A DNA stretch of 45,799 bases from an aff. Roholtiella sp. LEGE 12411. GTDB lineage: Bacteria; Cyanobacteriota; Cyanobacteriia; Cyanobacteriales; Nostocaceae. The stretch is taken from assembly GCF_015206995.1 (NCBI RefSeq), contig NZ_JADEXR010000039.1, positions 1 to 45,799 on the forward strand, given 5' to 3'. Both the position numbers and the translations under genes were made by a program. The notes beneath the pieces are model-generated. The model was given only the letters and a program-made list of their open reading frames with translations. It searched no databases and was not told where the DNA came from. Below, one piece after another: positions 1 to 45,799 of this stretch (the stretch's first letter is position 1; every line of letters starts with the position of its first letter).

Positions 1-273
1 GGGCATGGGGCGTGGGGAAGAAGTAATAAAGGTGTACTGAATTTTTTTCAAAAATCAAATATTAGTCCTATAGAGAAATGGTATTAACTATTCAATCCAG
101 TATAAAAATTTTAGATTGCTTAAGGGGACGAAGTACTTTATTAAATCTGTGTCTCATTTTTATTTATGATTTATTTTACCGCGATCGCAGTGAAACAAAT
201 CACGGTGTTATACAAATTATGCAAAGCGTCTTCCTAGTTTTTTCGACCCTGCGACAGCACATCTAAAGTCAAT

Positions 274-1473
274 ATGAAAATTGCATATCTAGTTAATCAG
301 TATCCCAAAGTCAGCCACAGCTTTATCCGGCGCGAAATTGCTGCGATTGAAGCTTGTGGTCTTTCAGTAGCACGCTTTTCAATTCGCTCGTGTGAATCTG
401 AACTGATTGACCCAGAAGACAAACTGGAATTTCAGAAAACTCAAATAGTTTTGAGTGTAGGCTTATTAGGTTTACTGTTTAACCTATTAAGCGTTGCTAT
501 TACCAGACTCATTCCTTGGCTAAAAGGTTTACTGTTAGCGATCAAACTTGGCAGATCTTCAGAACAAGGCGTTCTCTACCATATTATCTACTTAGCTGAA
601 GCTTGCATTCTGCTGAATTGGTTTCGTCAATCAGGCGTAACTCACCTACATGCTCACTTTGGAACCAATCCCACTACCGTGGCGATGTTATGTCAGGCCA
701 TAGGTGGCCCTCCCTATAGTTTTACAGTTCATGGCCCATACGAATTTGATCGAGCCGAGAGTTTAGCCCTGGCGGAAAAAATCAATCGTGCTGCGTTTGT
801 TGTTACTGTTAGCAACTTCAGCAGAGGTCAGCTTTATCGCTGGTGTAGCTACCAACAGTGGGACAAGATTCATGTAATTCGTTGTGGTCTAGACAATAAC
901 TTTTTCAATCAACCAATAGTAGCAATCACATCCGAACCAAATTTAGTCTGTGTTGGCCGCCTTTGTGAAGAAAAAGGTCAACTGCTATTACTAAAAGCAG
1001 TTAAGCAACTCAGTTCGGAAAACTTACAGTGTAACTTAACTCTAGTAGGTGACGGGCCTTTGAGACAGACAATAGAAACTCTTATTAAAGACTACGGTTT
1101 GGAACAGCAAGTAAAGATTACTGGTTGGGCTAGTGGTGCTGAGGTTCAAAAACATATTATGAATTCTCGTGCTTTAATTCTAGCTAGCTTTGCAGAGGGG
1201 CTACCTGTAGTCATCATGGAAGCATTAGCATTAGAGCGTCCGGTAGTTAGTACATATATTGCTGGAATTCCAGAATTGGTAAAACCGGGAGTCAACGGCT
1301 GGCTTGTACCATCCGGTTCCGTTGAATCTTTAGCAGCAGCAATACGTGAAGTACTGCAACTTCCAACAGAAAAACTTGAGCAAATGGGTAAAGCCGGAAT
1401 CACTGCTGTTAAAAAACAGCACAATATTGCACAAGAAGCAAGCCAATTAGCAAATCTATTTCAACATAGCTAA
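274..1473 (+). CDS. GT4 family glycosyltransferase
   Basis: A 399-residue protein with the two-domain GT-B layout of family 4 retaining glycosyltransferases. It would transfer a sugar from a nucleotide-sugar donor to a lipid-linked polysaccharide intermediate at the cytoplasmic face of the membrane. Visible marks are the N-terminal MKIAYLVNQYPKVSHSFIRRE (start of the acceptor domain), HLHAHFG and FTVHGPYEF in the middle, VGRLCEEKGQ at the start of the donor domain, and the EGLPVVIMEAL nucleotide-sugar motif (E-x7-E) near residue 310. A hydrophobic stretch around residues 60-90 may bind the membrane. A Wzx-like gene follows 19 bp downstream on the same strand, which supports a polysaccharide role. 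Donor and acceptor cannot be read from sequence. Confidence 0.93.
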   Translation: MKIAYLVNQYPKVSHSFIRREIAAIEACGLSVARFSIRSCESELIDPEDKLEFQKTQIVLSVGLLGLLFNLLSVAITRLIPWLKGLLLAIKLGRSSEQGVLYHIIYLAEACILLNWFRQSGVTHLHAHFGTNPTTVAMLCQAIGGPPYSFTVHGPYEFDRAESLALAEKINRAAFVVTVSNFSRGQLYRWCSYQQWDKIHVIRCGLDNNFFNQPIVAITSEPNLVCVGRLCEEKGQLLLLKAVKQLSSENLQCNLTLVGDGPLRQTIETLIKDYGLEQQVKITGWASGAEVQKHIMNSRALILASFAEGLPVVIMEALALERPVVSTYIAGIPELVKPGVNGWLVPSGSVESLAAAIREVLQLPTEKLEQMGKAGITAVKKQHNIAQEASQLANLFQHS

Positions 1474-1492
1474 GTTAAATTTTTCATCAATT

Positions 1493-2833
1493 ATGACATC
1501 TGTAAAAAAGCTTGCTGTTCGTGGTGCAATCTGGACAATTGCGGGTTATGGAACTGCTCAAATCTTAAGATTTGGGAGTAATTTGATTCTGACTCGCCTG
1601 CTAGTACCAGAGTATTTTGGTTTGATGGCTGTGGTTAATACTTTGAGAGCAGGTATTGATCTATTCTCAGACATCGGTATTCCTCAAAGCATCATTCATA
1701 ATAAACGGGGTGATGAACCAACTTTTCTGAATACTGCTTGGACACTGCAAGTAATACGTGGCTGGGTACTCTGGTTGATCTTTCTATTAATTACCTTGCC
1801 TATTGCAAACTTATACAATGACCAACGTCTGCTTTGGCTAATTCCCTTTGTCGGACTGTCGTCAGTTTTTGATGGATTCGGTTCTAATGCCATACATACT
1901 CTCTACCGACGCATAGATTTGGGTAAGTTAACCAAATTTGATCTGTGCATACAGGTATTGAGTCTGGCTACTTTAATTTTTTGTGCTTGGTTAAGTCCAA
2001 GTATGTTGGCTTTAGCTATTGGAGTAGTAGCAGGATCAATATACAGAATGGTGGGTAGCCATTGGTTGATACCAGGATATTCCAATCGATTCGCTTGGGA
2101 TCGAGATGCTGTTAAAGAGATAGTATCCTTTGGGAGATGGATGTTTGTCGCCACAGGGGTGACATTTTTGAATGAGCAAGCCGATCGCTTAATTCTTGCT
2201 AAGCTGCTAGCTTTTCGACTTTTAGGTGTATACACCATAGCTTATAGTCTGGCAGCGATACCTAGAGAAATTGTGAAAAATCTCAGCTATAAAGTTATTT
2301 TTCCGACGATTTCCCAACAAATTGACCTACCACGAGCAAGCTTGCTAAGCAAAATTCTCCGCCAACGTCAGATCATATTGCTTGGGTTTGCGATGTTATT
2401 AGCTACTTTGGTGACTGTTGGTGATTTAGTTATTGGAGTACTTTATGACCAAAGGTATGTCGAAGCAACGTGGATGATGCCAATTTTGTGCTGCGGCATT
2501 TGGTTTTCAGTATTATATTACACCATCAGTCCGGCTTTATTGGCGATCGGGAAGCCTTTGTATTCAGCCCAAAGTAATCTAGCTGGGTTTGTGATGATTG
2601 GCTTGGGATTACCCATAGCATTTTTCCATTTTGGCACCGTTGGAGCAATTGTTGTAATTGCAGTCAGCGATTTGCCTTTGTATCTAGTCAATCTTTATGC
2701 GCTTTGGCGAGAACAACTGTTTTGTCTAGTTCAGGATATTCAAAGTACTGCCTTTTTTATCATCATATTGACTCTACTTCTTAGCATCAGGAACCATCTG
2801 GGATTTGGGCTACCAATTCAAGCACTCTTTTAG
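1493..2833 (+). CDS. Wzx-like polysaccharide flippase (MOP superfamily)
   Basis: A 446-residue, strongly hydrophobic protein with about 12 predicted membrane spans. It begins KKLAVRGAIWTIAGYGTAQILRFGSNLILTRLLVPEYFG-like, the usual opening of the polysaccharide-transport branch of the MOP superfamily, which moves undecaprenyl-linked repeat units across the inner membrane. The conserved first-helix pattern (G-x2-W, N-x2-LTR-x-L-x-P-x2-FG) is clear. It sits 19 bp after the GT4 gene and is probably co-transcribed with it. Together with the Wzy-like and Wzc-like genes on the opposite strand it completes a Wzx/Wzy-dependent set. Substrate is unknown. Confidence 0.92.
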   Translation: MTSVKKLAVRGAIWTIAGYGTAQILRFGSNLILTRLLVPEYFGLMAVVNTLRAGIDLFSDIGIPQSIIHNKRGDEPTFLNTAWTLQVIRGWVLWLIFLLITLPIANLYNDQRLLWLIPFVGLSSVFDGFGSNAIHTLYRRIDLGKLTKFDLCIQVLSLATLIFCAWLSPSMLALAIGVVAGSIYRMVGSHWLIPGYSNRFAWDRDAVKEIVSFGRWMFVATGVTFLNEQADRLILAKLLAFRLLGVYTIAYSLAAIPREIVKNLSYKVIFPTISQQIDLPRASLLSKILRQRQIILLGFAMLLATLVTVGDLVIGVLYDQRYVEATWMMPILCCGIWFSVLYYTISPALLAIGKPLYSAQSNLAGFVMIGLGLPIAFFHFGTVGAIVVIAVSDLPLYLVNLYALWREQLFCLVQDIQSTAFFIIILTLLLSIRNHLGFGLPIQALF

Positions 2834-2972
2834 CTAAAGACTTCCCAGTAATCAATTATCCTAAACGATTCATTGATGATTTTATTGATAGCGATCGCCA
2901 TCAAACAGTTATCAGTTTTAAATATTCACTGAGTTATTGATTATTGAGATGATAAATGTTATTATCTGATTG

Positions 2973-3734
2973 ATGATAAAATCGTTAAAATACCCAAAAA
3001 ACTTAATACTTACAACGAAATATATGCAGACTCTAAAGCGATCAGTAAAACAACTGTTAGGTCAGTCTTTAGTTAACAATTTTAGGCTCTGGAGGCAAAA
3101 ACAAACCCACAAAGAGCTAGTTGGTAAGTCTTCAAAAGAAATATTTACTTCATTCTATGAAAAGGATCATTGGGGTGATAGGGAATCAAAATCAGGGCCC
3201 GGTTCATCAGAGTTTGAAACTAGACAAATTCGCCGGATTTTACCTGAACTAATACAAGAGCTTAATATTAATGTCCTCTTGGATGTACCCTGTGGGGATT
3301 TCAACTGGATGAAATCCATTGATTTGGGAAATTGTAACTATATTGGTGGAGACATTGTTAAAGAACTAATCAAAAACAATCAAAATCAATTTGAAAGTTC
3401 AAAACGAGTTTTTTTTGAATGTGACATCACAAAGGATGAACTTCCTAACGCTGATTTGATTCTTTGCCGAGACTGTCTTTTTCACCTGTCATTTGAGGAT
3501 ATCTTCGCAGCAATAGGAAATTTTAAAACAAGTAAATCGAAATACTTACTTACTACCACTCATCCTGACACTGTAGAAAACTTTCCTATACTAACAGGTG
3601 GTTATCGTGGTCTTAATATGTGCCTTGAACCCTTTAATTTTCCGACACCATTAAAACTCATTTATGAGAGACGTGATGCAGGTTTTGCCGACATAGATAA
3701 ATGCTTGGGTCTTTGGAAGCTGAGTGATTTGTGA
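2973..3734 (+). CDS. class I SAM-dependent methyltransferase
   Basis: About 253 residues with a Rossmann-type SAM-binding core: LLDVPCGDFNWMKSI is motif I, IGGDIV lies where the acidic ribose-binding residue is expected, and DLILCRDCLFHLS is the motif IV/V region. The preceding SSKEIFTSFYEKDHWG and GPGSSEFETRQIRRILP are typical of small methyltransferases found in cell-surface glycan clusters. The likely role is O-methylation of a sugar in the polysaccharide, inferred mainly from neighbours. Start choice is uncertain: ATG at 2973 (an in-frame TTG precedes it at 2970) or ATG at 3024, which would remove 17 residues; neither has a clear ribosome-binding site. A strong hairpin follows the stop. 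Confidence 0.85.
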   Translation: MIKSLKYPKNLILTTKYMQTLKRSVKQLLGQSLVNNFRLWRQKQTHKELVGKSSKEIFTSFYEKDHWGDRESKSGPGSSEFETRQIRRILPELIQELNINVLLDVPCGDFNWMKSIDLGNCNYIGGDIVKELIKNNQNQFESSKRVFFECDITKDELPNADLILCRDCLFHLSFEDIFAAIGNFKTSKSKYLLTTTHPDTVENFPILTGGYRGLNMCLEPFNFPTPLKLIYERRDAGFADIDKCLGLWKLSDL

Positions 3735-3744
3735 CTTGTACAAT

Positions 3745-3787
3745 AACAAGAGTAGAGACGTAGCAATGCTACGTCTCTACTCTTGTT
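3745..3787. terminator. Long perfect hairpin between convergent genes
   Basis: Two 20-base arms (3745-3764 and 3768-3787) are perfectly complementary around an AAT loop; the core is GTAGAGACGTAGC and its complement. It lies between the convergent methyltransferase (+) and glycosyltransferase (-) genes, so it could end transcription from both sides. The core is a dispersed cyanobacterial repeat type and recurs at 18615-18665. Confidence 0.75.
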
Positions 3788-3825
3788 AGTGCCATTTACG
3801 ACAGTCGTAATCTGAATTGACGTTA

Positions 3826-4821
3826 CTAAATTACTTTACAGGCTCTCATATAAGCCAACTCTTGCCGTGACCTCTTGAAATCGATGACTTTTTTCACAGC
3901 ACGAAACGCAGGCGGGGCCTCATTTTTCATCGAACCAATAGAAACGAGCCAATCAGCCACAGGTGGATGAGTTTGAGAGAGACATTCGATAAATGTATCC
4001 CAGAATGCAGGCCACATAGCATCATGGTAGTGAACTATCTTGGCTGCTTTGAGTTTTTCTTCAGTGTACCAATCCTTGTGTGTCTTACTACCCATCCCAT
4101 AGTTGTGAGAATAAGGCAACCCCCGCCAAGGAATTCCCATCTTGACCATAGTCAAACCAAGAGCAACTTGGTCGTTGAAAAAGAACCCACTTTTGTGGGA
4201 AGCTAGACAAGCATCAAATAATTGCAGACATGTTTGCAAATAATGCTGAGCAAAATTTGTTGAACGCCGATAAACAAAAATCCCACTATTCCAATATAGA
4301 CGGATTAGTATGCCTTCCTCCTCTGTTTTAATCCAGGGGAGAGTTTCAATATCAATACCTACACATTTGCAAATCTCTTGCCAATAAGCTTCATAAGGGT
4401 CTTGTAGACCTGTAGTGCCAATATTTTTATCGGAAGCACAAGCCAGAAAACTTTCCTCTTGGTTGAGAGTGAGTTGGTCTGGTTCATCTACAATCAGTAA
4501 ATCGCTATCTAGCCAGCCTATACATTCAGTTTGAGCAAGCTCCTCTACAGCAACTAGAGCTGAAGGTTTATTCAAAAATTTGTTCCAAGCATATTTGTCA
4601 TTTTTTTGAAAATAGAGATATTTCACTTGGAATTGCTCAAAAATTTGATGTGTCTGCTTCGCAAGAGGAGGGCCAAAGCGAGGAGTTACGGCATATATAG
4701 GTGCATCAGCAAACTTTCCTCCCCACCGACGCAGGCTTTCTATCATACGCACTGTTTGCGTCTCCAGCGAGCCTGACTCAACACAGCACACAAAAGTAGT
4801 TTGTAAATTTTTAGTCATCAT
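3826..4821 (-). CDS. putative GT-A type glycosyltransferase
   Basis: About 331 residues. Visible features fit a GT-A fold transferase: a DSD metal-binding motif in GWLDSDLLIVDEP, a later NSGIFVYRR segment, FFNDQVALGL and a C-terminal HYHDAMWP, resembling the DxD...NSG...H pattern of family-8-like enzymes. No signal peptide or membrane span is seen. The frame is open back to 4860, but ATG at 4821 follows a GAGAAC-type site at good spacing and gives the more natural N-terminus MMTKNLQTTFVCC. It is the last gene of the minus-strand polysaccharide group and converges with the methyltransferase. Family placement is from motif pattern only; the sugar is unknown. Confidence 0.72.
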   Translation of the reverse strand: MMTKNLQTTFVCCVESGSLETQTVRMIESLRRWGGKFADAPIYAVTPRFGPPLAKQTHQIFEQFQVKYLYFQKNDKYAWNKFLNKPSALVAVEELAQTECIGWLDSDLLIVDEPDQLTLNQEESFLACASDKNIGTTGLQDPYEAYWQEICKCVGIDIETLPWIKTEEEGILIRLYWNSGIFVYRRSTNFAQHYLQTCLQLFDACLASHKSGFFFNDQVALGLTMVKMGIPWRGLPYSHNYGMGSKTHKDWYTEEKLKAAKIVHYHDAMWPAFWDTFIECLSQTHPPVADWLVSIGSMKNEAPPAFRAVKKVIDFKRSRQELAYMRACKVI

Positions 4822-4929
4822 TTTTGTTCTCAATTTTGGTATAGTAAAATCTAATGCCACATAGACTTCGGCTATTATTTGTTAATGGCGATCGCCTAGC
4901 TCAATCTATAATTAACTAATGTTACTCAC

Positions 4930-6240
4930 TTAAGTTTTTCGGATTTGTTTATTTTTTCGCAAATTCCATTTACCTACCAAATTACTAGCTGGTCTTGTTT
5001 GCTGCACAGAAAGAACAACTGTGATAAATAATGTCCAATATATATTGCTTAAACGCAGCAAATAACTCTCTGTCATGTTATTCATCGCTAAAAAAATTAG
5101 AAATCCCAGAGGCCACATATCCTCTGGGTTATTTGTAGCATAAGCTTGTTTTATTGACCTCATAAATGCTGTAAAATAAATAATTATAAAAATGAATAAA
5201 CCTATGTAACCAACATCAAGTGTTATATCTATGAAACCATTGTGAGCATGAGGTAAAATCAGACCATAGCCAAGTGTTTGACCTGCTTCTGCTGCGTACT
5301 TACTTTGATGTGACCAAAATGCGCTACGTCCATAACCTAACCAAGGTTTATCCTCAAGTTTCATAAAAATAAAATTCCAAATTAATGTCCGTCCTGTTAA
5401 AGTCGGATCTCTTCCCAAGCTAGTTATGAGAGTTGCCCAATTACTAATAACTAATGTGCCCACACATCCCAGAATTAGAATGCCTATATCTAAAAAAAGT
5501 ACAGTTACCTTTCCTCGCCAACGAAATTTTCGATAAAAAGACAGAATCAACACCAGAATTGAACAAACAACTAGAGATGTTTTAGACGTACAAAGTAGGA
5601 TCATTGCTAATGCTATAGCAATACCAATTTTCTGATAAATGCGAGATCTTGGGTTATCAATAGGCAGGAGAAAAAGCGCTAATGAATTTATAATCATCAT
5701 CGAACCAAAAGTATTTTTATAATCGTATATTCCTCGCCAAGCTCCATTATGATCTCTTTCATGTATGGCGATAGCAGGTATGAATAGAGCAAAAAAAATA
5801 CTTAATAAGGCTCCGATACTAAAGGTCAATGCTACTAGTTTTACTTGCTCTTTTAAACTAAATCGTGTAGCAAAATATAAGCCAAATGAGGTCATTTGTA
5901 AAACCTCGCGGTTATTGCTCAACGTTTCTGAGTAAACATCTGACCAAAGAAACGATAAAAGGATAATTGCTGTCAATATCCAGAGTAACTTTTCTCTGTT
6001 GGCTGTACGTAAAGCGCTTTTCCAATCGAGGCAAATTATTAAAAGTGAAGTTACCCAGATAAAATATCTGATTGCTGTTCTAATAAAACTTGGAAGTAAC
6101 GCTCCGGTGAATAATGTTAAGCCAATGTCAAAAGCTCCTGTAAAAAAAGTTAACCCTACAATTACAAACACCTTTTCAGCAATTTTCCAAAACTGTTTTT
6201 TAATCAATTTAGTTTTTAAATTAGTGGTTGAATTATACAC
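4930..6240 (-). CDS. Wzy-like O-antigen ligase/polymerase family membrane protein
   Basis: A 436-residue protein with roughly 10-11 hydrophobic segments and one large extracytoplasmic loop after residue 260. The loop holds GRDPTLTGRTLIW, WLGYGRSAFW and LPHAHNGFIDITLDVGYIG, the pattern (TGR, GxG, H-x-H-N) of the Wzy_C/O-antigen-ligase family, which polymerises or ligates undecaprenyl-linked glycan repeats on the periplasmic side. It lies in the minus-strand polysaccharide group between two transferases. Polymerase rather than ligase is the likelier reading because Wzx-like and Wzc-like genes are also present, but sequence alone does not separate them. Confidence 0.88.
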   Translation of the reverse strand: MYNSTTNLKTKLIKKQFWKIAEKVFVIVGLTFFTGAFDIGLTLFTGALLPSFIRTAIRYFIWVTSLLIICLDWKSALRTANREKLLWILTAIILLSFLWSDVYSETLSNNREVLQMTSFGLYFATRFSLKEQVKLVALTFSIGALLSIFFALFIPAIAIHERDHNGAWRGIYDYKNTFGSMMIINSLALFLLPIDNPRSRIYQKIGIAIALAMILLCTSKTSLVVCSILVLILSFYRKFRWRGKVTVLFLDIGILILGCVGTLVISNWATLITSLGRDPTLTGRTLIWNFIFMKLEDKPWLGYGRSAFWSHQSKYAAEAGQTLGYGLILPHAHNGFIDITLDVGYIGLFIFIIIYFTAFMRSIKQAYATNNPEDMWPLGFLIFLAMNNMTESYLLRLSNIYWTLFITVVLSVQQTRPASNLVGKWNLRKNKQIRKT

Positions 6241-6525
6241 AATAAATTCTCTAAAATTTATGTTTTTTTGCCCTTATTTCTATAGTAATACTCTTTTAGT
6301 TATGAACACTTCGCAGAGGCTATTAACTGTTTACTGTCAATCCCTAATAGTCAAAGACCAAAACAAAGCACTGACGAATTATTTAGGATTGCTAAAGATA
6401 TAAAAAATATAAATATTCTGACCAAAATGAGCCAAATAACATGATTATATAAAGGATACTCACACATCTTAACTAGTAGTTATCGTTTTTTTTTAAGAAT
6501 AAGGTTATTGTTCATCATTCTACGC

Positions 6526-7719
6526 CTATTCTCTTGATGTTAGATAATTATAGATTCCTGAACTCAATCGGTGTTCAGATAACCAATACTGATTTTCAGG
6601 TGAATCATTGAGCCAACGATTAATGAGTTCAGCCCATTTTACAGGAATTTGCAATTGATTCCAAGCATCGTAAGAAGCCTGGGAAAGGCTTTGATAAAGT
6701 TGGGGGCTGGAAATAAGTTTTTCAACAGATGCTGCCAATGCTGTTGAGTCGCCAGCAGGAAAAATCATGGCGTTAATACCGTTTTGTAAATTACCTTTAA
6801 ACATGGGATGATTAGAAGCAACTATAGGCGTATGAACGCAAAAAGCCTCATAAATTGTAAAAGGACATGCCTCTGGATATTCATGTCTGCTTGGTACTAT
6901 AACAATATCTGCTTCTCTCATCAAGTTCATCACTGTATGATTCGGAATTAACCCGATAAATTTAACACTCTCTTCAATATTTAATTGTTTAGCTCGCTTA
7001 GTAAAATAATCAATTTCTCCGCTACCGGCTACTTGCAAATTTACTAATAAATTTCTAGTTTTCAATTTAGCTACGGCTTCTAAAAGGTCGCCAACACCTT
7101 TAACTTCAGTAACGGCACCAACATAAACTAAATTCCATGTCTCTACATTTTTTCTAATTTTCTTTAGTGAAAAACAATCAGGTGTGATCTGATGAATCCA
7201 ATCATAAGGAATAATTTTATCAGGATTTACTCCTATTTCTTTAAGTGATAAACAAGCATTAGTACCGTGATTAGCAACCCATTCAATTTGCTGATTATTT
7301 AATAAACTAGCCAATAAATAGTTTTTAACTTTTCGGCGTAATGTGTTATTTAAAAAAGAATCTGCAAACAAACAAATAGTTCGGATTTTATTTTTAATTG
7401 CCCAATTAATTATGGCTGGAATTGGTGTATGAATAACCAAATGTGTAGGCTTTTGTTCTTCAATTAATTTTAAAATATCTTGTTTATGTTTATATGGATC
7501 AAGTCCTGCTCCAACTGCACGTAATCCATCTTGAAGAACCTCGTTGTAAAAAGTTTTTGTTTGGCAGCATAATAAGGTAGCCTCTCCAATTTGCTTACCA
7601 ATTTCAGCCATAGAATCAATTACATACTTTTGAGCATGATAGGTTTCAAATCCATTTCTCTCGATACGCTGAAAAGCTTCACGATAATCGCCACCATACT
7701 GTACAATCAATAAGCGCAT
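6526..7719 (-). CDS. GT4 family glycosyltransferase
   Basis: A 397-residue GT-B protein. The C-terminal donor domain is clear: LVYVGAVTEVKGVGDLLEAV, then SGEIDYF, and the EYPEACPFTIYEAFCVHTPIV segment with the family-4 E-x7-E type pattern near residue 290, followed by SNHPMF and FPAGD. The N-terminal half (MRLLIVQYGGDYREAF) is typical of transferases acting on membrane-linked glycans. ATG at 7719 is the first methionine. It is preceded by a GT2 gene and followed by the Wzy-like gene on the same strand. The donor sugar cannot be deduced. Confidence 0.9.
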   Translation of the reverse strand: MRLLIVQYGGDYREAFQRIERNGFETYHAQKYVIDSMAEIGKQIGEATLLCCQTKTFYNEVLQDGLRAVGAGLDPYKHKQDILKLIEEQKPTHLVIHTPIPAIINWAIKNKIRTICLFADSFLNNTLRRKVKNYLLASLLNNQQIEWVANHGTNACLSLKEIGVNPDKIIPYDWIHQITPDCFSLKKIRKNVETWNLVYVGAVTEVKGVGDLLEAVAKLKTRNLLVNLQVAGSGEIDYFTKRAKQLNIEESVKFIGLIPNHTVMNLMREADIVIVPSRHEYPEACPFTIYEAFCVHTPIVASNHPMFKGNLQNGINAMIFPAGDSTALAASVEKLISSPQLYQSLSQASYDAWNQLQIPVKWAELINRWLNDSPENQYWLSEHRLSSGIYNYLTSRE

Positions 7720-7880
7720 TTAAACATACCTCAATATTGGGGATATCCAAATTAAAAAATGTCCTGATATCTCATAAATATTTTGGGCAAAGCGAAGATA
7801 TATTGGCGCTGTCATCCTTAGTTTGGGGTAAGAGCTACGGCGGGACTTTTTTTGCCTGTGCATTGGATGGAAAAAGCAAG

Positions 7881-8906
7881 TTAAGACACAGATTTAAGGA
7901 TGCGACGTTTTTGGTTAGAACCTGTGATTTTTAAAGCGAAAACTTCAAGTTTTTGGTAAAAAGATTGTGGCAAAACTAACAGAGAATAAGCAGCAGCCAA
8001 AGTAATCAGTGTACGACGTGGTTCTTCTAGCAGGATGCGCCAATGAGTTGATAAGGCTTGGTGGATAAGTTCTACAGCTGTTGAACCTGCTTTTAAAGTG
8101 ACTGCCCTTCTAGCTAAATGGCGTAGTTGATAAGCCATAGCGATGTCTCTCAAATTAGCCATTTCTGTAGGAGCATATTCAGAGGCTTTTTCTAGCATCT
8201 TTACCCAGGAATTTAACTTTTTGACTAGTTGTGCTGAATACCCCTGTGAATTTACCCGATAGAGCGTCAGAGGTTCAGGAATACCCTCAATCTTCCATTT
8301 TGTTTTAACAGCAATACGTAGCCAACACTCCACATCTTCTGATGGATGTAGTAGCCTATCGTCATCAAAATAAAAGTCTTCTACAACACCATAAAGATTG
8401 TCTAAAAATTTAATTTCATCAAAAACTTCCCGCCGAATCACTGCCACCGAGCCATTACCAATTGGGGTGCGACAAAGTAAATCAACTAGACTAATTCCTT
8501 CAAGTTTAGTAATTTGATATATACCCAAAGGATTATCAGCCTCATCAATGAATGCAGAGCGACAAAAACTAACTCCTACAGATGGTGAACTATCTAGATG
8601 CCAAACATGTTTTGCGAGCTTTTCTGGCAACCACAAGTCATCTGAATCCAAAAAAGCTAAATATTCTCCTGTAGCGTGACGGATGCCAGTGTTTCTAGCC
8701 GCTGCAACTCCTAAATTGCTCTGACGAATAATCTGAATTCTGGGGTCTGTAAATTGCTGACAAATTTCAATACTTTTATCAGGAGAGCCGTCATCAATTA
8801 GTAAAAGTTGAAAATTTGTATAGGTCTGAGCGAGAACAGATTGCACCGTAGCCGCTATATATTTCTCAACTTTGTAAACGGGAATAATAACAGATACTTT
8901 TTTCAT
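7881..8906 (-). CDS. GT2 family glycosyltransferase
   Basis: A 341-residue inverting transferase of family 2 (GT-A fold). The N-terminus VSVIIPVYKVEKYI, the LLIDDGSPD nucleotide-binding turn, ARNTGIRHATGEY and the LAFLDSDD metal-binding motif near residue 90 are all present. A later PSEDVECWLRIA matches the ED-x-W acceptor-side motif. Beyond residue 230 is a helical tail with no membrane span. It follows the acyltransferase gene at a short gap and belongs to the minus-strand polysaccharide operon. Confidence 0.93.
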   Translation of the reverse strand: MKKVSVIIPVYKVEKYIAATVQSVLAQTYTNFQLLLIDDGSPDKSIEICQQFTDPRIQIIRQSNLGVAAARNTGIRHATGEYLAFLDSDDLWLPEKLAKHVWHLDSSPSVGVSFCRSAFIDEADNPLGIYQITKLEGISLVDLLCRTPIGNGSVAVIRREVFDEIKFLDNLYGVVEDFYFDDDRLLHPSEDVECWLRIAVKTKWKIEGIPEPLTLYRVNSQGYSAQLVKKLNSWVKMLEKASEYAPTEMANLRDIAMAYQLRHLARRAVTLKAGSTAVELIHQALSTHWRILLEEPRRTLITLAAAYSLLVLPQSFYQKLEVFALKITGSNQKRRILKSVS

Positions 8907-8942
8907 TGTAAAAATCTCTAATTATCAAAAGTATTCTTATAT

Positions 8943-9521
8943 TTAATCAAGTTCACCTCTTTTAACATTGATTATTTTTGCAGGTATCCCAACTGCTGTT
9001 GCTCTTACTGGAACATCGCATAGTACCACAGCATTAGCACCAATATTTGCACCATCCCCAATAGTGACGTTGCCAAATATTTTCGCACCAGCACCAACAT
9101 TGACACGTTTACCTAAATTCGGTGCATCAAAAGGACGATTGAGATAACGGTTTCCTAAAGTAACACCTTGGCGAATAATGCAATCATCACCAATCAAACA
9201 GTTTCCATGAATTACAATCGCTCCTTGGTGTTCAATAATCACGCGGCGACCAAGTTGGACGGTGTAAGGTAATTCAATACCATAAGTGTTGCGAACTTTA
9301 CGAAATAACATTCTATAGAGGATGCTGAAGGGTGCGCGAAGAAGTTTAGGTTGAATCTTCATCCTCCATACTCCAAAACGCTGAATCGCTACCGCTCTGA
9401 ACCCTGGCTTAGTCCAATCCCGTCCATGAGCAATCCAGTCTTCTTTGATTTGTTGCCAAAGACTTAAAGCCGGAACTTCCTCTGCGCTTGCATTTATTTT
9501 TAACTCCAGTTGTGTATCCAT
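8943..9521 (-). CDS. hexapeptide-repeat acyltransferase (serine/colanic-acid acetyltransferase-like)
   Basis: About 192 residues. The C-terminal half is a left-handed beta-helix: repeated [LIV]-G-x4 turns such as IGDDCIIRQGVTLGN, NVGAGAKIFGNVTIGDGANIGANAVV and VPVRATAVGIPAKI. This is the acetyl-CoA-dependent O-acetyltransferase type related to serine acetyltransferase and WcaB/WcaF. The N-terminal about 80 residues contain a Trp/Arg-rich helical segment. Context points to acetylation of a sugar in the polysaccharide. ATG at 9521 is chosen because AGGAAC lies 8 bases upstream; a GTG sits one codon earlier. Confidence 0.88.
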   Translation of the reverse strand: MDTQLELKINASAEEVPALSLWQQIKEDWIAHGRDWTKPGFRAVAIQRFGVWRMKIQPKLLRAPFSILYRMLFRKVRNTYGIELPYTVQLGRRVIIEHQGAIVIHGNCLIGDDCIIRQGVTLGNRYLNRPFDAPNLGKRVNVGAGAKIFGNVTIGDGANIGANAVVLCDVPVRATAVGIPAKIINVKRGELD

Positions 9522-9650
9522 CACAAGGTTCCTATTTCAGTTTCTTTTGATTAGCTATGCCAACCGAAGTTGTTTAGCAAACTTACGAATTTTTTAAGTT
9601 GACATTAGTTAACTGTTACCTATATTTAATATTAAGTAATTAGATAAAGT

Positions 9651-11843
9651 TTACGATAATGGTGCAGTATCTACCTTTTCAACACTGTTTTCTGATCGCG
9701 GACTATTGTAATAAAAATAATTATCAGGTTCCTGCTTGATATTGACAGCATTGGTAACAATGCCTAAGATATTAGCCTCAGAAAGTGACAGCAGAGACTT
9801 GGCGGCTGCAACACTAGTTGAATCTACAACACCAGGTCTGACGACAACTAAAACTCCATCCGCCATCTTACCTAAAACTGCTGCTTCAGCAGTTCCCATT
9901 AGATGAGGGGTATCAAAAATAATGTAATCATATTGTTGAGACAACTGGTCAATCAGAGTAGTCAGACGCTCTGAGTCAATCAATGCCAAAGGATTAGGTG
10001 GTATAACTCCAGCTGTAAGGACAGATAAACAAGGTGTGATTTGTTGCACAATCTGAGAGAATTCATTCTGACCAACCATAACATTGCTCAAACCCACGGA
10101 GTTGATTAAACCCCAAAAGTGATGTTGAGATGGCTGACGCATATCTGCATCAACTAACAGTACTCGTCGTCCTGCTTGAGCCATTACCATAGCTAAGTTA
10201 GCCGAAATTTCTGATTTTCCCTCTCCAGCCACAGAACTAGTAACAACAATTGTGCGAACTTTTTTATCTAAACTAATAAACTTGAGATTTGCCTGAAGCA
10301 TTTGGTATGCTTCGTGAATTACTGAGCGAGGAGATGTTGCAACAATAATTCTGCGGGAAAATCTTTCACAGGTTATATCTTCAGTCTCCGATGTATTATT
10401 GCTTTCAAAAGCGGGAATGAGCCCCAACAAAGTATAACCAAAAAGCTCCTCTGCTTCCTTAGATGTTTTCACACTCCTATCAATTAAATCAACAAAAAAT
10501 GCGGCTGCTATACCTAATAATAAACCTACAAATCCCCCGCCTATTAAAATCAGCATCTTACTTTTTGTAGCTGCTGGATTTCTACCAGCTTCAGCATATT
10601 GCAACACACGCGCATTACCGATAGTTTGATTTTCTGCTACTTTAATTTCTTGCAATCTTGTCAAGAGATTTTCATAGCTTTTTTGAGATACTAACAGATT
10701 ACGGCTAAGTTCTCCTTCCTTTTTTTCTAAGTTTGGCATGACATCTGCTCTCTGAGCATACGATTGCCTAATGCTAGAAATAGATGCTATTTTGTTTTCT
10801 AATCCCAAGCGTTGTGACTGTAGTTTCACAAAATCTGATGCTAAATCTTGCTTGAGTTTTCCCATTTGTAATTTAGTAGGAGCAAGCTTGATTGGATATC
10901 CTAAAGACTCGGTAGTACGCTGCTGTAATAAAGCTTTTAAAGCTACTTCTTGGGTTTTTAGGTTAATTATAGATGGATTTATTTCTGTGTAACGCGCTCT
11001 TTGATTTGCTAGCTGTGTTTGAACTTTTTGCAGTTCGGACAGTACTTCTTGTACACCAGATGCTTGACTTAAAGAGGTAATATTTACAGCTTGTCCTTCA
11101 TCAAGATTTAGTTGACGACGTATTTGTTTCTCCTGAGTACTTAAATCTGCGAGTTGAGAGCGAGCACTATTTAATTCCTCATCAAGAGCAAGAATAGCTT
11201 TAACTGTGCCACTCGTTTCTTCTTGCAAATCAATAACTTGATTTTGAGTCTTAAACCGACGCAAAGCTTCAGCAGCCATATCTAACTCTGTTTTCGCCCG
11301 TGGTAACTGTTTTTGAATAAATGTACCCGCTGCGATCGCCTCTGAACGGTTAGTTATAATATTATTGGCAATATAAGATTTCATCACCTCATTAACTATC
11401 TCTGTGGCCATTTTAGGGTCTTCAGATATATGAGAAATATCAAATCCATCAGTACCGATAATTCTCTCAACCTTGATGACAAGTGACTCAGGCTTAAGAG
11501 GATTACCTGTTTGATCTTCAAGCTTGAGAGTATTTATTACCTCTTTCTTAATGGTTTCAGACTGCACTAGCAAGGCTTGTGTGTCTAAAGGATTAGATGC
11601 ATTATTAGACCCAATTGATTCTAGATGCCCTATTTTTTCTCCAACTCCTGTCAGAGATGAGGTGCGATTTAATTGAAACATCAACTTCCCACTTGCTTCA
11701 TACGTGGTTGGTTGCATGAAGAAATTAGCCCCACCCAATGCAGCAAAAGCCACAAATACTCCTGAAACTATCAACCAGTGACGTTTAAAAACGAGTAAAT
11801 ATTTTTGAATATTTATTTCATCAGGATAGTTTGTATTATCCAT
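9651..11843 (-). CDS. Wzc-like polysaccharide co-polymerase/tyrosine autokinase
   Basis: A 730-residue fusion of a Wzz chain-length domain and a CpsD/BY-kinase domain. A first membrane span lies near residues 22-42, a long coiled-coil periplasmic region (about 170-420) follows, and a second span (ILIGGGFVGLLLGIAAAFFV) is near 435-455. The cytoplasmic kinase has Walker A SSVAGEGKSEISANLA, Walker A' VLLVDADMRQP and Walker B YIIFDTPH. The C-terminus carries a short Tyr cluster (NYFYYNSP), the usual autophosphorylation tail. Such proteins regulate polymerisation and export of Wzy-dependent polysaccharides. It sits between the WecG-like and acyltransferase genes. Confidence 0.95.
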   Translation of the reverse strand: MDNTNYPDEINIQKYLLVFKRHWLIVSGVFVAFAALGGANFFMQPTTYEASGKLMFQLNRTSSLTGVGEKIGHLESIGSNNASNPLDTQALLVQSETIKKEVINTLKLEDQTGNPLKPESLVIKVERIIGTDGFDISHISEDPKMATEIVNEVMKSYIANNIITNRSEAIAAGTFIQKQLPRAKTELDMAAEALRRFKTQNQVIDLQEETSGTVKAILALDEELNSARSQLADLSTQEKQIRRQLNLDEGQAVNITSLSQASGVQEVLSELQKVQTQLANQRARYTEINPSIINLKTQEVALKALLQQRTTESLGYPIKLAPTKLQMGKLKQDLASDFVKLQSQRLGLENKIASISSIRQSYAQRADVMPNLEKKEGELSRNLLVSQKSYENLLTRLQEIKVAENQTIGNARVLQYAEAGRNPAATKSKMLILIGGGFVGLLLGIAAAFFVDLIDRSVKTSKEAEELFGYTLLGLIPAFESNNTSETEDITCERFSRRIIVATSPRSVIHEAYQMLQANLKFISLDKKVRTIVVTSSVAGEGKSEISANLAMVMAQAGRRVLLVDADMRQPSQHHFWGLINSVGLSNVMVGQNEFSQIVQQITPCLSVLTAGVIPPNPLALIDSERLTTLIDQLSQQYDYIIFDTPHLMGTAEAAVLGKMADGVLVVVRPGVVDSTSVAAAKSLLSLSEANILGIVTNAVNIKQEPDNYFYYNSPRSENSVEKVDTAPLS

Positions 11844-12174
11844 ATCAGTTACTTATTTGTAGATGAATGGGTAGTTGGAGCTATTTATAATCTTTGGATA
11901 TAAATGGCTTAACTTATATGAAGTTATTACAAAAATGAGGGGCAATTTTAGGAACACAGGCAAACAAGAAAATTAACTCTAAAGTTAGAGGATACATAAT
12001 AGAAGACAGAAGGAATTTATCCTCTTGCTTGAGGCTCAAATTATCTAGTGATTAGTAGAGAGCAAAAGTTTAAGTATATCACTTATTTCAAGTGGTTTCA
12101 ATTCAGTAAGGATCAAATCTCCTTCGTAATTGTTCTTTTTACTTTTGCTTTCTACTTCCTGCAAGATGCTTTCT
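11844..12174. other. Intergenic gap, no gene seen
   Basis: 331 AT-rich bases between the WecG/TagA-like gene and the Wzc-like gene. A plus-strand frame from 12048 runs into the antisense of the transferase and lacks coding character. No hairpin, repeat or clear promoter stands out; it probably holds the leader of the Wzc-like gene. Confidence 0.5.
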
Positions 12175-12951
12175 TCAATTATTTTCACCTTTACCCAGCT
12201 CGTGAAAAGGATTTTTATAAAGCTGCAACTTTTGCTGCATTATTAAAAATAAAAATGGAATGGCATCAAACAGATATCTTTTCCAAAGTCGCTTAGGTTC
12301 ACTTAAAAGCCGATAGAGCCACTCAAGTCCAACTTCACTCATCCATTTTGGCGATCGCTTGCAATTCTCTGCTTCAAAGTTAATGGTCGCACCAATTGCC
12401 AAGAATATTCTAATTTTCTTTAATTGCTTTCTATATTTAGCAATCCACATTTCTTGCTTGGGAGCGCCTACGCCAATTGCCAGAACTGTGGCCTCAGAAG
12501 AGTTAATAAGGTTGACAATTTCCTGACACTCTTTCTCACTATTCTCAAATCCAAATGAGGGTGAGTGGGTAGCAACAACTATATCCCGACCAACCTTTGC
12601 ATTAATTTTCTGCTGAGCAGTATTAACCACTTTTGTTTCAGATCCTAGCAAAAATATTTTTATACTCTTATCATGTTTATAACGATTATAAAAAGCTGGA
12701 AATAAATCCGAACCTGAAATTTTTTCCTTAACTCGTATATTGAGAAAACGAGCTACATACATTAATATCTTGCTATCACATACTACATAGTCTGCTTGTT
12801 TATACACGTGGTAAAAGTCTTGATTCTTTTGCAATTGCATAATGTGATTCACATTGGGCGTAAATACAACACCACTGTCTTGCAAATTTTCCAATAATTC
12901 AGCCATTGTGATGTTATTAATGGCCACATTCAACACTTTTACTTGTCTCAT
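12175..12951 (-). CDS. WecG/TagA/CpsF family (GT26) glycosyltransferase
   Basis: About 258 residues. Family signatures are plain: FTPNVNHIMQLQKNQDF, YVVCDSKILMYVARFL, KISGSDLFPAF, IFLLGSETKV, VLAIGVGAPKQEMWI and GATINFEAENCKRSP followed by GLEWLYRLLSEPKRLWKRYL. This family transfers ManNAc, ManNAcA, glucose or similar residues to an undecaprenyl-linked acceptor early in repeat-unit assembly. The frame is open to 13038, but ATG at 12951 (MRQVKVLNVAINNITM) matches the normal family N-terminus. It is the first gene of the minus-strand polysaccharide group. Confidence 0.9.
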   Translation of the reverse strand: MRQVKVLNVAINNITMAELLENLQDSGVVFTPNVNHIMQLQKNQDFYHVYKQADYVVCDSKILMYVARFLNIRVKEKISGSDLFPAFYNRYKHDKSIKIFLLGSETKVVNTAQQKINAKVGRDIVVATHSPSFGFENSEKECQEIVNLINSSEATVLAIGVGAPKQEMWIAKYRKQLKKIRIFLAIGATINFEAENCKRSPKWMSEVGLEWLYRLLSEPKRLWKRYLFDAIPFLFLIMQQKLQLYKNPFHELGKGENN

Positions 12952-13434
12952 AATCACTGTTAAAACAACCACGCCATAATCAAAAATGTTATTAAAAACT
13001 AGCCAAATCAGTGATTTTGTTGAGGGAAAGACACACATCAGGCATAAATAAAAACAGAAAAACTGTTTTTACTTCAATAACTCAGGGAATTTAAAAAGTA
13101 TAAACTTTAGTCAATTACTTAATCACATACGTGTATTTGCTAGCTTACTTAAGCATATTATACCTTTTTCTTAAAATCACAAATAGTTAATATAAAGTTA
13201 ATATGTGGAAATATCAGCTTTTGCTGAAGAAAAAGTAAAGTTTATTAGCACAATTGACCAATTAGGCCAAGCGACCTTACGGGTAATCTGAGTTTTAGCG
13301 TCAATACACAAAATGTTGTCATTCCTAGCTGCTTCTCACAAAATCTCAGTAATTTTGCTGTATACAGCTATGCCATCTATGTTTATTCTTTCCTTGTAGG
13401 ATTCCACAAAGTTCCCTTGTTTTGCCCTGTTAAT
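12952..13434. other. Divergent intergenic region
   Basis: About 480 AT-rich bases between the divergent GT26 (-) and beta-helix (+) genes. It must hold both promoters. I see no convincing gene, operator repeat or riboswitch in it. Confidence 0.5.
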
Positions 13435-14967
13435 ATGACTACCAAGAAAAATCTTAACTTCTGTAACCCTTCCTCGGTTCTTCTTTTAATTTCGACCCTT
13501 TTATCTACTCTCTTCTTAAAATCTTGTTGGGTAGACTCTAAATTTTTTGGCACATCCGCTAGTGTAAATGCGGTAGAGGTTTCAGGTAAACTAGCTCTTA
13601 ATTCAGGAACTAGCTACTACGTTTCACCAAATGGTAGTGATAATAATCCAGGTACAAAAGATAAACCCTGGAAAACCATTAGCTATGCAGTCAGCGAAAA
13701 ATCTCCTGTCAAGCCAGGTTACACTGTTTTAGTTCAGCCTGGGACTTACACTGAGCTAATCACCCTTGATAAATCGGGTAATAGTGAGTCGGGTAATATT
13801 ACACTCAAAGCCAACGGTAAGGTTATATTGCGTGACCCTGACTCCATTAATGGTGGCTTTGGGGAAGGAGTTATTCAGTCAAATGGCAAGGGTTATTGGG
13901 TTATTGATGGCTTCCGCATTGAAAAGACATCCTGGGCTGGAATCTCTTTGCGTAATGCCAACAACATAACTGTTAAAAACAACTATACTTATGAGACTGG
14001 TGCTTCGGGCATTATTATTCTGCCTGGAAACTACTATGGTGGTGGAGATCTCGAAGTCAGCAGTAAAGATATCAAGGTGTTGAATAACACTGTTGAAAGA
14101 GCCAATTGGAGATGGCAGGGTAACAGTTCTACAGTTGGTACACAGGAAGCATTGAGTATCTGGGGAGTTAATGGCTTTGAAGTAGGAAATAATACCCTAA
14201 AAGAAAGTAATCGCGAAGGGATTGACATCAAAGTGGGTTCTCGGAATGGCTCAGTCCACAACAATAAAGTCAGTGGCGCAGCAAAAATTTCTGGTACACC
14301 TAAAGGCTATAAAGGTGGTGCTGCCATTTACATTGATGGCAACCGTGCTGATATCTTTAACATTGATATCTACAACAACACTGTCTTCGGAAATACTGCT
14401 GATGCAATTGTCATTGCAGATGAGGTTCCTAATCAAGGCGATGTATCTAATATCCGAGTTTACAACAATGTTATCCATGGGAATGGACGTATGGGAGTGA
14501 ATGGTGGTCACGGAATTCTCATTGGTCGAAATGTTCGTAACCTTGAGATTGTCAATAATACTATTGCTAAGAATGTTCAAGCCATTTCTATTGATGGTGC
14601 GTATTATACTGGCGGCTATAAGCCTCATGACATTTTAGTTCGCAACAATGTTTTTGCCGATAGTACCTATCGAAATGGGTATATTCAAGATGTTAAAAGC
14701 CTGAGATGGGATCACAATTTATTCACAAATAAGTTTGCAAATCTTTATGAAGGGGGTAGTAGAATTGAGAACTCGACAGTTTGGAATAATACTAAGGTTC
14801 AGTCGATTGGATTTGTCAACTTAAATACAAATGATTTCCGTCTTGCATCTGGTTCATTAGCAATTGATATTGGTTCCTCAGAACTTGGCGTATATGCACA
14901 GTTTGATAAGAACGGTGTGCAACGAAATAAAGGTACTGGAATTGATATAGGTGCTTATGAATATTAA
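13435..14967 (+). CDS. secreted right-handed parallel beta-helix protein
   Basis: About 510 residues. A hydrophobic N-terminal segment (SSVLLLISTLLSTLFL then KSC) looks like a signal peptide, possibly a lipoprotein signal although Lys before Ser-Cys is unusual. Then comes YYVSPNGSDNNPGTKDKPWKTISYAV, the standard opening of pectate-lyase-like beta-helix proteins, and a long series of N-N-x-[IV] coils (ITVKNNY, IKVLNNTV, FEVGNNTL, GSVHNNKV, IYNNTVFGN, VYNNVIHGN, EIVNNTI, LVRNNVF), ending RNKGTGIDIGAYEY. The family includes polysaccharide lyases, epimerases and adhesins; here it may trim or modify the exported glycan. Catalytic residues are not identifiable. An in-frame TTG at 13417 is an alternative start. 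Confidence 0.87.
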   Translation: MTTKKNLNFCNPSSVLLLISTLLSTLFLKSCWVDSKFFGTSASVNAVEVSGKLALNSGTSYYVSPNGSDNNPGTKDKPWKTISYAVSEKSPVKPGYTVLVQPGTYTELITLDKSGNSESGNITLKANGKVILRDPDSINGGFGEGVIQSNGKGYWVIDGFRIEKTSWAGISLRNANNITVKNNYTYETGASGIIILPGNYYGGGDLEVSSKDIKVLNNTVERANWRWQGNSSTVGTQEALSIWGVNGFEVGNNTLKESNREGIDIKVGSRNGSVHNNKVSGAAKISGTPKGYKGGAAIYIDGNRADIFNIDIYNNTVFGNTADAIVIADEVPNQGDVSNIRVYNNVIHGNGRMGVNGGHGILIGRNVRNLEIVNNTIAKNVQAISIDGAYYTGGYKPHDILVRNNVFADSTYRNGYIQDVKSLRWDHNLFTNKFANLYEGGSRIENSTVWNNTKVQSIGFVNLNTNDFRLASGSLAIDIGSSELGVYAQFDKNGVQRNKGTGIDIGAYEY

Positions 14968-14984
14968 AATTCTTCCGTAAGTAA

Positions 14985-15005
14985 GGGCACAGCAATGCTG
15001 TGCCC
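14985..15005. terminator. Hairpin after the beta-helix gene
   Basis: GGGCACAGC (14985-14993), loop AAT, GCTGTGCCC (14997-15005): a perfect 9-bp stem 18 bases past the stop codon, followed by CTT rather than a long T run. Likely terminator or a short dispersed palindrome of the same class as the 3745 hairpin. Confidence 0.6.
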
Positions 15006-15190
15006 CTTGTGGTCTATTTACCTGAAAATAGCTGTAAATATAAGATGAACAGAGGACTTTCAGATTCAAGGTGTAACTATCAGAATGGAGTTTGGTAATT
15101 TCCTGATAACCTTTATCAGCTCATAAGCTTGTTGATAAAGCTCTCGTTTCCCTGGTAATCTGAATGCTCTTGAGCGAATGAGGATATTTT

Positions 15191-15658
15191 CTACTTTCCG
15201 TACTGTTCGACTACAAAGTCAACAGCACATCTGAGGGGGAACAGCCTAGTGTGGGCGTCACCAACTTGAGAAGCTTTAACATGATTTGCTTGTTCAAAAG
15301 CTGCCCCAATTTCAACAAAACAGTCTGTGTCAAACTCAATGTCGCTGTATTGTTTCCACTTTCGCTGCTTTGCTTCCAGAATAGGTGCTCCTTTTAGAAC
15401 TTGCGTTGCGCCAACAGTGCGGTACTCCGCTAAATGAAAGCAGGTGTTTTGATCATAGGCGACTCCCAATAACAACACCCAAGCGTTCAAGTCATACAGG
15501 CGAGCTAAGGGAGATCCTTCACCCAATGAGTTGTCTAGGGAGTGACCTTGGACAATTACGTCTGCGTACTGTCCCCATGCGGCAAACGAAACCGTGGGAT
15601 GGGAACTCCGCAGCACATCAGGCCAATCGCCTTCATTTTCTTTCCATGCTTTTGGCAC
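15191..15658 (-). pseudogene. C-terminal fragment of an AAC(3)-family acetyltransferase
   Basis: 155 codons from a GTG at 15658. The segment RSSHPTVSFAAWG, GEGSPLARLYDLNAWVLLLGV and the following Asp/His/Glu region (TCFHLAEYR) are diagnostic of the C-terminal half of aminoglycoside N3-acetyltransferase-like proteins, which transfer acetyl from acetyl-CoA to an amine. The family is normally about 260-270 residues; the first 100 or so, including the N-terminal acceptor-side motif, are absent, and a stop codon lies immediately before the GTG. The fragment starts only 8 bases after the stop of the ABC gene, as if a deletion joined them. It could still be translated by reinitiation, but activity seems unlikely. 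Confidence 0.68.
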
Positions 15659-15666
15659 TCAAGTAA

Positions 15667-18522
15667 CTACGCCATTTGCCGAGCCATTAACTGGGCAAAT
15701 AAACCTTCAACAGCAGCTAGTTCCTGAAAAGTTCCCTGTTGTACAACCCTCCCAGCCTCGAATACGTAGATGCGGTGAGCGTTACGGATGGTACTTAGTC
15801 TATGGGCGATCGCTATTCTGGTAACTTGTAATTTATCTAAACTTTCACTAACAATCGCCTGAGTTCGATTATCTAGCGCACTAGTAGCCTCATCGAATAA
15901 TAAAATTCGGGGTTTTAATGCCAAAGCGCGAGCAATCAGCAGTCGCTGGCGTTGTCCCCCAGAAATATTTCCCCCGCCTTCACTAACTACGGTGTGCATT
16001 TGCATGGGCATGGCAGTGATATCATCAGCAAAACCGGCAGAACGAGATGCTTCCCAGGCCTCTTCTAGGGTAATCTGTGCGCCTGCGGCTATATTCTCGA
16101 AGATGGAAGCTGAAGTCAATTGGCTATTTTGTAAAACCACGCCAAATTGTCGGCGGACTGCATCCACATCTAATCCAGATAGGTCTTGACCATCGTAGTA
16201 AATTGCACCTGATTCTGGAGTCTCAAAGCCTAACAGCAACCTTAACATAGTCGATTTACCGCTACCCGAACTACCAACTAGGGCAATAAATTCTCCTGGT
16301 TCTGCATAGAGACTAATATCATCCAGTGTGATTTGTCCATCTTGACGGTAGCGGAAAGTAACATGGTCTACAACAATTCGCCCTTGGAGTTTGCCAGGAT
16401 CAGCTTTGCTAAGGTTGACTTCTGGGATGCTGGCTAAAATTGGCTGGGTACGTTTCCACTGGGGGATGACTTGTAAAACTTCGGTAACTGTGTTGCTGAG
16501 GTTTGTAGCGCCTTGAATAAAACTACCAAAAGCCGCATTGAAGGCTAAAAAAGTACCCAATGATAAGCCGATAGTCCCTGCACTTTTGGAATCTTCCAGT
16601 AGTTGACTCGTAAACCAGAATAGTACTCCATTGGTAAGTAACGGCATCACTGCGTTAAACAGTGCGACAGCATCTTCTACTTGTTGTGTCTTTAATTCCA
16701 GCTTGATTTGTTGACTGTAGTTTTTACTCCAAAAGGCAAAAGCCCGTTCCTGTGCGCCTGCGATATGCAGTTTAGAAATACCGTTGATTAGCTGTACTGT
16801 CTGTCCAAAAATATTTCCCCTCACTTCCAGTAGGGGGCGTACCTGACGCAGCAGCAGCAACCCAGAAATTGTGGTAACGGCGATCGCAATTATTGCCACG
16901 GCAACGGCAACTAAGGCGAGTTTGGAATTGTAGTAAAATAATTGACCAAGATAAAACAGTGTAAACAAACTGCTGAATAAATTGATCAGGGTTCTACCAC
17001 CCAACTGGCGGCGAATTGCACTCACGGAAGTCACACGAGAAAGTAAGTCTCCTGTGGTGTATTGACGGAAAAATGATACTGGTAAATTCAGCAGTCTGTC
17101 CCAGGTTGCAGCTTGGGTAGAAGCATCGCCAGCACTTTCTATCCGCAGCAACGCAAACCCCTGGGTTATCTGAAATAAACCTGTACCGCCAGCTGCAACC
17201 AGTAGCCCTAAGCCAATTTGCATTAATAAGCCGCGATCGCTATCTGGTATAGCATTGTCCATGATCATCGCCGTGGCTTGGGGGGTAAACATTCCTAACA
17301 ATGTCACCGCAATACCCGTAAACAAAATTGTCAATACATCCTTAGCCCGTCCTTTCAGGGCAAATTGGACTAAAGTTAAAGCTTTAAATGCCTGTTCGGG
17401 CAAAGACCGATAAAACATATAAGCTATGGGAGAGACGGTTGAGGCTATGCGCTCATCCACTTGCACACGCGTCTGTGCCACTGGGTCGAATATTTCATAA
17501 GCAGTAGCAGAAACTGGTAGTAGTGCTACTGGTTGATTGTCTTGAGTGTAAGCGATCAAAGACCCGCAATCCTTCTCCCACCAATTATCTCGCAACAGCA
17601 CTTGCCGCATCCGAATTCGGGAGGCGCGGACAATGGCTTCCAATGGTTCTTTGACTCGCTTGAGATTTTCCGAACGCGCCGGCGGACGAATTTTTACTCC
17701 CATAGTTCGGCCCACTGCACCAGCCGCTACTAGTAAAGGCGTACCATCTTGGAAAACATCGATCGCTTGCTGATTCAGGGTTGATGCTAGTTCGCCGAGA
17801 GCCTCCACTGTAACTTGACGGTTGAGATTTTGGCGATCGCGCCAGCGAATTAGTTCTGCTGCCGTTTCTTGCTGGTCTAAAATATCAATACAGTGTAAAA
17901 TTTGAATATTAAACTGGGATATTCCTCTGCAAATAATATCTGCGTTGTCAAGATCACAAGTAGTAATAGTGGCAAATTGCACAGTATCTACAGCTTCTAG
18001 CCAGATTTGATCGCTGACTGGGAAAGTAGCTGTGGAACTACTTAGGGTAACTTGCTCAAACCCCAGAAAGTTAAGAGTTCCCGCTTTGATTTGTAACCAA
18101 CTGACAACACCGGCTTCCGGTTGACAAGTTTGACCATTGGAGAGGGAAAATCTTCCACTTGCGCCTGTTTTAATTTGAATTGCAGGGGTGGGGACTTGGG
18201 AGAATGTACTACTAACTTGCCTGACCCAAGATTCTACCAAAGCGTTAGTAATTACATCACCGAAAGATTCTCGATGTAGCTGTAGCAACTCTGTCGCACC
18301 TATTGGCACTGCTAAAATCTGACGAACAGAACTAGCATCTGTCCCAAACAGTGCTTCACCTGGATGTATACTACACAGATAACGGCGAGTACCTGCAATC
18401 ACCCCATTGCACAGTGTGACTGCAAACAATGCCACAGAGCCAGACTGAACCACCCAAACCCGAAAAGGGTCATTTAAAAGTATTGGTTCATTACCGTTAA
18501 CTTGGTAGAGTTGCCCACCCAT
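15667..18522 (-). CDS. NHLM-type ABC transporter, ATP-binding protein without peptidase
   Basis: About 951 residues. Residues 1-350 form a soluble region with a cyclic-nucleotide-binding-like pattern and no C39 peptidase. Then come six membrane spans (about 390-650) with FFRQYTTGDLLSRV, and a C-terminal ATPase: Walker A LVGSSGSGKSTML, signature ISGGQRQRLL, Walker B ILLFDEATSALD, and IAHRLSTI. This is the organisation of the second ABC protein of NHLM peptide-export systems, which pairs with a peptidase-bearing ABC protein and an HlyD partner, both just upstream. ATG at 18522 follows GAGGGAA at good spacing; the frame is open nine codons further. Substrates are expected to be the leader-processed peptides of this island. 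Confidence 0.9.
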   Translation of the reverse strand: MGGQLYQVNGNEPILLNDPFRVWVVQSGSVALFAVTLCNGVIAGTRRYLCSIHPGEALFGTDASSVRQILAVPIGATELLQLHRESFGDVITNALVESWVRQVSSTFSQVPTPAIQIKTGASGRFSLSNGQTCQPEAGVVSWLQIKAGTLNFLGFEQVTLSSSTATFPVSDQIWLEAVDTVQFATITTCDLDNADIICRGISQFNIQILHCIDILDQQETAAELIRWRDRQNLNRQVTVEALGELASTLNQQAIDVFQDGTPLLVAAGAVGRTMGVKIRPPARSENLKRVKEPLEAIVRASRIRMRQVLLRDNWWEKDCGSLIAYTQDNQPVALLPVSATAYEIFDPVAQTRVQVDERIASTVSPIAYMFYRSLPEQAFKALTLVQFALKGRAKDVLTILFTGIAVTLLGMFTPQATAMIMDNAIPDSDRGLLMQIGLGLLVAAGGTGLFQITQGFALLRIESAGDASTQAATWDRLLNLPVSFFRQYTTGDLLSRVTSVSAIRRQLGGRTLINLFSSLFTLFYLGQLFYYNSKLALVAVAVAIIAIAVTTISGLLLLRQVRPLLEVRGNIFGQTVQLINGISKLHIAGAQERAFAFWSKNYSQQIKLELKTQQVEDAVALFNAVMPLLTNGVLFWFTSQLLEDSKSAGTIGLSLGTFLAFNAAFGSFIQGATNLSNTVTEVLQVIPQWKRTQPILASIPEVNLSKADPGKLQGRIVVDHVTFRYRQDGQITLDDISLYAEPGEFIALVGSSGSGKSTMLRLLLGFETPESGAIYYDGQDLSGLDVDAVRRQFGVVLQNSQLTSASIFENIAAGAQITLEEAWEASRSAGFADDITAMPMQMHTVVSEGGGNISGGQRQRLLIARALALKPRILLFDEATSALDNRTQAIVSESLDKLQVTRIAIAHRLSTIRNAHRIYVFEAGRVVQQGTFQELAAVEGLFAQLMARQMA

Positions 18523-18614
18523 CGTTCCCTCACTCTGATTAAAAATCAAAAATAGTTATTTGGAATTGTGAATTATAAAAAGGCGTTGCACAAACAAAGT
18601 TACCCAGAACCCTT

Positions 18615-18665
18615 GTAGAGACGTAGCACTGCTACGTCTCTACGTCTCTACTGCTACGTCTCTAC
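18615..18665. repeat. GTAGAGACGTAGC hairpin plus partial tandem copies
   Basis: GTAGAGACGTAGC (18615-18627), ACT loop and complement (18631-18643), then two further partial copies of the right arm (GTCTCTAC and TGCTACGTCTCTAC) to 18665. It is the same family as the 3745-3787 hairpin and lies between the two ABC genes, where it could weaken read-through or stabilise the upstream message. Confidence 0.7.
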
Positions 18666-18761
18666 TTTTTCGGAGATGTCTAATGCGGGTATTGAAATCT
18701 CAAAACCCTCAATCCCTCTGCGACTCTGGGTGAGAAAAATCATCTGACAGATATGCAGCAC

Positions 18762-21002
18762 CTATAAAATCGCCTCCCCTTCTGTCCGAATTAACCGCGA
18801 GTAAGCCCCCTCAATCTGCCACAATTGTTGATGAGTACCGCGTTGTACCACCTTTCCGCGCTCTAAAACAATGATTTCATCGCAGTCACGGATAGTACTT
18901 AAACGGTGTGCCACAATAATACAAGTGCAACCCCGCCGCCGCAGATTCTCATCAATGATTTTCTCCGTCTCTGCGTCTAAGGCACTAGTAGCTTCATCCA
19001 TTACCAGGATTGAGGGGTTGTTCACCAAAGCACGAGCAATTTCTAACCTTTGTCGCTGTCCGCCGCTTAAATTGGCTGCACCCTCGATTAATTCGGCATC
19101 AAAACCTCCAGACATAGAAAGAACGACATCTTCAATAGCTGCATCTTTACAAGCTTTCATCAAGCTATTGTCTGGGACGGTAGAATCCCAAAGGGTTAAA
19201 TTGTCTCTCACCGTTCCGCCAAATAGCAGGATATCTTGCTCTACCATAGCGACAGAGTTGGTCAGCAAATGCTGGGGAATCTGTTCTCTAGATGTACCAT
19301 CAAACAGAATTTCCCCCGTCCATGGTTGGTAGAGTCCACTAATGAGTTTGGCGATGGTAGACTTACCAGAACCACTCCCACCTACCAAAGCAACTCGCTG
19401 TCCTGGCTTAATAGATAGGTGAAAGTTTTCTATCAGTGGAGATTCTAGGCGACTGTAGCCAAAGGTAATATCTCGCAATTCCACATACCCCTGCAATTTG
19501 CATTGAGAATTGGGGGTTGGGAAAGAATCCTTTTCTCCATTTCCCCTAATCTCCTCAATCGGGTGGTTTAGTACATCATCCAAGCGGACTAAATTACCTT
19601 CCAACTCTTGCAGAGTTGTCCCGAAGTTGACAAGATTGTTGACTGGTTCTTGAAAACTGTGGGTTAAAGCTTGAAAGGCTATTAACATACCGATACTCAG
19701 ATGTCCATCCATCACCCGCAATCCACCAACTACTAATAACAACATTGAGGAAACGGCTGATAAAAGTACGGGTAAGACAGAAAATATTTGGTTTGTTGTC
19801 CCCAGTTCCTGCTGGGAATTAATTGCTTTGGTATAATAACCAGACCAGCGAGCAAAGAAATCTGATTCTAAACCAGATGCTTTGATAGTTTCTATACTTT
19901 GCAAAGCACCTATAGAAACACCAGCAGCTTTACCATATTCCTGCATGAGTCGCTGATTCGCATCGACGCGCTGGCGGGAAATTGACTGTAGGGTGAGGAC
20001 GTTGATGGCAGCAAAAATCACCATGATTAAGGTTAGTACCCAGTCATATTGCACCATGACTAAGGCATAAAAAATTACCATGATGGCATCAATGATCGTA
20101 GTTGCCAATTTTCCTGAAAGCACATTAGCAACTTCGTCATTGAGATGAGTGCGATCGCTAATTTCTCCAGCAAAGCGTTGGGCGTAGAAACTCGCAGGTA
20201 GGCGGAGAATATGCCAGAGAAAGCGGCTAGACATCCCAATAGCCAGCTTAATCTTCAGCCGTCGCAGATACTTTAACCGCAGTAATGTGAGCGCTCCTTG
20301 GAGTACAGTTGTAATTGCCATTACTAACAGCAACGGACGTAACCATTGCTGCCTTTGCTGCACTAGAATATCATCTACAAACACCTGGGTTAACACTGGC
20401 ACTGCCAATCCGACCAGTGTTAAGAGAAAACCCGCAATTAGACAGTAAACTAAAGCACCAAAAGCTCCTCGCAACCGTTCCCACAGAGATACAGCAATAC
20501 TAGTTTTGCGTCCACCTTTGACGAACTCTTTACCGGGTTCCATGACTAGAACTACCCCAGTGTACCCCTCGTCAAATTCTTGGTGTGACACGGTACGCGG
20601 CCCAGTTCCAGGGTCATTGAGATAAACTCGTTTTTTGCCAAATCCTTCTACAACGATGAAGTGGTTGAAATGCCAAAAAACAATATAGGGAGGGCGCAAG
20701 GCTTGTAACTGCTTGAGTTCCCTTTTCAAGCCTTTACCTTCGAGTCCGTACCTTCTGGCTGCTTTGATCATATTGGATGCTTTGCTGCCATCGCGGGAGA
20801 CACCACACTCTCGACGCAGTTCAGTTAAGGGTACAATGCGATCGTAGTAACCAAGAATAATCCCCAAAGCCGCTGCACCGCATTCCACAGCTTCCATTTG
20901 CAAAACCGTGGGCGTTTTAAATCGGATATCCCTACTAGGCAGTAGTTTTACTAAGTACTGCCAAGCAGAAATCGGTGTTGCTAAGGTAAAATCAATAGAC
21001 AC
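18762..21002 (-). CDS. NHLM-type ABC transporter with C39 leader peptidase
   Basis: A 746-residue bifunctional maturation/export protein. Residues about 28-160 are a C39 cysteine peptidase: Cys41 in QMEAVECGAAALG, His114 in FNHFIVVEG and Asp130 in LNDPGTG form the expected catalytic set. This domain cuts leaders after Gly-Gly or Gly-Ala. A six-span membrane domain (about 175-450) follows, then the ATPase with Walker A LVGGSGSGKST, signature LSGGQRQRLE and Walker B LVMDEATSALD. Its start overlaps the HlyD gene end by 11 bases, so the two are translationally coupled. All three intact precursors in the window end their leaders in AGG, matching this specificity; it is the only C39 protein here. 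Confidence 0.95.
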   Translation of the reverse strand: MSIDFTLATPISAWQYLVKLLPSRDIRFKTPTVLQMEAVECGAAALGIILGYYDRIVPLTELRRECGVSRDGSKASNMIKAARRYGLEGKGLKRELKQLQALRPPYIVFWHFNHFIVVEGFGKKRVYLNDPGTGPRTVSHQEFDEGYTGVVLVMEPGKEFVKGGRKTSIAVSLWERLRGAFGALVYCLIAGFLLTLVGLAVPVLTQVFVDDILVQQRQQWLRPLLLVMAITTVLQGALTLLRLKYLRRLKIKLAIGMSSRFLWHILRLPASFYAQRFAGEISDRTHLNDEVANVLSGKLATTIIDAIMVIFYALVMVQYDWVLTLIMVIFAAINVLTLQSISRQRVDANQRLMQEYGKAAGVSIGALQSIETIKASGLESDFFARWSGYYTKAINSQQELGTTNQIFSVLPVLLSAVSSMLLLVVGGLRVMDGHLSIGMLIAFQALTHSFQEPVNNLVNFGTTLQELEGNLVRLDDVLNHPIEEIRGNGEKDSFPTPNSQCKLQGYVELRDITFGYSRLESPLIENFHLSIKPGQRVALVGGSGSGKSTIAKLISGLYQPWTGEILFDGTSREQIPQHLLTNSVAMVEQDILLFGGTVRDNLTLWDSTVPDNSLMKACKDAAIEDVVLSMSGGFDAELIEGAANLSGGQRQRLEIARALVNNPSILVMDEATSALDAETEKIIDENLRRRGCTCIIVAHRLSTIRDCDEIIVLERGKVVQRGTHQQLWQIEGAYSRLIRTEGEAIL

Positions 21003-22608
21003 CAGTAAAAGACCTCAGAATAGGAAAGACATAGGTGATGGGAGCGCGTTCTTCCACCTTGACCCGCACAACGGTAGTAGTTCCAGAAGAGATTTCCATT
21101 CGGGGGCCAGTGGAAGAAGACCACTTGTAGCCGCTAAAAGTTTGAGAATCTAGTTCTAGGTCAGCGTATACTTGGATAACTCCGTCTTGCTTATCGGATA
21201 CCAAGCCTGATACTAGTTCTGCATTACCCACAACGCTAGCAGCAGCCTCTTTAGTGGTAGGAAATCCAGAGACGCTAGTTGTAGTACCGACAATGCCGCC
21301 AAAGCGTTCCCGTTTGACCGTTTGCGGGGTAACTTGCAGGCTCATCCCCGTTTGAATCTTCTTTCCTTCAGCCACTGGAAAATAGGTGATGCTAACTAAC
21401 TTTCCGGCTGAATTTTCCGCATCGATATTCCCTAAGCGGATACCGGCGTTGATTACTTGTCCAGGAGTCACAGTTATTTCCAGAATTCTTCCTGAATATG
21501 GACTGATAATCTCACTGTTATTGCTAAGTTCTAGTTGTAGTCTGGCAATTTCTCGTTTCACTTCTTGAATTTCGTTTTTTCTGCCAGTTGAATCTTGCAA
21601 GTTTTGTTTAGCAAGATTTGCTTCTCGGCTATCCAAATCTTTTAAGCTAGCACGCTGTTGGGAAATTTCATTCAGGTTTTTCAGATAAGATTCTTGAGCA
21701 TTAGTTTCTTCCACTTCTAGTTTTGTTAATTCAGCAATATTGGTCGCGATTTCATTTTGAGTATTGATATATCTTTCTTGTGTATCGCTGTCTTTGACTT
21801 TTAGTTCTTTACGCTCAGTTTCTAATTGAGCAATTTCCTCAACTTTTTTGAAATATTCATTTTGAAAATCATAAAATTGGTATTGTGTAATTACTTTTTC
21901 TTGTAATAAACCTTTATAAGCTTCTACTTTTTCTTTGAGAACTTTCAATTGAGCTTGAGCCGCTTGAATACGTTTAGTCAGACTTTGAGATTGCTGAGTG
22001 AGCGATTCTTGACTTCTTTGTTTGAGTACAGGAGTTAAAGCTTGCAATTCTCTAATTCTTTGCTGAACTTGCAGGCGTTGTTTTTGAATTGATTCTTGAC
22101 TTCTTTTCCTGAGTACAGGAGTCAAAGCTTGTAGCTCTTGTATGCGTGTAATAGCATTTTGGCGTTGTTGCTGAATAGTATTTTTCTCACTCGCGCTTCC
22201 CTGCCCTTGAAGTAAGCTGACTGCTTGGTCTTGTGTCGTCAGTTCTGTAAATTTAGTCTGCTGTTGTTGCAGTTGCTTGCGGAGTTGCGCTTGGTCAAGG
22301 GTTCCTAGTATTTGTCCTTTTTTAACTACATCCCCAACTTTAATATTGAGAGCAACTAACTGTCCTGAACTTTTTGATTCTAAGGGTACAACTTTCCGCG
22401 GAAAAATGAGTACCCCTTTACCCTCAATAGTCATGGGGATGCGTCCATAAATACTCCAAACCAGACCGATGACGACAAAAGAACCCATAGCAACTAAAGG
22501 TAGCCAGCTTCTGGGGCTGACTACCTGCATGAGTTGGTCTAGTCTTTCAGGAGAAGATAGACGTTCTACGGATTCTTTGCGGAAAAGGGCGCGTTTTTGG
22601 TCTAACAT
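20992..22608 (-). CDS. HlyD-family adaptor of the NHLM exporter
   Basis: A 538-residue membrane-fusion (periplasmic adaptor) protein. A short cytoplasmic N-terminus (MLDQKRALFRKESVERL) is followed by one membrane span near residues 35-55, a half lipoyl domain (VALNIKVGDVVKKGQILGTLD), a very long coiled coil (about 110-360, rich in Q/E/K/L with two internal LQALTPVL repeats) and the second half (IISPYSGRILEITVTPGQVI). It links the ABC proteins to an outer-membrane channel, which is not encoded in this window. The opening motif KRALFRKESVERLSSPERLD is typical of NHLM-associated HlyD proteins. A decayed fragment of a paralogue lies at 34642-34803. Confidence 0.93.
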   Translation of the reverse strand: MLDQKRALFRKESVERLSSPERLDQLMQVVSPRSWLPLVAMGSFVVIGLVWSIYGRIPMTIEGKGVLIFPRKVVPLESKSSGQLVALNIKVGDVVKKGQILGTLDQAQLRKQLQQQQTKFTELTTQDQAVSLLQGQGSASEKNTIQQQRQNAITRIQELQALTPVLRKRSQESIQKQRLQVQQRIRELQALTPVLKQRSQESLTQQSQSLTKRIQAAQAQLKVLKEKVEAYKGLLQEKVITQYQFYDFQNEYFKKVEEIAQLETERKELKVKDSDTQERYINTQNEIATNIAELTKLEVEETNAQESYLKNLNEISQQRASLKDLDSREANLAKQNLQDSTGRKNEIQEVKREIARLQLELSNNSEIISPYSGRILEITVTPGQVINAGIRLGNIDAENSAGKLVSITYFPVAEGKKIQTGMSLQVTPQTVKRERFGGIVGTTTSVSGFPTTKEAAASVVGNAELVSGLVSDKQDGVIQVYADLELDSQTFSGYKWSSSTGPRMEISSGTTTVVRVKVEERAPITYVFPILRSFTGVY

Positions 22609-22802
22609 TATGAGTGCAGTAATGATAGTTTTTGAATCTTTTCAGGCATAGTAATAATTATTTTCATAAGCAGCTTTAAAATATCGGAATCAACATATTT
22701 ATTACAGTTTTTCCTAAAATAGTAGCGTTTTCAAATGCACATATACACAAATTTTTGCCAACTTAAATTTGCTATGAATTAAGAAAATGCTGTACTTAGT
22801 TT

Positions 22803-23687
22803 TTATTGCAATAATTTAAAAGTTCCTCTTGTTTCAGTAACAGAAATTAAATAAGGAGCCAACCGATGCTTAACAAATTTAACCATAGACTCATGTTCTA
22901 GGGGAACAGTCCAGATTCCATTAGGAATATTAGCTTGGAATTGACGTTTAGATGCCTCAGCATATAAGGAAATAATCCGCCCCATTTTTTGCAAATCCTT
23001 CCTCACAAAACTACAGGTATAGAGAATGGTGTCTGGAGAAATTCGATGGTTAATAACCCATCCCACTACGTGCGCTTGGTAACGCAAACCTAAGCTGTTT
23101 ATCGGTTCCAAATTTTCTTCATGTAGAAATGGAATCAAATCCTTCGGAATCCACGGTTCAATTTTTTGTTGTTCTTGGATTGCTTGTCTCTCTTGTGGAG
23201 TGATTTCTATCCAAGGAAAGATGCTGTATTCAGAAGGCAAGCGGCTGTATTTTTTCATCCAAGGCGCTTGTATTATTGTCTCTGCTTTCCCTTTGCACAC
23301 CAACATTCGGGTTTCAGGAGTTGTCCAGTGGCGTTTCTGGAGCATATGTTCCAAAGCCGGTGTTGTGGTTTTTCCACTCATGTACACCAACTCAGCTTGT
23401 TTACAACCCCTGACTTGTAACTCTTGTTCTAAACGGGTAAGTAAAGTTGTTCCAATACCAGCACCACGGTGTGGAGGTGCAACAAATATCGAGAGTACCT
23501 CAACAAATTCACCTCCTGGAAAAACCTTACCTAAAGCCAAACCAATAGGCTTTTCTTCTTCGCAAGCACCGATAGCAACTAGAGAGTTATTTGAGTTTAA
23601 ATTATGCAGATTGGGGCGTAGTTTTGGAAAAGTAAATTGCTCATAAGTCAATGCGTTTGAGTCATTTAAAATATCGACTGTATACAT
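22803..23687 (-). CDS. tandem GNAT-fold acyltransferase, lanthipeptide branch
   Basis: 294 residues. The N-terminal half (about 1-130) is a GNAT domain with the acyl-CoA pyrophosphate-binding loop R74-GAGIG-T followed by LLTRLEQEL. The C-terminal half (about 165-290) looks like a second, degenerate GNAT unit (LGLRYQAHVVGWVINHR, FVRKDLQKMGRIISLYAEA). The start has AGGAG seven to eight bases upstream. It follows the oxygenase gene by 26 bases and precedes hlyD, inside the lanthipeptide branch. GNAT maturases of this genomic type are known to attach fatty acids to Lys or Orn side chains of RiPPs (selidamides); the core here has two adjacent Lys. Acylation of the peptide is inference; self-protection by acetylation is the alternative. 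A close paralogue is at 38352-39236. Confidence 0.85.
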   Translation of the reverse strand: MYTVDILNDSNALTYEQFTFPKLRPNLHNLNSNNSLVAIGACEEEKPIGLALGKVFPGGEFVEVLSIFVAPPHRGAGIGTTLLTRLEQELQVRGCKQAELVYMSGKTTTPALEHMLQKRHWTTPETRMLVCKGKAETIIQAPWMKKYSRLPSEYSIFPWIEITPQERQAIQEQQKIEPWIPKDLIPFLHEENLEPINSLGLRYQAHVVGWVINHRISPDTILYTCSFVRKDLQKMGRIISLYAEASKRQFQANIPNGIWTVPLEHESMVKFVKHRLAPYLISVTETRGTFKLLQ

Positions 23688-23713
23688 AGATACTTAACTC
23701 CTAGCTATCTGAT

Positions 23714-24409
23714 TCACCAATATAGTTGCCAAGTTTGACCGCACAAAACACCATGTCCTTGAAGCGTAATTCTTTGATCATCCGATTGAAGATTTTTTCC
23801 TGGAGCCATTTGATGAGCTATATGCCCAGAATGCAAAGCAAGCCAACCTAATTTGTAGGGATTAAAAGTTTTTTGGCGAGAGTGAATTAATTGACTCATT
23901 GCTGCCGGAGAAAGTCCTATTATTTCTTCATGCCTTATATCCCATACATTCAAACCACCGCCATTCTTCGGCAGTGCAATAGCCAGAGTGAAAGAAATTG
24001 GTTGGGATAAATTGATAACTTCCGTTGTTTCCCAATCGACTTCCTGGTACTGCAAATCAAAGTGAATGGGGGCAATTGGCTGTTCAAACATTTTGTGAGA
24101 TAAGAAAATATGAAAACCCGGTATTGCCAAATTTTTTTGGTAGTTTATGAATGCTTTCAATTGTTCAGCTAGGGCAGATGATAACCGCTCATAAAGCCAT
24201 CTAAACCGACTGTAAAGTATCAGATTATAGTGCTTCGCCTTGTCATAATAGTCTGCTTTAGATAAGACTGCATCTATATAACTGGCTGCACCTAGCTTAT
24301 AGGCGGGCATATTCAATTGTGGTTGCAGCCACAACTCTTTCATTTCATGAATTCCTGCTTGTACTTCTAAGCATTCCTGTTCTGTGAGCAATTCAATCTC
24401 AGTAATCAT
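23714..24409 (-). CDS. 2OG-Fe(II) oxygenase-like peptide hydroxylase
   Basis: 231 residues with the residues of a 2-oxoglutarate/Fe(II) double-stranded beta-helix enzyme: His116-x-Asp118 (PIHFDLQY), a distal His (H196 or H199 in HSGHIAHQMAP) and Arg213 in RITLQGHG, about 14 residues after the distal His, where the cosubstrate carboxylate would bind. The last residues are CGQTWQLYW. No signal or membrane segment. It lies between the Asp/Asn-hydroxylase-like gene and the GNAT gene, so it probably hydroxylates or otherwise oxidises the peptide. The family is assigned from motif geometry; I do not recognise a named member. Downstream of the preceding gene, a decayed C-terminal copy (24428-24515) shows that a second one existed. 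Confidence 0.78.
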   Translation of the reverse strand: MITEIELLTEQECLEVQAGIHEMKELWLQPQLNMPAYKLGAASYIDAVLSKADYYDKAKHYNLILYSRFRWLYERLSSALAEQLKAFINYQKNLAIPGFHIFLSHKMFEQPIAPIHFDLQYQEVDWETTEVINLSQPISFTLAIALPKNGGGLNVWDIRHEEIIGLSPAAMSQLIHSRQKTFNPYKLGWLALHSGHIAHQMAPGKNLQSDDQRITLQGHGVLCGQTWQLYW

Positions 24410-24427
24410 AATAATACCTTTTCAATA

Positions 24428-24515
24428 TCACCGATATAGTTTCCAAGAACTTTGGCAGAATAACCCATGTTCTTGTAATGTAATTCATTCTTCATCTGGC
24501 TGAATATTTGTTCAA
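24428..24515 (-). pseudogene. decayed C-terminus of a second 2OG oxygenase gene
   Basis: Read on the minus strand, this stretch gives IQPDEE-stop-ITLQEHGLFCQSSWKLYR-stop, which lines up with LQSDDQRITLQGHGVLCGQTWQLYW at the end of the intact oxygenase. The in-frame TGA falls exactly where the intact protein has the cosubstrate Arg (CGA to TGA). Upstream of about 24515 the similarity is lost, although sequence up to 24636 carries no other gene. This is the tail of a duplicated, broken paralogue left between the two oxygenase genes. Confidence 0.75.
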
Positions 24516-24636
24516 AAAATAACTTATTGAGGTCTATGTCCTCGATACAAAATAATTCTGCCCAGCTTTTATGGGGAAAATATCTTGTTTTGATAACTAA
24601 GAAGCTAGGTAGTTTTTAGTTAGAATTAGTCAGGTA

Positions 24637-25170
24637 TTATATCTGAGTAATTTCTGACAAATACCTTTCTTCAAAAGAATTTACAACGTTGGTGTTTTTG
24701 AAATCAATTAGTAAGACTATTCTCGGAAAATTACTCTTATTCCAGGCTTCATGCTCAACGGTATCATCAAAAATTAAACATTTACCTTCCTGCCAGTTTA
24801 GCGTTTGATTACCTACTCGAATGCCACAGTTATCGGGCACAATTAGACCTAAATGAGAGCGGAGTACAGCTTTTGAGTATCCTATGTGAGGAAGAATATG
24901 AGTTCCTGGTGCTAAACAGGAAAAACCTGCTGTAGTCATTCCTGGAATAGACTCTACTAACTCGGCTGTTTCTGGACATAAGTGGCAGTTCCCTTCCAAT
25001 TTCTTCTCGAAAGCATACAGCCCAAAAACTTCCCAGCCTTTGTTATACAAAAACTTCTCATGCCAAGGAGTAAAATGGTTTTGTTGCAATCGATTTAACT
25101 CTTCTTTAATGAGCAGCCAATTTGACTCTAGAGCATCTAGAAATTTAAAATCTGTGGTCTTATAAAACAT
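24637..25170 (-). CDS. aspartyl/asparaginyl beta-hydroxylase-like protein
   Basis: 177 residues matching the Asp/Asn beta-hydroxylase family: APGTHILPHIGYSKAVLRSHLGLIVP, CGIRVGNQTLNWQEGKCLIFDDTVEHEAWN and PRIVLLIDF. Iron ligands would be His95 and His140; the usual Asp is Gly97 (H-x-G), as in AspH, which uses only two His. Arg150 would bind 2-oxoglutarate. The start at 25170 (MFYKTTDF) removes a 21-codon TTG-initiated extension. It sits between the lanthipeptide precursor and the second oxygenase. The lanthipeptide core contains no Asp or Asn, so the target may be another residue, the leader, or the Asn-rich cores of the two radical-SAM peptides. Confidence 0.85.
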   Translation of the reverse strand: MFYKTTDFKFLDALESNWLLIKEELNRLQQNHFTPWHEKFLYNKGWEVFGLYAFEKKLEGNCHLCPETAELVESIPGMTTAGFSCLAPGTHILPHIGYSKAVLRSHLGLIVPDNCGIRVGNQTLNWQEGKCLIFDDTVEHEAWNKSNFPRIVLLIDFKNTNVVNSFEERYLSEITQI

Positions 25171-25214
25171 GATTTCTGAGATTATTTTATTCTCGCGCTT
25201 CGACTGTCCTTTGT

Positions 25215-25259
25215 TCAATAGTCTAGAGTCCAAGCTAACCTTTGACTCTGGACTATTGA
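25215..25259. terminator. Hairpin between precursor and hydroxylase genes
   Basis: A 16-base arm (25215-25230, TCAATAGTCTAGAGTC) pairs with 25244-25259 with one mismatch around a 13-base loop. No T run follows on the minus strand. Placed after a peptide gene and before its modifying genes, it fits an attenuator or RNA-stabilising stem that lets the precursor be made in excess. Confidence 0.6.
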
Positions 25260-25395
25260 CAACCTAAGAGCGAAATATACAATTTAAATGCATAACAGCT
25301 TATCAGAGCGGGAGAAAAGCCTAGTATAGTGACTTTAACTAGAGATATTCACCCGCTATGATATGCAAATTAGGGAGACTAGTATTTACGACCTA

Positions 25396-25689
25396 CTAAC
25401 AAATACTACCCCAGCATTTTTTGGTTGCTACACAAACAGTAAAGCCACTAGCTTGACCTCCAGCTACGGCTTCTAATTCAGCGTCATTTAACTCCGATTC
25501 TGATTCTTGACGTCTTTGATTAATCAACGCTTCAACCTCATCAGCAGTGAAGCTGTAGCCATTTTCTTGACCTATTCTTACTGCCATTTCACTAAAGTTA
25601 TCTTTGTTTTCACTAGACCCTAACTGCTGTTGCAGTTGCTCGTTATTTTGAACAAAAATGTAAAACTGCTCTAAATTTTGCTTACTCAT
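25396..25689 (-). CDS. Nif11-leader class II lanthipeptide precursor
   Basis: 97 residues. The first 65 or so are a Nif11-type leader (SKQNLEQFYIFVQNNEQLQQ, then MAVRIGQENGYSFTADEVEALI), ending ELNDAELEAVAGG, a double-Gly cleavage site for the C39 exporter. The 19-residue core is QASGFTVCVATKKCWGSIC: three Cys (8, 14, 19) and Ser3, Thr6, Thr11, Ser17. Three thioether rings are possible, most simply Thr6-Cys8 or Ser3-Cys8, Thr11-Cys14 and Ser17-Cys19. Two adjacent Lys lie inside the Thr11-Cys14 segment. Start is fixed by GAGGAATC before the ATG. It lies between lanM and the hydroxylase genes. A TATACT -10-like box (25802-25807) and the repeat element at 25817-25866 precede it. Confidence 0.93.
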   Translation of the reverse strand: MSKQNLEQFYIFVQNNEQLQQQLGSSENKDNFSEMAVRIGQENGYSFTADEVEALINQRRQESESELNDAELEAVAGGQASGFTVCVATKKCWGSIC

Positions 25690-26101
25690 GATTCCTCAAT
25701 CCTCATTGTGAATAATGTCATTTTATAGCTGTGCAGACACCAATATTTTTGAAGCTTGCCTCGCTGTATTTGTTCTGTAAGCTATGTTCAAAGAGTAACT
25801 TAGTATAGTTATTTAGTTCAATCACATTTTTTTAGATACAACTAACAATTTTTTAGTTTTTACTTACTAAGTGCGATGAAAAAAATATGTAAATACATTG
25901 ATATTTATACTAAAGTTTTTATATAGTTAGTTATTTTAAATGACTGCCAAAATCAGATATTTAATCAGCAAAAAATTGGTGGCAAAGCCATATATACCAG
26001 ACTTATTTTAGAAATCGGGTATCTTACTCTAAGTTAAACAAACAAATAATAACCTTGCGAATAAAATTCACGGTTATTTTACTCAATTGAAAACTGCTAT
26101 T
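25690..26101. other. Upstream region of the lanthipeptide precursor
   Basis: 412 AT-rich bases between the precursor and the end of lanM. It holds the -10-like TATACT on the minus strand and the 21-bp-spaced repeat element (separate entry). The 230 bases nearest lanM show no gene. Confidence 0.6.
25802..25866 (-). promoter_or_regulatory. Repeat element E and -10 box, lanthipeptide precursor
   Basis: Two TTTTTAG repeats on the plus strand (25829-25835 and 25850-25856) are 21 bases apart; on the coding strand they read CTAAAAA. Further toward the gene are GTGATTGAAC and then TATACT (25802-25807), about 105 bases before the start codon. Member of a seven-copy family in the window. Confidence 0.65.
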
Positions 26102-29100
26102 TTATTCCCAAAGCAGCATGGAAGGCATGGTTTCTGGGTAGGCTAACCGTAGCATCTGGTAGCCAATACCAGCAGTACCTTGGAAGAAACACGGTCTAAA
26201 CACAGATTTAGGCAAATTATCAAATAGTTCATAACCTCCTGTTTGCACCGCCCGTTGCACTGTCATAGCTGCTAGTTCTTGAGCAGGTTGATACCATTGG
26301 GGATTATTAAGCTTTTGTGCCGCTACCAACATGACTTCCACACGCCCCAAATTACCGCAGCAGAGTTGGTCTATATTTTGCCAACCATTATTGACAGTAG
26401 TCTGCAATGCTACTTCTATGTCTTTGAGAATTTCTTCTGTCTGATAAATTGGCAAACTACCCAATCGTCCTAAAGCGATACCAGGGGAGCCATGACACCA
26501 AGTTGTCCAAAAAACAGGTGGTGAGCCAGGGTTATAAATGGGAGTGATTTCGCGCCAGTTACCAGAGGTAGGGTAGAAAAATTTGTTTTCATAGGCGATC
26601 GCATCACGAGCTGCATCTAAATAAGCATTATTCTGCGTCACTGCATAAAGTCGCAACAGTGAATAGGCGATACCAGCCGCACCATGAGAGTAACCAGTCA
26701 AAGGTTTAGAAGTTGTAGTTTTTAGGGTATAGGCTTCGTGACAATACTTTAGCAAGTGCTGACCGCAATCCACTGATCGCTGCAAAACTGCTGTATTTTC
26801 TGTTTTTTGATACAGTGCTAATAGTCCTAAAATTGCTCCTGCTGCTCCCCCTATAATGTCAAACTTGCGATCAGATGCGATCGTTGTGGATGTCATCAGG
26901 CTAGCAACTCGCTCCGCATCTTCACACAGCTGCGGTAACTTCAAGAATTGGCTGATTTTCACCAGACAATAAATGATAGAACCTAGTCCTGTAGCGCCAC
27001 CAATGCCAATATCTAAAGCAAACTTTTGGGCAGTCACGGCATCAGATGTTTGTAACGATGTTTGTAACGATTGTATGGCTCTCAAGCTTAAATCGCGGAA
27101 GTGACTGTTGCCTGTGAGATGAGCTAAAGCTGCTAAAAATAAAGCAATACCGCAATTGCCATCATAAAAAGTATTACCTAAAGGTTGAAGTTGAAACCGC
27201 TCGGCGCTGAGAATATAAGTTAAACTAATCCAACTCAGGCTGCCATCAGCGCCACTGATAGCTTGTTTCTGAATTTCGCTGGCTATATTCTGTGCTTGTT
27301 GTAGCAACTGTTCAGATGTCAACAAGGAAGCTGGATAGTCTCCCAATTCCTCCAATTCCGAGTTACCCAGAGCAGTTTGCAGAGTCCGCGCCTCTCTGGC
27401 ATAAAATGCTAACTGGATAATCCCCACTTGTTGTGCCAAGTCTGCGTCATCTAACTTTTGCAGCCTAGCCTGAACTTGACACAAGCAGGAATCCTGAAAA
27501 TACTCAGGTATAACTTGCCCTTGCCCAATAGGGAGAGCATCACCACTAATAGGAGCGCTAAAGTAGGGAATATCTAACTGCCCCATTGCCCTTAATTCTG
27601 CTGACAAAATTGCCCAAGCTAATGGCTTTTCATCTGTCCTTAGAAAATACTTACTTAAAATGTCTATTTTTATGCTCCAGGAAAGCCCGTTTTGCAGACA
27701 TTCTGGAGTCGTAGCCTTTTCAAGAACCATACCATAAATTTTTGTGGTGCGGAAGATGAATCGCACCTGCTGGGAACCAAATGCAGCTAGAGGATTATCG
27801 CTTGTTAGTAGCGCTTCTCTTTGTCTGATGAGGAAGCGATACATTTGCTCAAACCCCATGACTAACTCATCAATGTAGTTATTGGGCGACAAAGTTACCC
27901 CGTCCAAAATAGGTATATTTGCTGCAAGAGGTCTGTTACTTTTCTCGTATCCTTTGTGCATATCATCGGTGTTGATAAATCTCCACACTGGCATCGGTAC
28001 TGGTATAGGTTGAATATCAACACTGCCCAGCCCACTAAGATCGTAGGCAACAGAATTATCGTTAGCAAATTCCCACATCGGCAGTAGCCCTGTGCGAAGG
28101 ACTGAATCAAAGAGTTGATTTGTTGCCACTGAAGCAGCTGTTTCGTCTGTAATATTTGCCATCAATTTTGCTTCGTGGTGCATGACAGTTTCCATATCAA
28201 TCAGCACCAAATGTTCGCCACAGGCAATTAAATTTTCATGGTGACAATCATTTCCTCCCAAAACATATAGCAGACATAACAACATCCCTGCCCGTATATA
28301 AAAACGCTGTGCTGCTGCCTCATCCTCGCAGGGCAAATGTTCAGCATATTCCACCCACCCGTAGCTTTCTCGATTCAAGATTTTCAGGACTTTAAAGGGT
28401 AAGTGAGGATTGTCAATACCCTGTTCTCTTGCAAAGGTGAATTGTTGATTACACCATTCTAAAAAATCACAAAACTTTACTTCAAATCCTAAACTTTTTG
28501 GTTTGTATATTAGCTTGAAACCAAATTCAAAAATTAGAGCAATAACTGAGCGGTTTTGATTATGTGGATCAGATAAATTAAATTCAATTTCTACTACGTT
28601 GCCTAGTTGATTACTTGAAATAGCTTGTGTTTCTAGAGATTGTATATCCGAAAACACATGATTAATTTTTAATAAATCATTATTTAATCTCTCTATGAAT
28701 TCTCCAGACGCTTCTACCCAGAAATCAATAATTGTGGTTATAAATCTAGCTAATACAGGATATTTTTGGAAAAATTCTAGTAATCCATCAGACAAGAGCT
28801 TATCTACAAAAGCATTGTATTGGGATTTGCTAGATGTGCCTGTTTTCTTTTTTATGACTAAGTTTAGTAAGTTTTGTCCCAAAGGACGAGAATGAGAAAA
28901 TTCAAACTCTAAAGTTTTCGCAGTAATATTAAACAGTCTATCCAGTAAAGCTTTCTCTAAATTGAGATAGGCTGATTCACTGAGTTGGTATAATAATAAA
29001 TTTTCAGCAGATATTGAGGATAAACCCAGAAGTTTGAGTAATTTCTGTCGCGCTACAGAAACCAGAGGGAGTAGTATATCTTCAAAAGGATAAGGATTTG

Positions 29101-29467
29101 CTACATCAATCGGACTTGGTGATATATTTTCGCAGTTAAATGATGATGCAGTTTGGATAATTTCAGTTAAAGTACTTGCCCATTTTGGTAAAGATTCTTC
29201 ATCCAAATTTGGTTCTGTTCCGAGTATCTGACGCACCTTTTGAAGAGTTAAATCATCCCACTCTAGACGCTGCTGAAATTTTTCCCAATCGCCCTGTGCA
29301 ATAACTTTACACCAATCGGACAAACGTTTGTCTACTTCCTGTTCATTGACTGGATGTGTATGACTTATATGGTTATCGCTGAGTCGTTCAAATATAAACG
29401 TGGCTTTGTTAACAATTTCCTTGACATCAGCTTCTGTTACTGCTTTTTGAGATTGAGTTGCTATCAT
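26102..29467 (-). CDS. lanM: ProcM-like class II lanthipeptide synthetase LanM
   Basis: 1121 residues from ATG 29467. Residues about 120-620 are the kinase-like dehydratase (DUF4135): KLIYKPKSLGFEVKF (Lys near 322), GGNDCHHENLI near 404-414 and LIDMETVMHH near 422-431, which phosphorylate and eliminate Ser/Thr. Residues about 760-1121 are the LanC-like cyclase: SHGAAGIAYS (His near 928), WCHGSPG (Cys near 991) and LCCGNLG (Cys near 1036-1037). The usual CHG is CCG, giving three Cys zinc ligands, the hallmark of the substrate-tolerant ProcM group. An in-frame extension to 29524 is rejected because it runs into the relic precursor and GGAAA precedes ATG 29467. The partner precursor is downstream; the former upstream one is dead. 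Confidence 0.95.
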   Translation of the reverse strand: MIATQSQKAVTEADVKEIVNKATFIFERLSDNHISHTHPVNEQEVDKRLSDWCKVIAQGDWEKFQQRLEWDDLTLQKVRQILGTEPNLDEESLPKWASTLTEIIQTASSFNCENISPSPIDVANPYPFEDILLPLVSVARQKLLKLLGLSSISAENLLLYQLSESAYLNLEKALLDRLFNITAKTLEFEFSHSRPLGQNLLNLVIKKKTGTSSKSQYNAFVDKLLSDGLLEFFQKYPVLARFITTIIDFWVEASGEFIERLNNDLLKINHVFSDIQSLETQAISSNQLGNVVEIEFNLSDPHNQNRSVIALIFEFGFKLIYKPKSLGFEVKFCDFLEWCNQQFTFAREQGIDNPHLPFKVLKILNRESYGWVEYAEHLPCEDEAAAQRFYIRAGMLLCLLYVLGGNDCHHENLIACGEHLVLIDMETVMHHEAKLMANITDETAASVATNQLFDSVLRTGLLPMWEFANDNSVAYDLSGLGSVDIQPIPVPMPVWRFINTDDMHKGYEKSNRPLAANIPILDGVTLSPNNYIDELVMGFEQMYRFLIRQREALLTSDNPLAAFGSQQVRFIFRTTKIYGMVLEKATTPECLQNGLSWSIKIDILSKYFLRTDEKPLAWAILSAELRAMGQLDIPYFSAPISGDALPIGQGQVIPEYFQDSCLCQVQARLQKLDDADLAQQVGIIQLAFYAREARTLQTALGNSELEELGDYPASLLTSEQLLQQAQNIASEIQKQAISGADGSLSWISLTYILSAERFQLQPLGNTFYDGNCGIALFLAALAHLTGNSHFRDLSLRAIQSLQTSLQTSDAVTAQKFALDIGIGGATGLGSIIYCLVKISQFLKLPQLCEDAERVASLMTSTTIASDRKFDIIGGAAGAILGLLALYQKTENTAVLQRSVDCGQHLLKYCHEAYTLKTTTSKPLTGYSHGAAGIAYSLLRLYAVTQNNAYLDAARDAIAYENKFFYPTSGNWREITPIYNPGSPPVFWTTWCHGSPGIALGRLGSLPIYQTEEILKDIEVALQTTVNNGWQNIDQLCCGNLGRVEVMLVAAQKLNNPQWYQPAQELAAMTVQRAVQTGGYELFDNLPKSVFRPCFFQGTAGIGYQMLRLAYPETMPSMLLWE

Positions 29468-29529
29468 GTTATCAATTTCCATCAAATATTTTACTACAAC
29501 TCGAAAGATACAAAAATGCGCCACTTACC

Positions 29530-29729
29530 GTCAGCGATCGCTTCTAATTCAGCGTCGTTGAGTTCCTCTTATATAGAAATTGTTTCTAAAATCTCAGCAG
29601 TAGTAGCTTCCGATTATTCTTGAGTGAAAGAATATCTTGCTGTTGGTAATAAAGTTCCACATTCTTCAATCGGACAGCTTGATCTGTAGTTACTTGCTAA
29701 GAGAAATCTCTGGCGCTTTTAAGAGACAT
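29530..29729 (-). pseudogene. relic Nif11-leader precursor upstream of lanM
   Basis: From ATG 29729 the minus strand gives MSLKSARDFS-stop-QVTTDQAVRLK, then after a frame change SEATTAEILETISI-stop-EELNDAELEAIADGK. The beginning is the standard Nif11 leader opening, and the end matches ELNDAELEAVAGG of the living precursor. At least three in-frame stops and one frameshift are present, and the core after ADG is lost into the lanM 5' end. Repeat element F lies 63 bases upstream. It was evidently the original precursor next to lanM. Confidence 0.8.
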
Positions 29730-30085
29730 ATAATTTTATCCGATTAATACCTAATACATTAGGCTAAACCAGCGCCAACTACACTGCACTATTTTTGTGT
29801 TAGACTCACAAATTTTTAGTTGCTTGCTTGAGCAGTCTATGAGAAAGTAGAGTGACTAGCCCTTTCAAGGTGATTCGTAAAATAAGATTGTTTTTTCTCA
29901 GCGCTCTCCGTGTCTGGGGCGGTTCAAAGTAATTTATCTAACCGCAGAGGCGCAGAGAACACAGAGGTAAGAAATAAAAAGGGGATTTTTTGAGCCATAT
30001 TTAGCTTCAGGAATTTCAATTTCTATTTTGTTTGCTGGTAAAATTTTGGTCGTGATGTGTAAAGCTGATTGCATTATTTTTCATC
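29730..30085. other. Intergenic region upstream of the relic precursor
   Basis: 356 bases containing repeat element F (29778-29828) and, around 29930-29970, a CGCAGAGGCGCAGAGAACACAG-type low-complexity stretch common between cyanobacterial genes. No gene is seen. Confidence 0.5.
29778..29828 (-). promoter_or_regulatory. Repeat element F, relic precursor/lanM
   Basis: TTTTTGTGTTAGACT (29792) and TTTTTAGTT (29813) on the plus strand, 21 bases apart, followed on the coding strand by AGTGCAGTG. It is upstream of the relic precursor and may now drive lanM. Confidence 0.55.
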
Positions 30086-30655
30086 TTATGCTGTTAGTAC
30101 ATCTTCATAAATATCTGACATTGTGAGGGTTAACCCTACGGAATTTAGTTCTAGATAATCCCCCTTACCTAAAGTTTGCATTGACCAATTTTCTTGATTA
30201 TCTTGATGATAAACTTCTACTTTGATTTCATCTTGGGAAACTAATACATATTCCTGTAAAGTTTCTAAAGTTCGGTAATTAACAAGTTTTTCTCGTCTGT
30301 CTGTTGTTTCTGTACTGGGTGATAGTACCTCTACAATTAAGCAAGGATAATTTAATAAAAAGCGGTCTTGGTCTTGGGGGTTGCAGGTGACAATGACATC
30401 AGGATAGTAAAATATATTCTTGGCTTGATTAGCTAGTTCTATCCTCACTTTCATGTCAGCCATGAAGGCGCTACAGGAACCACCCCGCAAATGAGAACGT
30501 AAGCGTGAGTAAATATTCCCAGCTATCAAATTGTGTTCCTTACTACCACCGGACATTGCGAAAATTTGACCACTGAGGTATTCATGGCGAATCTCACTCT
30601 TATTTTCTAATTGGAGGTATTCTTCAATAGTGAGAAAGTTTACAGGGGATTGCAT
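30086..30655 (-). CDS. Uma2-family (DUF820) putative nuclease
   Basis: 189 residues of the Uma2/DUF820 family, very numerous in cyanobacteria, with a PD-(D/E)xK nuclease-like fold. Seen: FLTIEEYLQLE, IRHEYLSGQIFAMSGGSKEHN, FYYPDVIVTCNPQD, CLIVEVLSPSTETTDRREKLVNYR and EYVLVSQDEIKVEVYHQD. The putative catalytic set is Glu of HEYLSG, Asp of YPDV and Glu-x-Leu of VEVLSP. Cellular role is not established for this family. It is isolated within the accessory region, with no operon partner. Confidence 0.9.
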   Translation of the reverse strand: MQSPVNFLTIEEYLQLENKSEIRHEYLSGQIFAMSGGSKEHNLIAGNIYSRLRSHLRGGSCSAFMADMKVRIELANQAKNIFYYPDVIVTCNPQDQDRFLLNYPCLIVEVLSPSTETTDRREKLVNYRTLETLQEYVLVSQDEIKVEVYHQDNQENWSMQTLGKGDYLELNSVGLTLTMSDIYEDVLTA

Positions 30656-30814
30656 GATTTTTCCCTCAACAATTATTAATACTAAGAGCGAGATTTGTTC
30701 TCTTCTCTATTCTCCTATAGTCCATAAAGGGCGGTGAGGCGATCGCCTATGTTTTTTACCTTATGCAAAGGCGAAGAGACGCAAATTCTAACATGCAATC
30801 AAATCTCTTTAATA

Positions 30815-30935
30815 GCGATCGCCACCCCATCTAAAACGCTATCATTTAACTCACCGTCATATTCCGCTCTCTCAGCCAACAGAGAATTCCTTGTAGTCTA
30901 TGAGAAATTAAAATAGCGATCGCTCCACTATCTAA
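30815..30935 (-). pseudogene. relic of the cNMP-binding-protein gene 3' end (copy 1)
   Basis: The minus strand reads EYDGELNDSVLDGVAIA, matching EYEDELNDSVLDRVAIAG near the C-terminus of the intact protein at 42378-43472. Frame is broken around it. It occupies most of the gap between the Uma2 gene and xisH. Confidence 0.7.
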
Positions 30936-30960
30936 AACCTTATATTAAGAATACAACCCC

Positions 30961-31377
30961 GTGCCCGCCAAAGACCTCTATCACGATGCTGTAAAAAATG
31001 CTCTGATTAAAGACGGGTGGCTGATAATTGCTGACCCTTACATAATTAAATATGAAGACGCTCAACTGTATGCTGATTTAGCCGCAGAAAAACCAATCGC
31101 CGCAGAACGCCAGGGGGATAAAATTGTTGTAGAAATTAAAAGCTTCGTTGGTAAATCTCAGATGTACGACTTCCACAACGCCCTCGGACAGTACATCGTC
31201 TATCGCAACCTCATCCAAGCCAGCGAACCTGAATATAATTTGTACCTAGCAATTGACGACATTGTTTATTTAAACTTTTTTCAACGTCCATCAGTTCAAC
31301 TCATTGTCAATCACAATAATCTGCAATTAATTATCGTAGATATGCAACAGGAGCAAATCGTGCAATGGATACACTAA
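30961..31377 (+). CDS. xisH: XisH-like protein
   Basis: 138 residues, GTG start. PAKDLYHDAVKNALIKDGWLI, DLAAEKPIAAERQGDKIVVEIKSFVGKSQMYDFHNALGQYIVYRN is the characteristic XisH core, with a restriction-endonuclease-like E-x-K (VEIKSF). In Anabaena PCC 7120 XisH works with XisI and the recombinase XisF to excise the fdxN element; most cyanobacterial homologues lie away from any such element and their role is unclear. It overlaps xisI by 13 bases. No xisF-like recombinase is in the window. Confidence 0.9.
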   Translation: MPAKDLYHDAVKNALIKDGWLIIADPYIIKYEDAQLYADLAAEKPIAAERQGDKIVVEIKSFVGKSQMYDFHNALGQYIVYRNLIQASEPEYNLYLAIDDIVYLNFFQRPSVQLIVNHNNLQLIIVDMQQEQIVQWIH

Positions 31378-31742
31378 CTCACTATCGCCATACTGTCCAA
31401 GAAACTATTAAAAAATACTATAACTTGACCAATTCTCAACCCACTAATACCACAGACACTACAACTAGCGATCGCGTTCCGCCCAGCATAGCTGATCGCC
31501 TGATTTTAGACGAACAACGTGACCAATATCTGTGGTTGCGGTGCGGTTGGGATGGTAAAAAACGAGTGCAGCACATTATTTTATATATCCAGATTCAAAA
31601 TGGTAAAATCTGGGTGGAAGAAGACAATACTGACTTGGGGATTGTTGATGACCTGTTGACAGCAGGTATCCCCAAAACCGATATGATTTTAGGCTTTCAT
31701 CACCCTAGTAAAAGGGCATTAACTGAATTCGCCATTGCGTAA
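31365..31742 (+). CDS. xisI: XisI-like protein
   Basis: 125 residues: MDTLTHYRHTVQETIKKY, then DEQRDQYLWLRCGWDGKKRVQHIILYIQIQNGKIWVEEDNTDLGIVDDLL and MILGFHHPSKRALTEFAIA, diagnostic of XisI. It is the usual partner of the overlapping xisH gene. The segment around residues 24-45 (TNTTDTTTS) is a low-complexity insertion compared with the rest. Function outside fdxN-element excision is unknown. Confidence 0.9.
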   Translation: MDTLTHYRHTVQETIKKYYNLTNSQPTNTTDTTTSDRVPPSIADRLILDEQRDQYLWLRCGWDGKKRVQHIILYIQIQNGKIWVEEDNTDLGIVDDLLTAGIPKTDMILGFHHPSKRALTEFAIA

Positions 31743-31748
31743 AACATT

Positions 31749-32030
31749 ATAACCAGCGATTTAACTCACACTTAACCGCCTCAATATCTAATCTTTTACC
31801 CTGCGATCGCCACACCATCTAAAACGCTATCATTCAATTCATCGTCATATTTCGCCCTCTCAACCAACAGATAATTCGTTGTAGTATATGAGAAATTAAA
31901 ATAGCGATCGCACCATAAAAAACGAGATAAAAATCCTATATCTTGGTGTAACTTTGCCGCATAATGGCGATCGCTTTTCTTGTTCTAGTCTTTCTTTGCC
32001 CTTGCAATGAACCAACTGCTAGGAAACAAA
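31749..32030 (-). pseudogene. relic of cNMP-gene 3' end joined to an HlyD scrap (copy 2)
   Basis: Minus-strand pieces in shifting frames read AKLHQDIGFLSRF, AIAILISHILQRI and YDDELNDSVLDGVAIAG, matching in order AKLQQDVGFSSRF, AIAILLSQRLQGM and YEDELNDSVLDRVAIAG of the intact cNMP protein. Past 31985 a short AVGSLQGQR resembles HlyD (AVSLLQGQG). The right half is nearly the same as 34562-34660. Confidence 0.78.
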
Positions 32031-32033
32031 GCA

Positions 32034-33083
32034 TTACAATGCTATTTCTTGGGTTTTAGAAGTAGCTTCCTTAATTGGCGGTAGACCAACAAGGGGACAT
32101 GCTAGTGCAGCAGGGTCAAGGGTTTCTATACCACGTACCCAAGGAGCAAGACGACCTGGTATTAACTTGAGTGTTCCATCTGAGTGTAGAGTAGCGATTT
32201 TATTACGTTCATCGTTAAGAGCAACTGTACACTTTGCTACATCACCATTCGAGCGAATTACTAAAGAATTGGGCTTTGAAGCATAACAGACATCATCCAC
32301 CTGAGATAAACTTGATGATGATTCAATACTTTCGCCACATAATTTTATTTTTAGTAATTTAATTGCCTCTATTTTCTCTATGTCAGATAATATTTTTATT
32401 GATTCATCGTTCAGTCCACCTAGACGTTCAATCGCCTTGAATAAAACAGAAAACCTTGAATCATGAATAAATTCTTTTTTTATATCCTCAAGAAGCGGAT
32501 CAATAAGTTTAAGAGTATCGGCGGTAAAGTGGATACGCAACATAACCGATACTGGTAAGGAACTATCACGAATTGCTAGCAAATTATTCCAAATTCGGTC
32601 ATATGTGTCGCTACCATTTGCACGAATTCGGCTTTTGTTATGAACATCACGGGGACCATCAAGGGAAATTTGATAATGTTTAACCCCAACATCTGCTAAG
32701 TCCGCAGCAACATTATAATCTAGCAAGTATCCATTTGTAGTTATATCTCCTTTATAATGCAATTTAGGATACTTACTAACTAGTGTACTAGCATATTCAG
32801 AAATTTCCAAAACAATATCTTTAGCAGTTAGAGGTTCACCACCAAACCATGAAATCTGCAAAACATCTAAAGAAGGACTACGTTTATCAAGTAATGCTTT
32901 AATGCCGATAATTGTCTCTTTATTCATACGTCCTGCTAAAAAATCTTCGTAGCAGTAAGTACAGCGTAAATTACATCGCTCTGTTGGCAAAATCATAAGC
33001 TGGAAGTACTTATTTGTTACTATTCTTGCACGGCGAATATTATCGTTGTAATTTTTTGTCTGGTTAGCAATTGTTACAATCAT
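32034..33083 (-). CDS. radical SAM peptide maturase with half-SPASM (Twitch-like) C-terminus
   Basis: About 349 residues. The radical SAM cluster motif is C-x3-C-x2-C at about residues 37-44 (RCNLRCTYCYEDF); FGGEPL, TTNGYLLD and ISLDGPRDVHN follow as usual in peptide-modifying members. The C-terminal part has CYASKPNSLVIRSNGDVAKC, i.e. C-x13-G-x4-C, and one further Cys in ACPLVGLP. That is three Cys rather than the seven of a full SPASM domain, so one auxiliary Fe-S cluster is expected. ATG 33083 follows GGAG; the frame is open five codons further. The upstream gene is a Cys-rich peptide precursor, the likely substrate. The bond formed is unknown. Confidence 0.9.
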   Translation of the reverse strand: MIVTIANQTKNYNDNIRRARIVTNKYFQLMILPTERCNLRCTYCYEDFLAGRMNKETIIGIKALLDKRSPSLDVLQISWFGGEPLTAKDIVLEISEYASTLVSKYPKLHYKGDITTNGYLLDYNVAADLADVGVKHYQISLDGPRDVHNKSRIRANGSDTYDRIWNNLLAIRDSSLPVSVMLRIHFTADTLKLIDPLLEDIKKEFIHDSRFSVLFKAIERLGGLNDESIKILSDIEKIEAIKLLKIKLCGESIESSSSLSQVDDVCYASKPNSLVIRSNGDVAKCTVALNDERNKIATLHSDGTLKLIPGRLAPWVRGIETLDPAALACPLVGLPPIKEATSKTQEIAL

Positions 33084-33480
33084 GGAATCAATCTCCAAAA
33101 TTTATCAGTAAGAATTCATGTGTTATTTTAAGGCAAAAAATATAGCTAAAATTCACAACAGATAGGTTCTAATATCAAAGTTCGACTGAAAAATTAGTGA
33201 AAGTTCTATTAAGTGAAAAATATTCTCAAATTTGTCAAGAGAGTAGAACTAGCCTTTTTAATTAGTATACTCGTGTCTTACTGGTAAAAAATTGACTTTT
33301 AACCAGAAACATAACAAAGGTACTAAGGTGAAGTTAAAAGCTCAGAAATAAGCAGAGTTTTTCAGAATTTTTCCTTCCCTTTAAAGGGCTAGTTCTACAG
33401 AGTATGATAGCTACTGAGCCAAAACTTTATTATGACTAAGATTAGCAATCACTATTCAACTTTATTTTGGAAAAAATAAA
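33084..33480. other. Intergenic region with widely spaced inverted repeat
   Basis: 397 bases between the peptide gene and its radical SAM gene. TAGAACTAGCC (33244-33254) and GGCTAGTTCTA (33387-33397) are inverted copies 132 bases apart; CCTTTAAAGG sits just inside the second. This could be a folded mRNA region or the ends of a small decayed element. No gene is seen. Confidence 0.5.
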
Positions 33481-33693
33481 TTATTCTAGCGTATCTTCAG
33501 CTAGCCTTCCACAATTACAGTTACCACAATTGCCGTTCCCTCCAGCTATTGCATCAAGTTCTTCCGGGCTTAACTCCAGGAGTACCTCTGCTAGTTTTGG
33601 ATCTTTAATTACTACTTCTCCGTTTTCATTAATGGAAATAGCATCATTAACTTGTTGATTTTCATTTTCGGGGTTTTCATTTGGATTTGACAT
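33481..33693 (-). CDS. RiPP precursor, NGNC-rich core, radical SAM branch 1
   Basis: 70 residues. Leader: MSNPNENPENENQQ, a short strand-like INENGEVVIKDPKLAEVL, then LELSPEELDAIAGG, a double-Gly site. Core: NGNCGNCNCGRLAEDTLE with Cys at 4, 7 and 9, each preceded by Asn. AAGGAG lies at good spacing before ATG 33693. Leader pattern S-x-PNENP...I-x-E-x-GE-VV-x-DP-x-LA-x2-L-x-ELSPEEL-x2-IAGG is shared with the peptide at 41011-41205, while the cores differ. The radical SAM gene is 397 bases downstream. No Nif11 domain. A -10-like TATAGT (33893-33898) and repeat element A precede it. I do not recognise a named RiPP family. Confidence 0.88.
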   Translation of the reverse strand: MSNPNENPENENQQVNDAISINENGEVVIKDPKLAEVLLELSPEELDAIAGGNGNCGNCNCGRLAEDTLE

Positions 33694-33789
33694 TATTTAC
33701 TCCTTATCTGTTGGCTAAACTCAGTTTTACTAGAGTCAAGAAACTCAAATCGTTATCTGCATTAATTAAGAAAAACCTAATTTTGACTA

Positions 33790-33900
33790 TAAATCTGCCT
33801 ACCATAACCAAGCTAACTCAGCAGCATTCCCCATAGTCTATGAGAAAGCATAATTGCGATCGCTCAATAAAAGCGCGATGCAAAACTTAGTTACTATAAG
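33790..33900 (-). pseudogene. relic of cNMP gene (copy 3)
   Basis: The plus-strand text from about 33790 to 33890 follows the intact gene's region around 42500-42580 and 43060-43085 (CTGCCTACCATAACC, then GCGATCGCTCAATAAAAGC). It is a scrambled remnant overlapping the probable promoter of the branch 1 peptide. Confidence 0.6.
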
Positions 33901-33974
33901 TAGTTTGCTGGAAAACCTCTTTTGAACACAATGCACAATTTTTAGGTAAGACTATGATTTTTTTAGTTAAAACT
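33893..33974 (-). promoter_or_regulatory. Repeat element A and -10 box, branch 1 peptide
   Basis: TTTTTAGGTAAGACT (33939-33953) and TTTTTAGTTAAAACT (33960-33974) are 15-base direct repeats at exactly 21-base spacing. ATGCAC lies on the gene side and TATAGT (33893-33898) further on. It could also serve the plus-strand 58-codon gene at 34118. Confidence 0.65.
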
Positions 33975-34117
33975 CATCGACTTTTTCTCTTCACAAAAAA
34001 ACGGTTATGTAATTAGATATCAAAATATGAATTGTCTAATTAAAATTATTGTCGATAGCATGATTTTGCAATTTTATCAATATATAAGTCCTAGGAGCAA
34101 AATCAATAGTAATAGTT

Positions 34118-34294
34118 ATGAATAAGCCAATTCCTGAGAAATTATCTAGCCAAATCGATGCAGGGGTTAAACTTGCTATTGCTAAAGCTATCGAAAGACA
34201 CCGCCGTTTAGGAGAATCTATTAGTATTTGGCAAGATGGTCAAGTTGTTACATTAACCGCCGAACAAATTCCTCCTCTCAAATCAGATGACTAG
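34118..34294 (+). CDS. small protein of 58 residues, unknown
   Basis: Starts MNKPIPEKLSSQIDAGVKLA and ends VVTLTAEQIPPLKSDD. It looks like a small soluble, partly helical protein with a basic middle (KAIERHRRLGESISIWQDG). I do not recognise the family. Support for a real gene: an intact frame of natural composition, AGGAG about 20 bases upstream, and a truncated near-identical copy with the same upstream bases at 41456-41503. It lies divergent from the branch 1 peptide and downstream of repeat element A. Antitoxin-like size and placement are suggestive only. Confidence 0.55.
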   Translation: MNKPIPEKLSSQIDAGVKLAIAKAIERHRRLGESISIWQDGQVVTLTAEQIPPLKSDD

Positions 34295-34341
34295 AAATAG
34301 GAGGGGTGATCTTCCTAAAAGACCTCTTAAATCCACTACTG

Positions 34342-34523
34342 AATGGCACTAAGAAAAGCCCAAAGGCTTGTGTCGTCTCGTTCCCAGCCTGGGGGCTGGG
34401 AATGTGTTTAAAGAGGCTCTGCCTCTTGTCAAGCTAGTGGAGGCGGAGCCTCCCAGAATGGTTTCCCAGCCCCCAGGCTGGGAACCAGTCAGAGCAAGGG
34501 CTGTATCTTTTCTTAGTGCCATT
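34342..34523. mobile_element. 182-bp MITE-like element, copy 1
   Basis: Ends are 17-base inverted repeats, AATGGCACTAAGAAAAG and its complement. Inside are strong palindromes: GTTCCCAGCC/GGCTGGGAA, GAGGCTCTGCCTC and AGGCGGAGCCT. The flanks carry a direct repeat, TTAAATCCACTACT, at 34327-34340 and 34522-34535, which looks like a target-site duplication of about 12-14 bases. The element has no transposase. The copy at 44749-44930 is the same length and differs at only about two positions, so both moved recently. Confidence 0.85.
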
Positions 34524-34561
34524 AAATCCACTACTCCAAACAACTTCCATCATCATCTCCT

Positions 34562-34660
34562 AGTAAATCAGCGATCGCACCATAAAAAACGAGATACAAA
34601 TCCTATCTCTTGGTGTAACTTTGCCGCATAATGGCGATCGCTTTTCTTGTTCTAGTCTTT
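34562..34660 (-). pseudogene. relic of cNMP gene (copy 4)
   Basis: Nearly the same as 31906-31990: minus-strand AKLHQEIGFVSRF-like reading and the flanking GCGATCGC sites, matching AKLQQDVGFSSRF of the intact protein. It leads directly into the HlyD fragment. Confidence 0.7.
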
Positions 34661-34803
34661 GTCCTTGTAGTGAACCCACCGCTTGGTGTTGTGACTCTAG
34701 TTGCGTGAGTTTCGCTTGTTGCTGTTGTGGTTGCTTGCGGAGTTCAGCTTGGTCAATAGTTGCGAGTACTTGCCCTTTTTTGATGACACCCCCAACTTTT
34801 TTT
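34642..34803 (-). pseudogene. fragment of an NHLM HlyD gene
   Basis: The minus strand encodes VGGVIKKGQVLATIDQAELR, then KQPQQQQAKLTQLESQHQAV and GSLQGQ. These match VGDVVKKGQILGTLDQAQLR, KQLQQQQTKFTELTTQDQAV and SLLQGQG of the intact HlyD (20992-22608). Only about 50 codons of the lipoyl/coiled-coil junction survive, with no start and no membrane segment. It is more diverged than a recent duplication, so it comes from an older second exporter. Confidence 0.82.
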
Positions 34804-34933
34804 TAGATTTTTTATCAAGTTTTACAAAAGACATGACGTAAAACAGCTTTGACATTTTATATTAAAATTAGAAAATATAGATACAGCTACTTTGACAAAA
34901 TTTAGTCCTCCAGCGAATAACAGCACATCCACT

Positions 34934-36082
34934 ATGAAAGAGATCATCGCTGGCAACCTGATTCGCTACCGCAAAAGTCTAGGCTTGTCTCAAGAGCAAC
35001 TTGCTGCAACTACTGGCGTAACTCGCCAGAGCATCAATAACTACGAGAACGCCAAAACTTTACCAGACAGCAAAATCCTCTCTGCTCTGGCGAATGTTTT
35101 GGGCATTACACTCGATGACTTGCTACGCTCACAAGGTGAAGGACTACCCAACTTCCGGTTCCGCGCTCATGTAACATTGGACACGGCAGTTGCTACAACT
35201 TTGGGAACTAAAGCAACGCACTGCCTCAAAAATGCCCAGTTTGCAGCCCACGTGCTACGAATGCTGCAAACTTATAACGCTCTAGAACAAGCCATTGGCT
35301 TACCAAGCTACACGCCAGAAAGTACACCTTGCCATCAAATAGAAGGCAATGAAAAGCACATTCAGACAATAGCTGCTTTGTTTCGTCATCGCCTGGGCTT
35401 GGGAGATGCTCCCATTGCCAACCTGTTTCAGTCTGTAGAAGAAATCGGTTTAAAAGTTTTACGCTCCTCCATTCCCATTAAAGATTTCTTTGGTTTGAGT
35501 GCTTGTAGTGATGTTGAAGGTGCTTTTGTCTTGGTAAATACCCATAACATCACCATTGAACGTCAATTGTTTACCCTTGCACATGAAATTGCACATCTAA
35601 TCTTTCACCGTGTAGAGTATCAAGACACTCTAATTGAAGAAGGAATTTCATCTGAAGAAAAAGCACGAGAAAAAGTGGCTGATTACTTTGCCAGTCACCT
35701 ACTTGTTCCCCAAGCTGAATTTGAGCGGATCTACACACTTACCAAAGATATTGTCAAACTGAAACGGCATTTTCGAGTGAGTTACCTAGTCATTTTGAAT
35801 CGTTTAGCAGAAATGGGAATCATTGATTTTGCTAAAGAGAAAGCCAAAATATGTGCAATTTATAAAAAGCAACATGATGGTGCATCTTTGCAAAATTTTA
35901 TGGAATTACCACCAGCACTGATTGCAGAGGATTATCTAGAAAATGAACGTTATGAATTTCTAATTTGGCAGTCCTTAAAATTTGGCAAGATTTCCGAGAT
36001 GAAAGCGGCAGAACTTCTCAATTTAACTGTTGAAAAACTGCGGGTGCGTCGTCAAGAAAATGAGGTTTATGCAGTCGCTTAA
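34934..36082 (+). CDS. XRE-type regulator with ImmA/IrrE metallopeptidase domain
   Basis: 382 residues. Residues about 4-66 are a helix-turn-helix of the XRE family (NLIRYRKSLGLSQEQLAATTGVTRQSINNYENAKTLPDSKILSALANVLGITLDDLL). Residues about 140-270 are an ImmA/IrrE zinc peptidase: TLAHEIAHLIFH carries H217-E-x2-H221, and EEKAREKVADYFASHLLVP holds the downstream Glu. Such proteins cleave partner repressors or act as antitoxin/stress regulators. No partner gene overlaps it. A TTG at 34892 would add 14 residues; neither start has a clear ribosome-binding site. It could control the island, but no evidence ties it to the repeat elements. Confidence 0.88.
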   Translation: MKEIIAGNLIRYRKSLGLSQEQLAATTGVTRQSINNYENAKTLPDSKILSALANVLGITLDDLLRSQGEGLPNFRFRAHVTLDTAVATTLGTKATHCLKNAQFAAHVLRMLQTYNALEQAIGLPSYTPESTPCHQIEGNEKHIQTIAALFRHRLGLGDAPIANLFQSVEEIGLKVLRSSIPIKDFFGLSACSDVEGAFVLVNTHNITIERQLFTLAHEIAHLIFHRVEYQDTLIEEGISSEEKAREKVADYFASHLLVPQAEFERIYTLTKDIVKLKRHFRVSYLVILNRLAEMGIIDFAKEKAKICAIYKKQHDGASLQNFMELPPALIAEDYLENERYEFLIWQSLKFGKISEMKAAELLNLTVEKLRVRRQENEVYAVA

Positions 36083-36192
36083 CGGAACAATTCTTGACGC
36101 AACTGCACTCATTGATTTTCGCTGATACCTTAATCAAGGAGCGGTGTAAATACATTTCTCCCAGAGTTTTGGCAGATTGGACAACAAGTTTA

Positions 36193-36300
36193 CACAGCGA
36201 TCGCCACACCATCATTTAACTCATCGTCATATTCCGCACTCTCACCTAACAGAGAATTACTTGTAGTCTATGAAAAATTAAAAGCGATCGCACGGTCAAA
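36193..36300 (-). pseudogene. relic of cNMP-gene 3' end (copy 5)
   Basis: Minus-strand EYDDELND...GVAIA with a deletion of about 15 bases in the middle, then AISHRL-like bases to the GCGATCGC at 36284. Adjacent to repeat element B, the same arrangement as at 33790-33974. Confidence 0.65.
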
Positions 36301-36308
36301 CTGCCATT

Positions 36309-36358
36309 GAACACAATGCACAATTTTTAGGTAAGACTATAATTTTTTTAGTTAAAAT
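36309..36358. promoter_or_regulatory. Repeat element B
   Basis: TTTTTAG at 36324 and 36345 (21 bases apart) with AACACAATGCAC on the left, almost identical to element A. It lies 67 bases before the antitoxin gene; the text 36370-36415 also repeats 34000-34030. Confidence 0.6.
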
Positions 36359-36424
36359 TAATCGACCTTATATGTTAACCAATAAATGGTTATATAATTA
36401 GATATCACAATATGAATGCTATAA

Positions 36425-36685
36425 ATGAAAATGGAACGTGAAGCAGTCACAATCCGGTTTCCTATTCCTTTATTAAACAAAGCAAAACATCTTAAAGATG
36501 GCTCAGAGTCATTCAATGAGCTAGTAGTTGAAGCAGTAGAACGAGAGGTTAAACGACGACAGGCTATTGCTACTCATCAGAGCATCGTAGCCAGACGTGC
36601 CAAGATCAAGGCTAGAACTGGCGTACACCCAGACGTGAATGTTCTCATCCATAGCCTCAGAGAAGGGGATATGCGAAGTGAATAA
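36425..36685 (+). CDS. putative antitoxin of a VapBC-like pair
   Basis: 86 residues beginning MKMEREAVTIRFPIPLLNKAKHLKDGSESFNELVVEAVEREVKRRQA. The N-terminal strand-helix-helix pattern fits a ribbon-helix-helix DNA-binding antitoxin, and the C-terminal basic/helical part would contact the toxin. Its last codons overlap the start of the PIN-domain gene by 8 bases (GTGAATAA), the usual antitoxin-first arrangement. ATG at 36431 is an alternative start. Such pairs normally autorepress their promoter. Confidence 0.75.
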   Translation: MKMEREAVTIRFPIPLLNKAKHLKDGSESFNELVVEAVEREVKRRQAIATHQSIVARRAKIKARTGVHPDVNVLIHSLREGDMRSE

Positions 36686-37106
36686 AGTCCTATGCCTGGA
36701 TACAAGCGTTCTTATTGCCTATCTTGTGCCTGATGAAAATGAACCATTAGCAGATAATCTGGTGCTGGAAGCAGTTGTGGGACATACACGTTTAGTTATT
36801 CCCAGCTTTGCTTGGGCAGAAGTAGGCTCAGTATTACGTAAAAAAGTCAGGATGGGTTTACTGACAATAGAAGAAGCAGAAGGCTGTTATCAAGATTTTT
36901 GCAATCTACCCATAGATTACATTAATGAGCAGTTACTCAGAGTCAGAGCTTGGGAAATTGCAGAGCAATATCAACTACCAACACTCTATGATGCTGCATT
37001 TTTAGCTTGTGCTGAGGGCGAACAAGCACAGTTCTGGACGGCTGACAAGGTGCTATTAAATAAACTATTGCCACTGCCAGCTTATGTCAATCAGCTAGGA
37101 GTCTAG
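36678..37106 (+). CDS. PIN-domain toxin (VapC-like)
   Basis: 142 residues from the GTG at 36678. VNKVLCLDTSVLIAYLVPDENEP carries the first PIN Asp; a Glu lies in PSFAWAEVGSVLRKK; and PTLYDAAFLACAEGEQAQFWTADKVLLN holds the further acidic residues (YDAAFLACA and TADKVL). PIN toxins are Mg-dependent ribonucleases that cut RNA, often tRNA. The upstream extension to 36639 is rejected because GTG 36678 overlaps the antitoxin stop and gives the standard PIN N-terminus. Placement inside the RiPP island suggests a stabilising cassette. Confidence 0.88.
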   Translation: MNKVLCLDTSVLIAYLVPDENEPLADNLVLEAVVGHTRLVIPSFAWAEVGSVLRKKVRMGLLTIEEAEGCYQDFCNLPIDYINEQLLRVRAWEIAEQYQLPTLYDAAFLACAEGEQAQFWTADKVLLNKLLPLPAYVNQLGV

Positions 37107-37170
37107 CAAGTACCAATATTGCCAGTTATATCAAGTAGTGGGCTGCCATAACCAGCGATTCAACCTACTT

Positions 37171-37788
37171 TTAATACTCTCCTAAAGCAGCGTGAAAAAC
37201 TTGTTCAGCAGTTAAATTTAGTTCTGGAAAAGTGAGTGATTGAATGCGGTCATTTCCCCGAAACTGAGTGATTTGATACTCACCCTCAACTAAAATATAA
37301 ACTGAGATTACAGGCTGTTTAGGATTTCCAATAAACCGCTTTCCGCCAAAAGCAGCATAGTCAACAATCCAATATTCGGGAATCCCAATTTCCTCGTATT
37401 CAGCAAATTTCAGGAAATAATCATCCCGCCAATTTGTACTGACAACCTCTATTGCTAATGGAATTGATTTTGCTTGAGTAACTGTTGATGATTTTTTCCA
37501 AAATTGTTCATTGACCAAGTTAGGAAGATTCAATACTAATACATCTGGAATATAACCAGATTTCTGATCAACTGATTTGACTAATGCTTGATTAGGAATC
37601 GAATAAGCTAAATTAAATCTACGAATCTCAAAATTGAGTTCTCTAATCAAAAATGCTCTGACTAACTCATGTTCCCCCGTCGGCTGCATTTCGAGTATGA
37701 TTCCTTTATGTAATTCATATCGACCATTTTCTGGTTGACATTCGATGAATTCTTCAAATTTTATCCGTTCTACTAAAGGTTGAAACAT
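37171..37788 (-). CDS. Uma2-family (DUF820) putative nuclease
   Basis: 205 residues from ATG 37788, preceded by GAAGGAAA. Seen: RIKFEEFIECQPENGRYELHKGIILEMQPTGEHE, SGYIPDVLVL, IPLAIEVVSTNWRDDYFLKFAEYEEIGIPEYWIVDYAAFGGKRF and LTAEQVF. Putative PD-(D/E)xK residues are Glu in YELHKG, Asp in IPDV and Glu-x-Val in AIEVVS. It belongs to the same family as the protein at 30086 but a different subgroup. Role unknown; isolated, with relic DNA on its upstream side. Confidence 0.9.
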   Translation of the reverse strand: MFQPLVERIKFEEFIECQPENGRYELHKGIILEMQPTGEHELVRAFLIRELNFEIRRFNLAYSIPNQALVKSVDQKSGYIPDVLVLNLPNLVNEQFWKKSSTVTQAKSIPLAIEVVSTNWRDDYFLKFAEYEEIGIPEYWIVDYAAFGGKRFIGNPKQPVISVYILVEGEYQITQFRGNDRIQSLTFPELNLTAEQVFHAALGEY

Positions 37789-37896
37789 AATGCTGTTTCC
37801 TTCAATACTTGAATCATACTTCAAAGCTGATACTATATTTTTGTAACGCTCTTCTGTTATTTTACGTTCCTAATGAGGTGCTAGAAGCGATCGCCT

Positions 37897-38110
37897 TTAG
37901 GCATTTTTGCAGGGTAGCCGGCGCTTTAACTTTTTGCTGAATCTGAAGCGGTTCGTTTAAAACATAAAAGGTTTTCGGCTCTAACCCAAGTGTATTGCTC
38001 CATAACCAGCAATTTAACTTACTTTTAACCTCTCCAGCATCCAATCAAATCTTTTACCTGCGATCGCAATACCATATCAAACGCTATCATGCAACTCATC
38101 CTCATAATCT
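37897..38110. repeat. Direct repeat copy 1, includes cNMP-gene tail
   Basis: From TTAGGCATTTTTGC on, about 210 bases match 42261-42473 at roughly 90 percent by eye. In the other copy the right part is the 3' end of the intact cNMP gene; here the corresponding minus-strand reading is EDELHDSV...GIAIAGKRFDWML-like with frame damage. A minus-strand frame in the left part (DAGEVKSKLN...LGLEPKTFYVLNEPLQ) is open in both copies but is probably non-coding repeat. Confidence 0.75.
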
Positions 38111-38185
38111 TTAGCCAACGATAGACCTTGACAATTATGCCGTGCTGTACTGTCAGTAGTATGTAAAAATTATTTTGATGGTTGG

Positions 38186-38210
38186 AGAGACGCGATAAAT
38201 CGCAGTCTCT
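38186..38210. repeat. Degenerate AGAGACGCGAT hairpin
   Basis: AGAGACGCGAT pairs with ATCGC-A-GTCTCT across an AA loop, with one bulged base. It is a common cyanobacterial dispersed palindrome type. The rest of 38111-38351 has no gene. Confidence 0.55.
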
Positions 38211-38351
38211 ACAGCAAATCTATTCGTCAATTATTTATTGACACACTATTAGCTAGATTTTGCACAACCTTGTCGATAACCATCGAGCGTCGTCTAAAGA
38301 TGTTTACTGTATAACTCAGTTATTGTTAGACATAACATCTTGTTTTTAAAT

Positions 38352-39236
38352 TTAGTTCAATAATTTACCAGTACCTCTGGTTTCATCAACAGAATTTAAA
38401 TAAGGAAACCAGCGTTTTTTAACAAAATTCACCATCGATTCATGTTCGATTGGCACAGTCCAAATACCATTAAGAATATTAGCCTCGTATTGACGTTTAG
38501 CAGCTTCAGCGTATAGAGAAATGATCCGCCCCATTTTCTGCAAATCCTTCCTGACAAAACTACAGGTATACCTGATAGTATCTGAAGTAAGGCGATGGTT
38601 AATCACCCATCCTACTACCTGTCCTTGGTAACGCAAACCCAAACTGTTTAAAGGTTCTAAATTATTTTCGTATTGAAAGGGAATCAAGTCTTCAGGAATC
38701 CACGCTTGAGTCTCTTGTTGCTTTTGGATAGTTTGTCGTTCTTGAGCGGTAATTTCCACCCAAGGAAATATGTTATACGCAGAAGGAAGGCGGCTGTATT
38801 TGTGTATCCAAGTTGCTTCCAGAACTGTCTGTACACTACCTTTGCACAGCAGCATTCGGGTTTTCGGAGTTGTCCAGTTGCATTTGTAGAGCAGACGCTC
38901 TAAAGCAGGTGTTGTAGGCTTGCTAGTAGTGTATATCATCTCAATTTTTGTACACCCTCTTTTACCTACTTCTGTTTCTAAACGGGTAAGTAAAGCTGTT
39001 CCAATTCCAGCACTACGATGTGTTGCTTCAACAAATATGGAGTGAACCTGCGCCAATTGATCATCTTGATGAATTCCAGCTAGAACTAAACCAAGTGGTT
39101 TATCTAGATCAGAAGCTGCGATCGCAATAACAGATTTTTCTATTTCTATATTTTGCAACACATACCGGAAAGCAGGAAAGGTAAACCTTTCATAGTTAGC
39201 TGCTGTTGAATCTTGTAAAATATTGACGGTGTACAT
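38352..39236 (-). CDS. tandem GNAT-fold acyltransferase, radical SAM branch 2
   Basis: 294 residues, collinear over its whole length with the GNAT protein at 22803-23687 (shared LGLRYQ-x-VVGWVINHR, SFVRKDLQKMGRIISLYAEA, NGIWTVP-EHESMV). The acyl-CoA loop reads R74-SAGIG-T and the N-terminal GNAT unit is followed by a second degenerate one. GAGGTGG precedes the ATG. It follows the branch 2 radical SAM gene by 245 bases that contain a hairpin and its own repeat element G. The branch 2 core begins with Lys, the only Lys in it, so acylation there is possible. That is inference; a leader-processing or immunity role is not excluded. Confidence 0.85.
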   Translation of the reverse strand: MYTVNILQDSTAANYERFTFPAFRYVLQNIEIEKSVIAIAASDLDKPLGLVLAGIHQDDQLAQVHSIFVEATHRSAGIGTALLTRLETEVGKRGCTKIEMIYTTSKPTTPALERLLYKCNWTTPKTRMLLCKGSVQTVLEATWIHKYSRLPSAYNIFPWVEITAQERQTIQKQQETQAWIPEDLIPFQYENNLEPLNSLGLRYQGQVVGWVINHRLTSDTIRYTCSFVRKDLQKMGRIISLYAEAAKRQYEANILNGIWTVPIEHESMVNFVKKRWFPYLNSVDETRGTGKLLN

Positions 39237-39260
39237 TTTCCACCTCTTCAGTTTTTTTTG

Positions 39261-39310
39261 AAGTCAATTAGCATTTTAGATTTAAACTCACATTTTTTTA
39301 GTTTTTGCTT
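39261..39310 (-). promoter_or_regulatory. Repeat element G, second GNAT gene
   Basis: TTTTAGATTTAAACT (39274) and TTTTTAGTTTTTGCT (39295) at about 21-22 bases, immediately upstream (about 40 bases) of the GNAT start. The T-rich strand is plus, as in elements A, D, E and F. Confidence 0.55.
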
Positions 39311-39383
39311 ATTACTTATAAATTTTATGGTGCGCTAAATGGCATAGGACTTAGACAAGGGTCAGATTTTTTTCGTAAAAGTT

Positions 39384-39421
39384 GTCAAGAGTCCAAAAAA
39401 CTTTGATTATTGACTCTTGAC
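39384..39421. terminator. Hairpin between radical SAM and GNAT genes
   Basis: GTCAAGAGTC (39384-39393) and GACTCTTGAC (39412-39421), perfect 10-base arms, 18-base loop. Likely separates the branch 2 maturase transcript from the GNAT gene. Confidence 0.55.
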
Positions 39422-39481
39422 TCTTTAACAGAAGGTATGTGTGCCAGTTGCATAAATCCTGACCATGACTGCTATTCTTGG

Positions 39482-40543
39482 CTAGAGAGCAAGTGCTTTT
39501 GTTTGCAAATTAGTCGCTATTTCATCACTTGTTGGCAGAGAAACGAGAGGACAACCTAACACATCAGGATCAAGGGTTTGAATTCCACGAACCCAAGGAG
39601 CAAAACGACCTGGTATGAGATCAAGCCGACCATCTGGCCGTAAAGTGCCAATATTGTTGCGTTCATCCGAAAGGGCTACTGTGCATTTCCCAACAGAACC
39701 GTTGGCACGAATTACTAAAGAGTTGGGGCGTGAGGCATAACAAACATAGTCGTCTGGAACGCTAACATTCTCTGGTGCTTGCAAATTCTTACCAAACAAC
39801 TTTGCTTCGAGAGTTTTGATAGCTGCCTCTTTTTCAGTCTCTGAAAAAATTCTGATTGCAGCATCATTAGGACTACCGAGATGCTCAATAGATTTGAAGT
39901 AAACAGAAAACCTGGAATCAGGCAAAAATTCTTTTTTTATATCCTCTAACAGTGGGTCAATTAGTTGGAATGTCTCTACAGTGAAATGCAAACGTAGGTT
40001 TATATCAATTGGTAATGAACTATCTCGAATTGCCAATAAATTAGTCCAAATACGTTCAAATGTACTTTTTCCATCGGCACGAATACGACTTTGATCATGA
40101 ACTTCTCTAGGGCCATCAAGAGAAATTTGATATTGTGTCACTCCCACATTGGCTAACGCAGAAGCTGTATTGAGATCCAATAAGTAACCATTTGTGGTCA
40201 TGCTACCTGAATAATGGAGATGGGCATACTTGGATGCCAGAGACAGGGCATATTCAGAAATATCTAATACAATATTTTTGGCAACAAGTGGCTCTCCACC
40301 AAACCAAGATAGATTTAAATAACTTAAATTTGGGCATCGTTTATCAAGGATAGCTTTAATACCTGCTATCGTCTCTGGCTGCATCCGCCCTATTGAAAAA
40401 TCTTCATAGCAGTAGATACAACGAAAGTTACACTGCTCTGTTGGTAAGATGATTAATTCTAGCAACTTGTCGGATATTAATCGCGCACGCCTGAGACGAT
40501 CAGTATCAATAGCATTAGCTTCGTGCAAAACTGTTACAGTCAT
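39482..40543 (-). CDS. radical SAM peptide maturase with half-SPASM C-terminus, branch 2
   Basis: About 353 residues, closely related along its length to the protein at 32034-33083. The cluster motif is QCNFRCIYCYEDF (C-x3-C-x2-C); FGGEPL, TTNGYLLDLNTA and ISLDGPREVHDQSR follow. The C-terminal cluster region has CYASRPNSLVIRANGSVGKC (C-x13-G-x4-C) and one Cys in GCPLVSLP, again three Cys only. ATG 40543 is preceded by GGAGAGG; the frame is open to 40630 but that part has no family character. The peptide gene is 467 bases upstream on the same strand. Expected to install a radical-derived crosslink on that peptide; chemistry unknown. Confidence 0.9.
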   Translation of the reverse strand: MTVTVLHEANAIDTDRLRRARLISDKLLELIILPTEQCNFRCIYCYEDFSIGRMQPETIAGIKAILDKRCPNLSYLNLSWFGGEPLVAKNIVLDISEYALSLASKYAHLHYSGSMTTNGYLLDLNTASALANVGVTQYQISLDGPREVHDQSRIRADGKSTFERIWTNLLAIRDSSLPIDINLRLHFTVETFQLIDPLLEDIKKEFLPDSRFSVYFKSIEHLGSPNDAAIRIFSETEKEAAIKTLEAKLFGKNLQAPENVSVPDDYVCYASRPNSLVIRANGSVGKCTVALSDERNNIGTLRPDGRLDLIPGRFAPWVRGIQTLDPDVLGCPLVSLPTSDEIATNLQTKALAL

Positions 40544-41010
40544 AATAAAAACCTCTCCACTCCAGAAAGTATTCTTTATAGCAACTTGAGTTATTATTTG
40601 GAACTTTAGCGATGCTGGACTAGCTTTCAAGCAAATAATACTATAGGATTACTATTTGATTTTTGAACAACAGAAAGTGGACTGACCAAACCAATTTAGT
40701 GCATAAATATAATCATTGTGGAGTGGGCTTCTAGCCCGCTCAGAATAGGCAAGATGCCTGTTCCACAAAAAAAGCATAATGCAACATTTTAGCCTGGTCA
40801 TGCCACTAAAAATACTTAACTTTTTTCAGAAATCACACCTGATTCCTATAGATATAGGAATCCTATTTGATTTTTGAACAACTAATCTGCCTAAAAGCTT
40901 GACATACAAAACTTTTCTTCTGAATATACTAAGGAAGATTCAAGTAAGATTCCCATCGCACAACTCAGCAATTCTGCTAAAATCCAACTTTCAATAGGGT
41001 TTGAGACGCG
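40544..41010. other. Intergenic region with repeats, branch 2
   Basis: 467 bases without a gene. TTGTGGA (40716-40722) and TCCACAA (40762-40768) bound a 53-base palindromic element with inner stems GCGGGCTAGAAGCCC-type and AGGCAAGATGCCT, a common cyanobacterial interspersed repeat. A 26-base direct repeat (core CTATTTGATTTTTGAACAAC) at 40646-40671 and 40857-40882 flanks it. Confidence 0.65.
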
Positions 41011-41205
41011 CTAACCCTGGCAATTCTGATTAGTACTATTACACCTTCTATTCTTACCACCAGCAATCCGCTCAAGTTCTTCAGGACTTAACTCTTGAAG
41101 TAAATCTGCTAATTGAGGATCTGTAACCACTAATTCTCCACTTTCATTGATTTCGAGATAGTCACTAGCCTGTTTAGGATTTTGGTTTTCGTTTGGCGTA
41201 GACAT
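41011..41205 (-). CDS. RiPP precursor, Lys-led Cys/Asn core, radical SAM branch 2
   Basis: 64 residues from ATG 41205, with TAGGAG at good spacing (nine more codons are open upstream). Leader: MSTPNENQNPKQASDYLEI, NESGELVVTDPQLADLL, then QELSPEELERIAGG. Core: KNRRCNSTNQNCQG, with Cys at 5 and 12, four Asn and a single Lys at position 1. The leader is clearly homologous to that of the 33481-33693 peptide; the cores are unrelated apart from Cys and Asn content. A -10-like TATAGT (41308-41313) and repeat element D precede it. Probably processed by its neighbour radical SAM enzyme and the C39 exporter. Confidence 0.88.
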   Translation of the reverse strand: MSTPNENQNPKQASDYLEINESGELVVTDPQLADLLQELSPEELERIAGGKNRRCNSTNQNCQG

Positions 41206-41307
41206 AATTTCTCCTAACTGATTTGAAAACAAGGATTACAAGCACAAGAAATGAATATTTTGATGTTCTTTCTCTGGTTAATTCATTGTTGATAACCAAC
41301 AATGAAT

Positions 41308-41405
41308 ACTATATTTTTTGTGCTCTTAACTACAAGAATAACGTCTTTAAAATTTAGATGTAATGCATTATTTTTAGCTAAGACTCTGATTTTTTTATTT
41401 TTTAC
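41308..41405 (-). promoter_or_regulatory. Repeat element D and -10 box, branch 2 peptide
   Basis: TTTTTAGCTAAGACT (41371) and TTTTTATTTTTTACC (41392) at 21-base spacing, AATGCATTA on the gene side, then TATAGT (41308-41313) about 100 bases before the start codon. Confidence 0.62.
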
Positions 41406-41455
41406 CATGAATTCACTATCTAATCTAATAAGGAGCAAAATCGATAGTAATACTT

Positions 41456-41503
41456 ATGAATAAGCCAATTACTGACAAATTATCTAGCCAAATCGCATCA
41501 TAA
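41456..41503 (+). pseudogene. truncated copy of the 58-residue gene
   Basis: Reads MNKPITDKLSSQIAS-stop against MNKPIPEKLSSQIDAG of the gene at 34118, with the same upstream AGGAGCAAAATC-x-ATAGTAAT. Truncated after 15 codons and joined to cNMP-like bases (CATAAAAGTGCC). Confidence 0.75.
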
Positions 41504-41530
41504 AAGTGCCAGGCTTATCAAGTCCCTTTT

Positions 41531-41582
41531 GAATACAATGCACAATTTTTAGCTAAGACTATGATTTTTTTTAGTTAAAATT
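41531..41582. promoter_or_regulatory. Repeat element C
   Basis: TTTTTAG at 41546 and 41568 (22 bases apart), with AATACAATGCAC on the left as in A and B. It ends 50 bases before the antitoxin start at 41632. Confidence 0.6.
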
Positions 41583-41631
41583 CATAGATTATGATTAAGT
41601 AAGAAGATTATTGCTACTATTTGGTAAGACT

Positions 41632-41856
41632 ATGCAAGTTGAAAAACTATCAATTTCCTTACCAGCATCCCTGGTGCAATTTGTTGAAGGTTACAAAGTA
41701 GCTCATGACTGTAAATCTCGCTCCCAAGTTATTGAAATGGCATTGCAATTGTTGCGAAAACAGGAACTAGAGTCAGCTTACAGAGAGGCATCTGCCGAAA
41801 TTGACAATGATTGGGATGTAACGATTACAGACGGATTAACTGATGAAGCGTGGTGA
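41632..41856 (+). CDS. putative antitoxin of a MazEF-like pair
   Basis: 74 residues: MQVEKLSISLPASLVQFVEGYKVAHDCKSRSQVIEMALQLLRKQELESAYREA. The opening is a ribbon-helix-helix DNA-binding fold; the acidic tail (SAEIDNDWDVTITDGLTDEAW) would wrap the toxin. It overlaps the toxin gene by 14 bases. ATG 41632 (after GGTAAG) is preferred to the frame start at 41611. Autoregulation is expected, and repeat element C lies just upstream. Confidence 0.85.
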   Translation: MQVEKLSISLPASLVQFVEGYKVAHDCKSRSQVIEMALQLLRKQELESAYREASAEIDNDWDVTITDGLTDEAW

Positions 41857-42181
41857 TATTTATTACGCAAATCTTAGTCCGGCTGTAGGTTCAGAAATGG
41901 ATAAACGCCGCCCAGTGCTGATAGTCAGTAATGATGCAAATAATCGTGCTGCTAGCACAGTAACAATTTTACCGCTTACATCAAATGTCAGCCGTGTTTA
42001 TCCGTTCGAGGTTTTACTTAATCTAGAGGATAGTGGTTTACCATTAGCTTCCAAAGTACAGGCGCAGCAGGTGCGAACAATTTCTAAGCAAAGAATTGTG
42101 TCAGAGGTAGTAAATAGTTTAAGTGAAGAGTTGATGCAATTAGTAGATGCTGCTCTCAAACTACATTTAGGTTTGGAGTGA
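41843..42181 (+). CDS. mazF: MazF/PemK-family endoribonuclease toxin
   Basis: 112 residues: MKRGDIYYANLSPAVGSEMDKRRPVLIVSNDANNRAASTVTILPLTSN, then KVQAQQVRTISKQRIVSEV, a full-length MazF/PemK protein. It cuts single-stranded RNA at short motifs; the conserved Arg of KRRPVLIVS and the TI-x-PLTS strand are present. The start overlaps the antitoxin stop. It faces the cNMP gene convergently across 196 bases that carry part of a repeat. Confidence 0.93.
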   Translation: MKRGDIYYANLSPAVGSEMDKRRPVLIVSNDANNRAASTVTILPLTSNVSRVYPFEVLLNLEDSGLPLASKVQAQQVRTISKQRIVSEVVNSLSEELMQLVDAALKLHLGLE

Positions 42182-42260
42182 GTACTTTTTAGCGCAAACC
42201 TCTCAACAATCCCCAGGGGGTTCAGCTACTAAAAAAGGTAACTTATTCGTGCTGGGTTAC

Positions 42261-42473
42261 TTAGGCATTTTTGCAGGGTAGCCAGCGCTTTAACTTTTCG
42301 CTGCGTCTGGAGCGGTTCGTTTAAAACATAAAAGGTTTTCGGCTCTAACCCAAGTGTATTGCTCCATAACCAGCGATTCAACTTACTTTTAACCTCTCCA
42401 GCATCCAATCAAATCTTTTCCCGGCGATCGCCACACGATCTAAAACGCTATCATTTAACTCATCCTCATATTC
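42261..42473. repeat. Direct repeat copy 2, overlaps cNMP gene end
   Basis: Matches 37897-38110. Left part (42261-42377) is downstream of the cNMP gene stop; right part is its last codons (FDWMLERLKVS and before). The intact reading frame here marks this as the source copy. Confidence 0.72.
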
Positions 42474-43472
42474 CACATTGTTATTCAACGGTAAACCTTG
42501 ACTATAAACCCGTCTACCATAACCCAGGCGAGTGAGCATACCTTGTAATCTCTGGGAAAGTAAAATCGCAATCACCCGATAAAAACGAGAGGAAAAACCC
42601 ACATCTTGCTGTAATTTGGCCGCTAATTCCTGTCGGGAAATCGCCAAGATAACTGAATCTTCCATCGCCTTAACTGTCATAGAAGGTAAGCGGCCATCAA
42701 TGAAGGCTGTTTCTCCCATAATTTCACCTTTGGATAATCTGGCTAGTTCTCTACCAGCGATTTCACTTCCCTCAATGGCTGCAAAAGCACGAGTTAAAGG
42801 ATTGCGCTCATTCAAACACACAGACACAGACATACCACCATCTAGGAGAATGTACAGCGCATCTACTGGCCCTTGTTCGCGGATGAGTGTAGTATCGGCG
42901 GGAATTTTTTGCGATTTTCCATAAGCAATTATCCAATCGATGTCACTATCGTGCAGTTCTCCAAACATAAACAGCACATCTCTGAGAGGTTGGCCTTGTA
43001 CTAGATTGCTATATCCCAGTTGATTGACAGTAGTTTGGACTCTATCTGCTAACATAATGGCGATCGCTCGATAAAAGCGCGAAGCAAAACCAATATCTTG
43101 CTGCAATTTATCCGCCAATTGCTGTTGAGGAATTGACATTACTAAAGACTTTTCGGCAGCTTTCACAGTCGTAATTGTTGGACGATTACTGACGAAGGGA
43201 ATTTCTCCCACCACCTCGCCACTAGATAAAATCGCAATCTCACGGTCTAAGATTTCATCTCCTTCGATGGCTGAAAAAGCACGAGTGAGAGGATTAATAT
43301 CTGGTTGATGAATACTAACTGTTAATATCCCCTCTAGTAAAATATGTAAAGCATCAGCAACTTTCCCTGGTTGGATGAGTAAAGTACCAGCAGCTATTTC
43401 TATTTGATGACCAGTAGCAATCATCCAATCAATATCACTGTTAGTTAATTCTTTAAGTAAAACTTCTGTCAT
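42378..43472 (-). CDS. double cyclic-nucleotide-binding-domain protein
   Basis: 364 residues in two similar halves. Each has a Crp-like beta-roll: ADALHILLEGILTVSI...SSGEVVGEIPFVSNRPTITTVKA and VDALYILLDGGMSVSV...SKGEIMGETAFIDGRLPSMTVKA, followed by SIPQQQLADKLQQDIGFASRFYRAIAI and its counterpart. The phosphate-binding cassette is weak (no clear E-x-A-L-x2-x-PRAA), so ligand binding is uncertain. No helix-turn-helix, so it is not a Crp transcription factor. It follows the metallopeptidase gene by 37 bases. Similar domains occur in NHLM ABC proteins. Its 3' end is repeated as relics throughout the island. Confidence 0.85.
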   Translation of the reverse strand: MTEVLLKELTNSDIDWMIATGHQIEIAAGTLLIQPGKVADALHILLEGILTVSIHQPDINPLTRAFSAIEGDEILDREIAILSSGEVVGEIPFVSNRPTITTVKAAEKSLVMSIPQQQLADKLQQDIGFASRFYRAIAIMLADRVQTTVNQLGYSNLVQGQPLRDVLFMFGELHDSDIDWIIAYGKSQKIPADTTLIREQGPVDALYILLDGGMSVSVCLNERNPLTRAFAAIEGSEIAGRELARLSKGEIMGETAFIDGRLPSMTVKAMEDSVILAISRQELAAKLQQDVGFSSRFYRVIAILLSQRLQGMLTRLGYGRRVYSQGLPLNNNVEYEDELNDSVLDRVAIAGKRFDWMLERLKVS

Positions 43473-43509
43473 CAGTAATACCTTGTTATTTAATATTGGG
43501 AATTTCTGA

Positions 43510-44670
43510 TTATTGATGCTGCAATCTGTCTAAAGTTTGTTGAATACGAAAGTGCGCCTCTTGAGAGGCTAATTCTTCCAATGTTAAATGAGTCAATGCC
43601 ATTAACATCAAAAGTTGAATATTAGTATCTGCTAAATTACCTGCATATTTAGTCTGAAAATTCTGCAAATTTTCCGAAGCTACTTTCACCAATGCTTGTA
43701 AAACTCCAAAAGCACCATCGGAAAGTGGCGGTTGACCTCGGTAATTTTGTAGTCTACCTCCTTCTCGATAATTGGGAAATGATTCTAACCCTAAAAAACG
43801 CAAGAACCAGTCGGCACGATAATACCCAATAGCAGCTACAATCCCCCTGTAGTCGGCAATTAACTCGTCAAATATATTGTTTTGCATGGAGTCAAACAAG
43901 CGACGTGTAAAATAGTGAGTGCATTCATGTTCCAGGCGAATTGTCACAGATAGTTGTTGCCATTGAGATTCGTCAAGTCCCATTTCATTAGCTGAAGAAT
44001 TGCTATAGAAACCATCACTCAAAATAATGAATTTATCCTGATAAAGTTGTTTTTGTGGTATTAGCCGCCTAAATTCTGCCAGCCAACTACTATCTGAGGA
44101 ATTAGTAGGATTTTCATCTGCCCATAATTGGCGATACTGGTGAACTCTATCCCAGTTATTAAACCCGCTAACTATACAAGCTCCCATAGAGTCCGGGACT
44201 AACTGGGGTTCATTTCGCATTGTTAGAGCTTGTACCAGAAAAACAAAGTCTTCTCGGTTTCCAGTCAATAACACCGGGATAGTTCCAGCTAAACTTTGAT
44301 GTAGTATTAATTGAAGTTTTTCAGGTTGTTGCAAAATCAAACCAGTTGCTTCGATCATGCCATCCACGGTTACACCCCTACGAGTGGCAGCCTGATACGC
44401 TTGTGTCTGACTGATACCCTCTAGGATGGGAAATCGGAACTGAACCAAGCGTTGTTTAAGTACCTCAAATGCTCCGACAACTTTTGCTGCAAGAGCGTAT
44501 TCTTCCCAAGTGGTTACATGAGGCTCAGGGGTAAGAGGAAAGTTGACAGGAGCAGTTAATCTGTTGTGATTAAATATATTTTGGTTGTACGCCAATAGTT
44601 CCTCTATCTGTGCAGGAGTAGCTTGGAAAGAGGCAAGGATATCAGTACGAAATGATTGGGAAGCAATCAT
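43510..44670 (-). CDS. putative HExxH zinc metallopeptidase, uncharacterised family
   Basis: 386 residues. Residues 245-276 read RLEHECTHYFTRRLFDSMQ and IFDELIADYRG: His248-Glu249-x2-His252 with Glu269 17 residues later, the layout of a gluzincin-type zinc site. N-terminal parts (ITQAEIEELLAYN-like, TTWEEYALAAKVVGAFEVLKQRLVQFRFPI) are not recognised. No signal peptide, so the enzyme would be cytoplasmic. It starts the gene pair with the cNMP protein. It may be a protease of RiPP or stress biology, but this is inference from one motif. The 286 bases between it and the ParA gene carry a MITE. Confidence 0.7.
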   Translation of the reverse strand: MIASQSFRTDILASFQATPAQIEELLAYNQNIFNHNRLTAPVNFPLTPEPHVTTWEEYALAAKVVGAFEVLKQRLVQFRFPILEGISQTQAYQAATRRGVTVDGMIEATGLILQQPEKLQLILHQSLAGTIPVLLTGNREDFVFLVQALTMRNEPQLVPDSMGACIVSGFNNWDRVHQYRQLWADENPTNSSDSSWLAEFRRLIPQKQLYQDKFIILSDGFYSNSSANEMGLDESQWQQLSVTIRLEHECTHYFTRRLFDSMQNNIFDELIADYRGIVAAIGYYRADWFLRFLGLESFPNYREGGRLQNYRGQPPLSDGAFGVLQALVKVASENLQNFQTKYAGNLADTNIQLLMLMALTHLTLEELASQEAHFRIQQTLDRLQHQ

Positions 44671-44748
44671 AGACGATTAGAGAGTAACGAAGATGAAAAA
44701 GATAAGGAAGATAAAGAGGATGAGGGAGTGAGAGAGACTACTAAACCG

Positions 44749-44930
44749 AATGGCACTAAGAAAAGCCCAAAGGCTTGTGTCGTCTCGTTCCCAGCCTGGG
44801 GGCTGGGAATGTGTTTAAAGAGGCTCTGCCTCTTGTCAAGCTAGTGGAGGCGGAGCCTCCCAGAATGGGTTCCCAGCCTCCAGGCTGGGAACCAGTCAGA
44901 GCAAGGGCTGTATCTTTTCTTAGTGCCATT
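44749..44930. mobile_element. 182-bp MITE-like element, copy 2
   Basis: Same ends (AATGGCACTAAGAAAAG inverted) and same internal palindromes as the copy at 34342-34523. Flanks carry ACTACTAAACC on both sides (from about 44738 on the left and 44932 on the right), an apparent 11-base target duplication. It splits the ParA-like gene from the metallopeptidase gene, both on the minus strand. Confidence 0.85.
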
Positions 44931-44962
44931 CACTACTAAACCCAATGCCCCATGCCCCATCC

Positions 44963-45751
44963 CTAATGACTAATAACTAAACCAGCAATCTCATCAGTAA
45001 TCTTTGTGATTGTCTGACTGATGGGATGCTCAGAATAACGTAGAGAGAAAAGACCAATGCTTGCTAGCTGCATCATTTCTTCTGAAAGAGGTAAAATTCC
45101 GGCTACTGGTACGTTGTAAATTTTCTCTACCTGTTGTTGCAAATCTGCCAAATTCAAGCTTGGTAGCACCTTATTAATTACTAATAGCATTTTTGGCACT
45201 CTCAGCTTGCGAGCTACATCCACTGTCACCGCAGTACCTTGAAAGTCTTGATTATCTGGACGTAAGAGAATCACTAAAACATTAGAAATACCAATGGAAA
45301 GTAAGGTTTCTTCATTTAGCCCTGGGTGTGTATCAATTAATAAATAATCCAGTTTTAGACTGCGGATAAGTTCTTGAAAGCCATCATTGAGTCGGACTAC
45401 ATCATAACCCTCACGGAGAATTCTGGCGATTTCACCAGCTTTAATACTAGAAGGTACTAGATATAGACTGCCTTTGACTTTACCTATATTTCCTTGTTCT
45501 GCAATTAAAGTATTAGTAACGTCGTAGGCAGCATCTTTAATATCACATCGCCCCCACAAATAATCATTGAGGGTGCGTTCCATTTTGTCCTCTTTCAGAC
45601 CAAAAATAACGTGAATTCCTGGGGATTGAATGTCAGTATCGATAATACCCACACGTTGCCCTTGAAGTGCTATGTTAGCTGCTATATTGGCAATCAAGTT
45701 TGATTTGCCAGTGCCACCACGGAATGAATGAATTGCAATAATTTGTGCCAT
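44963..45751 (-). CDS. ParA/MinD-like ATPase
   Basis: 262 residues of the deviant-Walker ParA/MinD family. MAQIIAIHSFRGGTGKSNLIANIAANIA holds the signature-Lys Walker A (RGGTGKS); QRVGIIDTDIQSPGIHVIFG is the switch I region; LDYLLIDTHPGLNEET is Walker B. It lacks the C-terminal amphipathic helix of true MinD. Such ATPases position or assemble partner complexes. Downstream on the same strand, past the MITE, lie the metallopeptidase and cNMP genes, suggesting a three-gene module. Low-complexity GGGGGAT repeats lie upstream at the window end. Confidence 0.88.
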   Translation of the reverse strand: MAQIIAIHSFRGGTGKSNLIANIAANIALQGQRVGIIDTDIQSPGIHVIFGLKEDKMERTLNDYLWGRCDIKDAAYDVTNTLIAEQGNIGKVKGSLYLVPSSIKAGEIARILREGYDVVRLNDGFQELIRSLKLDYLLIDTHPGLNEETLLSIGISNVLVILLRPDNQDFQGTAVTVDVARKLRVPKMLLVINKVLPSLNLADLQQQVEKIYNVPVAGILPLSEEMMQLASIGLFSLRYSEHPISQTITKITDEIAGLVISH

Positions 45752-45799
45752 AAATTACCTCTTAATTAATAGTATTTGGGGATGGGGGATGGGGGATGG

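Follow-up and report, generated by a model that had tools for sequence, protein, structure and literature searches.

Two Nostocaceae RiPP clusters probably fused around one hybrid NHLM exporter

The 45,799-nucleotide stretch of aff. Roholtiella sp. LEGE 12411 analyzed here (the window) carries a lanthipeptide synthetase, two radical SAM (rSAM) enzymes, two GNATs and two oxygenase-type enzymes beside one set of export genes, which raises the question of whether it encodes one pathway or several. A first-pass annotation had read positions 15,667 to 41,205 as a multi-product RiPP island with three chemistries and shared export. HMM searches recovered this gene set (NHLM exporter, LanM, two half-SPASM rSAM enzymes, two GNATs, two oxygenase-type enzymes) where it had been placed, and the three precursor leaders do end in [IV]AGG (AVAGG, AIAGG and RIAGG). 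The annotated extent, which stops at the ATG of precursor C, holds these genes but is too short, as the unit reaches 45,751 through cNMP_ocin, DUF7005 and ParA/MinD-like ATPase genes. Our reading, to which we assign a probability of about 0.6 with its mechanism included, is that two pre-existing Nostocaceae RiPP clusters have fused around one hybrid NHLM exporter.

Two parent clusters and a hybrid exporter

We examined whether the branches co-occur in relatives. The order ParA-DUF7005-cNMP-precursor-rSAM-HlyD-ABC1-ABC2 (parent I) is complete in G078 (Amazonocrinis), G138, G211, G102, G124, G160 and G183, the last being counted with an ABC1 cut by the contig end, and the order LanM-Nif11-(AspH)-(OX)-GNAT-HlyD-ABC1-ABC2 (parent II) is present in G205, G213 and G022a. 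Of 18 other family rSAM loci, 13 have NHLM exporter genes adjoining the rSAM gene; each of the three nearest LanM-GNAT loci carries an NHLM exporter of its own, and none of the 216 other family genomes searched for both had rSAM and GNAT on one contig. These data match the refuting condition that the annotation had set for itself, homologous branches lying apart with exporters of their own, and a single conserved three-chemistry pathway is rejected; because the parents occur apart, each with its own exporter, the island is better described as a fusion. The annotation had called the combination, to its knowledge, undescribed; the chemistry of the LanM-GNAT arm is of the already described selidamide/nostolysamide type (PMC13060382). 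Parent I would have contributed ParA-DUF7005-cNMP, the precursor-rSAM cassettes and ABC1/ABC2, and to parent II we would trace LanM with its Nif11 precursor, both GNATs, both oxygenases and, in its middle part at least, HlyD. The export genes, flanking parent I genes and relics are as follows.

15667..18549, minus strand: NHLM_ABC2, exporter permease/ATPase of rSAM-cluster lineage (TIGR03797 1039.5 bits, cut-off 709.4)
18762..21002, minus strand: NHLM_ABC1, C39 peptidase-permease-ATPase of rSAM-cluster lineage (TIGR03796 1198.9, cut-off 853.3; PF03412 4e-34)
20992..22608, minus strand: HlyD adaptor, 538 aa, long LanM-cluster-type middle (TIGR03794 428.2, cut-off 156.2)
24434..24604, minus strand: relic of a second OX231 oxygenase copy (tblastn 40% over residues 174-230)
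29524..29634, minus strand: possible second Nif11 leader relic, weak, stop inside (E 0.001)
33783..33890, minus strand: relic of the cNMP_ocin 3' end, upstream of precursor B
34599..34799, minus strand: fossil of a lost rSAM-type HlyD, between the modules (34635-34799 94.5% identical to G183 HlyD 90-144)
37897..38143, minus strand: cNMP_ocin 3' end, direct-repeat copy (87% identical to 42261-42513)
42378..43472, minus strand: cNMP_ocin, bacteriocin-type transport-associated protein (TIGR03896 400.1 bits, cut-off 161)
43510..44670, minus strand: DUF7005 protein (PF22541)
44963..45751, minus strand: ParA/MinD-like ATPase

ABC1 with its C39 domain, ABC2 and HlyD all exceed their curated cut-offs. 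As in NHLM bacteriocin export clusters, all four models (TIGR03794/03796/03797/03896) do so here; the island differs in that its subunits have two phylogenetic origins. In trees, ABC2 grouped with G078/G102 (support 97/96), as did ABC1 (93/86, below our starred level), whereas HlyD, like LanM, grouped with G205/G213/G022a at 100/100. ABC1 and ABC2 are 84% and 80% identical to those of G078, versus 72-73% and 64-66% to those of the three LanM clusters. Within HlyD, residues about 121-360 are of LanM type and both ends are not. On this sequence evidence the exporter is a hybrid, with ABC1 and ABC2 from parent I and HlyD, or its middle at least, from parent II.

The relics fit a stepwise history. 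The HlyD fossil (34635-34799) is only 62% identical to the window's own HlyD, versus 94.5% to that of G183, and the branch C cassette is flanked by cNMP_ocin repeats (37897..38143 and 42261-42513). The cNMP_ocin, DUF7005 and ParA/MinD-like ATPase genes each recur in many rSAM clusters. The first-pass annotation had mentioned neither these fusion-recording fossils nor the Asn-x-x-Cys motif and Lys1 acylation logic described below.

A draft genome of 338 contigs could have misjoined two clusters, for instance at a conserved stretch of the hybrid HlyD. We consider this very improbable: the fossils and repeats lie within the contig, completeness is 99.54% with 0.02% contamination, and the only other NHLM ABC1 above cut-off lies on contig C74, at a separate locus that has ABC2 and HlyD genes of its own, so that no orphan ABC1 remainder is seen. 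Because of this second exporter, the annotated "one exporter, single C39" is true of the window, where ABC1 is the sole C39 match among the scanned proteins, and not of the genome.

The C74 set also bears on whether the clusters are merely neighbors, the window exporter serving one branch while the other peptides leave through C74 or stay inside. That the parents occur apart in relatives would suit such an arrangement. We think it unlikely, as C74 has its own GG precursors and no modifying enzyme was recognized near it by eye, the window exporter mixes subunits of both parents, and the rSAM branch has lost its own HlyD. Shared export, as the annotation had proposed, is supported: the window has a single exporter, its three precursors all have GG leaders, and the exporter subunits come from both parents. 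The C39 domain of ABC1 should cleave after GG, and would thereby cut all three precursors during export.

An Asn-x-x-Cys motif in the rSAM branches

32034..33098, minus strand: rSAM_B maturase, three-Cys half-SPASM (PF04055)
33481..33693, minus strand: precursor B (PreB), core NGNCGNCNCGRLAEDTLE (leader HMM; NxxC)
39482..40630, minus strand: rSAM_C maturase (PF04055; 85% identical to that of Rhizonema G047)
41011..41232, minus strand: precursor C (PreC), ATG at 41205, core KNRRCNSTNQNCQG, Lys1 and two NxxC units (leader HMM; NxxC)

Both rSAM enzymes have CxxxCxxC preceded by only about 40-70 residues, and their C terminus has three Cys (C-x13-G-x4-C and one Cys-Pro) that are invariant across eight aligned proteins. 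Measured against the Cys count we assume for a full SPASM with two auxiliary clusters, these three correspond to a twitch/half-SPASM, so the annotated half-SPASM label is fair. The closest PDB sequence match is 5wgg, which we take to be the thioether-forming maturase CteB and which is also nearest by fold (Foldseek) for the L017 relative; the nearest curated NCBIfam model is TIGR04463, at 132-147 bits versus a cut-off of 525. Despite these top matches to TIGR04463/CteB-type maturases, the island's enzymes have neither an RRE-sized N-terminal part nor the second SPASM half. Beside the rSAM gene of G050, G102, G160 and L017 lies a 357-363 aa protein with a presumed resemblance to prenyltransferases; this identity was unsupported by Pfam (all four tested), NCBIfam (two of four tested), PHROGs (one of four tested) and PDB sequence searches (L017 alone, and a four-protein alignment).

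The precursor cores share a simple motif. Asn stands at position -3 for 23 of 42 Cys in rSAM-family cores, hand-picked among ORFs upstream of the rSAM gene (shuffle mean 5.07; 0/10000 as high), and NxxC occurs in 18 of 20 such cores, PreB and PreC included, or 18/22 when two NHLP-like cores (G124, G160) are added; those of G200 and G114 have no exact NxxC. The second commonest -3 residue is Asp (5 Cys). With the hypothesis already set, six of six plasmid precursors at five loci (shuffle mean 1.15) had NxxC; these come from Streptomyces, Sinorhizobium, Acetobacter and Bradyrhizobium (Actinomycetota, Alphaproteobacteria), four are small genes already annotated on the upstream side of the rSAM gene, and the other two are unannotated ORFs of our choosing. 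PreC excepted, 0 of 14 GNAT-linked cores had the motif. No precursor was recognized beside the rSAM relatives of Mycobacterium (L018), Micrarchaeota (L019) and two Deinococcus loci (H5, H6).

Asn-x-x-Cys in the cores points to Asn-Cys thioethers as in the streptococcal NxxC peptides, where Cys23 of NxxcA is bonded to the C-beta of Asn20 (PMC8326336, PMC13361665). In each N-x-x-C unit the rSAM enzymes would link the sulfur of the Cys to the Asn at its -3 position, most likely at C-beta, giving at most two rings in PreC (N2-C5, N9-C12) and two in PreB (N1-C4, N6-C9). Like the NxxC RaS-RiPPs/ranthipeptides of Streptococcus (NxxcA-NxxcB), the island combines an rSAM maturase with a core Asn-x-x-Cys; it differs in its three-Cys half-SPASM, the lack of an RRE-sized N terminus, C39 GG export and an INExGE-type leader motif, and several NxxC per core are common in its family versus one bridge in NxxcA.

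The rSAM enzymes could instead use the motif to form an alpha-thioether, as in sactionines, or could oxidize it without making a crosslink; we regard both as doubtful. Cys-to-Asn alpha-thioethers occur in thurincin H and ruminococcin C (PMC8172795), and TIGR04463 lies far under its cut-off; set against this, the sole described enzyme found with the upstream Asn-x-x-Cys geometry yields a beta bond (PMC13361665, PMC8326336), and Asp as the next commonest -3 residue suits C-beta-activated acceptors.

The leader segment INExGE[LV]VxxDP of PreB and PreC would engage the RRE-less rSAM enzymes. In five relatives with Nif11/NHLP-like precursors, one of them a weak case, a leader-like segment forms part of the rSAM enzyme. 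A leader-profile scan of 10,893 ORFs also gave one unrelated 35-aa ORF (G022b) at 16.8 bits, so the claim of leader-maturase fusion rests on the rSAM set and shuffles and not on the ORF scan. In the L017 rSAM model, residues 1-42 have pLDDT below 50, too low to inform on how the fused leader docks.

GNATs and the lanthipeptide arm

22803..23687, minus strand: GNAT_A, probably NpuN-like (PF00583 in the N-terminal part)
23714..24409, minus strand: OX231, probable Fe(II)/2OG oxygenase (H116, D118, H199, R213 invariant in 10 aligned homologues)
24637..25233, minus strand: AspH, PF05118 hydroxylase (PF05118 3e-50; top NCBIfam match OlsC, acyl 2-hydroxylase, far under cut-off)
25396..25689, minus strand: Nif11 lanthipeptide precursor, core QASGFTVCVATKKCWGSIC (TIGR03798)
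26102..29524, minus strand: class II LanM, CCG motif (TIGR03897 983.6, cut-off 304; PF13575, PF05147)
38352..39236, minus strand: GNAT_C, adjoining rSAM_C (Pfam, N-terminal GNAT domain)

LanM combines dehydratase and LanC cyclase in one protein and has LCCG at residue 1055; CCG is presumably the zinc motif of ProcM-like enzymes and supports the annotated ProcM-like assignment. LanM is predicted to install (Me)Lan rings in the core of the Nif11 precursor. OX231 itself had no Pfam match; nine of ten aligned family members weakly match WelO5, OX231 matches PHROG 24927 (unknown function, 4.9e-36), no viral relatives were confirmed in an IMG/VR scan, and its single-sequence fold prediction has pLDDT 30.

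Both GNATs have 294 aa, a P-loop at residue 74 and H265, and Pfam finds only their N-terminal GNAT domain. GNAT_A has P-loop RGAGIG, H265 as in NpuN and D183 versus D182 of NpuN (positions from PMC13060382). GNAT_C shares a clade (98/91) with GNAT_A, G137a and the GNATs of the three LanM clusters. The window's two are not sisters within it, so a recent local duplication is not demonstrated, though they are closer over the last 94 columns (75-84%) than over the first 150 (48-58%).

Lys1 occurs in 9 of 15 GNAT-linked cores versus 2 of 25 others (Fisher p 0.0007), and Lys1 or Lys3, position 3 being added post hoc, in 13/15 versus 3/25 (p 4e-6). The GNAT loci were read from 20 stretches (21 of 37 places outside the window), eight of which had no GG precursor by pattern and were excluded; the 25 controls include PreB and leave out G198/G208. 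A Mesorhizobium GNAT cluster examined later has Lys1 too, and the G114 core has Lys1 yet no GNAT within the region fetched. The selidamide/nostolysamide acceptor is Lys (or Orn), in NpuA Lys1, which NpuN requires, Lys3 and Lys24 being no substitute (PMC13060382).

PreC has Lys1, the Nif11 core (Q1; Lys at 12-13 only; no Asp or Asn) does not, and PreB has no Lys at all. GNAT_A thus has no Lys1/Lys3 substrate within the window, which leaves at least one GNAT without an obvious target; the Nif11 core, free of Asp and Asn, is likewise no evident substrate for the two oxygenases. GNAT_C would attach a fatty acyl group to Lys1 of PreC, so that the predicted branch C product is a fatty-acylated, Asn-Cys-crosslinked peptide; one radical-enzyme peptide probably also gains a fatty tail from the other pathway. 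All chemical steps, the substrate of each GNAT and the export of all three precursors are what we infer, whereas gene content, two-parent ancestry, fossils and motif enrichments are read from the DNA itself. In the nearest rSAM_C relative (G047), the core has no Lys, and fewer than 250 bases separate rSAM from HlyD, which leaves no GNAT there.

With selidamides/nostolysamides (NpuA-NpuM-NpuN of Nostoc punctiforme; kamptornamide, phaeornamide) the island shares a ProcM-type LanM, a Nif11 leader, a GNAT with an N-terminal P-loop, a C39 exporter and the core's C-terminal residue pattern; it differs in a core without Lys1 and first-ring residues, two extra oxygenases, and a second GNAT beside an rSAM enzyme with a Lys1-bearing precursor. 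The island might be decaying, with product from the rSAM branches alone and the GNAT and oxygenases of the lanthipeptide arm as leftovers without targets. The Nif11 core, 9/15 identical to the last 15 residues of the G205 core, is missing the Lys1-to-Cys5 part and Asp8 of the G205/G213 cores and has Lys for their Ser18, and relics remain of OX231, HlyD and possibly a Nif11 leader. We judge decay improbable, since LanM, GNAT_A, AspH, OX231, ABC1 and ABC2 all keep long open frames and the core, numbered from the C terminus, retains five residues of the nostolysamide pattern as positioned in PMC13060382 (T12, C14, C20, S23 and C25).

Significance of the probable fusion

New here are the NxxC motif in rSAM-family cores, the leader-like segments on rSAM enzymes and the Lys1/Lys3 tendency of GNAT-linked cores. 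More tentatively, at somewhat less than even odds, the rSAM branches may belong to a previously unrecognized multi-phylum N-x-x-C rSAM RiPP family, with the leader motif on the precursor or naturally on the maturase, that here captured a selidamide GNAT, with one exporter releasing both a lanthipeptide and a fatty-acylated peptide with Asn-Cys thioethers. N-x-x-C is a testable substrate rule for a maturase family of cyanobacteria and Streptomyces/Alphaproteobacteria plasmids. If true, the leader-maturase fusions would be ready-made leader-independent crosslinking enzymes and would mark the leader segment read by an RRE-less rSAM enzyme. The island itself shows RiPP clusters merging, with subunits of two exporters combined, one adaptor lost to a fossil, and a radical branch given a lipidating enzyme as its neighbor.

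Gene content of the window and the separate clusters of relatives

The source genome, taken as Nostocaceae, comprises 6.58 Mb in 338 contigs (completeness 99.54%), and the window is one entire contig (C195). All the genes named in the first-pass annotation were found as long open frames at the coordinates stated, and the cluster reaches 45751, adding cNMP_ocin (TIGR03896), DUF7005, and ParA/MinD-like ATPase genes. The main features are as follows.

15667-18549, exporter ABC2
18762-21002, exporter ABC1 with C39 domain
20992-22608, exporter HlyD
22803-23687, GNAT_A
23714-24409, probable oxygenase OX231
24637-25233, PF05118 protein
25396-25689, Nif11 precursor
26102-29524, LanM
32034-33098, radical-SAM enzyme rSAM_B
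33481-33693, its precursor PreB
38352-39236, GNAT_C
39482-40630, radical-SAM enzyme rSAM_C
41011-41232, its precursor PreC

A 155-aa frame adjoining the exporter (15191-15658) corresponds to positions 86-229 of 232 of an aminoglycoside 3-N-acetyltransferase family (PF02522) and is probably a fragment. Between the RiPP modules (30086-42181), amid cNMP 3' repeats, lie Uma2, HTH-M78, and PIN genes together with XisH/XisI-like and MazF-like pairs (both by eye); several of all these genes are on the opposite strand. Two MITE-like palindromic elements (34338-34523 and 44745-44930; arms ∼84 nt, spacer 14 nt) are 98% identical and 10.4 kb apart. Elsewhere in the genome, contig C74 (L130:73-12670) holds a second NHLM exporter alongside cNMP-like and ParA-like genes, as well as several GG precursors that lie in repeats, with no modifying enzyme recognized there by eye.

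We searched 216 family genomes in two sets for the rSAM enzyme (E up to 1e-30), which gave positives in 11 of 145, including the window's genome (G000), and in 8 of 71; GNAT relatives (E up to 1e-25) occurred in 27 of 217, including G000. Both were present in three genomes (G000, G137, and G138), and on the same contig in G000 only. A phylum-wide draw of 386 genomes (rSAM E up to 1e-40) yielded three positives, G000, G102, and G114, all within the family. The earlier proposal of a multi-product RiPP island was confirmed as to gene content, and its interpretation was partly supported. The parent clusters occur apart in relatives, and a single conserved pathway was not borne out: within the sequence read, 13 of the 18 other family rSAM loci carry genes of an NHLM exporter (the stretches of G047 and G183 are cut by contig ends). 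Such genes were absent from the stretches read at G114, G137, G076, G198, and G208, the rSAM of G137 and G076 being fragments. The stretches around these 18 loci gave no match to the GNAT at E 1e-5, and a LanM lies ∼14 kb away at G124.

The complete order ParA-DUF7005-cNMP-precursor-rSAM-HlyD-ABC1-ABC2 (parent I) is seen in G078, G138, G211, G102, G124, G160, and G183; clusters of G115, G177, and G200 are without DUF7005, and G050 and G172 are arranged differently. The LanM-Nif11-GNAT-exporter cluster (parent II) occurs by itself in G205, G213, and G022a, whose LanM proteins group with that of the window (support 100/100). In G078, G138, G211, G124, G160, and G172, an uncharacterized protein of 335-368 aa separates rSAM from HlyD, and the two examples compared with Pfam (G078 and G160) matched no family; in G183, a 2OG oxygenase (PF13640) occupies this slot. 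At G198 (L113) and G208 (L115), the rSAM relatives are distant ones; their cores have NGVC or NNC and lack GG, a subtilase-like gene (by eye) comes after them, and no exporter was found in either stretch read.

Exporter composition and cNMP_ocin repeats

The window ABC1 and ABC2 are closest to those of rSAM clusters (84 and 80% to G078), and its HlyD is closest to LanM clusters (tree 100/100) and, at 538 aa, resembles G205/G213 in length (rSAM type, 481-485 aa). Along its length, HlyD is clearly LanM-like in the middle only (residues ∼121-360), the ends being slightly closer to the rSAM type. A fragment at 34635-34799 has 94.5% identity to the rSAM-type HlyD of G183 and 62% to the window HlyD; it is a remnant of the parent I adaptor, which has been lost.

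Copies of the cNMP_ocin 3' end lie at ∼30.8, 31.8, 33.8, and 37.9-38.1 kb. The last matches 42261-42513 with 87% identity over 253 columns, which places the PreC-rSAM_C-GNAT_C stretch between direct repeats. Comparable relics stand upstream of precursors in G200, G177, and G160. We infer that this cassette was captured at the cNMP_ocin repeat.

NxxC cores and a leader proposed to act in cis or in trans

Leaders of the rSAM family share a segment like INENGELVVxDPQLAxAL. In 20 rSAM-linked cores, hand-picked from upstream ORFs, Asn stands exactly at -3 for 23 of 42 Cys (5.07 on average after shuffling, with 0 of 10000 shuffles reaching 23), and no other offset from -6 to +6 is comparable (second, -1, p 0.016). 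NxxC occurs in 18 of 20 cores (shuffle mean 4.7), in 18 of 22 once G124 and G160, whose cores are NHLP-like, are added, and, the cores being partly akin, in 10 of 12 by locus and kinship groups (G198/G208 and G124/G160 left out). In a post-hypothesis test, we read 7 of 18 plasmid records from a protein search; precursors were present at H1-H4 and H8, and none was recognized at the Deinococcus records H5 and H6. NxxC is present in all six precursors, against a shuffle mean of 1.15 in the last 35 residues; four are annotated small genes, and two are unannotated ORFs picked for a leader-like motif. The leader profile also scores four of them, at levels reached in 0, 0, 0, and 1 of 1000 shuffles, and gives no score for those of S. 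canus and Acetobacter.

The solved structure closest by sequence, and by fold for the L017 relative, is 5wgg, which we take to be CteB. A radical-SAM product of NxxC geometry is NxxcA, in which Cys23 is bonded to Asn20 C-beta, according to PMC8326336 and PMC13361665.

In G050, G102, G124, G160, and L017 (a contig of 5.9 kb only), the precursors are Nif11 or NHLP-like (NHLP by eye), and none of the ORFs in these stretches encodes an INENGE-type precursor. Their rSAM N termini (the L017 enzyme lies at L017:4720-5787) carry a leader-like segment, with profile scores of 15.0, 16.7, 11.3, 3.4, and 9.3 bits, respectively, which 0, 0, 0, 5, and 0 of 500 shuffles reached, G160 being weak. The remaining 16 rSAM proteins, including both of the window, never exceeded 0 bits. 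We read the segment as a putative natural leader-maturase fusion, unreported among the matches found in a limited literature test by title or abstract start.

Oxygenases and predicted lipidation

In OX231, H116, D118, H199, and R213 are invariant across 10 aligned homologues, and nine of these homologues match WelO5, with a best E of 4e-6 in Pfam and an E of 0.0024 for the profile versus PDB. Halogenases have HxG, and the HxD of OX231 suggests a hydroxylase instead. Its relatives lie in open frames of 549-617 codons in 15 of 20 places, and the domain often forms the C-terminal end of a ∼560-aa protein (L157, L158, L160-L163, and L167), whose N-terminal part, where read, is ATP-grasp-like (by eye only). 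For the PF05118 protein, the top NCBIfam model is ornithine-lipid acyl 2-hydroxylase (129 bits versus a cut-off of 450), making a fatty acyl group as plausible a target as Asp. With E up to 1e-35, 42 of the 217 family genomes have a relative of this protein, a larger number than carry the GNAT, so the protein is not bound to GNAT clusters.

NpuN acylates the nostolysamide core at Lys1, with no substitution by Lys3 or Lys24, according to PMC13060382. Lys1 is found in 9 of 15 GNAT-linked GG cores versus 2 of the 25 remaining GG cores, which come from rSAM loci and include PreB (p 0.0007); Lys1 or Lys3, a class set post hoc after data inspection, is found in 13 of 15 versus 3 of 25 (p 4e-6); without window rows and near-duplicates, the GNAT-linked counts are 6 of 11 and 10 of 11. 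The window Nif11 core aligns to the C-terminal 15 of 25 residues of the G205 core (9 identical), without the segment that holds Lys1 and Cys5. Since PreC has Lys1, absent from the Nif11 core (Lys at 12-13 only) and from PreB (no Lys), GNAT_C would most likely lipidate PreC.

On the Mesorhizobium huakuii 7653R plasmid pMHb (L181:3963-8842), a Nif11 precursor whose core begins with Lys stands in a row with two RiPP rSAM proteins, one an epimerase, and with a GNAT between these two, so a GNAT within an rSAM cluster is not unique to the window; within the data searched, the pairing of a GNAT and an NxxC rSAM occurred in the window only. Further GNAT clusters, not all with LanM, are said in the text of PMC13060382 to be in its supplementary Fig. 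S15. Among the literature matches listed, by title or abstract start and with most subscription journals outside coverage, we found neither the cyanobacterial NxxC family nor a GNAT-acylated rSAM thioether peptide. The kinds of parts are known; new would be the fusion of the two parent clusters, an NxxC family with its leader in cis or in trans, and a predicted lipidated NxxC peptide.
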